Virus record (IMG/VR): IMGVR_UViG_3300027896_000128
Span: 1 to 34,211 of that record
Length of the DNA: 34,211 nucleotides
Source: a virus
Reading direction: 5' to 3' (one strand)
Positions 1 to 34,211 of the stretch are shown here, piece by piece; the first letter of the stretch is position 1; every line of letters starts with the position of its first letter. The notes beneath the pieces were generated by a model that was given only the letters and a program-made list of their open reading frames with translations, was not told where the DNA came from and ran no database searches. The translations under genes and the position numbers were made by a program.

Positions 1-159
1 AACGCCCGCCAGCCGGGCAGTTTGGCGGCACTCCAGTCCGCGTCCCGCGCGCGCCGCAACGTCTTCGAGAGTCTGCTCACGGCCGTCAAGTACAACTCCC
101 TCGGCCAGATCAGTCACGCCCTGTACGAGGTGGGTGGGGAATACCGGCGAAACATGTGA
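1..159 (+). CDS. C-terminal end of an acyl-CoA mutase (IcmF/methylmalonyl-CoA mutase family), partial, host gene
   Basis: The first frame is open from base 1 to the TGA at 157-159 and gives 52 residues ending in ALYEVGGEYRRNM, preceded by NVFESLLTAVKYNSLGQIS. I recognise this as the C-terminus of B12-dependent acyl-CoA mutases, above all fused isobutyryl-CoA mutases (IcmF), which end with the substrate-binding mutase domain. These enzymes rearrange the carbon skeleton of short acyl-CoAs in the cytoplasm. The gene is cut by the window edge. It is a housekeeping metabolic gene with no place in a phage, so I read it as host chromosome next to a prophage. The exact subfamily is uncertain because only the tail of the protein is visible. 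Confidence 0.65.
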   Translation, partial: NARQPGSLAALQSASRARRNVFESLLTAVKYNSLGQISHALYEVGGEYRRNM

Positions 160-880
160 CCGCTCCATCGGCCGCGTGCTCGAAGCCTTGCTCCGCGGCG
201 CGCTCGCCGGCAGCCGGCCGTGGGCGGCCGTTGAGGACGGCATATTGCGCGAAGCCTACCTCACCGGCGGCATCTACGCCGCCGTCGCCGCGCTCCCAGC
301 GCGGACGCAGTCCAGCATCTACCACCGGGCTCAGCGCCTCGGCCTCGAGCGCCGCCGGCGCTGGACGACGCAAGACCGCGAGCGGCTGTGCTTCCTCTGG
401 GACGCCTCGCACTCGCTCCCCTGGATCGCTCGGCAGCTCGGCCGCACGCTGCAGACCACCTACCAGCGCGCCCAGGCCCTCGGCCTAGCACTCGGCTGCC
501 CCCAGGGCTACGAGTACCTCACATCGGCCGCGCACCGCTGCGGCTACACCGCCGGCCAGCTCCGCCGCATCCTCCGCTGGGCCGGCGTCGCCATCCACCC
601 CGCCCTCAGTCGTACCGCCCGCGGCCGCCACCGCCCGCACGTCGTCGACCCCTCAGACGTCGACGAGGCCCTCGAGCGCTGGCACCGAACCGAGCCCGTG
701 GCAACCGCCGCACGCCGCCTTGACGTCTGCGGCGAGACCCTGAAGCGCCGGCTCGCCCTGCTCGGCGTCAGCGCCCCGGGTGGGAAGCGTCACTTCCGCG
801 TCACTCCCGACCAGGTGGCCGCCGCTCTCGCCATCCCGCGCCGGGGCCGCTGTCTGCAGCCCCAAGGAGCCACCCCATGA
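134..880 (+). CDS. Multi-HTH (Myb/SANT-like) DNA-binding protein
   Basis: A 248-aa protein built from repeated small helical units. Two units have the Myb-like pattern of an acidic-aromatic start (W..VEDGILREAY; W.TQDRERLCFLW) and end in near-identical recognition helices, SSIYHRAQRLGL and QTTYQRAQALGL. Two further helix-turn-helix units follow, YTAGQLRRILRWAGV and CGETLKRRLALLGV. This points to sequence-specific DNA binding, probably as a phage regulator; the target is unknown. The GTG at 134 overlaps the upstream mutase gene by 26 nt. An in-frame GTG at 176 lies wholly past that gene and still keeps every HTH unit, so the true start is unsettled. The stop overlaps the next start (ATGA), suggesting an operon with the following gene. 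Confidence 0.7.
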   Translation: MGNTGETCDRSIGRVLEALLRGALAGSRPWAAVEDGILREAYLTGGIYAAVAALPARTQSSIYHRAQRLGLERRRRWTTQDRERLCFLWDASHSLPWIARQLGRTLQTTYQRAQALGLALGCPQGYEYLTSAAHRCGYTAGQLRRILRWAGVAIHPALSRTARGRHRPHVVDPSDVDEALERWHRTEPVATAARRLDVCGETLKRRLALLGVSAPGGKRHFRVTPDQVAAALAIPRRGRCLQPQGATP

Positions 881-1680
881 CGCCCGAGGAGCACCTGCAG
901 CGCATGACCTCCCACGACGCCGATCTCCGCCTCGACGGCTCCATCGACGCCCTCGAGCGCTACGGCAATCGCCTCGAGCAGGACTTCGGCCGCGACCGGT
1001 GCAACGGCGACATCGCCGCCATGCGCTTCGCCCAGCGTGCCATCCGCGAGCGCGACGTGCTGCTCTTCTTGGTGGCCAACGTCATCGCCAGCGGCACCCC
1101 GCGACCCGAGCAGGAGCGACTGCTGCGCGCCGCGGCCGCCGACGTCCACGGACTGCCCATCGACGACCCGCGTCGCCAAGTGGGCGGGCCCGCACTCCCA
1201 GGCATCGTCGCCGCCGCAGCCGTCCCCGTGCACATCCCCCACGCCGGCCCCTACGCCGACACCGCCAAGCTCACCAGCCCCGCGCCGCTACCGGAGCCGT
1301 CAGCCTGCCCCTTCTGCCGCGACGTGCTCGACGGCGACCACCCCAACCCTGAGAGCCAGCACGAATGGTGGGCCGCCGGACACCACGTCTGCGGCTACGA
1401 GAAGCGCGTCGGCGAGGGCCCGAACCCTGACCACGACGCCCTCGTCGCCGTGCTCTCGGGCGACTACGACGGATGCCAGCGCTGCCGCGACCACTCGACC
1501 CCGTTCGGCACCGTCAACCTCGGCGACACTCCAGTCGACCGCGAGTACCGCGCCCGCCTCGACGTGCTCCGCGCCAACGTCGCCCCCGTCGAGCCTTCGA
1601 ACGACGCCTGCTGCGTCACCAGCGAGGGCGCCCAGCGCGGCTCACCCATCGCGCCCCACAAGCCACCGGAGCGCCAGTGA
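877..1680 (+). CDS. Hypothetical cysteine/histidine-rich phage protein
   Basis: 267 aa, function not recognised. The start ATG overlaps the upstream stop (ATGA) and has a good Shine-Dalgarno sequence, AAGGAG at 864-869. The N-terminal half is mostly helical and charged, with a hydrophobic stretch LLFLVANVIA. The middle carries metal-site-like residues: CPFC, then HEWWAAGHHVCGYE, then CQRCRDH, spaced over about 60 residues. That pattern would fit one or two structural zinc sites, but no named family is evident. Likely co-transcribed with the HTH protein before it. Confidence 0.6.
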   Translation: MTPEEHLQRMTSHDADLRLDGSIDALERYGNRLEQDFGRDRCNGDIAAMRFAQRAIRERDVLLFLVANVIASGTPRPEQERLLRAAAADVHGLPIDDPRRQVGGPALPGIVAAAAVPVHIPHAGPYADTAKLTSPAPLPEPSACPFCRDVLDGDHPNPESQHEWWAAGHHVCGYEKRVGEGPNPDHDALVAVLSGDYDGCQRCRDHSTPFGTVNLGDTPVDREYRARLDVLRANVAPVEPSNDACCVTSEGAQRGSPIAPHKPPERQ

Positions 1681-2058
1681 CCGTCGTTCCGCTCGCGCCC
1701 TCCAGCGCCCACGACTCCGAGGTCGTCAACTGCCGCATGGGGCGACAACGACAGCACTACCCGCGTCGTGCACTGACTCCGAGCCCTGTGCTCATCTCCC
1801 CCGCTTTCGCGTATATCACGTCGCTCCGAAAGGCGTTCAGATCGTCCCGAACGAGAGCGTCGACAGCGACGGTAGCAGCACAATGGTATTGCGGACCACA
1901 TAGCTCCAAGTCACGGCAACGCAGCGATACCACGCGCGTACTTCTGCACGCTCCAGAAGCAAACGACTCCTCATTAGCGGCGCACAACGCTTCTGTGCGC
2001 ACCCAAGAGCACGACATCACTGGAACGGGTGGGCCGCGCTCCCACGCGGTCGCAGACC
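1681..2058 (+). other. Gene-free 378-bp gap, possibly with a decayed coding stretch
   Basis: No convincing intact gene. The base composition is visibly less GC-rich than its surroundings, as expected for a control region. A GTG at 1677 overlaps the previous stop, and its frame keeps coding-like third positions only to about 1745. A different frame looks coding-like up to a TAG at 1901-1903 (…FRVYHVAPKGVQIV…). This could be the remnant of a frameshifted small gene. Two short inverted repeats sit just before the next gene (annotated separately). Confidence 0.4.
1980..2000. repeat. Perfect 7-bp inverted repeat with 7-nt loop
   Basis: GCGCACA (1980-1986) and TGTGCGC (1994-2000) are exact reverse complements around ACGCTTC. 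It lies about 60 bp upstream of the next start and has no T-tract, so an operator or RNA hairpin is more likely than a terminator. Confidence 0.4.
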
Positions 2059-3003
2059 ATGCCTGAAGCCATCGCAGACGAGCGCTGGGAGAAGATGGTC
2101 GCCAGCCATCGCACGCGGCCAGGCAACATCTCGGCTGCTGCACGCGCAGCCAAAGCGAACCGGAGGACGGCGAAGAAGGCGTGGGAGCAGGGCTACGCGG
2201 GGCGCCGTGCCATCAAGGACATCATCGACGAGGAGAACGCGGTCAAGCGTTCGGTGCTGGCCGAGCAGGATGAGCAGCGCCAGGCCGAGGTGGCGCGCAT
2301 CCGCGAGGAGATCCTGGCTGACTACCAGAAGCGCATGGGCCAGCTCGACGAGCGCGAGGCCGATGTCCAGCGGCGACTGGCAGAGTACGAGGCCGTGGTC
2401 CGCGACACCGAGGCGCGCTCCAAGCGCCTGCACGCTGCCCGCGTGGAGTGTGGTCGCGCCGACGGCGACTCCGTGCACGAGCAGGAGGCCATGCTCCTAC
2501 GTGGCAATCGCCAGATGCAGACGATAGCCATCGAGCTCATCACCGGCACCTTCTCTCCCGAGGTCGTGACCAACCTGATCGCCGCGGTGCACGTGGGCCT
2601 AAGCGACAAGAGCATCTCGGCGAAAGAGGCCGTGGCTGCAACGCGGGCCCTGTTCTCGTACCTCAAGGCATCGGCCGAGGCCGGCGAGATCACCGCGCGC
2701 ACCGAGCGCCTCGTGGCCGGAGCGCCGACGTCGATCACCCGCACCGAGGTAGCGCTCGACTCCGAGAGCGCCGAGGCCGTCGAGGGCTTCAGCGGCAAAC
2801 TCGAGGCGCTGGCCGAGCAGCTCCGCGAGCACCAGCGGCGAGTAGGCGCGCCTGCCGAGGAGGCGGTGCTGGAGCTGCCGGCGCCAGCCGACTGTCAAGC
2901 CGGGGACACGTCGAGACAGGCCGCCAGCGCAGAAGATCGACAAGTTCCCGCAGAGACTGATGGAGCGGGAGAGCCAGGGGCGAGTGGCGAGGAAAGTACG
3001 TAG
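2059..3003 (+). CDS. HTH plus coiled-coil protein; possible terminase small subunit
   Basis: 314 aa from the ATG at 2059; an upstream in-frame GTG at 2029 adds ten unlikely residues. Residues about 5-45 look like a helix-turn-helix (NISAAARAAKANRRTAKKAW). They are followed by a long charged coiled coil (roughly 60-130), a helical middle (LITGTFSPEVVTNLIAAV) and an acidic, Pro/Gln-rich disordered tail. An N-terminal HTH followed by coiled-coil oligomerisation is the usual plan of phage small terminases, and no other candidate precedes the large terminase. However, the gene sits 4.3 kb from terL and the sequence is not diagnostic. A structural or regulatory DNA-binding role is equally possible. 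No clear ribosome-binding site is seen. Confidence 0.55.
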   Translation: MPEAIADERWEKMVASHRTRPGNISAAARAAKANRRTAKKAWEQGYAGRRAIKDIIDEENAVKRSVLAEQDEQRQAEVARIREEILADYQKRMGQLDEREADVQRRLAEYEAVVRDTEARSKRLHAARVECGRADGDSVHEQEAMLLRGNRQMQTIAIELITGTFSPEVVTNLIAAVHVGLSDKSISAKEAVAATRALFSYLKASAEAGEITARTERLVAGAPTSITRTEVALDSESAEAVEGFSGKLEALAEQLREHQRRVGAPAEEAVLELPAPADCQAGDTSRQAASAEDRQVPAETDGAGEPGASGEEST

Positions 3004-3139
3004 GCATGCGCGGCTGTCGCACATGTAGTTCCAAAATCGACCCCCTCCCCCCGCCCCGGGGCAACCTCCCCCTCTCTCACAATTTTCCGGTTGTATGCGC
3101 GCCTTGGCTCGACAGCGACGGCAGCGGAGGGACACCGAC
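3004..3139 (+). other. Intergenic gap with pyrimidine-rich tract
   Basis: Between two coiled-coil genes. Bases 3041-3054 are almost pure C/T on this strand, followed by GCCCCGGGG and another C/T run at 3065-3079. An A/T-rich patch (ACAATTTTCC, 3080-3089) follows. Strong strand asymmetry of this kind is uncommon in the window. It may be a promoter region or a protein-binding or packaging site; nothing proves either. Confidence 0.3.
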
Positions 3140-3970
3140 ATGAGCGAGCACATCGTGAAGTTGCAGGACCAGCAGGCCGCGCGTGACGGGGACGTCGAGG
3201 TCCTCGTTACGTCCGGGGTGCACAAAGGCGACCGCTACTCAGTGCGCCCGAAGGACCACGTGACCTGCCACCGGACTGGGAGAACGGTTCGGCTGAGCCA
3301 GGGCGGCCGCTCGGGTGAACCGGCAGTGTGCGACTGCGTGGTGCGTGCGGTGGAGCGGGAGGCGGGCAAGGGAGTGGCGTTCGAGGCCCGGTGGCTGACG
3401 CCAGAGCAGAAGCAGGAGGCGCGCCGCGCGCGGTTGGCGGCCGAGCTCGTGGAGGCCCAGACGGCACTGGCGGAGCAGCTCACGAAGCGCGACCTGGCGG
3501 TGCAGCAGTGCGCCGACGGTGCGGCAGCCGCCCGGACAAGGGCCGACCAAGCCGCGCAGATGGAGCAGGGCATCCGGGAGCGGCTCGAGCAGGAGCGGGA
3601 CGGTCTGGCCGCGGCGAAGGCGGCGGTGGCCCAGGCGGAGGAGGCGGTCAAGTCCGCACGCCACGCGGCGGAGCACGCGCGGCTGTCGGTGCAGGCCAGC
3701 GAACAGAGCCTCGAGAGCTGGGTCCGAACCCGGGTGGGCGCCCAGGACACAGCCCTGAAGCTGGAGGGCGAGGCCGAGCGGCTGCGCGATCGGTCGGAGC
3801 AGGCGGGTCGGATCGAGGGGCTGCGGCGGGCGGTGACGAAGCTGGAGGCGGAGATCGAGAAGGGGCAAGCAGATGAGGCGGCGCGCCGCGAGTCCGACGC
3901 CCCCGTCGAGAGCCCAGGGGCCGCGGGCGCGCCGGAGGCCAACCCCGCGAGCGCTGAGGCTGCCGTCTGA
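3140..3970 (+). CDS. Coiled-coil hypothetical protein
   Basis: 276 aa from the ATG at 3140, chosen because GGAGGG lies just upstream; an in-frame ATG at 3095 would add 15 basic residues with no ribosome-binding site. Residues 1-85 form a small beta-rich N-terminal part with a C-x-C pair (AVCDCVV). From about 95 to 245 there is an almost unbroken Ala/Glu/Gln/Arg coiled coil. The last 30 residues are Pro/Ala-rich and probably disordered. No enzyme motif is seen. The shape suggests an oligomeric structural or scaffolding role, but its place outside the head module argues against a virion scaffold. Function unknown. Confidence 0.6.
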   Translation: MSEHIVKLQDQQAARDGDVEVLVTSGVHKGDRYSVRPKDHVTCHRTGRTVRLSQGGRSGEPAVCDCVVRAVEREAGKGVAFEARWLTPEQKQEARRARLAAELVEAQTALAEQLTKRDLAVQQCADGAAAARTRADQAAQMEQGIRERLEQERDGLAAAKAAVAQAEEAVKSARHAAEHARLSVQASEQSLESWVRTRVGAQDTALKLEGEAERLRDRSEQAGRIEGLRRAVTKLEAEIEKGQADEAARRESDAPVESPGAAGAPEANPASAEAAV

Positions 3971-3973
3971 GGC

Positions 3974-4297
3974 ATGGGAGTCTACGTTGACAGCCTTCTG
4001 TCGTACGCGCCCGGCTGTTACCGCGGCCGCGGGGCCATGCAGGCGTGGCGCGTGGGGCGGCGCACCGGCCATCGGTGGTGCCATCTGCTCGCCGACACGC
4101 TCGTGGAGCTCCACACCTTCGCCGTACGCCTCGGGCTCCGGCCCGAGTGGTTCCAGGGCGACCACTACGACCTCACGCCGCGGCGGCGCGCGGCAGCGCT
4201 GAAGTTTGGGGCGGTCGAGGTGGACCGGCGCCGGCTGGTCGAGCTGCGCCGTCTGGCCCAGCTCGAGCGGCTGGAGAACGAGGAGCGGAGCAGGTGA
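3974..4297 (+). CDS. DUF4031 domain protein
   Basis: 107 aa starting GVYVD, with HLLADTLVELHTFAVRLGL (residues 37-55) and the hallmark WFQGDHYDL (59-67), followed by a basic stretch with K/R-FGAVEVD. This is the DUF4031 signature, a small family common in actinobacterial and proteobacterial genomes and their phages, whose biochemical role is not established. Conserved Asp41, Asp63 and His64 could bind metal or nucleotide. It starts three bases after the preceding stop and its own stop overlaps the next GTG (GTGA), so it belongs to a tight operon ending in a 3'-5' exonuclease. A linked role in nucleic acid metabolism is inferred from that context only. Confidence 0.8.
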   Translation: MGVYVDSLLSYAPGCYRGRGAMQAWRVGRRTGHRWCHLLADTLVELHTFAVRLGLRPEWFQGDHYDLTPRRRAAALKFGAVEVDRRRLVELRRLAQLERLENEERSR

Positions 4298-4404
4298 CTG
4301 AGGCCGACTTGGCGGCCGTCGTCGTCCGGCACCTGGAAGCCGAGGGGCGCCACCTGCGGCTGTTCCCGTCCGTGGCCGCCGAACAAGCGGTCGGAGGAGA
4401 GTGA
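4294..4404 (+). CDS. 36-aa hypothetical microprotein
   Basis: A short frame starting at GTG 4294, which overlaps the DUF4031 stop by four bases (GTGA). AGGAGCGG upstream serves as ribosome-binding site. The peptide (VTEADLAAVVVRHLEAEG…) is amphipathic with a helical N-terminal half and a GC-rich third codon position like its neighbours. The next gene begins four bases after its stop, and that gene's Shine-Dalgarno sequence (GGAGGAG) lies inside its last codons. Translational coupling between DUF4031 and the exonuclease is a likely reason for its existence; any other function is unknown. Confidence 0.45.
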   Translation: MTEADLAAVVVRHLEAEGRHLRLFPSVAAEQAVGGE

Positions 4405-4408
4405 ACCG

Positions 4409-5083
4409 ATGCCCGAGACCGACTGGACGGCTGGCGACGTGGCCGTGCTCGACACGGAGACGACTGGCGTCGATTCATCGACAGATCGCGTGGTCGAGAT
4501 CGCGGTGGTCCGCCTGCGGAAGTTGCTGGAAGTCGACGCTTGGTCGACCCGAGTCAACCCCGGCGTCCCCATCCCGCCCGAGGCCAGAGCGGTCCACGGC
4601 ATCTCCGACGAGGACGTGGCCGGCGCGCCGCCGTTCGCCTACTTCATACCGGAGCTCGCCGCGCGTCTGGCAGGGGCCCAGCTTCTCGTCTACAACGCGC
4701 CCTTCGACGTGCCCCTCGTGAACGCCGAGTGGCAGCGCGGCCGCGCCCTGGCCCCCGAGGGCTTCTCCCTGGCCCCGTTCTGCCTGGCGGTCGCTGAGAC
4801 GCTCGACCCGTTGGTCTGGATCCGCGACGTCGACCGCTACGTCCCCGGCAAGGGCCGCCACCAGCTCGCCGTCACCGCCAAGCGCTGGGGGATCGAGGTC
4901 CAGGGAGAGGCTCACGGCGCCTTAGCGGACTGTCGCCTCGCCGCCGGGATCGCCCGGAAGCTCGTGGAAGCTGGGAGGATCTCCCGCGACTTAGCCGCAC
5001 TGCTCCGACGCCAAGAAGTTCGACGGGCGGCCCAGGAGCAGGACTTCGCCGCCTACCGGGCCCGGCTGGCGAACGCCGGCTGA
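4409..5083 (+). CDS. DnaQ-like DEDDh 3'-5' exonuclease
   Basis: 224 aa with all three exonuclease motifs: Exo I DTET (Asp15, Glu17), Exo II YNAPFD (Asp100) and Exo III H-x4-D (His169, Asp174). The His marks the DEDDh subclass seen in DNA polymerase III epsilon and RNase T. Such enzymes use two metal ions to remove nucleotides from DNA or RNA 3' ends. The protein lacks a polymerase-binding tail, and its C-terminus (180-224) is a basic helix. A stand-alone phage-encoded proofreading or end-processing nuclease is the best guess. GGAGGAG upstream supports the ATG at 4409. It closes the DUF4031 operon. Confidence 0.88.
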   Translation: MPETDWTAGDVAVLDTETTGVDSSTDRVVEIAVVRLRKLLEVDAWSTRVNPGVPIPPEARAVHGISDEDVAGAPPFAYFIPELAARLAGAQLLVYNAPFDVPLVNAEWQRGRALAPEGFSLAPFCLAVAETLDPLVWIRDVDRYVPGKGRHQLAVTAKRWGIEVQGEAHGALADCRLAAGIARKLVEAGRISRDLAALLRRQEVRRAAQEQDFAAYRARLANAG

Positions 5084-5191
5084 CGTTGTGGCCCACGACA
5101 CCCGTCCCTTTCCCGCCGTAGTCGCCGCGCGCCTGCCGAAGAAGCACGTCTCTTCGCAGTGGTTACGCGGGGTTGTGGAATAACCCTATCT

Positions 5192-5224
5192 CTGTCTATC
5201 TTTCTCTTGACAACCGATAGACAG
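5192..5224. promoter_or_regulatory. Operator-like inverted repeat around a promoter -35 box
   Basis: CTGTCTATC (5192-5200) and GATAGACAG (5216-5224) are perfect 9-bp reverse complements. The -35 hexamer TTGACA (5207-5212) lies between them, so a protein bound here would block RNA polymerase. Extra CTATC half-sites occur at 5186-5190 and 5229-5233. The right arm reappears as GATAGACGG at 5898-5906 in front of the ribbon-helix-helix gene, making that protein a candidate ligand. Confidence 0.55.
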
Positions 5225-5235
5225 CGGGCTATCTT
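5207..5235 (+). promoter_or_regulatory. Strong sigma70-type promoter, predicted leaderless
   Basis: TTGACA (5207-5212), a 17-bp spacer and TATCTT (5230-5235) make a near-consensus promoter. The -10 box ends 6 bases before the ATG at 5242, so transcription would begin at or next to the start codon and the mRNA would have no leader. No Shine-Dalgarno sequence precedes that ATG, which fits. Confidence 0.7.
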
Positions 5236-5241
5236 GGGATC

Positions 5242-5601
5242 ATGACGAACACGGCGGAGATGCGGTCGATGGCGATGGTGGCCAGCACATCGAGAGAAGC
5301 GACGTGCAAATCGCGCCCGAAAAGCCGACATCCAATCGATTCTTACCAACTGGGGGTGCGCGCTGTGAACGACACGATCAACGGCTTCCCCGTCATCGCG
5401 ACGTTCCCTACGGCCGCTCGTGGGAGCGACCGAGCCGGGCGCCACATCATCGTGGACCGAGGCTCCGAGCACGAGGAGCGCTACGTAGTCGCGTGGCAGG
5501 GCGACAGCCTCGAGTGGTGGGGCATCGGGTGCTACTGCTGCTCGCTCGCTGAGGCTCGCGACGAGTTCGTCAAGCGCGTGAAGCGGGAGGTGCTCACGTG
5601 A
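5242..5601 (+). CDS. Hypothetical protein, first gene after a leaderless promoter
   Basis: 119 aa from ATG 5242. The first 40 residues are low in recognisable structure (Ser/Thr/Arg-rich). The conserved-looking part begins near VNDTINGFPVIATF and runs through a beta-rich region with YVVAWQGDSLEWWGIGCYCCSL and a helical end. A second start at GTG 5365 would yield only that folded part (78 aa), so the long N-terminus may be untranslated. I kept 5242 because the promoter places the transcript start there. The downstream gene overlaps by four bases (GTGA). Family not recognised; it is probably a small early or lysogeny-control protein, judging by the operator at its promoter. Confidence 0.5.
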   Translation: MTNTAEMRSMAMVASTSREATCKSRPKSRHPIDSYQLGVRAVNDTINGFPVIATFPTAARGSDRAGRHIIVDRGSEHEERYVVAWQGDSLEWWGIGCYCCSLAEARDEFVKRVKREVLT

Positions 5602-5819
5602 CCCTCCCGACGGCCCGAGAGGTCAAGGCGGTTCTCGGACAGGTCGAAGTGGGCCCCTACCTCGTCTCGCACCACGACAACTGGGGTGACGAGCGCTTCC
5701 CGTGGCGCGTACTCGGAATTCCAGACGCCGATGGGTTCCGCGAGATCCTCGACGAGTTCCCCCAGTACCGGCTCGCGGTGCGGTTCGCGCGAAGTCTAAT
5801 GCGAGGTGCGGCATGCTGA
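5598..5819 (+). CDS. Small hypothetical protein
   Basis: 73 aa, starting at GTG 5598 that overlaps the preceding stop (GTGA), with GGAGG just upstream. Soluble and mixed alpha/beta, with several aromatic residues (DNWGDERFPWRVLG). No family recognised. It is the second gene of the operon driven from 5207 and overlaps the next small gene by seven bases. Confidence 0.5.
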   Translation: MTLPTAREVKAVLGQVEVGPYLVSHHDNWGDERFPWRVLGIPDADGFREILDEFPQYRLAVRFARSLMRGAAC

Positions 5820-5902
5820 CCCCGTGGGAGTGGCTGGCGCTCGCGTGCGGGGCGCTGATCGTGTTCACGCAGTGGATCGAGGACCGTGTTGACAAAGGAT
5901 AG
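5813..5902 (+). CDS. 29-aa single-pass membrane microprotein
   Basis: ATG 5813 to TAG 5900-5902 encodes MLTPWEWLALACGALIVF followed by a short polar tail ending DKG. Residues about 5-20 form one hydrophobic helix, so insertion in the inner membrane is likely. GAGGTG at 5803-5808 can act as ribosome-binding site and the frame overlaps the upstream gene by seven bases, in operon style. Tiny membrane proteins of this sort occur in phage lysis or superinfection-exclusion loci, but nothing here proves either role. Confidence 0.4.
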   Translation: MLTPWEWLALACGALIVFTQWIEDRVDKG

Positions 5903-5918
5903 ACGGATGCCCAACACT
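5889..5918 (+). promoter_or_regulatory. Second TTGACAA-nn-GATAGAC element; possible autoregulated promoter
   Basis: TTGACAAAGGATAGACGG (5889-5906) matches the element at 5207-5224 in 15 of 18 positions. With an 18-bp spacer the -10 position is AACACT (5913-5918), a weak match, ending 6 bases before ATG 5925. This would give a second leaderless start for the ribbon-helix-helix gene. The shared GATAGAC block is a likely operator half-site. Confidence 0.45.
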
Positions 5919-6119
5919 GGCAGCATGAAGACCGACGACAGGTTCGACGTGTTCGTGCGCATGGATGCCGATCTCGCGGCGCGGCTGACCCGACAGGTGG
6001 AGATCGCTCAGCGGTCGATGCCCGGACTGAAGAAGGCGAGCCTCGTGCGCGCGGCGATCCTGGAGTACGTGGAGAAGCTGGAGCAGCAGCAGGCCGCAGA
6101 GCCGAAGAAGCGGAGGTGA
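5907..6119 (+). CDS. Ribbon-helix-helix (CopG/Arc-like) regulator
   Basis: 70 aa. FDVFVRMDADLAARL is the DNA-contacting strand and first helix, and KKASLVRAAILEYVEKLEQQ is the second helix pair typical of RHH repressors. These act as dimers, inserting the beta ribbon in the major groove. The start may be ATG 5907 (AAGGA seven bases upstream) or ATG 5925 (leaderless, six bases after a -10-like box); the latter gives a neater domain start, MKTDDRF. The TTGACAA-nn-GATAGAC element in front of it also covers the promoter at 5207, so it may repress both itself and the 5242 operon. The recombinase follows five bases after its stop. Confidence 0.75.
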   Translation: MPNTGSMKTDDRFDVFVRMDADLAARLTRQVEIAQRSMPGLKKASLVRAAILEYVEKLEQQQAAEPKKRR

Positions 6120-6124
6120 CGCCC

Positions 6125-6847
6125 ATGGTGCGCAAGCAGCACGACTCGACGCCGGCGCCGCAGACGCGGGCCGTGGCCTACATCCGGGTGTCGACGGACA
6201 AGCAGCGCGAGCGCGGACTCTCGCTCGAGGCCCAGCAGGAGCGCGTCCGCGCGTACGCCGCGCTCTACGGCCTCGTGATCGTGGAGATCGTGGTCGAGGC
6301 GCTGTCGGCGAAGAGCCTGAAGCGTCCGGAGCTGCAGCGGGCGCTTTTGATGCTGGAGAACGGGCAGGCCGACGCGCTCCTCGTCGTGAAGCTCGACCGG
6401 ATGGTCCGGCGGGTGCGGGACCTCGGCGAACTCATCGAGCGCTACTTCGCCCCGGGGAAGTGGGACCTCTTCAGCGTGTCCGAGCAGATCGACACCCGGA
6501 GCGCGGCCGGGCGCCTGGTGTTGAACGTGCTGGCGTCAGTCGCCGAGTGGGAGCGGGAGGTGATCGGGGAGCGGACGGCGGCGGTGCTGCAGCACAAGCG
6601 TACCCTGGGGGAGTTCACGGGCGGGAAGACGACGCCGTACGGGTACGTGCTCGGCGAGGAAGGCCAGGAACTGGTGCCGTACCCGCGGGAGCAGATGGTG
6701 ATCGACCTCGCACGCTCGCTCCGGAGCCAGGGGCTGTCGTTGCGTGGGGTGGCGGGCGAGCTTCGGACTCGCGGGTACACGAACCGGATGTGGCGGCCGT
6801 GGCACGCGCAGCAGATCGCGACCATCACCGCCGGGAGGTCATCGTGA
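6125..6847 (+). CDS. Serine recombinase (resolvase/integrase family), short form
   Basis: 240 aa from ATG 6125, chosen because GGAGGTGA sits just upstream. The N-terminal resolvase domain has AVAYIRVSTDKQ with nucleophile Ser23, SLEAQQERVRAYA, VVKLDRMVRRVRDL with the active-site arginines, and the hinge-proximal SAAGRLVLNVLASVAEWER. The E-helix is followed by a short Recombinase-type DNA-binding part (PYGYVLGEEG… LSLRGVAGEL). It cuts both DNA strands through a phosphoserine link. At about 240 aa it is much smaller than large serine integrases (450-700 aa), so it may be the phage integrase, an excision partner or an invertase. It lies 6 kb inside the element, in an operon with the RHH protein. 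Confidence 0.88.
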   Translation: MVRKQHDSTPAPQTRAVAYIRVSTDKQRERGLSLEAQQERVRAYAALYGLVIVEIVVEALSAKSLKRPELQRALLMLENGQADALLVVKLDRMVRRVRDLGELIERYFAPGKWDLFSVSEQIDTRSAAGRLVLNVLASVAEWEREVIGERTAAVLQHKRTLGEFTGGKTTPYGYVLGEEGQELVPYPREQMVIDLARSLRSQGLSLRGVAGELRTRGYTNRMWRPWHAQQIATITAGRSS

Positions 6848-7260
6848 GCCAGTCCTTCCTCCAGCGCCCCACGCTGACGCTCCCGACCTGCACGGCCGGG
6901 CAGCCGCACGAATGGCGTGTCGCCTCCTGGGTCGACTTCGAGGTCTCCCCAGAGGCCGATCCGGAGAATCCCAAGCCTGAGTCCGTGACCGGCCGTTCGG
7001 CGGCTGGCTTCTTCTGCTCCCGCTGCCTCGCCCAGGTCGACGCCTCCGTGCTCTACGCCGAGCGGGCTGCCGAAGACGAGTCGACTGCGCCCGTCGGAGA
7101 GATCACCCCCAGAAACGCACTCTCGCTCCTGCACGAGATGGTCAACGAGGCCGCACAGACCGAGGTCGGCGAGTTCGGGAGCATGGCGGCGGAGGAGGCC
7201 GAACGGCGGCGGGCAGCGCTCGAGTGGGCCATCGCGCAGATACCCAAGACCGCACCCTGA
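6844..7260 (+). CDS. Hypothetical protein with a CxxC pair
   Basis: 138 aa starting at GTG 6844, overlapping the recombinase stop (GTGA), with GGGAGG upstream. The N-terminal half is beta-rich and holds FFCSRCLAQVD, a possible half of a zinc site; Cys in LTLPTCTAGQPHEW could complete it. The C-terminal half is an amphipathic helix pair rich in Glu and Ala. Not recognised. It is the last gene before the large terminase, and its stop lies inside the promoter-like element for terL. Confidence 0.55.
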   Translation: MSQSFLQRPTLTLPTCTAGQPHEWRVASWVDFEVSPEADPENPKPESVTGRSAAGFFCSRCLAQVDASVLYAERAAEDESTAPVGEITPRNALSLLHEMVNEAAQTEVGEFGSMAAEEAERRRAALEWAIAQIPKTAP

Positions 7261-7286
7261 ACCACTGAAGCTCGCCGCCCCACCAT
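7259..7286 (+). promoter_or_regulatory. Weak copy of the GAACGC-N16 late promoter, before terL
   Basis: GAACCA (7259-7264), exactly 16 bases, then CACCAT (7281-7286), six bases before ATG 7293. It matches the spacing of the stronger copies, though the second box is poor. No Shine-Dalgarno sequence precedes terL. Confidence 0.35.
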
Positions 7287-7292
7287 GGGGCC

Positions 7293-8882
7293 ATGGCAGC
7301 GCCGAAGGGTCCCCCTCAGCCTCCCGAGGACGACCTCAACCGCAAGGCCGCACAAGCCTACCGCGAGGCTCTCAAGCTCCGCGCCGCGGCCGCCCGCACC
7401 GACCCCTGCATGTTCGCGCAGCACGTCATGCGCGACGAGGACTCGGGGGCGGAGGTCAAGCTCGCGCCCATGCATCGGCTGTGGCTGGAGGCGGCGGAGA
7501 AGTACAAGCGCCTGCTGATCTTCGCGAGCCCTGGAGGGGGCAAGTCGGCGCTGTTGTCGGTCGTCTACTCGGTCTTCTGCCTCGGTCGCAACCCCAACGA
7601 GCGCATCGTCATCCTCTCGGCTGCGGAGAAGCAGGCGAAGCGGATCATCCGCGGGATCAAGCAGTACATCGAGGGCAGCCCCGCGCTGCGCGAGGTCGTC
7701 GACGACCGGACGTTCCATCGGCTCGAGCCGGGGGACCAGTGGGACCAGACGGCGATCACGGTCGAGCGCAGCATCTCCTCTCGTGACCCCTCGGTCCAGG
7801 TGTTCGGGAAAGGCGGCGCCATCCAGGGCGCGCGGCCGGACCGCATCATCATCGACGACCTCCTGACCCGCGTGAACTCGAACACGCCCGAGATGCGCGA
7901 CGAGATGGAGGGCTGGTTCAACGCGCTGATCATGAGCCGCGTTGGGCCCAAGACCCGTCTGGTCGGCGTCGGCAACGTGATCCAGAGTGACGACCTGTTC
8001 CATCGCTGGGTGCGGCGCGGGGGGTGGCACGTCATCCGCTCGCCCCTCCTCGACGCCCGAGGACGGCTCACGTGGCCGGAGAAGTTCTCGATGGAGGCGC
8101 TCGAGGAGAAGAAGGTCGAGCTCGGCCCCATCGAGTTCAAGCGCCAGATCCTGTGCGAGGACACCGGCGAGTCCGCTGCCTACTTCGAGCCGGAGATGTT
8201 CGACGGCTGCCTGAAGCGCGGGAACGGCGTCGACCTCTGGCGCCGGCTGGAGTCGCTCCCACGAGACAGCTTCACGGTGACCGGCGTGGACCTGGCACAG
8301 ACGCAGGGCCGCTTCTCGGACCGCACGGTCCTGTTCACGATTCTCGTCGAGCCAGACGGAACCCGCCGCTTGCTCATGATCGAGTCCGGAAAGTGGAACG
8401 GGACCGAGATCATTCACAAGATCGTCGACACCCACGTGCGCTACAAGAGCATCGTGGTGGTCGAGGAGAACTCGGCCCAGCTCTTCATCGACTGCTGCGG
8501 CAAGATCGTGCCCGACATCCCGATCATCCCGCACTCGACACAGGGCTCCAATAAGTCGCATCAGTTCTTCGGCATCGAAGGCATGGCCCACGAGTTCCGA
8601 AGCAACCGCTGGATCATCCCCAACCGCGATGGCGTGGTGGCGGAGACGGTGGCCTCCTGGCTCCAGGGGTTCCTCGACTACCAGCCGCTGACGCACACGA
8701 GCGACTTCGTGATGGCCTCCTGGGTGGCTCGAGAGTACGCGCGGCAACAGGGGGTTCGCATGGGAGGGGCCGCCGTCACCGTGCGCGCGATCGGAGCCGG
8801 CGCGGCCCGGACCACGGCCGAGGACCTCGTGCACCCATTCGACCGGCCTCCCGAGGGGCGGATGCCGCCGTCGATGCTCTAG
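7293..8882 (+). CDS. terL: Terminase large subunit
   Basis: 529 aa, normal length for the family. The N-terminal ATPase has a Walker A loop ASPGGGKS (78-85), a Walker B strand RIIIDDL (184-190, with Asp-Asp in place of the common Asp-Glu) and a coupling region near GVGN (225-228). The C-terminal RNase H-like nuclease shows its three acidic sites: Asp333 in TGVDLAQT, Glu391/392 in VVVEEN, and Asp471 in HTSDFVMASW. The protein docks at the portal, pumps DNA into the prohead and cuts the concatemer. It is separated from the portal gene by a 6.7-kb glycan cassette, which is unusual. The start lacks a Shine-Dalgarno sequence and lies six bases past a promoter-like box, so a leaderless mRNA is possible. 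Confidence 0.95.
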   Translation: MAAPKGPPQPPEDDLNRKAAQAYREALKLRAAAARTDPCMFAQHVMRDEDSGAEVKLAPMHRLWLEAAEKYKRLLIFASPGGGKSALLSVVYSVFCLGRNPNERIVILSAAEKQAKRIIRGIKQYIEGSPALREVVDDRTFHRLEPGDQWDQTAITVERSISSRDPSVQVFGKGGAIQGARPDRIIIDDLLTRVNSNTPEMRDEMEGWFNALIMSRVGPKTRLVGVGNVIQSDDLFHRWVRRGGWHVIRSPLLDARGRLTWPEKFSMEALEEKKVELGPIEFKRQILCEDTGESAAYFEPEMFDGCLKRGNGVDLWRRLESLPRDSFTVTGVDLAQTQGRFSDRTVLFTILVEPDGTRRLLMIESGKWNGTEIIHKIVDTHVRYKSIVVVEENSAQLFIDCCGKIVPDIPIIPHSTQGSNKSHQFFGIEGMAHEFRSNRWIIPNRDGVVAETVASWLQGFLDYQPLTHTSDFVMASWVAREYARQQGVRMGGAAVTVRAIGAGAARTTAEDLVHPFDRPPEGRMPPSML

Positions 8883-8885
8883 GGC

Positions 8886-8897
8886 GAAGCGAACGCG
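8886..8897 (+). repeat. 12-bp direct repeat, left copy flanking the glycan cassette
   Basis: GAAGCGAACGCG, four bases after the terL stop; identical to 15528-15539. It contains the -35-like GAACGC of the promoter at 8891. Confidence 0.6.
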
Positions 8898-8918
8898 CGG
8901 GACAGCCCGTCATATCAC
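8891..8918 (+). promoter_or_regulatory. Late-promoter motif before the glycan cassette
   Basis: GAACGC (8891-8896), 16 bases, TATCAC (8913-8918), then seven bases to ATG 8926. Same layout as the copies before the portal, connector and tape measure genes. No ribosome-binding site, so translation is probably leaderless. Confidence 0.55.
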
Positions 8919-8925
8919 GGTAGGC

Positions 8926-9696
8926 ATGCCGTCTGCGCCGGACGTCAGCCCGCCGACCCTCGCCATCGTCTTCGGCACGTACCAGAGGCTGCCCCTGCTG
9001 CAGCGCGCGGTCGAGTCGTTCCGGATCGCATGTGGCTCGCTGTCGCGCGTGTTCCTCATCGCCGATGGGGGTTCTACGGATGGCAGCCGCGCGTGGATGG
9101 CGGACCAACCCGACGTGGAGATTCTCGAGGGCGGACTCGACGGAGCCGTGCGCGCATTCAACATCGGCTACGCGCGAGCCGTCGACATCGGCCCTGAGGC
9201 GGTCGTCACGCAGAACGACGACAACGTCGCTCAAGCGCCCCCGTCCATCTTCGAGCGCGCGGTCGAGATCCTCAGAGCCGAGCCAGCCGTCGGAGGCGTC
9301 GCGTTCGAGATGGACACCCGCCGCGTTGGGTGGGTCTGCGAGGAGTGGGCCGGACTGCCCTACGGCAACACCAACTGCACGCGGCTCGAGGTCGGCATGG
9401 CCATCGCGCGTGCGCAGGGAGATCCGACGGGAAAGGCGTGGTGGGATCGCAGGTTCAAGACGTACGCCTCGGACACCGTGTTCGGACTCTGGATGAACCG
9501 CCTTGGCTGGGAGATGCGCCGCGGCGTCGGACTACGCGTTCACGACTCGGGTCACCCCGACGAGATGAAGAAGCGCAACGTCCAGGACTATTGCGCGAAC
9601 GGGACGGCCGACCTGTTCACGGCGCAGTTCGGGCGGCCGGACCAGTGCGCCTACAGCCGCGAGGATGCCATGCGCTTCGGCGGGCGCGTCCGATGA
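8926..9696 (+). CDS. Family 2 glycosyltransferase (GT-A fold)
   Basis: 256 aa. The nucleotide-sugar fold begins with LAIVFGTYQRLPLLQRAVES (12-31), followed by ADGGSTDGS (46-54), the classic GT2 loop, and a QNDDN metal site (96-100) corresponding to DxD. The acceptor half contains KAWWDRRFKTYASDTVFGLWM. The enzyme would transfer a sugar from a nucleotide donor to a glycan or protein in the cytoplasm; donor and acceptor are unknown. It is the first gene of a nine-gene cassette with overlapping starts, and the following methyltransferase begins inside its stop (ATGA). A late-promoter motif ends seven bases before the start. Confidence 0.85.
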   Translation: MPSAPDVSPPTLAIVFGTYQRLPLLQRAVESFRIACGSLSRVFLIADGGSTDGSRAWMADQPDVEILEGGLDGAVRAFNIGYARAVDIGPEAVVTQNDDNVAQAPPSIFERAVEILRAEPAVGGVAFEMDTRRVGWVCEEWAGLPYGNTNCTRLEVGMAIARAQGDPTGKAWWDRRFKTYASDTVFGLWMNRLGWEMRRGVGLRVHDSGHPDEMKKRNVQDYCANGTADLFTAQFGRPDQCAYSREDAMRFGGRVR

Positions 9697-10223
9697 CCAC
9701 GCGGCTGCATCTCGGCTGCGGCGATCGCATCCTACCTGGCTGGGAGAACGTCGACGGCCGCGCGGGTCCAGGGGTCAATCGCGTCGTCCAGATCCACGGC
9801 GGCCTCTGGGTTCTCGATACCGCCGCGTACTCGCAGGTGTACTCCAGCCACGTGATCGAGCACGTCTTCCCGGACAAGCTCCCCGCAGTCCTGCTCGACT
9901 TGCATCGCATCCTAGTCCCCGGCGGGAAGCTGACGCTGGCGACGATCTCGCTCGAGGGCATCTTCCACAACGCCTTCAAGCGGAGCTACTCGCGCGAGGC
10001 CGTCAACGCCTACCTCTACGGGGACGCCAAGTCCAGCGACAGCCCCCTGCAGGCGCACCGGCAGGTATTCACCGAGGAGTGGCTCACCGAGTACCTCAAG
10101 GACGCCGGATTCCCGGCGGTGCGTCCATGGGCGCTCACCGACTACCCAGAGATCGCGGCCCTGGAGGACTGCGCGAGTTCGTCCTACCACGTGACGCTCT
10201 ACCTGGAGGCCGTGAAGTGCTGA
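9693..10223 (+). CDS. SAM-dependent methyltransferase (class I)
   Basis: 176 aa from ATG 9693, which overlaps the glycosyltransferase stop. RLHLGCGDRILPGWENVD is the SAM-binding motif I seen in Methyltransf_11-type enzymes of polysaccharide clusters; SHVIEHV and LDLHRILVPGGKLTLATI are the later core motifs. The usual substrate in such clusters is a sugar or glycan end, methylated at a hydroxyl, but this cannot be read from the sequence. The next gene starts seven bases before its stop. Confidence 0.82.
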   Translation: MTTRLHLGCGDRILPGWENVDGRAGPGVNRVVQIHGGLWVLDTAAYSQVYSSHVIEHVFPDKLPAVLLDLHRILVPGGKLTLATISLEGIFHNAFKRSYSREAVNAYLYGDAKSSDSPLQAHRQVFTEEWLTEYLKDAGFPAVRPWALTDYPEIAALEDCASSSYHVTLYLEAVKC

Positions 10224-10849
10224 ACAACATCTGGGAATTTCTCGTACCCCGCTTCAAGGACGCGGCGCCGCGGGTCGTCTTCGAGATCGGAGCGCACATC
10301 GGCACCGACACCGTGACCCTCGCCGCGCTCCCCGGAGCCACGGTGCACGCGTTCGAGCCGGATCCGAGAAACAACCTACCGACGCTGCCCAACGTCGTCT
10401 TCAACCGCGCCGCGATCGGGGCGCGGGACGGCGAGGCCGAGTTCACGCCAAGCGCGAAGCGCGGGGAGTGGGACTGGACCTGCTCCGGCTCGTTGCGTCG
10501 CCCCAAGGAGCACCTGCGGTCCTGGCCCACCGTCACCTTCGGCGACCCCATCCGAGTCCAGGTGGTGACGCTCGACACCTACTGCCGTGAGCACGGGATC
10601 GACGTCATTGACTTCGTGTGGGCCGACGTGCAGGGGGCCGAGGCGGACATGATCCGCGGCGGGCTCGAGACGCTCAAGCGCACGCGCTACCTCTACACCG
10701 AGTTCTCGTGGAAGGAACTCTACGAGGGGCAGGTGAACCTCGACGGGATCCTGGCGCTGCTTCCGGGCTGGCGCGTGGTGCAGGTGTTCCCGAGCCCCGA
10801 GGACTACGGCGACGTGCTCCTCGAGAACACGGAGATGGTCGGCCAGTGA
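10217..10849 (+). CDS. FkbM-family methyltransferase
   Basis: 210 aa from GTG 10217. VVFEIGAHIGTDTVTLAALPGATVHAFEPDP is the FkbM SAM-binding region (about 19-49). TLDTYCREHGIDVIDFVWADVQGAE is the highly characteristic second block with its D-x-Q-G-x-E signature, where most relatives have D-x-E-G. FkbM enzymes O-methylate polyketides and sugars, and are often found in glycan clusters. Overlaps both neighbours, so it is co-translated with them. Sugar O-methylation is inferred from context. Confidence 0.85.
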   Translation: MLNNIWEFLVPRFKDAAPRVVFEIGAHIGTDTVTLAALPGATVHAFEPDPRNNLPTLPNVVFNRAAIGARDGEAEFTPSAKRGEWDWTCSGSLRRPKEHLRSWPTVTFGDPIRVQVVTLDTYCREHGIDVIDFVWADVQGAEADMIRGGLETLKRTRYLYTEFSWKELYEGQVNLDGILALLPGWRVVQVFPSPEDYGDVLLENTEMVGQ

Positions 10850-11559
10850 GCCTCGTCGCCCTGACCTCGCTGTCTCCGTCGCCGGACGCAGGCGAGCGGC
10901 AACGATTCTGCCTGAAGTCGTGGCGTCGAGCTGGGCTGCAAGTGGTGTCGCTCAACCACCCGTTGGAATCCGAGGCGGTCAGCGGCTACGGCGCCCACGT
11001 CCTCCAGGTGGAGAACACGGGGTTCGCGCAGTACGGCCGCCACGTGGTGCCGCTCAACCAGTTCATCAACCTGATCGCCAGCGTGAACGAGCCGGCGCTG
11101 ATCATCAACGCCGACAACGAGCTGCGCGTGACCGCGGAGCAGGTGGCGCACCTGTCCGAACTGGCCCAGGTCGGCGTGCCGATGTTCGCCAAGGTGCACC
11201 ACGACGCCGACGGGGGAAATGCCTGCGTGGAGCCGGCCGGATTCGACGCGTTCCTGCTCTCGCCGCGGCACGCGCATCTCTACGCCGAGTCCTTCCTGAG
11301 CCTGGGCCAGCCGTGGTGGGACTACTGGCTCCCGTGGATGATCCGAGAGTCCGGAGATCCGCTGTTCCTCCCACATGAGCCCGTCGCCTTCCACCTGCGC
11401 CACCCTGGAGGCTGGGACTGGCGGACCTGGAATATGGGAGCAGTGGAGTTGGCACGGCTCACCGGACTCGACGCTGGAGCCGACGTCCACGCGCGCAGCC
11501 GGCTCTCGTCTGCGGTCTACGACGCCATCGCGAAGCACTCGACGCGGGTGCACCTGTGA
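10846..11559 (+). CDS. Glycosyltransferase-like protein (GT-A type)
   Basis: 237 aa from GTG 10846, overlapping the previous stop (GTGA). It starts SLVALTSLSPS, then RQRFCLKSWRRAGLQVVSLN, a pattern of nucleotide-diphospho-sugar transferases. ALIINADNELRV resembles a GT-A strand ending in a DxD-like Asp pair. WWDYWLPWMI and a His-rich loop (FHLRHPGGWDW) form the acceptor side. Similar proteins occur in phage and bacterial glycan clusters, but I cannot place it in a numbered family. Role: probably transfer of a sugar in the same pathway. Confidence 0.6.
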   Translation: MSLVALTSLSPSPDAGERQRFCLKSWRRAGLQVVSLNHPLESEAVSGYGAHVLQVENTGFAQYGRHVVPLNQFINLIASVNEPALIINADNELRVTAEQVAHLSELAQVGVPMFAKVHHDADGGNACVEPAGFDAFLLSPRHAHLYAESFLSLGQPWWDYWLPWMIRESGDPLFLPHEPVAFHLRHPGGWDWRTWNMGAVELARLTGLDAGADVHARSRLSSAVYDAIAKHSTRVHL

Positions 11560-12158
11560 ACCCCATCGTGCACGTCCACATGCTGATCACCACCGCGTGC
11601 AATCTCCAGTGTCCGGACTGCTGCCAACAGATGCCCCGCAAGTGGCCCGGGGAGCACGAGTCGTGGGCGAGTCTCGAACGCGCGGCTCGGTACCTACAGG
11701 GGTATCCACTCTGCGTCTGCGGCGGAGAGCCGACGGCACACCCGGACTTCGCACGCATCGCGCGGGAGTTCCGGGAGCTGTTTCGCGCGCCGTACATGGA
11801 GGTGGCCACCAATGGCTATCAGGTGGTCGAGCACGGCACCGACGTGATGAGGTGCTTCGATCTGATACGTGTCACGGACTACCCCAACGCCATCACGCAG
11901 GCGGCGATTGCGTGGTGCAGGCAGGAGGTCCCGGACCTGCTACGGGTCGAGGGCTTTCGGCACATCGCCCTCAAGTTCCACGGCAACGAGCACCCGTGTG
12001 GACGTGAGTACTTCCCGATCTACTCGCAGGGGCGCGTCTTCCCGTGCTGTGTCGCCACCGGATTCCCCGACGCCGAGAGCACCGCGCTCAGTTCTGGATG
12101 GGAGACGCGTCTTCCCAATCTCAAGCTACCCTGCGTTGACTGCGTGTTCGGCCAATGA
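11556..12158 (+). CDS. Radical SAM protein
   Basis: 200 aa from GTG 11556. ACNLQCPDC provides the CxxxCxxC cluster site (Cys15, Cys19, Cys22) for the [4Fe-4S] that cleaves SAM, and CGGEPTAHPDF is the following GGE motif. The C-terminus has two more Cys pairs (VFPCCVATG; LPCVDC) that may hold an auxiliary cluster, as in shortened SPASM-type enzymes. At 200 aa it is small; a complete partial-barrel usually needs about 220 or more. Such enzymes perform oxidation, dehydration, epimerisation or methylation by radicals. Its place among glycosyltransferases suggests sugar or protein modification; the substrate is unknown. Strict overlap with both neighbours. Confidence 0.8.
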   Translation: MNPIVHVHMLITTACNLQCPDCCQQMPRKWPGEHESWASLERAARYLQGYPLCVCGGEPTAHPDFARIAREFRELFRAPYMEVATNGYQVVEHGTDVMRCFDLIRVTDYPNAITQAAIAWCRQEVPDLLRVEGFRHIALKFHGNEHPCGREYFPIYSQGRVFPCCVATGFPDAESTALSSGWETRLPNLKLPCVDCVFGQ

Positions 12159-13210
12159 GGCGCGCTGCTTGTTCTGACTGGCCCCGCGTACTATGTCCCG
12201 AGGTGGGCTGCTATCCCCCGGCAGCGCCCAAGCGCCATACGGAGCGAGTCCTGCATCTCGCCATGTGGCCGCATCGTCCACACGCTCAACTCTCCCTCGA
12301 CACCATCGCCAGCGACTACCGCATGGTGTACTGGCCCGGACGCCCCCGAGAGACGGTCATCGCCGAGATACTCCAGGAGGCGCGCGACATTCGCCCCTCG
12401 CTGGTCTTCATCCAGGTGCAGGGACCGGGAGTTCTGGAGCCGCACGACATCGAGAGGCTCCGCCCACTCTGTGATCCGTCGTGCGTGATCTGCAATTGGG
12501 ACGGCGATCAGCACTACGAGCCGCGTGATCCGCAGAGGCGGTGGTTTGTGGACCTCGGGCGCGTGTGCGACGCCGGCCTCGTCGTCAACACCGAGCACCC
12601 GGCGGTCTACGCCGATCTCGGAGTGCAACATCCGGGCTTCTTCGAGATCGCTGTCGACCCTCCCGTCTTCCACCCGACGGCCCCAGCCATCAACGTGCCT
12701 CCTGTCGTGCTGCTCGCGAACGCGACCCACCAAGTCCACGCCACGCGCCGCGGATATGTCGGCTCCCTCGATGCCCGCCTTGGTCCCGAGCGCTTCGGCG
12801 TCTACGGCTCCGGGTGGGAAGGGCTCGCCACCGGGCATAACCCGCTCGCCCTCACGCAGGAGTCGGCCGTCTACTCGGCCGCGCGCGCGGCGCTCTCGAT
12901 CTCGGCCCGCAATGACCTCCCGCGCTACACGAGCGACCGCCTGTTCCGGCTTCTCGCCAGCGGCGGCGTGCCGGTCGTCGAGAGGTTCCCCGACTGCGAG
13001 GGACTGGGGCTGATCGATGGACGCAATTGCATCCTGTGGTCCGGCGAGGCTGGTCTACACGCTGCTCTCGAAGGTGCCCTCGCCATGCAACCCGGAGAGA
13101 CGCAGGCCATGCGTGACGCTGCTTCCGATCTTGGGCACGACCACCTTTGGACGCAGCGAGTTCTTGAACTCCTGGCCCTCGTGGACGCGGTGCGCGAGGC
13201 CCGTCCGTGA
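12155..13210 (+). CDS. CgeB-like glycosyltransferase (GT-B fold)
   Basis: 351 aa from ATG 12155 (ATGA overlap). The first 30 residues look non-conserved. The fold seems to start at RVLHLAMWPHR, so GTG 12203 or ATG 12263 are other possible starts. The N-terminal half holds IRPSLVFIQVQGPG and VICNWDGDQHYEP. The C-terminal half contains YTSDRLFRLLASGGVPVVERF, the donor-binding signature of Glyco_trans_1_2/CgeB proteins, followed by DGRNCILW. CgeB from Bacillus modifies spore-surface glycans; relatives in phages and bacteria act on surface polysaccharides or protein glycans. Confidence 0.82.
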   Translation: MRRAACSDWPRVLCPEVGCYPPAAPKRHTERVLHLAMWPHRPHAQLSLDTIASDYRMVYWPGRPRETVIAEILQEARDIRPSLVFIQVQGPGVLEPHDIERLRPLCDPSCVICNWDGDQHYEPRDPQRRWFVDLGRVCDAGLVVNTEHPAVYADLGVQHPGFFEIAVDPPVFHPTAPAINVPPVVLLANATHQVHATRRGYVGSLDARLGPERFGVYGSGWEGLATGHNPLALTQESAVYSAARAALSISARNDLPRYTSDRLFRLLASGGVPVVERFPDCEGLGLIDGRNCILWSGEAGLHAALEGALAMQPGETQAMRDAASDLGHDHLWTQRVLELLALVDAVREARP

Positions 13211-13713
13211 AGACTGACCTCGACCGCTGGCTCCGCGTGGCGGGAGAAAAACCGCACTGGGACGAGCGCAATCGGATGATCGCGGCGCTCATCACTCCCG
13301 GTTCCGCGGTGGTGGACGTGGGCGCCGGCGCGATGACGCTGCGCGATCATGTGCACTGCGGCGTGTACGTTCCGGTCGACTGCGTTCCTACGTCTCCGGA
13401 GGTCGTGCTCGCCGACTTCAACGAGGGCCTCTACCCCAATCTCTCCGGGCAGTTCGACTACGCCGTGCTCTCTGGGCTTCTCGAGCACATCGACGACCCC
13501 GAGGCCGCGCTGCGGGTCTGCTCGACGTGGGCCACGTACACGATCTTCTCCTACTGCCTGGCGGAGACGGTCCCCGCCGAGTTCCGGGTCGGCTTCCGCA
13601 ACCACCTCTCGGCGCTCGACCTGCTGCAGATGCTTGCGCGGCTGAAGCTGACTGCGTGGATGCCGGAGTCGTGGGCTGGGCAAGCGATCCTCGTTGCGAC
13701 GAGGGTGCCGTGA
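13207..13713 (+). CDS. SAM-dependent methyltransferase (class I)
   Basis: 168 aa from GTG 13207 (overlap GTGA). ALITPGSAVVDVGAGAMTL is motif I with the GxG loop, FDYAVLSGLLEHIDDPEAAL is motif IV/post-II as in Methyltransf_11/23 proteins, and the C-terminal strand ends QAILVATRVP. Close in design to methyltransferases of O-antigen and capsule loci. Third methyltransferase of the cassette; the modified atom is not predictable. Confidence 0.78.
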   Translation: MKTDLDRWLRVAGEKPHWDERNRMIAALITPGSAVVDVGAGAMTLRDHVHCGVYVPVDCVPTSPEVVLADFNEGLYPNLSGQFDYAVLSGLLEHIDDPEAALRVCSTWATYTIFSYCLAETVPAEFRVGFRNHLSALDLLQMLARLKLTAWMPESWAGQAILVATRVP

Positions 13714-14645
13714 TCCGCCGCGTCGCCATTCTCGGTGAGATGGGTACCGGCAACCTCGGAGACGACTACGGCTTTCTTCTACTCCGGGACGAACTACTCG
13801 CGGCGTTCTCCGAACTCGACGTGCTGGTCAACGTCCTTCCGCTCTCGGGACAAGCCGGGCTCGACATGAACACCTGGCACGCGGTGGTCACCGGATGCGG
13901 AACACTGCTCGACGAGGTGCGCGGGGCCTACGTTCACCGGCTGCTCGTGGCCGACTGTCCCATAGCGATCCTTGGGACAGGGACTGCCGATTCGCGCTAC
14001 GCCACTCCGACACCCGAGGGCCGCCGCGCGTTGCGGAACGTGCTCAAGGTCTCCTCCTACACGTGGCGCCGCGGGGAGGAGGGTCCCGATACTGGCTGGC
14101 TCGCTGGCTGGCGGCGGCTGGACCAGGCTGTCGACTCTGGAGCGTGCGGCATCAACGAAGGTCCCGCCGCCCACAACCTAGCGCCGCTCGATCCCGAGCG
14201 CATCATCGACGTGCGCTCCAGGCTGCACCGCCCGAGCCGCCTCGTGGCCGCATTCGTCCACGACCTCAATCACCTCACGCCGCTTCTAATGCGCGGAGAG
14301 CCGGACGCCTTCATGGTGGACGGGACCAGGCGCTCGTTCGCGGCGTTGTCCTCGCTCTCGACCATCCTCTGCCGGCGCATCCACCTCGGGGTGATGGCGG
14401 CGTGCTGTGGAGTGCATCCGGTTCTGCTCGACTACAGCGCCAAGGTCCGCAAGGTCTTCGAGGGGACCTCCGTCGCCCACACCATCCTCCCCCCGGAGTC
14501 CACGAACACCGACATCGCGCGCACTCTCGACGGCAACCTCCCATCCCCTGATCGGACGACGGTGGAAGAAGCTCAAACAGCGTGCCGCGATCACGTGCGC
14601 CGTGCCGCGTCCGCCATCGCCGCGGAGTGGGGAATCGCACCCTGA
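13710..14645 (+). CDS. Polysaccharide pyruvyl transferase family protein
   Basis: 311 aa from GTG 13710 (GTGA overlap). It begins VAILGEMGTGNLGDDYGFLLL, the N-terminal G-x-x-N-x-G-D signature of WcaK/CsaB-type pyruvyl transferases. It continues with a glycine-rich VTGCGTLLDEV and, near residue 205, the C-terminal block VDGTRRSFAALSSLSTILC…HLGVMAACCGVHP. Family members use phosphoenolpyruvate to add a ketal pyruvate to a hexose, giving the glycan a negative charge. The C-terminal R-x-H part is a weaker match, so another GT-B-like role is possible. It ends 33 bases before the last cassette gene, which has its own promoter motif. Confidence 0.75.
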   Translation: MIRRVAILGEMGTGNLGDDYGFLLLRDELLAAFSELDVLVNVLPLSGQAGLDMNTWHAVVTGCGTLLDEVRGAYVHRLLVADCPIAILGTGTADSRYATPTPEGRRALRNVLKVSSYTWRRGEEGPDTGWLAGWRRLDQAVDSGACGINEGPAAHNLAPLDPERIIDVRSRLHRPSRLVAAFVHDLNHLTPLLMRGEPDAFMVDGTRRSFAALSSLSTILCRRIHLGVMAACCGVHPVLLDYSAKVRKVFEGTSVAHTILPPESTNTDIARTLDGNLPSPDRTTVEEAQTACRDHVRRAASAIAAEWGIAP

Positions 14646-14671
14646 ACCGCAGCGCCTCCGCAGCCTATCTC
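14644..14671 (+). promoter_or_regulatory. Late-promoter motif inside the glycan cassette
   Basis: GAACCG (14644-14649), 16 bases, TATCTC (14666-14671), then seven bases to GTG 14679. Fits the layout of the other copies; boxes are imperfect. Confidence 0.45.
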
Positions 14672-14678
14672 TCGATGG

Positions 14679-15557
14679 GTGGCGTTCCTCACCGTCTCCT
14701 ACATCACGAACCGCAGCACTCACCCCCTCGTCGAGAAGCAACGCGGTCAGTACGAATTGCTGGCTGAGTCTCTGCGCGCCCAGGTGTTCACCAACTACGA
14801 GTTGATCATCGTCGACCGAGACAACGATCTGCCGAGGCCGGAGCTGGCGTGGATCGGGGACCGCGTGCGCTTCCTGCGACCGCACACTTCGCCGTGGCCA
14901 CTCGGGACGTTTGCGCCGTCCATCGCCCGCAACACCGCGCTCGCCGCTGCGCGCGGTGACATCGTGTTCGGCCTCGACGACTGCGTGAGCTTCGACTCCC
15001 ACCTGCTCAAGCACGTCGTGGACTATGTGGCTCGGGGGCTGTATCTGGCTCCCACCTACGGGGCTCCGGGCGACCGTCAGAGCGGGCCACCGCATCCTCA
15101 GGCGCTGTGCGGCGGCATCGTGGCCTACCCGCGGGCGCGCGCCATCGAGCTCGGGGGGTGGGAGGAGCGGTTCGCGGCTTGCTGCGCGTACGAAGACTTT
15201 GAGTTCAGCGAGCGGTTGGGGCGCAACGGCGTCCGCTTCATCTCCGACCCCGCGGCCCACGTCACGCTGCACTCGCACATCTCCCGCGAGAAGGGCGGCA
15301 ACTGGCGCTGCCACGAGGCCATCTGGCATCTGCTGCAGGGCCAGGCTCGCGCGAACGTGCCGTGGACGCCGGAGCAGCTCTCCTGCTTCGAGGCGCGGCG
15401 CTGTCCGCTGGAGAACGCTGGACACAGCGGCTGCCCAACCGGAGAGTGCAAGCTGCCGCGGCCGACCCCTGAGACCTTGGCCCTCATGCGCGACTATGAG
15501 TGCCGGAACCGAGCGCTCTTCCCAGGTGAAGCGAACGCGGACACGTCCCCGCTGTAG
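14679..15557 (+). CDS. Family 2 glycosyltransferase
   Basis: 292 aa from GTG 14679. FLTVSYITNRSTHPLVEKQ leads a GT2 nucleotide-sugar domain, with ELIIVDRDND and the metal site GLDDC (Asp100, Asp101). GGIVAYPRA and GGWEERFAACCAYEDFEFSERL form the catalytic-base and C-terminal motif typical of GT2 enzymes (E-D-x-E/D). A His/Cys-rich tail follows (HSHISREKGGNW; CPLENAGHSGC), possibly metal-binding. It lacks a Shine-Dalgarno sequence and begins seven bases after a promoter-like box. Its last codons contain the right-hand copy of the 12-bp repeat and the promoter of the portal gene, as if the gene end and the portal promoter were joined by recombination. Confidence 0.85.
   Translation: MAFLTVSYITNRSTHPLVEKQRGQYELLAESLRAQVFTNYELIIVDRDNDLPRPELAWIGDRVRFLRPHTSPWPLGTFAPSIARNTALAAARGDIVFGLDDCVSFDSHLLKHVVDYVARGLYLAPTYGAPGDRQSGPPHPQALCGGIVAYPRARAIELGGWEERFAACCAYEDFEFSERLGRNGVRFISDPAAHVTLHSHISREKGGNWRCHEAIWHLLQGQARANVPWTPEQLSCFEARRCPLENAGHSGCPTGECKLPRPTPETLALMRDYECRNRALFPGEANADTSPL
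15528..15539 (+). repeat. 12-bp direct repeat, right copy flanking the glycan cassette
   Basis: GAAGCGAACGCG inside the final codons of the second GT2 gene; identical to 8886-8897 after terL. Contains the GAACGC box of the portal promoter. Confidence 0.6.
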
Positions 15558-15560
15558 CCG
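15533..15560 (+). promoter_or_regulatory. Late-promoter motif before the portal gene
   Basis: GAACGC (15533-15538), 16 bases, TAGCCG (15555-15560), then six bases to ATG 15567. No Shine-Dalgarno sequence; predicts a leaderless portal mRNA. Confidence 0.6.
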
Positions 15561-15566
15561 TAGAGC

Positions 15567-17423
15567 ATGGAGCGCGAAGACGAAGCCGGGTCCGAGGCGC
15601 AGCTCGCGCCCGGAACCGAGATCGTGATCAAGGTCGCTGGTCTCGGAAAGGCCGACGCGGGGGCCGCCGAGCCCCTCCTGCCACGCGGAACCTCGAACCA
15701 GATCTCCCAGACCGACCCGATCATCAGCGGCATCTTCAACGACGCCCGCGCCCTGGAGCCCCCGCACGACCCCGCCTTCCTCTGTTGGCTATTCGAGCAC
15801 TCCTCGGCCTGGCGCCAGTGCGTGGACTCCTACGCGACCAACATCCATGGCTTTGGCCACCGGCTGGAGCCCGTCATCGATCTCGCTGCCGATGACGCTG
15901 ACCAGAAGATCAAGGACGCGCTCACGGACGCCACGGGCCAGGAGCCGACGCCCGAGGATGTGAAGACCTACCGCGAGCAACTCGCCCGCGACATGCGCCG
16001 CGAGAAGGTGCGCCTCGAGACGTTCCTTGAGTACGCCTGCCTCGACCACTCGTTCGTGGTCCTGCGTCGCCGCATGTGCCAGGACCAGGAGATCACCGGA
16101 AACGCCTACTGGGAGGTGATCCGCAACGGGGCGGGCGAAGTGGCCGAGCTGCTCAACGTGCCCTCGCACACGGTGCGGCTGCTGCCGTACAACGGCGACC
16201 GCGTCGCAATCAGGGTGCGGATCAAGGTCTCGCCCTTCGAGTACGGCGAGGTCGAGACCAAGCGCTACCTGCGCCGCTATGTCCAGGTCTTCGGGGCGAG
16301 CGTCATCTACTTCAAGTCGTTCGGGGACACGCGCCCGATCTCGTGGAAGACCGGGCAGGTGGTGCCGCTGGACGAGCAGGGCAAGCCGGTGTTCGCGTCC
16401 GACGACGGCCCCGCCACCGAGCTCGTGCACTTCAAGACCCATGGGTCGCGCACGGCCGACTCCTACGGCATCACCCGCTACTCGGGGAACATCGTCACCA
16501 TGCTCGGGCTCCGCGAGTCCGAGGAAGTCGTCGAGAACTACTTCGAAAACAAGGCCGTGCCTCCGCTGCTGCTCATGATCGCAGGAGCTGATCAGAAGTC
16601 GGTCGACGAGACGCAGCGCAGCCTTGAAGAGGCCGTCACCAACACGATCAAGGGGAAGAAGAACTTCCACCGCGTCCTCGTCGTCGGGGCCGCGGCACAA
16701 AACGCCGGAAGCCAGACCAGCCGCGTCACCATCCACGCGCAGCCGCTCACCGACGCGCAGATGAAGGACGCGATCTTCGGCAACTACGACATCCGCTGCA
16801 TGGACAAGAACGGGATGACGGCCCGGCTCCCGCGCATGCTCCGCGGCGACATCCAGGACGTGAACCGCGCGAGCGCCGACGCCTCGCTCGTCTTCGCCGA
16901 GGCCCAGGTTTTCGCCCCCGAGCGGCAGGAGTTCGACGACTGGATGAACCGCAAGCTGTTCGCGGACATGGGGATCCGGTTCTGGCGCTTCGTCAGCAAC
17001 GGTCCGATGCCGCGCGACTCCGCCGCGGTCGCCGAACTGCTGGGGAAGGCGGTCACCGCCGGCCTGCTCACGGTCAACGAGGCACGCGCACTCGGCGCCG
17101 ACGTCTTCAACCGCCCGCTCCCCGAGATTCACCAGGACTGGGCGAGCCAGCCGCTCCCGTTGCTTCTCAGGTGGCCCCCCGGCGCAGTCGGCGAAACGGC
17201 GCTCCCTTCGGCGCCGGGTGGGCTGCCGCTACCTCCGAAAGAACCGAAGCCACCGGAGGCCCCGCAGGCACCGTCCGTGCCCCCGGAGGTCCCGGCCGCC
17301 AAGGGCGCCATCGACGTCCCGGCCACTGTACGGGCCCTCGTCGAGGTGCGGAACGCGATGCTCGAGGAGGCCCGTCAGCACTCCACCGCGGCCTTCGATG
17401 CCGATCATCCCCAGGAGGACTGA
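15567..17423 (+). CDS. Phage portal protein (PBSX-like)
   Basis: 618 aa. The core has the PBSX/HK97-type features: a clip/stem region with WLFEHSSAWRQCVDSYATNIHGFG, ITGNAYWEVIRNGAGEV, a long middle helix in YSGNIVTMLGLRESEEVVENYFENKAVPPLLL, and a C-terminal crown part. The tail from about 535 is Pro-rich (PLPPKEPKPPEAP) and probably disordered, and it adds length over the usual 450-550 aa. Twelve copies would form the ring at the capsid vertex through which terminase pumps DNA. It starts six bases past a late-promoter motif, and the next gene overlaps its stop by one base. Confidence 0.9.
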   Translation: MEREDEAGSEAQLAPGTEIVIKVAGLGKADAGAAEPLLPRGTSNQISQTDPIISGIFNDARALEPPHDPAFLCWLFEHSSAWRQCVDSYATNIHGFGHRLEPVIDLAADDADQKIKDALTDATGQEPTPEDVKTYREQLARDMRREKVRLETFLEYACLDHSFVVLRRRMCQDQEITGNAYWEVIRNGAGEVAELLNVPSHTVRLLPYNGDRVAIRVRIKVSPFEYGEVETKRYLRRYVQVFGASVIYFKSFGDTRPISWKTGQVVPLDEQGKPVFASDDGPATELVHFKTHGSRTADSYGITRYSGNIVTMLGLRESEEVVENYFENKAVPPLLLMIAGADQKSVDETQRSLEEAVTNTIKGKKNFHRVLVVGAAAQNAGSQTSRVTIHAQPLTDAQMKDAIFGNYDIRCMDKNGMTARLPRMLRGDIQDVNRASADASLVFAEAQVFAPERQEFDDWMNRKLFADMGIRFWRFVSNGPMPRDSAAVAELLGKAVTAGLLTVNEARALGADVFNRPLPEIHQDWASQPLPLLLRWPPGAVGETALPSAPGGLPLPPKEPKPPEAPQAPSVPPEVPAAKGAIDVPATVRALVEVRNAMLEEARQHSTAAFDADHPQED

Positions 17424-17653
17424 TGCCGTCCGATCCGCTGCGCCGTTCCCAGTTCAGGTTCCCCGACAGCTTCAGCATGGCCCGCTTCCTCCGCGACCTG
17501 CACTGCCAGGAGCCAGAACACCTCGCCGAGACCGCACGAGGAAGCATCAGCACGCTCGTCGTCACCGTCATGCGCAAGGCGAGCGACGAGAGCGAGAGGG
17601 TTGAGCGACTGGCCGCTGAGTGGCACGGGACCACCATCCCAGAAACGGCGTAG
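17423..17653 (+). CDS. Small hypothetical head-module protein
   Basis: 76 aa. The ATG at 17423 shares a base with the portal stop, and CAGGAGGA lies just upstream, so translation is coupled to the portal. The protein is helical and charged, with no cysteine pairs beyond one Cys and no recognised family. A virion-assembly role is guessed only from position. Confidence 0.5.
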   Translation: MPSDPLRRSQFRFPDSFSMARFLRDLHCQEPEHLAETARGSISTLVVTVMRKASDESERVERLAAEWHGTTIPETA

Positions 17654-17664
17654 GGGAGGCACCC

Positions 17665-17961
17665 GTGCGCATCCGGGCTCAGCAGATCACGAATCACGAG
17701 GTCTGCGCCTTCGGGATGCTGCCGGGCTCGGTCAAGCGGCTGCCGCTCGGAACCGGCCCGCTGATCGGCTACTACGTCACCTGCCCGTGCTGCGGCATGG
17801 TCAACGTGGTGCGCGCGATCGGGGACGACCAGACGTTCGCTGAGCGCGACGGCCACCTAGTCGCGATGGTTCCCGGGCTCCCGTGCAACGCCTGCCGACG
17901 GGTGCTGTTCCTCTATGAGAGCGAGTTCGTGGTCGAGGCCGACGATGCACCTGGACGCTGA
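17665..17961 (+). CDS. Zinc-ribbon-like small protein
   Basis: 98 aa from GTG 17665 with GGGGAGG upstream. VTCPCCGMVNVV and GLPCNACRRVLFLYE are two CxxC knuckles about 45 residues apart, as in a zinc ribbon. The N-terminus is a short beta-rich segment. No enzymatic motif. It overlaps the following head-morphogenesis gene by 17 bases. A structural or assembly-factor role between portal and gpF-like protein is plausible; not recognised as a named family. Confidence 0.6.
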   Translation: MRIRAQQITNHEVCAFGMLPGSVKRLPLGTGPLIGYYVTCPCCGMVNVVRAIGDDQTFAERDGHLVAMVPGLPCNACRRVLFLYESEFVVEADDAPGR

Positions 17962-19012
17962 GACCTGCTGCTGCGGGCTGGACGCCGTGGACGACATCCT
18001 CAAGGCCGTCGGCTTCGCGCACCTGGTGAAGGCGCTCGACCCGCTGGACCCGCGGGACTTCCTCGTCCTCGTCGAGCGGCTGGCGCAGCGCCTCACCGGC
18101 AAGGCCAAGCCTACCGAGCAGGCTGCGCTCAAGGCCGCGCTCCAGGAACTCGACGTGAACTGGGCGGAGTTGTCGGCGACCGCGCGAGAGCAGGCGATCA
18201 AGGCCAGCACCATCGCGCTCGACGCCGCCAAGCGCGGGGCGCTCCCGCACGTTCAGCAGGCGTTCGAACTGCAGGGCCCGAAGGTCGCGGCCAACTCCAA
18301 GGCGGCCACCGTGCGCCGGTTCGATCTCGATATCGAGGCGACTCTGTCGCAGACCGACAGGAACATCGCAGAGCACGTGGTGAAGAGCCAGGCCGCGTTT
18401 GTGACCGACGCCTACGGGCGGCGCTCTGTCGCATGGTCGGAGCGGGCCCGAGTCACGGTGGCGCGCGGACTCGAGGAGGGGCTCGGGAGAACGGACATCG
18501 CGAGCAACCTGTCACGCATGACCGGCGCCGCGGAGTTGGCGCGCACCGACGCCTACTGGCGCGTGGTGGCCTCAGCCTTCGTCGGGCGCGCGCGGGCTGG
18601 AACGCAGGTGTCTGCGTTCGCGGAAGCGAAGATCGAGCGCTTCATGTTCAGGGCCGTACTCGACATGAAGACGACCGACATTTGCAGATTCCTCGACGGC
18701 AAGACGTGGTCAACCGCACGCGCGATGGAGACGTTGCAGCGCGTGACGAGCGCCTCCGAACCTGAGCAGATCCGCTACCTCCAGCCATGGGTGGAGAGAG
18801 GCAAGGACGCTGACGGGGATTCAATCCTCTACTTCAACAAGCCCGACGGTTCGCGCCAAGTCGTAGCGGACGTGATCCGTTCTGGAATCGGGCGCGCTGA
18901 CGACCGAGGCGAGTTCAAGGCCCGCATGTCGGACGGGGACCTGGAGTCATCCGGGATGTCGATTCCTCCGCTCCATCGAACCTGCCGAAGCATCATCGTG
19001 ACCCTCACGTAG
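17945..19012 (+). CDS. Mu gpF-like head morphogenesis protein
   Basis: 355 aa from ATG 17945. The C-terminal half carries the family signature: LARTDAYWRVVASAFVGRARAG, then FMFRAVLDMKTTDICRFLDGK, and the ending PPLHRTCRSIIVTLT with the conserved Pro-x-His-x-x-Cys-Arg. The N-terminal half is helical. Mu gpF and SPP1 gp7 relatives are minor head proteins that bind the portal and act in DNA ejection or head assembly. The order portal, then gpF-like, then scaffold/protease, then capsid is standard. The N-terminus has several Cys (ETCCCG) of unknown meaning. Confidence 0.85.
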   Translation: MHLDAETCCCGLDAVDDILKAVGFAHLVKALDPLDPRDFLVLVERLAQRLTGKAKPTEQAALKAALQELDVNWAELSATAREQAIKASTIALDAAKRGALPHVQQAFELQGPKVAANSKAATVRRFDLDIEATLSQTDRNIAEHVVKSQAAFVTDAYGRRSVAWSERARVTVARGLEEGLGRTDIASNLSRMTGAAELARTDAYWRVVASAFVGRARAGTQVSAFAEAKIERFMFRAVLDMKTTDICRFLDGKTWSTARAMETLQRVTSASEPEQIRYLQPWVERGKDADGDSILYFNKPDGSRQVVADVIRSGIGRADDRGEFKARMSDGDLESSGMSIPPLHRTCRSIIVTLT

Positions 19013-19022
19013 AACCTGAACT

Positions 19023-19050
19023 GAACGCAGTTCCCCGCGCCTTCGATCCT
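19023..19050 (+). promoter_or_regulatory. Late-promoter motif before the first scaffold-like gene
   Basis: GAACGC (19023-19028), 16 bases, GATCCT (19045-19050). Here the next ATG (19097) is 46 bases further on and has its own GAGGCAAGAG ribosome-binding site, so this copy would give a leadered mRNA. CCTGAACTGAACGC is shared with the copy at 20360. Confidence 0.6.
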
Positions 19051-19096
19051 TGCCTCACGACTGCGGCCACGCGCCGCGACAACCGAGAGGCAAGAG

Positions 19097-19549
19097 ATGC
19101 CCATCGACAGCAAGAAGCTCGACGCGCTGCAGGCCGCCATCAAGAACGCCCTGAACCCGCCGGTTCCGGTGGCGATGACGCCGGAGGAGTTCGTGAAGTA
19201 CGTCGGTGAGCAGGTCGGCAAGCTCGCGAAGGATGCGCCCGAGATCGCGCAGAAGCGCGCCGTGGCCCTCGACGCCGCGTTCGTCGCGATGAAGACCGCG
19301 GCCGAGGCCAAGCTCGAGAAGGGTGACGTGCTCGTGTTCGAGGAGCCGACCGCCCCCGCGCCGGTCGCGCCCCCCGCGGTGTCCCCGCCCACGGCCGCGG
19401 CCCCCACGCCGGCCGCCCCCGTGACGCCCGCGGCGCCCGCGGCGCCCGCGGCGCCCGCCCCCGACGTGACCAAGGGAGCGGGCTTCGTGTTCCCCGCGGA
19501 CATGGCCGACCCGAAGGCCCGCGAGGCGATCCAGAACTTCGGGAAGTAG
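19097..19549 (+). CDS. Scaffold-like protein with capsid-tag-like C-terminus
   Basis: 150 aa. Residues 1-75 are helical and lysine-rich (TPEEFVKYVGEQVGKLAKDA), residues 80-125 are a Pro/Ala-rich linker with tandem PAA units, and the last 22 residues (FVFPADMADPKAREAIQNFGK) form a separate tag. Nearly the same tag, FVWPADIADPKVREAL, ends the protein at 20401-21303. A helical body, flexible linker and short C-terminal capsid-binding end is how phage scaffolds are built, and the gene lies next to the prohead protease. Scaffold or internal head protein is therefore the best inference; it is small for a scaffold. Confidence 0.55.
   Translation: MPIDSKKLDALQAAIKNALNPPVPVAMTPEEFVKYVGEQVGKLAKDAPEIAQKRAVALDAAFVAMKTAAEAKLEKGDVLVFEEPTAPAPVAPPAVSPPTAAAPTPAAPVTPAAPAAPAAPAPDVTKGAGFVFPADMADPKAREAIQNFGK
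19427..19458 (+). repeat. Tandem 9-bp repeat in coding sequence
   Basis: Three perfect copies of CCCGCGGCG (19427-19453) and a partial fourth, encoding Pro-Ala-Ala units of a linker. Such a repeat can gain or lose units by slippage without breaking the frame. Confidence 0.6.
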
Positions 19550-19556
19550 GTGTCCC

Positions 19557-20348
19557 ATGGCCGAGCAGGCGACGCAAGCACAGCTCGAGTTCCCCGACGG
19601 GACGTGCCTGAAGATCGGGCCGGCGGCGTCGGATGACGTCGACAAGGCGGCCTGGACGACCGCCTACATCAACAAGCTCCCCGACAGCGCTTTCCTCCAC
19701 ATCGAGTCCGGTGGCGAAAAGGACGACGAGGGCAAGACGAAGCCTCGCTCCCTGCGCCACTTCCCCGTGCGGGACGCCGCCGGAGCGCTCGACAAGCCGC
19801 ACGTCGTGGACGCGCTCTCCCGGATCCCGCAATCGGATCTGCCGCAGTCGGTCAAGGACTCCTGCAGCGCGAAGGCGAAGAAGCTGCTGGCGCAGATCAA
19901 CGCGAAGAAGCGGGACGTCTTCGAGCTCACGGGACGAGTTCTCAAGGCCGCGGACGCCGCCGCAGCCGAGAACCCCATCCACTACGTGCTCTCGGTCGTG
20001 CTCGAGCCGAACCCTCCGGACGACACCCAGAAGGACACGTACACCGAGGCCGACGTCTGGGAGGCCCGCCGCACGTTCATGAAGTCGCAGCAGGTCAACC
20101 TGATGCACGCCATGGACATCGGCAAGGGCGTCGCGATCCTCGACAACTGGATCACGCCGGTCGAGTTCGAGTACGGCGGCCAGAAGGTCGTCAAGGGCTC
20201 GTGGCTCGTGGGCGCCGAGATCGACGAACGCGAGCAGCCCGAGCTCTGGGGCGCCATTAAGTCCGGTGCCGTCACCACCTGGTCCATCGAGGGTGACGGT
20301 GTTCGCACGCCGCTCGCGGATGAGGAGCAGCAGCAGGCCGCGGCGTAG
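19557..20348 (+). CDS. XkdF-like prohead serine protease (Peptidase_S78_2)
   Basis: 263 aa. The N-terminal part (35-120) has LPDSAFLHIESGG and PRSLRHFPVRDAAG, a small domain often fused to this protease. The catalytic part (142-246) contains HYVLSVVLEPNPPDDTQKD, NLMHAMD with probable catalytic His184, the strand KGSWLVGAEID and TTWSIEG with nucleophile Ser243, matching the PBSX XkdF/S78 plan. The enzyme would cleave scaffold and capsid N-termini during head maturation. It ends soon after the Ser motif; the VDRGAN segment that normally follows in fused versions starts the next gene instead. AGGTG precedes the ATG. Confidence 0.8.
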   Translation: MAEQATQAQLEFPDGTCLKIGPAASDDVDKAAWTTAYINKLPDSAFLHIESGGEKDDEGKTKPRSLRHFPVRDAAGALDKPHVVDALSRIPQSDLPQSVKDSCSAKAKKLLAQINAKKRDVFELTGRVLKAADAAAAENPIHYVLSVVLEPNPPDDTQKDTYTEADVWEARRTFMKSQQVNLMHAMDIGKGVAILDNWITPVEFEYGGQKVVKGSWLVGAEIDEREQPELWGAIKSGAVTTWSIEGDGVRTPLADEEQQQAAA

Positions 20349-20359
20349 CGACCTGAACT

Positions 20360-20387
20360 GAACGCGCACAGCGGGGCCTTTGATCCT
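20360..20387 (+). promoter_or_regulatory. Late-promoter motif before the second scaffold-like gene
   Basis: GAACGC (20360-20365), 16 bases, GATCCT (20382-20387), 13 bases before ATG 20401. Shares CCTGAACTGAACGC and GATCCTGCG with other copies. Confidence 0.6.
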
Positions 20388-20400
20388 GCGGGACAGAACG

Positions 20401-21303
20401 ATGCCGGGCGACACGAACAAGCCGAAGACGCACCTCCACGACATGGTCATCCACTCGATCGCGTTCGTGGACCGCGGCGCCAACAACAAGCGCTGGCTGA
20501 TCGCGAAGCGCGCGGCGGACGGCGCAGAGTTGCAGCCTCCGGCACCTCCCACGGCGCCCGTCCCCCCTACTCCCGTTCGCCCCGACCCTCCGATGGTCGT
20601 GAAGGCGGTAGCGCTCGCTCCGGACGAGTCGCTCGAGGAGTTCCGCGAGGACATGTGCGAGGCGCTGTGCGCGCTGCTCAACCCCGGAAACATCGACAGC
20701 CGCCGCGTGTGGATCCGGGCGATCTACGAGGACCACGTGGTCGTGCAGCAGGGGTGGGACGCGGACGAGACCCTCCTCAGCCTGCCGTACACGCGCACGG
20801 GAGAGGACTTCAAGTTCGGCACCGCCACCGAGGTCGAGGAGGTCACGACCTTCGAGCCCGAGCCGGCTGCGAAGGGGGCGCCCCCAGCCGCCGACGGCAG
20901 GCCTCCGGTTCCTTCCCCGCCGCCCGCGCCCGACCCGGCTGAGGTCGAGAAGAGCAAGCGCGCGAAGGCGGAGCAGCTCGCGCGCATGTGGGCCGCGGTG
21001 TCCGCGATGCACGAGCTCGTGAAGGACCTCGTCGCCGAGGTGACGGCTCCGCCGGTGCCGAAGCCGGCGGGGACGACCGAGCCGACCGGACTCGAGATCG
21101 CGATGGGCGAGCTGCAGAAGCGGGCGCGCGCCCAAGAGCAAGAACTCGAACGCCTCCGCAAGAACCACGGCGCCTCCAACGCGATTCCGGTCGACGGGCC
21201 TCCGCCCGATCCGCCGCCGTTCGTGTGGCCGGCCGACATCGCCGACCCCAAGGTTCGGGAAGCACTGCTGCGCAAGGACCCGCGCTTCGAACGCGGACAG
21301 TAA
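20401..21303 (+). CDS. Probable head scaffolding protein
   Basis: 300 aa from ATG 20401. The N-terminus HDMVIHSIAFVDRGANNKRWLIAKR is the block that usually closes XkdF-type proteases, here detached from the protease gene. A globular middle follows (about 65-150), then Pro-rich linkers, then a coiled coil (AMGELQKRARAQEQELERLRKN, near 245-265), and finally the tag FVWPADIADPKVREAL. That tag matches the C-terminus of the 19097 protein at 12 of 16 positions. Coiled coil plus a C-terminal tag just before the capsid gene fits a scaffold cleaved by the neighbouring protease. Confidence 0.6.
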   Translation: MPGDTNKPKTHLHDMVIHSIAFVDRGANNKRWLIAKRAADGAELQPPAPPTAPVPPTPVRPDPPMVVKAVALAPDESLEEFREDMCEALCALLNPGNIDSRRVWIRAIYEDHVVVQQGWDADETLLSLPYTRTGEDFKFGTATEVEEVTTFEPEPAAKGAPPAADGRPPVPSPPPAPDPAEVEKSKRAKAEQLARMWAAVSAMHELVKDLVAEVTAPPVPKPAGTTEPTGLEIAMGELQKRARAQEQELERLRKNHGASNAIPVDGPPPDPPPFVWPADIADPKVREALLRKDPRFERGQ

Positions 21304-21320
21304 GGGGAAAGGACCCGCCC

Positions 21321-22256
21321 ATGGCAACCGACAACAGGAAGGTCATCCAGAAGGCCAACGAGATCATGACGGCGGATCTCCTGGCTCAGGACGGCACGCT
21401 CCCGCCGTTCCGCGCCGCGCAGTTCCAGGTCAAAGTCATCGAGCAGTCGCGCATCATGCAGGTCGCGACCGTGCACCCGATGAAGGCGATGAAGGAGCAG
21501 GTGCCGCAGTTCAAGTACGGCAACCGCATCCTGCACGCGGGCGCCGAGGGTCAGGCGCTCCCCGCGGCGAGCGCTGGAAAGCCGACCTGGTCGTACGTCG
21601 AGCTGGACGCGCAGCTCTTCAAGGCGTTCATCCCGCTCACGACCGAGGTGCTCGAGGACAACATCGAGGGCGGCCGGCTCCCCGACCACCTCATGACCGA
21701 AGGCACCAAGGCCATCGCGCGCGACATCGAGGAGATCGCTCTCGACAGCGTCCTGTCGAGCACGGATCCCGATCTGGCGAAGATGAGCGGCCTGCTCGAC
21801 CAGGCGCACACGCACGTCATCGCCGCCGGTGGGGTGAAGGTCAACAAGGTGCTGCTTAAGAGCATGGTCGACGCGCTCGCCAACGAGTACACGCAGGACC
21901 TGTCGCTCCTGCGCTACCTCGTGTCCCCGCGCATGGAGCGCGCGTGGCGCGACACCCTGCTCGACCTCGCCACGACCTCCATCGTCTCGCACCAGAGCGT
22001 GGCCCCCGCGTACTGCGAGGGCATCGCGTTCGAGAAGCTGGCGAAGATCCGCGACAACATCGGCGGGGCCAACACCTCGAACATCATCCTCTGCAACCCG
22101 AAGGCGATCCTCTTCGGGTTCTGGCGCACGGTGGAGATGAAGCTCTGGGAGGACGTGCCCGCGGGCGTGACCTACCTGATCGTGCGCTGCCGCTGGGACG
22201 TGAAGTACAGCGACGAGCTCGGCGTCGCGAAGATGACGGGCGTCAAGGTCGCGTAG
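21321..22256 (+). CDS. Major capsid protein (HK97 fold)
   Basis: 311 aa, with GGGGAAAGGA upstream as ribosome-binding site. The sequence reads as a PBSX XkdG/HK97-like capsid: an N-terminal helix, a spine region (AFIPLTTEVLEDNIEGG), a long middle with LLRYLVSPRMERAWRDTLLD and the P-domain-like end NIILCNPKAILFGFWRTVEMKLWEDV, closing on short beta strands (VRCRWDVKYSDELGV). Hundreds of copies form the icosahedral shell. Position after protease and scaffold, and before small decoration-like proteins, is as expected. Strong codon bias and the good ribosome-binding site fit high expression. Confidence 0.87.
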   Translation: MATDNRKVIQKANEIMTADLLAQDGTLPPFRAAQFQVKVIEQSRIMQVATVHPMKAMKEQVPQFKYGNRILHAGAEGQALPAASAGKPTWSYVELDAQLFKAFIPLTTEVLEDNIEGGRLPDHLMTEGTKAIARDIEEIALDSVLSSTDPDLAKMSGLLDQAHTHVIAAGGVKVNKVLLKSMVDALANEYTQDLSLLRYLVSPRMERAWRDTLLDLATTSIVSHQSVAPAYCEGIAFEKLAKIRDNIGGANTSNIILCNPKAILFGFWRTVEMKLWEDVPAGVTYLIVRCRWDVKYSDELGVAKMTGVKVA

Positions 22257-22300
22257 TCGCGACCACGGCTGCTGGTACGGGGCCGCTGAGGTAGCACAAC

Positions 22301-22322
22301 AGACGCTACTGCAACGGCGTCT
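22301..22322 (+). other. Short hairpin after the capsid gene
   Basis: AGACGCT (22301-22307) pairs with GGCGTCT (22316-22322), six Watson-Crick pairs and one wobble, loop of eight. No T-tract follows, so a full terminator is doubtful; it may stabilise the 3' end or attenuate transcription. Confidence 0.35.
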
Positions 22323-22340
22323 AGAGACTGGAGAGGGAAC

Positions 22341-22691
22341 ATGGCCAACACCATCGGAACCGTCACGCGCGTCGCGCACCTCGGCGGGGGCGCCGGCAAG
22401 CCCTTCCTCGACGTCGTCAGTTTCCCCGGAGCCACGGCCATCGCCGGCGGCTACAACACCGGCGGCAACTCCGGGCTGCTGGCCGCGCTCCAGGCGCTGA
22501 CCCTGGACGGCCGCGTGATCCTCTCGGCGCTCTGCATGGCGGCCGGAGGCTACCGCGCCGAGTACGTGGTCGCCACCGACCTGGTCAAGGTGTACGGCAC
22601 CGGCTCCGCGAACAAGGCTCCCGGAACCGAGATCGACGCCACGACCGCGCTGGACGGCGTGACGTTCTTCTTCCTCATCCTCAGCCAGTAG
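22341..22691 (+). CDS. Probable capsid decoration or minor head protein
   Basis: 116 aa with GGAGAGGGA before the ATG. Gly/Ala-rich and beta-strand-rich (VVSFPGATAIAGGYNTGGNSG; VILSALCMAAGGYRAEYVV), no charged helices, ends in a hydrophobic strand FFFLILSQ. Proteins of this size and composition right after the capsid gene are commonly head decoration or stabilising proteins. No family signature; inferred from position. Confidence 0.5.
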   Translation: MANTIGTVTRVAHLGGGAGKPFLDVVSFPGATAIAGGYNTGGNSGLLAALQALTLDGRVILSALCMAAGGYRAEYVVATDLVKVYGTGSANKAPGTEIDATTALDGVTFFFLILSQ

Positions 22692-22704
22692 GTCGGAGGC
22701 AGTC

Positions 22705-23187
22705 ATGGCGACCATCGGCAGTGTGGGAAACCCCAACCCGGGGCCGGTCCAGCGGGACCTCGCGGACGACCTCGCCGTCCAGGGCCTGCTCGCGTACACC
22801 CCGACCACCACGTCGAGCGCGACGGACCTGAACGTCAACCTCAGCCCCGGAGAGGTCATCTTCAACCCCGCCGGCCATTCCGAGCAGTTCGATGCCCACG
22901 CCGACTTCGACGTCTACCACGGCGCGGCGCTGATCGTCTCCGGCCAGGGCGCCTACGCACGCATCGTGGTCAAGGACGTGAGCGGGGTGCTGAGTCTGGT
23001 GTCGGTCGTCGGCGCCGCCGGCGTCATCGGCGCCGAGGTCATCCCGACGGATGACACCGTGCAGGCCGCGGTCGGCGCCGGCGTGCCGTGGTACAACGTC
23101 GCGCTGGTGTACCTGAAGCTCGTCGGAACCTTCTACACGCAGACGCAGCGCAGCACCTCCTACCGCGTCAAGCACGTCCTCGGCTAA
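22705..23187 (+). CDS. Hypothetical structural protein, possible head fibre/decoration
   Basis: 160 aa, GGAGG upstream. Alternating beta strands throughout (DLNVNLSPGEVIFNPAG; FDVYHGAALIVSGQGAYARIVVKD; NVALVYLKLVGTFYTQ) with an N-terminal Pro/Gly-rich arm. Looks like an all-beta virion surface protein. Position after the capsid supports a decoration or head-fibre role; family not recognised. Confidence 0.5.
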   Translation: MATIGSVGNPNPGPVQRDLADDLAVQGLLAYTPTTTSSATDLNVNLSPGEVIFNPAGHSEQFDAHADFDVYHGAALIVSGQGAYARIVVKDVSGVLSLVSVVGAAGVIGAEVIPTDDTVQAAVGAGVPWYNVALVYLKLVGTFYTQTQRSTSYRVKHVLG

Positions 23188-23237
23188 CCGCCGAGTGGTG
23201 CGTCAGCGCGGTAGTCCCTTCACACAGGAGCGCCACC

Positions 23238-23957
23238 ATGTCCATCTTCGCTCGTCTGAAGCCGCGGGCCCCACGGCAGGGCTTCCCCCTGCTCACGTGC
23301 ACGTACCAGAGCATCAGGTTCGAGGCCGGGGGTCCGGCCGAGCCCGTCACGGGCGCCCAGGCCGCGTTCCTCAGGGCCTACCATGAGGTCGAGTCCGACC
23401 CCACCTCTCCACTGGCCTTCGAGGTCTGGGAGGGCAGCGCTGAGGGACCCGGGGGTCAGGCAGCTCCGTCCGCGGTGCCTCCGGAGCAGACGGCGAAGCT
23501 GAGGGCCTCGAAGCCATCCCCAAGCCCGATCACGAGTTCCGATCTCGCTCCGCCGAAGGCCCTGAAGCTCCCGGTCCCGCCCACGCTCGAGGAGGTGCGC
23601 GCGGCCGGCTATGTCTACCCCGGGGTTGCCGAGAAGATCGTGGCCGAGGAGCAGGCGAAGGCGACCGCGGGCATCCGGCCGTACGGCGACAAGGAGCCCC
23701 CTGGGCTCCCGGAGGAGCCCCCGGTCCGTGAGGAAGAGCAACCCCCGGTGGACACCGAGCAGGCCCCGCAGGCGGCGTCTCAGGACGCGGAGCAGCCGCT
23801 CGACGACACCCCCGACCCCACGGACACGCCGGAGGCCCAGGCTGCGCGCGAGGCTGCTGAGGCCGCGAGTCGCGCGGCCCTCACCGCCGTGCACGGTGAG
23901 GCGCAACCGGAGCCCACGAAGGGACGCTACCGTCGACGGATGGGCGCCCCTACCTGA
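23238..23957 (+). CDS. Pro/Glu-rich hypothetical protein
   Basis: 239 aa from ATG 23238, with CAGGAG upstream. A small folded N-terminus (FPLLTCTYQSIRFEAGG, 16-65) is followed by long Pro/Glu/Ala-rich disorder. In the middle, AGYVYPGVAEKIVAEEQAK resembles the AGFVFP tag of the scaffold-like proteins. The C-terminus is basic (GRYRRRMGAPT). The fold at the start resembles the short head proteins that precede connector genes. Function unknown. The promoter for the next gene overlaps its last codon. Confidence 0.5.
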   Translation: MSIFARLKPRAPRQGFPLLTCTYQSIRFEAGGPAEPVTGAQAAFLRAYHEVESDPTSPLAFEVWEGSAEGPGGQAAPSAVPPEQTAKLRASKPSPSPITSSDLAPPKALKLPVPPTLEEVRAAGYVYPGVAEKIVAEEQAKATAGIRPYGDKEPPGLPEEPPVREEEQPPVDTEQAPQAASQDAEQPLDDTPDPTDTPEAQAAREAAEAASRAALTAVHGEAQPEPTKGRYRRRMGAPT

Positions 23958-23983
23958 ACGCTCCCGAGCGCCAGCCGTAGCCT
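23956..23983 (+). promoter_or_regulatory. Late-promoter motif before the connector gene
   Basis: GAACGC (23956-23961), 16 bases, TAGCCT (23978-23983), six bases to ATG 23990. Best match to a TANNNT -10 box among all copies; no Shine-Dalgarno sequence. Confidence 0.65.
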
Positions 23984-23989
23984 CGGATC

Positions 23990-25063
23990 ATGCCGGCGCT
24001 GGCCCGAACCCGCAGCTACCAGTATCTCGACTGCTACACCGGAACGCCCGGGGTTCCTGCCGACGCCTACTCCGTCGAATTCACCATCTTCGACATCTCC
24101 ACCGACGCGAGGAAGGCTGTGCCGGAGCAGGTGTACCCGGTGTCCGGAGCGCGCTCCGTGCTTGACGTCGTTGCCGACAAGGTCGGCGCCGGTCACTACC
24201 GCACGGCCTGGGCTCCGGTCGACGCGGGCACCACGCTCTGGCCGCGCGGGCGTCATCGAATCACGTGGTACTGGAAGCTGACCGCGGGCGGAACGGACTA
24301 CGAGACGTCCGAGGAGTTCGACGTCGTCGCGACCGGTAGATCCTGGGGCTACTGCCTGCCGTCCGATCTCCGTGACGAAGGGCTCACGACGACGGAGGCT
24401 GGTGACCAGCGACTCGCGAACGTCATCCAGCTTGCGACGCAGATGATCGAGCGCTACTGCGTCCGGTGGTTCGAGCCGCGGGTCCAGACGTTCCAGCTCG
24501 ACGCCCGACAGTGGTTCTCCCCCCGTGTGGTCGACGGGACCATCCGACGCGTACTGGCTATGCCGCAGCCAATCGTGGCGCTCACCTCGATTGCCATCGC
24601 GGACACCCCGGTCGCGCTCACCGACATCAAGGTCTACAACCGCCATCTCGAGGGCCTCACCACGCCCGACGACCGCGAGATCCCGAAGATCGAGTGGCTG
24701 CTCTCGTACTGGAGCTACGGGCTCGCTTGGCTGGAGTTCTCGAGCAACTTCTCGCAGGGCCTGCGCATCGTCGACGTGACCGGAGTGTTCGGGTACACCG
24801 ACCCCGATGGGTCCGTGGTGGGCGTGACCCCAGCGATGATCCAGCACGCCTGCAAACTGTTGGTCATGCGCGAATTCCCGACGATGAGTGGGGACGTCGA
24901 CACGCGCGAGGACCGGCAGCAGCGGTGGAGAGTCGTGAGCGACCGCACGCGCGACCAGCAAGTCGGCCTGGCCCCGCGCGTAGCTGGTAGCTTCACCGGG
25001 GACCCAGACGTCGACCGGCTCTTGGACGCCTATCGCCGGATCTCGCTCGCCGCGGGGGTGTAG
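23990..25063 (+). CDS. Head-tail connector/adaptor with N-terminal Ig-like domain
   Basis: 357 aa. Residues 1-118 are beta-rich (SVEFTIFDIST; HRITWYWKLTAGG; TSEEFDVVA), like an Ig or beta-sandwich module. From about 122, YCLPSDLRDEGLTTTEAGDQRLANVIQLATQMIERYC begins a helical adaptor of the HK97 gp6/XkdH type, followed by inserted strands and the C-terminal helices (MIQHACKLLVMREFPTM). The adaptor part would bind the portal ring and build the neck. Normal adaptors have about 100-120 aa, so the extra N-terminal domain and the insert are unusual. The start is six bases past a promoter box. Confidence 0.65.
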   Translation: MPALARTRSYQYLDCYTGTPGVPADAYSVEFTIFDISTDARKAVPEQVYPVSGARSVLDVVADKVGAGHYRTAWAPVDAGTTLWPRGRHRITWYWKLTAGGTDYETSEEFDVVATGRSWGYCLPSDLRDEGLTTTEAGDQRLANVIQLATQMIERYCVRWFEPRVQTFQLDARQWFSPRVVDGTIRRVLAMPQPIVALTSIAIADTPVALTDIKVYNRHLEGLTTPDDREIPKIEWLLSYWSYGLAWLEFSSNFSQGLRIVDVTGVFGYTDPDGSVVGVTPAMIQHACKLLVMREFPTMSGDVDTREDRQQRWRVVSDRTRDQQVGLAPRVAGSFTGDPDVDRLLDAYRRISLAAGV

Positions 25064-25065
25064 CG

Positions 25066-25554
25066 GTGCGCGGGAAACTCCTGCACCCGATGTTGGCCGA
25101 GCTCCACCGGCTCGACACCTCGGCCACGGCCGCTGCCAACGGCTACGACGACGACTTCCGGGAGCCCAGGCGTACCTCCGATGGCTCGTGGAAGGGGCAG
25201 AGCGCGCTCCAGGAGCAGGCTCCGATTCTCGTGCGCTGCCAGGTCGAGATCAACACCTACGGGGCGCTCGTGGCGCTCCTGAGCGGGAACGCCACCGAGA
25301 ACCACGTCGTGCTCTGCTTCCACTTCGCGGACCTCGAGCGCGCCGGCCTCGTGGACGACAGCACGAAGACCGCCGAGATCAAGCTGCACGCTCGACTCAC
25401 GGCCATCTACCGACCGAACGGGACGCTCGAGCAGACCATCAAGGCCCCGGGCCTCTACGCCATCGACGTCCAACCGGCTTCATTCGGACTGGGGTCGAGG
25501 CGAAACCTCCTGCTTGTGACCTTCAAGTGCCGTGATCCGAGCGTCAAGGGGTAG
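25066..25554 (+). CDS. Probable head-closure/neck protein
   Basis: 162 aa from GTG 25066, two bases after the preceding stop. After a helical start the protein is beta-rich: APILVRCQVEINTYGALVAL, NHVVLCFHFADLERAGL, GLYAIDVQPASFGLG. This resembles small beta-barrel head-closure or stopper proteins that follow the adaptor gene in many phages. The identity is inferred from order and fold pattern; no diagnostic motif. Confidence 0.5.
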   Translation: MRGKLLHPMLAELHRLDTSATAAANGYDDDFREPRRTSDGSWKGQSALQEQAPILVRCQVEINTYGALVALLSGNATENHVVLCFHFADLERAGLVDDSTKTAEIKLHARLTAIYRPNGTLEQTIKAPGLYAIDVQPASFGLGSRRNLLLVTFKCRDPSVKG

Positions 25555-25557
25555 GCG

Positions 25558-26388
25558 GTGAACGTCCTGGTCATCAAGACCGGGGACTGGGGGCTCGCCG
25601 AGCGCATCGCTCAGGCGTTCCCGCGGGACATCAGGGAGGCGCTGCGCACGGTGGTCCGCCAGGAGGCGGAGGACGTCAGAACCGCGATGGTCGAAGGGAT
25701 CATCGCTCAGGCGCCAGGGGGTGAGCGCTTCAAGGCGTTGGCGGCCTCGACGTTGGCCTTCCGCCGGGCGCAGGCCGCGGGTGGAGCGCTCGCGGCCGGC
25801 CGGAAGAAGATCGCGGGGCTGCGGACGAAGGCGGCGGAGAAGGAGAGAGGGCTCACCGCGGCCCGCCACGCGGGAATGTACGTCTCGCGCAACAAGTTCG
25901 GGACTGCCGCCTCGCGCTACCAGAAGCTGCAGTCGGCCATCGGGCGCGCGCGTGTCAGCACGAGTGGCAAGGCCATCGCCCAGGCGATGCGGAAGGGCAT
26001 CAACGACAAGGCCCTCGTCGGTGGCGGCGACTTAATCGGCAGCATCCGCGCGATCCACAAAGGCGACACGTCGTTCATCGGCATCCTGCGCACGGCGAAG
26101 ACCAAGGACGGCAAGAGCCTGTTCAACGTCGCACGGATCCACGAGTTCGGGGGCGGGCCCAAGGCCGTGAGGATGTCGAAGAAACAGCGCGCGTTCCTGC
26201 ACGCGATGTTCCGCACGATCGGGACGGTCAAGACGGCCAAGGGCGGAGGGGGGGTGCTAACGATCCGCATCCCGGCCCGTCCGTTCGTCCGGCCCGTGTT
26301 CCGGGCCCTCTACGGCGACGACTTGACCACCATGAAGCGCATCGCCAAGCGGCTAGTGGCGGCGCTGCCACTGATACCCATGCCGTAG
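25558..26388 (+). CDS. Tail completion / virion morphogenesis protein
   Basis: 276 aa from GTG 25558. An N-terminal helix pair (DIREALRTVVRQEAEDVRTAM), a basic central insert with many Lys/Arg, the typical NVARIHEFGGG, and the C-terminal IPARPFVRPVFRAL match the phage virion morphogenesis / HK97 gp10-like group, which joins heads and tails. The central Lys/Arg-rich insert (75-140) makes it longer than the usual 150-aa versions. Continuous operon with the previous two genes; the next unit has its own promoter motif. Confidence 0.7.
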   Translation: MNVLVIKTGDWGLAERIAQAFPRDIREALRTVVRQEAEDVRTAMVEGIIAQAPGGERFKALAASTLAFRRAQAAGGALAAGRKKIAGLRTKAAEKERGLTAARHAGMYVSRNKFGTAASRYQKLQSAIGRARVSTSGKAIAQAMRKGINDKALVGGGDLIGSIRAIHKGDTSFIGILRTAKTKDGKSLFNVARIHEFGGGPKAVRMSKKQRAFLHAMFRTIGTVKTAKGGGGVLTIRIPARPFVRPVFRALYGDDLTTMKRIAKRLVAALPLIPMP

Positions 26389-26400
26389 GCTACCCGAACT

Positions 26401-26428
26401 GAACGCACGGGACGGTGCCTCCGATCCT
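26401..26428 (+). promoter_or_regulatory. Late-promoter motif before the tail-terminator gene
   Basis: GAACGC (26401-26406), 16 bases, GATCCT (26423-26428), six bases to ATG 26435. The wider context GAACTGAACGC and GATCCTGCG repeats the copies at 19023 and 20360. Confidence 0.65.
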
Positions 26429-26434
26429 GCGTGC

Positions 26435-27436
26435 ATGGCCGTTCCGACCGTCTCCGCCGTGACCCCGACCTCCGGTCCCACCGGGGGACGGACGTACGTG
26501 GAGATCACGGGCACCGGCTTCGCGATGCCTCCGGCGCCGACGACGTTCCCGGCGCCCGTTCCGGCTCCCCGCGTGCGCGTGCAGTTCCGGCAGACGGTGG
26601 TGCGCAAGGGTGTGTCGACGGTGGTCACGCGCCCGGCAACGCGCGTCGAGGTCGACCTCTCCACGCACCTGTCGTTCCTCGCTCCCGTAGGGGACCACGG
26701 CGAGGACAACGCGGCACTCGCCGCCGACATCATCGTCACGAACCTCGACTCCGCTGGAGTCCCCGTTCCGACCGAGAGCGTCACGAAGCTGGCGGCCTAC
26801 TCGTACTCGCTGCCGTCGCTGGCGGTCGACTCCGACTACGCCCGGGTAATCAAGGCGCTGATCCAGGAGTTCAAGCGCCAGGTGTGCCAGGAGACGGTGC
26901 TCACGACCGAGACCGACTGGGACGACGATGCCTCGGACGACGCGCAGGAGACGCCGGAGCCCACGCTCCCGTCCCTGACGCTGATTGGCCCGCGCCTCAG
27001 TAGCACGGACGTGCGGCAGTCGTCGTCGGCGCTGAAGGTCCAGTCCGGGAGCGACTGGAAGGACTACCGGCCGGCGCCGGTGAAGGACCTCGAGTTCGAT
27101 ATCGTCATCGCTACCGGAGGAGAGGCCGCGATGACCCAGGGCCTCAACCTCAGCGCCCAGGTCGTCGAGTTCTTCCGCCGCAATCCCTATCTCGTCGTGG
27201 CGAAGGACCCGACGGACGCGACCGCCGGCGATGCCGAGTTCGAGCTCGAGCTACTCGCCGACCCCGACGCCGACGGGCTGCCGAACCTCGACGACCTCCG
27301 CAGCTTCCGTGGCTCGTTCGCGCTCAAGGGCGTGCCCTTCGAGGGGCTGCCGGGAGTCGCCAACGACCTGCTGTACCGCAAGGGCCACGCGGTCGAGACC
27401 CTCGAGACGACGAGCGAACGCACGGAGGTCGCCTGA
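26435..27436 (+). CDS. TIG/IPT domain fused to a tail-terminator-like protein
   Basis: 333 aa. Residues 3-30 (PTVSAVTPTSGPTGGRTYVE and the following ITGTGF) are a clear IPT/TIG Ig-like start, and strands continue to about 125. From about 130 the protein has a helix (DYARVIKALIQEFKRQV), a linker of acidic residues, and VKDLEFDIVIATGG followed by LNLSAQVVEFFRRNPYLVV. This resembles tail terminators that cap the tube and sheath at the neck. The gene precedes the sheath gene, where that protein belongs. The TIG domain may face outward and bind a surface. Confidence 0.6.
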   Translation: MAVPTVSAVTPTSGPTGGRTYVEITGTGFAMPPAPTTFPAPVPAPRVRVQFRQTVVRKGVSTVVTRPATRVEVDLSTHLSFLAPVGDHGEDNAALAADIIVTNLDSAGVPVPTESVTKLAAYSYSLPSLAVDSDYARVIKALIQEFKRQVCQETVLTTETDWDDDASDDAQETPEPTLPSLTLIGPRLSSTDVRQSSSALKVQSGSDWKDYRPAPVKDLEFDIVIATGGEAAMTQGLNLSAQVVEFFRRNPYLVVAKDPTDATAGDAEFELELLADPDADGLPNLDDLRSFRGSFALKGVPFEGLPGVANDLLYRKGHAVETLETTSERTEVA

Positions 27437-27714
27437 TGTCGGTGACGCTGCAGCACCGCCTGCGCTCCATGCAGGCCTACAACCTCGACCACGAGCACTA
27501 CTGCAAGGCCCTCGGGCGCTGCGAATGCACGGTCGTCGAGACGCGCGTCTTCGTGCGGACCCCGGCAGCCGGCATGAAGGTGGCCGAGAAGACGGCGCCG
27601 CCAGTGCTGACGCTGCTGGCGCGTGAGAGCCGCGGGGGACTCCCGAACGCCATCCTGACCGCCCCGAGCATCGCCTCGGCCATCAAGCGCGGCGACATCC
27701 GCCGCGTGCCGTAG
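27436..27714 (+). CDS. Small hypothetical protein before the tail sheath
   Basis: 92 aa; the ATG shares a base with the preceding stop. Basic protein with CRC-type residues (ALGRCECTVVETRVFVR) and a helical end with ILTAPSIASAIKRGDI. Position between terminator and sheath is constant in many contractile-tail phages for small unknown proteins. No function assigned. Confidence 0.5.
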   Translation: MSVTLQHRLRSMQAYNLDHEHYCKALGRCECTVVETRVFVRTPAAGMKVAEKTAPPVLTLLARESRGGLPNAILTAPSIASAIKRGDIRRVP

Positions 27715-27729
27715 GAGCAGGAGGAGCAC

Positions 27730-29343
27730 ATGGCTTCCGACCTCAGCAGCGAGATGAAAGTCCGGTTCTCCTCCGGGGGAATCCCGAACATCGCCGCCCG
27801 CAACGCCCACGTCATCGGCATCGCCGGCGTCACCGAGCGCGGGCCCTTCGGCGCGCGCCTGGTCTCGTCGTGGGCGGAGTATCTGAAGACCTACGGCGGG
27901 TTCACGGCCAATGCCGATGTCGCGCTCGCGGTGTGGAACTGCTTCGCCGAGCGCGGCGATGCCAGCCCCGAGCTCTACATCAACCGCATCGTGCACCGGA
28001 ACGGGGACGTCGCCGCGAGCGCGGCCGCCACGGTCATGCTGCGCTCGGGCGGGGTCGGCACGTTCCTGTTCGACACGCTCAAGGTCGACGGCAAGACCCA
28101 CGGCTCCTACGCCAACAGCATCAAGATCCGCGTCGCGGACGCCACCAACGGCGAGGCCGCCTGCTTCGATCTCAAGGTGGAGCTCTCGGGCGTGGTGGTC
28201 GAGCACTGGAAGAACCTCACGATGGACTCGACTGACGCCGTGTCCTACGTCGAGACCGTCATCAACCACGCGACCGCCGGCTCCGACTACATCGCCGTCA
28301 CCGACCAGGACGTGCTGGTCGCGGCGCTGCAGAAGCGTCCGGTGAACGGCCTGTCGGCCTACATGGCCAGCGGCGACGATGGCCTCTCCGGGCTCGTGGA
28401 CCTCGACTACACCGGAAGCAAGACCGCCGGCATCGGCCTCTACGCCTTCGACGCGCTGCAGACGCTGGACATCCTCATCGTCCCCGGCCGCGCGACTACG
28501 ACCGTCCAGAACGCGCTGGTCACCTACTGCGAGACCGACTGGGGCGGCCAGACGCTCGCCATCCTCGATCCCGCGGCCTCGCAGACGGCGGCCCAGATGG
28601 TCACCTACTGGGTCACGACCGCGTCGCTCTACGGCCTGTCGTTCAAGATCGCGATGTACTGGCCGCGGCCGCGCATCACCAACCCCGACCCGGTCACCTT
28701 CGGCACCGGCCTCTCCATCTCGGTCCCCCCGTCGGGGCTGCTGGCCGGACTGTGCGCGCGGGTTGCGGCCGAGTCGCCCAAGGGCAAGTTCACGCAGCCC
28801 GCGGGCATCTCCTGGCCGCTTCGGTCCGTCGTCGGGTTCGAGGGCGAGGACGACGAGCGCAAGCAGCCGCACGCGGTCTGCCAGAAGACCACGCGCAACC
28901 TCGTGTTCCCCAAGCGGATCAACCCGCTGCGCAAGGACAAGGTGGGCCCCTACTACGTCGACGGCGAGCTCACCGCGAAGCGCGGAACCAGCAAGGACTT
29001 CGCGACCGTCGGCGAGCAACTCGGCGCCCAGTACGTGGCGAAGGAGGTCGAGCAGGGCCTCGACATCGTGCGCCACATGGACAACGACGAGGTCACGCGC
29101 GAGCAGGCCCGCCAAGTGGTCGACATGTTCCTGCGGCCGCAGTGCGCGGCCGGCTGCTTCAAGAGCAAGGACCCGGCCACGGCGTACGTGGTCGACTTCG
29201 GCGCCGGGCTCAACACCCCGGACGTCGTCCGGCAGAACAAGCTCAAGGGCTACATCGGGCTCGCGACCAACGACCCGATCCTCTACGGCGACATCGAGAT
29301 CGCCAAGGACACCCGGGCGTACGACGCCTCGGTCGCGCCGTAA
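27730..29343 (+). CDS. Tail sheath protein
   Basis: 537 aa with GGAGGAG upstream. The N-terminus IAARNAHVIGIAGVTERGPFGARLVSSWAEYLKTYGGF is the standard sheath opening: a strand, then the G-x-T-x-x-G-P-x-x-x-P-like turn and the xxFxxxYG motif. DLDYTGSKTAGIGLYAFDAL lies mid-protein. The C-terminal domain (HAVCQKTTRNLVFPKRINPLR; LKGYIGLATNDPILYGDIEI) matches the part that builds the contractile helix in T4 gp18/phage sheath families. This proves a contractile tail. The tube gene follows 21 bases later. Confidence 0.93.
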   Translation: MASDLSSEMKVRFSSGGIPNIAARNAHVIGIAGVTERGPFGARLVSSWAEYLKTYGGFTANADVALAVWNCFAERGDASPELYINRIVHRNGDVAASAAATVMLRSGGVGTFLFDTLKVDGKTHGSYANSIKIRVADATNGEAACFDLKVELSGVVVEHWKNLTMDSTDAVSYVETVINHATAGSDYIAVTDQDVLVAALQKRPVNGLSAYMASGDDGLSGLVDLDYTGSKTAGIGLYAFDALQTLDILIVPGRATTTVQNALVTYCETDWGGQTLAILDPAASQTAAQMVTYWVTTASLYGLSFKIAMYWPRPRITNPDPVTFGTGLSISVPPSGLLAGLCARVAAESPKGKFTQPAGISWPLRSVVGFEGEDDERKQPHAVCQKTTRNLVFPKRINPLRKDKVGPYYVDGELTAKRGTSKDFATVGEQLGAQYVAKEVEQGLDIVRHMDNDEVTREQARQVVDMFLRPQCAAGCFKSKDPATAYVVDFGAGLNTPDVVRQNKLKGYIGLATNDPILYGDIEIAKDTRAYDASVAP

Positions 29344-29364
29344 CCGACGGCGAGGGAGTGAGCC

Positions 29365-29823
29365 ATGGCCATCAACGGAAGTCCCAAGAAGTTCGTCAGC
29401 CCCGCCAAGGCCCGGCTGATCATCCACGGCGTCGGCGTCATCGAGCGGTGGCGGAAGATCAGCGGCCTCGGCGGTACGACCGAGACCGCCGAGTTCTACG
29501 AGGGCGGCAACCCCGATCCGGTGGCGCAGCTCCCCACGGTCAACAAGTGGGAGGACATCAAGATCGAGCGCGGACGCACCATCGACCACTCGGTGCGCGA
29601 CTGGGCCACGCAGTGCCGCAGCGGGCGCTACCGGGCCGAGGACATCGAGAAGGAGGCCACCCTCCAGACGCTCGACCTCAACGGCGACGTCCTGTTCGCG
29701 GACACCTACCACCGCTGCAAGGTCGTCGGCTACAGCGAGTCGGACAAGGAGAGCAAGCCCGGCGACGTCGTGATCGAGACGATCACGATCAAGCACATGG
29801 GCGCCGACCTCACGCAGCGGTAG
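29365..29823 (+). CDS. Tail tube protein (T4 gp19-like)
   Basis: 152 aa with GAGGGAG upstream. Beta-rich with an acidic loop, including WRKISGLGGTTETAEFYEGGNPD, KWEDIKIERGRTIDHSVRDW, and the closing strand VVIETITIKHMGADL, the pattern of T4 gp19/Hcp-like tube proteins. Hexamer rings stack to form the inner tube inside the sheath. A strong terminator follows the gene. Confidence 0.88.
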   Translation: MAINGSPKKFVSPAKARLIIHGVGVIERWRKISGLGGTTETAEFYEGGNPDPVAQLPTVNKWEDIKIERGRTIDHSVRDWATQCRSGRYRAEDIEKEATLQTLDLNGDVLFADTYHRCKVVGYSESDKESKPGDVVIETITIKHMGADLTQR

Positions 29824-29843
29824 CCCTGCGCTGTCGCAATCCG

Positions 29844-29870
29844 CGCCGGCGTCCGTCCAGGGCGTCGGCG
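29844..29870 (+). terminator. Rho-independent terminator after sheath-tube genes
   Basis: Stem of 11 pairs, 29844-29854 with 29860-29870 (two G-T wobbles), a five-base loop, then TTTCT at 29871-29875. It lies 20 bases after the tube stop and would lower transcription of the chaperone genes relative to sheath and tube. Confidence 0.65.
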
Positions 29871-29888
29871 TTTCTGTAGGAGGAGTCG

Positions 29889-30647
29889 ATGCCCAGCGCC
29901 GTCATCGTCTGCCCCTCCGGGCTCGCCGGAGAGATCCGCACCGCCAAGATCGGGGACCTCGAGCAGTTCGCTGAGACCGCGCGCCGCAACTTCGCGCGGG
30001 CGCTGACCGACCTGCTCAACAGTTGCTGGCTCCGCACCGACGACAAGGCCATCTACCCTGAGCCCTTGCACTGGGGGAAGGTACTGGCCGGAGATCGCCT
30101 GTACTCCTGGATCCAGATGTGGATCCTGCGCTCGGGACGGAAGTTGGAGTTCCAGTTCCAGTGTGATGACCAGGGCTGCCGCCAGGTCAACCCAAAGCTC
30201 CAGCAGTGGGAATCCATGCTCGACGCGCTGGTCGTGCAGATGCTGCCGGAGGCCTCGAAGACGACGTTCATGGCCGGCAACCGCTTCGAGACCACCGTGG
30301 ATGGGAAGCGGGTGGCGTTCCGGCTGTTGACCGGGGAACTCGAGGCCGAGGTCGAGGGACGCTCGCGGGGCCGGAAGCGCACGCTCTCGGAGGGGATGGC
30401 CGAGCGGCTCATCGAGGTCGAGGGCGTCGGGACCAAGTTCGAGGCCCTCACCAAATGGGCACACGATCTCGACGACGGCGAAGTGGAGAGGTTCATCGCC
30501 GTCCGCGATGCCGCCGACTGCGGGGTGGAACTCGGCATCGAGGTGCAGTGCGAGTTTTGCAACCGGGTGGTGCCCATCGACATCCCTTTCGCCGAGAATT
30601 GGACGAGGCTGGTGAGGAAGAAGGGTTCGACCTCGCCCGGCCGCTGA
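29889..30647 (+). CDS. Tail assembly chaperone, short form (T4 gp26-like)
   Basis: 252 aa with GGAGGAG before ATG 29889. A helical N-terminus (EQFAETARRNFARALTDLL), a CDDQGC pair near residue 95, and CEFCNRVVPIDIPF near 220 form a likely zinc site, as in the gp26-like/baseplate-hub family of contractile tails. The place directly before the tape measure is that of the G-type tail chaperone. CCCTTTC at 30584-30590 is a perfect X-XXY-YYZ heptamer in this frame; slipping by one base would replace the last 18 residues by 88 from the overlapping frame. The sequence ends KKGSTSPGR when no shift occurs. Confidence 0.7.
   Translation: MPSAVIVCPSGLAGEIRTAKIGDLEQFAETARRNFARALTDLLNSCWLRTDDKAIYPEPLHWGKVLAGDRLYSWIQMWILRSGRKLEFQFQCDDQGCRQVNPKLQQWESMLDALVVQMLPEASKTTFMAGNRFETTVDGKRVAFRLLTGELEAEVEGRSRGRKRTLSEGMAERLIEVEGVGTKFEALTKWAHDLDDGEVERFIAVRDAADCGVELGIEVQCEFCNRVVPIDIPFAENWTRLVRKKGSTSPGR
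30584..30590 (+). promoter_or_regulatory. -1 ribosomal frameshift slippery site CCCTTTC
   Basis: In the chaperone frame the codons are ATC CCT TTC, so the heptamer reads C-CCT-TTC. After a -1 slip Pro and Phe tRNAs re-pair with CCC and TTT. The downstream stretch (CGAGG 30604-30608 with CCTCG 30631-30635) could form a weak stimulating stem. Confidence 0.65.
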
Positions 30648-30856
30648 TCACGCTCCGGGAGATCCGCGACCTCAAGTTCGACCTGCGGGCGCTGCGGCAT
30701 GGCTGCGGTCTGGGCCTATCGTTCGCCGAGATCGATGCCATGGAGTGGGAAGAGGCTCACGACTGGCGCCAGCGGCTGGGTGAGTTCCTGGAGGCGGCGG
30801 GGGTGCTGAAGCGCCCTGAACGCTCCGACGGCGACGGCCTACCCTCGGAGCCATGA
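30590..30856 (+). CDS. C-terminal extension of the chaperone in the -1 frame (DUF6760-like)
   Basis: After the slip the frame encodes 88 residues beginning RRELDEAGEEEGF and containing LREIRDLKFDLRALRHGCGLGLSFAEIDAMEWEEAHDWRQRL. The last part, a short helix with F-A-E-I-D-x-M and W-x-x-R-L, resembles DUF6760-type small proteins that follow gp26-like genes in contractile tails. No ATG or GTG start occurs at its beginning; TTG 30599 or CTG 30644 are the only poor options, which supports frameshifting. The fusion would have 322 aa. The tape-measure promoter lies within its end, and its stop overlaps the tape-measure start (ATGA). Confidence 0.65.
   Translation, partial: RRELDEAGEEEGFDLARPLITLREIRDLKFDLRALRHGCGLGLSFAEIDAMEWEEAHDWRQRLGEFLEAAGVLKRPERSDGDGLPSEP
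30818..30845 (+). promoter_or_regulatory. Late-promoter motif before the tape measure gene
   Basis: GAACGC (30818-30823), 16 bases, TACCCT (30840-30845), seven bases to ATG 30853. Lies inside the end of the chaperone extension. No Shine-Dalgarno sequence. Confidence 0.6.
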
Positions 30857-33534
30857 GCCTCAACGGCGGCGGGAACCTCGGCCTGGGGATCACCCTCAGT
30901 GCCGACCCCTCGTCGGCAGTCTCCGGGTTCCACGAGCTGGACAAGGCCATCAGCGGCACGTCGAAGTCGGTGGACGCGGCGAAGAAGGCGCTGGGGCAGA
31001 TGGCCGTCGGGGGCGCGTTGTTCGGGGTGGGCGCCGAGGGTATGCACGGGTTCGCGGGGCTGGCCGCGTCCGCAGGAGAGTTCGAGTCGGTCCTGATGCG
31101 CGTCGGGCTGATTTCCCGCGCGTCTACGGCGAGCATGGAGTTGCTGCGCAGGGCGAGCATCGAGGCGGGCATGGCCACGCAGTTCAGCCCGAAGGAAGCG
31201 GCCGAGGGGCTCAAGATCCTGGCCAGCCAGGGGCTGAACGCACGCGACAGCATCGCGGCCCTGTTGCCGGCGCTAAATCTGGCGACCGGCGGCGGCATCG
31301 GGGTGGAGGCGAGCACCATCGCGATGTCGGCGGCCCTCAAGGTTTTCGGGCTCAACGTGGATCAAGCGGGTGCGGTCGCGGACAAGCTGCTGCACATCGG
31401 CCACATCACGCACTTCCAGGCGAACGAGCTCGAGATCTTCATGGGCACCATCGGCCGCGGAGCTGGGATCACGAAGGCGGGCCTGGACGAGATGCTGATC
31501 GCCGGGGGACTGGTGCGCAACACCGGAGTCGACATGAGCGTGGCGGCGTCGTCGGTGTCGGCGGCCCTGGTGCACATGGGGCAGAACGCGTCGCACTTCA
31601 AGAAGCTGGGCGTGAACATCACTGACGCTAAGGGAGCCTTCCGACCGTTCCTCGACGTGATCGCCGAGGCCTCGGACGCGATCGGTAAACGCTTCCCCAA
31701 CGCGGCCAAGCAGGTCGAGACGGCTGAAAAGCTATTCGCCCGCTTCGGCCTAACCGCCTACTCGGCCATAGGGGGCCAGCTCGCGCACGGCGTGCACGAC
31801 GCCGAGGGGAATATCTACAAGGGCACGGCCGCGATCCAATATCTGCGCCGCGAGATGGAGAAGGCCGGCGGGACCGGGCAGAAGTTCACCGACGCCGTCA
31901 ACGCCTCGTTCAAGGGCTCGGTCAAGCAGTGGCACGGCTCGGTGGAGACGATGGGGATCCTCGCGGGCGACGGGTTCCAGCGGATGTTCACGCCGGTGAT
32001 TCAGACCGCCACTGGAGCGCTAAATCGGCTGATTGGGTTCGTGAACGACATGTCCCCCTCCACGAAGAAGCTGTTGTCGCAGGTGCTGCTGGGGGCGGCA
32101 GGGTTCGTGGGGCTCGTGGGAGCGGTGATCATGGGGGTGGCGGCGTTCAAGCTGCTGGCGGCCGGTGCCGCGTTCGCGCACCTGACGTTCTCGGGGCTGC
32201 TGCTGACGGTGCTTCCGGTCGTGGCCGCGGTGGCGGCGCTTGCACTCGTGATCGGGGGCGCGAAGCTCAGCGGCTCCTTCGACGGGCTGGGGAAGAAGGC
32301 GGCGCTCGCCTTCGACGCGATCTCGATGCTGTTCTCGCGCGGCGGGTTCACGAAGAAGATGTGGGACGAGCTCAACGAGGGCGGCAACCAGGGAGTGATG
32401 AAGTTCGCGCTCCACGTCTACCACTGGGGCAGCCTAATCATGGAGTTCGCGCGGGGGGTGTGGAAGGGGTTCCAGGACGCCATCGACATCGCGCGCCCAA
32501 CGTTCGAGGCCCTCGGGGACGCCTTCTGGAACGTTGGCAAGGCCCTCGGGCTCGTGGGCGAGGAGACGTCGGGGGAGGCGGTCGGACGCTGGGATAGGTG
32601 GGCGACCAACGGCGAGAAGCTCGGCGCGGCGCTGGGGAAGATGGCCGAAATCGTCGCGGGCGGCCTGAAGACGGCGCTCGAGCTGGCGGCCCCGGTCATC
32701 AAGGTCTTCCAGGGCTGGTGGGCCACTCTCAAGGACGAGGTGGTGCAGACGGGGAAGTCGCTGGAGGACATCTCCAAACGGCTCGAGGACGCGGCCGGAT
32801 CCCAGACCAAGTATGGGAAGGCCGCCGACGACAGTGCCGACTCCTCGCGCCGGTTCTGGGGGGCGCTCAAGGGCACTGGCGACATGCTACTGCGGTTCGG
32901 AGGCGGTATCCTGCGCGGGGTGCTCGACCTGCTGGAGGGCGTGGGGGGAGCGTTCAACAACCTGGCGGCGATGTTCACGACGAGCGTCGGGCACATCGAG
33001 GGGACGTGGAACAAGGTGTTCCTGTCGATGAAGGTGATCGCGTTCAACTTCTTCTCGTTCGTGATGAACATCTTCTTCGGGGTCGCGCTGCTGTTCGCGC
33101 GGATCATCGACGCGATCGGAAAGCTGAAGGGCGAGGACTGGGGACTGGCGAAGGGGCTGCAGGAGGCGAAGGCGGGGGCCCTCGGATGGGCCCAGGGAAG
33201 CATGGGCATCGCGTGGCAGGGCGGGAAGTACTACCACGCGGGAGCCGTGCCGCAGGCGCCCCCGGCGTACGTGCCCTGGTCCGAGGCGCCACCCGAGGAG
33301 GGGGGAATGTCGCTGCCGGGGCCAGCTCCGGCTCCGACGTACAGCCCCGGCGCCAACGCGAGTAGCGAGGAGACGAACGCCGCGCTCGCCAGAATCGAGA
33401 AGGCCATCACCGCCGGCCAGGTGACGAACGTCAGCGTTGGCGGCGAGGCGCTGCTCCGCATCACCAAGGGCGAGGGTCGGTCGGAAGCCATCTCCTCGTG
33501 GGACCCGGGCGTCAGCATGGCTCCGGCGGACTAG
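30853..33534 (+). CDS. Tail tape measure protein (TP901 type)
   Basis: 893 aa. Residues about 65-300 are the PhageMin_Tail/TP901 core (EFESVLMRVGLISRAS; GMATQFSPKEAAEGLKILAS; GLNARDSIAALLPALNLATGG; KVFGLNVDQAGAVADKL). Residues about 405-470 are two to three hydrophobic helices (GFVGLVGAVIMGVAAFKLL), and a second hydrophobic pair lies near 720-755. The C-terminus has a Pro-rich linker and a short coiled coil. The protein sets the tail length (near 0.15 nm per residue, so about 130 nm) and takes part in DNA entry. It is the longest gene here, as usual, and follows the frameshifted chaperone. Confidence 0.92.
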   Translation: MSLNGGGNLGLGITLSADPSSAVSGFHELDKAISGTSKSVDAAKKALGQMAVGGALFGVGAEGMHGFAGLAASAGEFESVLMRVGLISRASTASMELLRRASIEAGMATQFSPKEAAEGLKILASQGLNARDSIAALLPALNLATGGGIGVEASTIAMSAALKVFGLNVDQAGAVADKLLHIGHITHFQANELEIFMGTIGRGAGITKAGLDEMLIAGGLVRNTGVDMSVAASSVSAALVHMGQNASHFKKLGVNITDAKGAFRPFLDVIAEASDAIGKRFPNAAKQVETAEKLFARFGLTAYSAIGGQLAHGVHDAEGNIYKGTAAIQYLRREMEKAGGTGQKFTDAVNASFKGSVKQWHGSVETMGILAGDGFQRMFTPVIQTATGALNRLIGFVNDMSPSTKKLLSQVLLGAAGFVGLVGAVIMGVAAFKLLAAGAAFAHLTFSGLLLTVLPVVAAVAALALVIGGAKLSGSFDGLGKKAALAFDAISMLFSRGGFTKKMWDELNEGGNQGVMKFALHVYHWGSLIMEFARGVWKGFQDAIDIARPTFEALGDAFWNVGKALGLVGEETSGEAVGRWDRWATNGEKLGAALGKMAEIVAGGLKTALELAAPVIKVFQGWWATLKDEVVQTGKSLEDISKRLEDAAGSQTKYGKAADDSADSSRRFWGALKGTGDMLLRFGGGILRGVLDLLEGVGGAFNNLAAMFTTSVGHIEGTWNKVFLSMKVIAFNFFSFVMNIFFGVALLFARIIDAIGKLKGEDWGLAKGLQEAKAGALGWAQGSMGIAWQGGKYYHAGAVPQAPPAYVPWSEAPPEEGGMSLPGPAPAPTYSPGANASSEETNAALARIEKAITAGQVTNVSVGGEALLRITKGEGRSEAISSWDPGVSMAPAD

Positions 33535-33538
33535 GACG

Positions 33539-34084
33539 ATGGCCCCGTACTCGCTGCTGCCAAGCTCCTCGGGAGGAAATCCGTCAGGTGCGCTCACGCC
33601 TGCGAGGATGGAAATCTGGAACGTCCAGACGACCCAGATCCTGAAGGTCCAGTTCAACCCACGGAAGCTCCCCGAGAAGCTCAAGGCTGTGTGGACGGCG
33701 CACACGGTCCCCGGGATGAGCCATCAGCCGCTCCAGTACAGCCACACGGAGAATCTGGCCTTCACGCTCGAACTCGTGTGGGTGGTCCGCAACGACGACC
33801 ACCAAGCGAAGATGCAGGAGGCCAGGGGGTTTCTGCAGTCGCTGATGGTGCCCTGGAAAGGCCACACGTCTCCACCGCGGGCGCTGCTCAACTGGCCGAA
33901 GATGGTGAGCCTCAACGTCGTCGTGACCGAGTTCGAGGGCGAGGGCAGCGTGTTCGACAAGGACCTCGGCGCCGTGGTCTACACGGCGAAGCTCTCGTGC
34001 CAGGAGATCCGGGACGCCCGGTACTATGGCGACGACGTGCTCAAGACCGGGCCCATGCGCGGGACCGGCGCATCGCTGGTGTAG
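33539..34084 (+). CDS. Baseplate/tail hub protein, CIS-tube-like (Pvc7/gp53-like)
   Basis: 181 aa from ATG 33539, four bases after the tape-measure stop. After a polar lead, ILKVQFNPRKLPEKLKAVW, QPLQYSHTENLAFTLELVW, and LNWPKMVSLNVVVTEFEGEGSVFDKDL follow the layout of the CIS_tube domain: F-N-P start, Q-x-x then beta strands, W-P, and a closing strand AKLSCQEI. This domain forms the N-terminal part of LysM baseplate proteins in contractile injection systems and related phages. It likely joins tube and hub. The LysM part seems to be a separate gene, the next one. Confidence 0.55.
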   Translation: MAPYSLLPSSSGGNPSGALTPARMEIWNVQTTQILKVQFNPRKLPEKLKAVWTAHTVPGMSHQPLQYSHTENLAFTLELVWVVRNDDHQAKMQEARGFLQSLMVPWKGHTSPPRALLNWPKMVSLNVVVTEFEGEGSVFDKDLGAVVYTAKLSCQEIRDARYYGDDVLKTGPMRGTGASLV

Positions 34085-34087
34085 ACC

Positions 34088-34211
34088 ATGCCGCCGCGCG
34101 AAAACTCCAGGATGCAGTTCGCCGAGGCCGTCGTCGACGCCGATGGCTGCACGTGGCTCACGTCCGTGAACCCGTACCGCTACCGCCACTTCGACGACAA
34201 CGAGCAGTACC
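34088..34211 (+). CDS. Baseplate/LysM-type protein, N-terminal fragment
   Basis: ATG 34088, three bases after the preceding stop, open to the window edge. The 41 visible residues include WLTSVNPYRYRHFDDNEQY, which resembles the start of LysM-type or small baseplate proteins that follow CIS-tube genes. Cut by the window; function inferred from position only. Confidence 0.4.
   Translation, partial: MPPRENSRMQFAEAVVDADGCTWLTSVNPYRYRHFDDNEQY

Follow-up and report, generated by a model that had tools for sequence, protein, structure and literature searches.

Nine copies of a two-box element occupy gene junctions of the window, the 34.2-kb stretch of DNA (68% GC) analysed here from IMG/VR virus record IMGVR_UViG_3300027896_000128, and they are probably promoters of late transcription units for a sigma70-family holoenzyme, leaderless at seven genes. 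In this reading TGAACG would serve as a clade-specific -35 element (-35 to -30) and the second box as a -10 element (-12 to -7), held apart by a fixed 17-bp spacer and read by the sigma70-family RNA polymerase holoenzyme. Seven genes would have their RNA 5' end on the ATG or GTG, or no more than one base from it, and be translated from leaderless mRNA; operon-internal genes would rely on Shine-Dalgarno (SD) sites for their translation, and the two remaining copies of the promoter, 19023 and 20360, would produce a leadered or short-leadered message. Transcription, its exact 5' ends, translation without leaders and which sigma factor is used are inferred from the sequence, and late timing from the genes served.

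A two-box element at fixed spacing

The record, a 34-kb phage genome fragment, encodes a contractile-tail module (Table 1), and no tRNA was detected in the window. In a host search the nearest cellular matches were Myxococcota MAGs (prophages) at only ~40%, isolated reference phages gave only remote matches or none, and scans with the terminase and the tape measure found no relatives. The close relatives considered below are all metagenomic contigs, mostly short.

Table 1. Candidate promoters (+ strand throughout) and genes of the window
Feature	Coordinates	Strand	Proposed -35 box	Proposed -10 box	Distance to start codon; remarks
P1, weak	7258..7286	+	TGAACC 7258-7263	CACCAT 7281-7286	6 nt to ATG 7293 (terminase large subunit); overlaps TGA stop of preceding gene
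P2	8890..8918	+	CGAACG 8890-8895	TATCAC 8913-8918	7 nt to ATG 8926 (glycosyltransferase-like, first of sugar/methyltransferase cluster)
P3, weak	14643..14671	+	TGAACC 14643-14648	TATCTC 14666-14671	7 nt to GTG 14679 (glycosyltransferase-like)
P4	15532..15560	+	CGAACG 15532-15537	TAGCCG 15555-15560	6 nt to ATG 15567 (portal)
P5	19022..19050	+	TGAACG 19022-19027	GATCCT 19045-19050	46 nt to ATG 19097 (small gene ahead of protease; leadered, weak SD)
P6	20359..20387	+	TGAACG 20359-20364	GATCCT 20382-20387	13 nt to ATG 20401
P7	23955..23983	+	TGAACG 23955-23960	TAGCCT 23978-23983	6 nt to ATG 23990 (head-tail adaptor)
P8	26400..26428	+	TGAACG 26400-26405	GATCCT 26423-26428	6 nt to ATG 26435 (phrog_16236, two genes ahead of sheath)
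P9	30817..30845	+	TGAACG 30817-30822	TACCCT 30840-30845	7 nt to ATG 30853 (tape measure); within 3' end of preceding gene
Left-arm canonical leaderless-type promoter, for comparison	5207..5235	+	TTGACA 5207-5212	TATCTT 5230-5235	N17; 6 nt to ATG 5242
Second left-arm promoter-like site	5889..5918	+	TTGACA 5889-5894	AACACT 5913-5918	N18; 6 nt to ATG 5925 (ribbon-helix-helix-like, weak Pfam match); start-anchored score not significant
Left arm					exonuclease-like gene, serine recombinase, possible ribbon-helix-helix gene
Glycosyltransferase/methyltransferase/radical-SAM cluster	terminase-portal interval
Head-morphogenesis gene	end 19012
Protease	19557
Major capsid	21321
Neck	25558
Sheath	27730
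Tube	29365

The element is best written TGAACG-N17-(T/G)AnCCT, and corresponds to the GAACGC-N16-[TG]AnCCT of an earlier note on this DNA. All nine sites reported there were located, with the exact 16-base spacing and with the second box ending 6-7 nt before ATG or GTG in seven copies and farther away in the other two. Site names follow that note and count from GAACGC, whereas the features of Table 1 begin at TGAACG, 1 nt earlier (e.g., 19022). Five copies are exact (19023, 20360, 23956, 26401 and 30818); 8891 and 15533 carry GAACGC with imperfect second boxes, so that to speak of seven clear copies was slightly generous, and 7259 and 14644 are GAACC variants. The spacer is 17 in every copy, TGAACG agrees with TTGACA at 3/6 positions, and G is the first base in three of the -10 boxes. 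Identity extends over 12-19 bp around the -35 in some copies, the 17-nt spacer varying otherwise, and several copies overlap the TGA stop of the preceding gene. The description of the set as a phage-specific late structural regulon holds as far as the clade-specific box goes, but the element also heads the terminase and the glycosyltransferase/methyltransferase/radical-SAM cluster.

Against 0.01 expected, 5 occurrences of the exact form TGAACG-N17-KAnCCT were counted, and none of 100 dinucleotide shuffles had more than 1. The pair was found 5 times at a gap of 16, once at a gap of 31, at no other gap within 5-34, and not at all on the minus strand. The enrichment over shuffled sequence anticipated in the earlier note was lost when mismatches were allowed anywhere, as two counts with 1-2 mismatches (11 vs. 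6.7 and 10 vs. 11.7 expected) were not clearly above chance. The weak copies therefore rest on their position, and relaxed counting was replaced by start-anchored and ortholog tests. A matrix built from the five strong sites only was applied to 40 gene starts, at 33-36 nt upstream: each of the four weak sites ranked among the top 1.2e-4 to 2.8e-4 of all positions in the window, and the only other start to pass was 5242, preceded by the canonical TTGACA-N17-TATCTT promoter. In leave-one-out scoring 6/9 sites were outscored by nothing outside the set, and the remaining 3 by at most 5 of 68,362 positions. Matrix and offsets were picked after the sites were known, and the independent part of the evidence is provided by the ortholog tests. 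On the strength of the chance tests and of the same element at orthologous junctions, we take the element to be real and conserved.

Start codons and Shine-Dalgarno sites

None of the seven starts lying 6-7 nt from a second box was preceded by a properly spaced SD site, the GGAG at 30853 being just 2 nt from the ATG, while most of the other genes either possess AGGAGG/GGAG-type sites or overlap their upstream neighbour, in line with what had been noted for both groups. Strict TAnnnT boxes precede 23990 and 30853, near-TA boxes (TATCAC, TATCTC, TAGCCG) three further starts, and GATCCT or CACCAT the other two. The characters of TA-led genes were thus found, namely a TANNNT-type signal ~10-12 bp ahead of the start and no SD. 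Since TANNNT ~12 bp upstream of the start has been described as the mark of leaderless genes of high-GC bacteria (Zheng et al., 2011, PMC3160421), the elements may be read as promoters of the sigma70 family that start transcription on the start codon or next to it. Ortholog alignments of the 20401, neck and 26435 genes begin at residue 1, which makes the distance to the start codon reliable for these genes. Placement of the -10 box, together with the conserved N-termini, suggests leaderless mRNA at seven genes; the leaderless placement proposed earlier does not extend to the two of nine copies that give leaders. When the first 50 nt of five motif-led genes were folded, no consistent signal emerged.

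Orthologous junctions in related phages

The element was retained at orthologous junctions of related phages, and same-box conservation covers five junctions in three short contigs. L001, with a capsid 76% identical to that of the window, carries it at the orthologs of 20360 (L001 position 856) and 23956 (3971, TAGCCT-CGGATC-ATG), and L081, with a sheath 47% identical, at the orthologs of 26401 (L081 position 1732) and 30818 (5943, TAGGCT-7-ATG). These junctions are the two best motif matches on each contig when both strands are scored. Support from L115 (portal 64%) is weaker: TGAACG-N17-TAACAC-CAGTGC-ATG, at 6 nt spacing, precedes its portal and ranks second on the contig. In distant relatives (30-40%) the motif was not conserved, and high scores were mostly scattered away from the same junctions. 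The TGAACG box appears to be a feature special to the window's clade.

Sister phages have a different -35 box at the same places. L083 and L084, whose sheath is 71% and whose ortholog of gene 26435 is 58-59% identical to those of the window, carry CACACTTTTGACGGGTTGT at both the 19023 and the 20360 junction, with a close variant of it at 26401. Around the -35, L084 has the same 19-mer twice, and its copy at the 20360 junction is TTGACG-N17-GAGAGT. In L020 (sheath 55%) the junctions of 20360 and 26401 bear TTGACA-N17-GACACT. The predicted promoters keep fixed junctions and the 17-bp spacer, and their -35 sequence differs by clade. By eye, GATCCT is the -10 type at the P5, P6 and P8 junctions of the window, and several of the sisters' -10 boxes at these junctions are GA- or AA-led too; the neck, tape-measure and portal copies, likewise by eye, have a TA-led -10.

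In the wider group, TAnnnT lay 4-9 nt before the start at the 26435 junction in 24/80 distinct relatives (28-36% identical), 19 of which had no SD there; control offsets gave 3.0 on average and 9 at most. The capsid, sheath and 29889 junctions of the relatives displayed no TAnnnT excess, and SD sites were present at 89/91, 49/50 and 56/66 of them, respectively. L014 showed the extended form TGnTAnnnT at 1.5 per distance at 5-8 nt vs. 0.11 elsewhere; this form also occurs in the distant relatives L016, L017 and L003, and is absent at the window's gene starts. The TAnnnT excess and the extended form in L014 together indicate that leaderless-type placement before gene 26435 recurs in the phage group.

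Alternative readings and known systems

The main question is what reads the upstream box. TGAACG could be bound by a late activator encoded by the phage, or by an alternative sigma that it has co-opted, which would recruit polymerase via an ordinary -10, as T4 MotA/AsiA do, in which case the box would be a phage-specific operator and the regulon would be off until the factor is made; we regard this as possible but distinctly less probable than direct recognition by sigma70. The box is uniform within the phage and swapped between sisters at the same junctions, which favours a trans-acting partner; it is unlike TTGACA, the sequence present at the left-arm site at 5207, its spacing is rigid, and the shared stretches around the -35, up to the identical 19-mers of L084, exceed what a -35 hexamer needs, although they could reflect recent duplication. 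Against such a factor, the box lies exactly where sigma70 region 4 binds, and neither an activator, MotA and AsiA relatives included, nor a dedicated phage sigma was recognised among the window proteins searched, the record being a fragment. The 17-bp spacing and the sigma70-like boxes of the sisters favour plain sigma70. Possible, but no more probable than the activator, is a related version in which a phage factor would read the late -35 box and have been re-specified between sisters (TGAACG, TTTTGACG, TTGACA) with positions and -10 geometry fixed; if true, late transcription and leaderless translation would be switched on together.

Readings without a promoter fare worse. If the elements were mobile repeats, or signals for processing, termination or packaging, that merely chanced to lie at gene junctions, this would agree with copies sitting at gene ends, in some cases on the TGA stop, and with sub-groups sharing longer stretches like duplicated repeats. 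Such a reading is improbable given that conservation is confined to two short boxes at fixed spacing, the 17-nt spacer being variable, that 6-7 nt to the start codons are kept, that sisters substitute promoter-like TTGACA/TTGACG elements, and that Rfam holds no family matching the elements. Chance, through high-GC stop contexts (CTGAAC) and start-proximal composition picked out by a reader, is scarcely credible: relaxed patterns are indeed as frequent as in shuffles and several copies do overlap a preceding TGA stop, yet exact copies far exceed expectation, held-out weak copies are recovered at gene starts, and the ortholog test contradicts it, with orthologous junctions as top matches in two divergent contigs.

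The sigma70 reading, if right, adds a sequence-defined phage promoter set, mostly leaderless-placed, in a group with hardly any close isolated-phage match. With three -35 boxes at the same junctions across sisters, it becomes testable whether late control swaps the box and keeps the promoter positions, and whether late expression is coupled to leaderless translation in phages.

Little was found in the literature on phage leaderless late promoters. The earlier note had considered a sigma70-type or an ECF-like reader, and the geometry (TTGACG/TTGACA at 17 bp in sisters) points to the former rather than the latter. ECF sigma promoters have a -35 GGAAC and a -10 that is often CGTC; GAAC in the upstream box and the strict spacing resemble them, but the -35 here is TGAACG, the -10 is (T/G)AnnCT and the sisters have TTGAC-type -35 boxes at the same junctions, so that an ECF-type assignment was rejected. 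Late messages of Thermus phage P23-45 are leaderless. As outlined in a review (PMC7403470), host sigma-A RNA polymerase serves the middle and late genes of that phage, with an extended -10 promoter class; the sigma-type promoters predicted here for such genes, and the extended -10 of the distant relatives L014 and L016, are alike, whereas the window's starts, which lack TGnTAnnnT and retain a -35 box, do not fit the P23-45 type so described. In T4 middle promoters a MotA box replaces the -35 and the host-type -10 is kept, by sigma appropriation through MotA/AsiA (PMC7403470), a known precedent for an activator; the phage-specific box in place of the -35 and the retained -10 are shared, while here the box occupies the usual place of a -35, 17 bp from the -10, and placement is leaderless. 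TA-led leaderless bacterial genes (PMC3160421) resemble the present ones in a TAnnnT-like -10 ~12 bp before the start, no SD, position at operon heads and high GC, and differ in that here a phage late region is concerned, with a conserved upstream box at fixed spacing and three G-led -10 boxes. Leaderless genes led by TAnnnT were already known, as were sigma70 late promoters of phages; the novelty lies in a clade-specific -35 box whose sequence is not the same in sister phages.

Left-arm repeats

The TTGACA box of the promoter of gene 5242, in the left arm, is covered by a perfect inverted repeat, CTGTCTATC-N15-GATAGACAG (within 5192-5235), and TTGACAAnnGATAGAC is found again upstream of the possible ribbon-helix-helix gene at 5925 (within 5889-5924). 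The repeats at both genes look like a common operator, as would belong to an autoregulated early or lysogeny switch.

Sugar/methyl cluster and post-capsid hairpin

Two of the nine two-part promoters serve the sugar/methyl cluster, whose products perhaps modify the capsid or the host surface. Between the capsid gene and the next small gene, the window, L001 (a partial relative) and L084 (sister clade) carry a short GC hairpin, for which an automatic fold of the three sequences, with L084 misaligned in it, gave seven pairs and one two-sided change.

Coordinates of the hairpin and the cluster
Feature	Location	Details
Post-capsid GC hairpin	window 22300-22322	stem GACGC..GCGTC
Post-capsid GC hairpin	L001 around 2513-2533	stem GGCGC..GCGCC
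Post-capsid GC hairpin	L084 around 4345-4362	stem GGCGC..GCGCC
Sugar/methyl cluster	window 8926-15557	between terminase and portal; two glycosyltransferase-2-like, FkbM methyltransferase, radical SAM, glycosyltransferase-like, MetW-like

Leaders and start codons in relatives

Two small ORFs, nuclease-like as judged by eye, in the partial relative L115 and the sister-clade contig L083 have one leader in common (L115:6767-6852, L083:5083-5173) and are otherwise unlike. The leader comprises a GC hairpin, with GCGTCAACGC within a conserved loop, followed by GGAGGTCCGACGTG; its stem holds three two-sided changes between the two sequences, and an Rfam search with it returned no match. Each small ORF with its own structured leader may possibly constitute a mobile gene. 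In the distant relatives L014, L016 and L017, many start codons are preceded at 6-8 nt by TGATAnnnT, whose TGA possibly acts both as a stop codon and as part of an extended -10 element.
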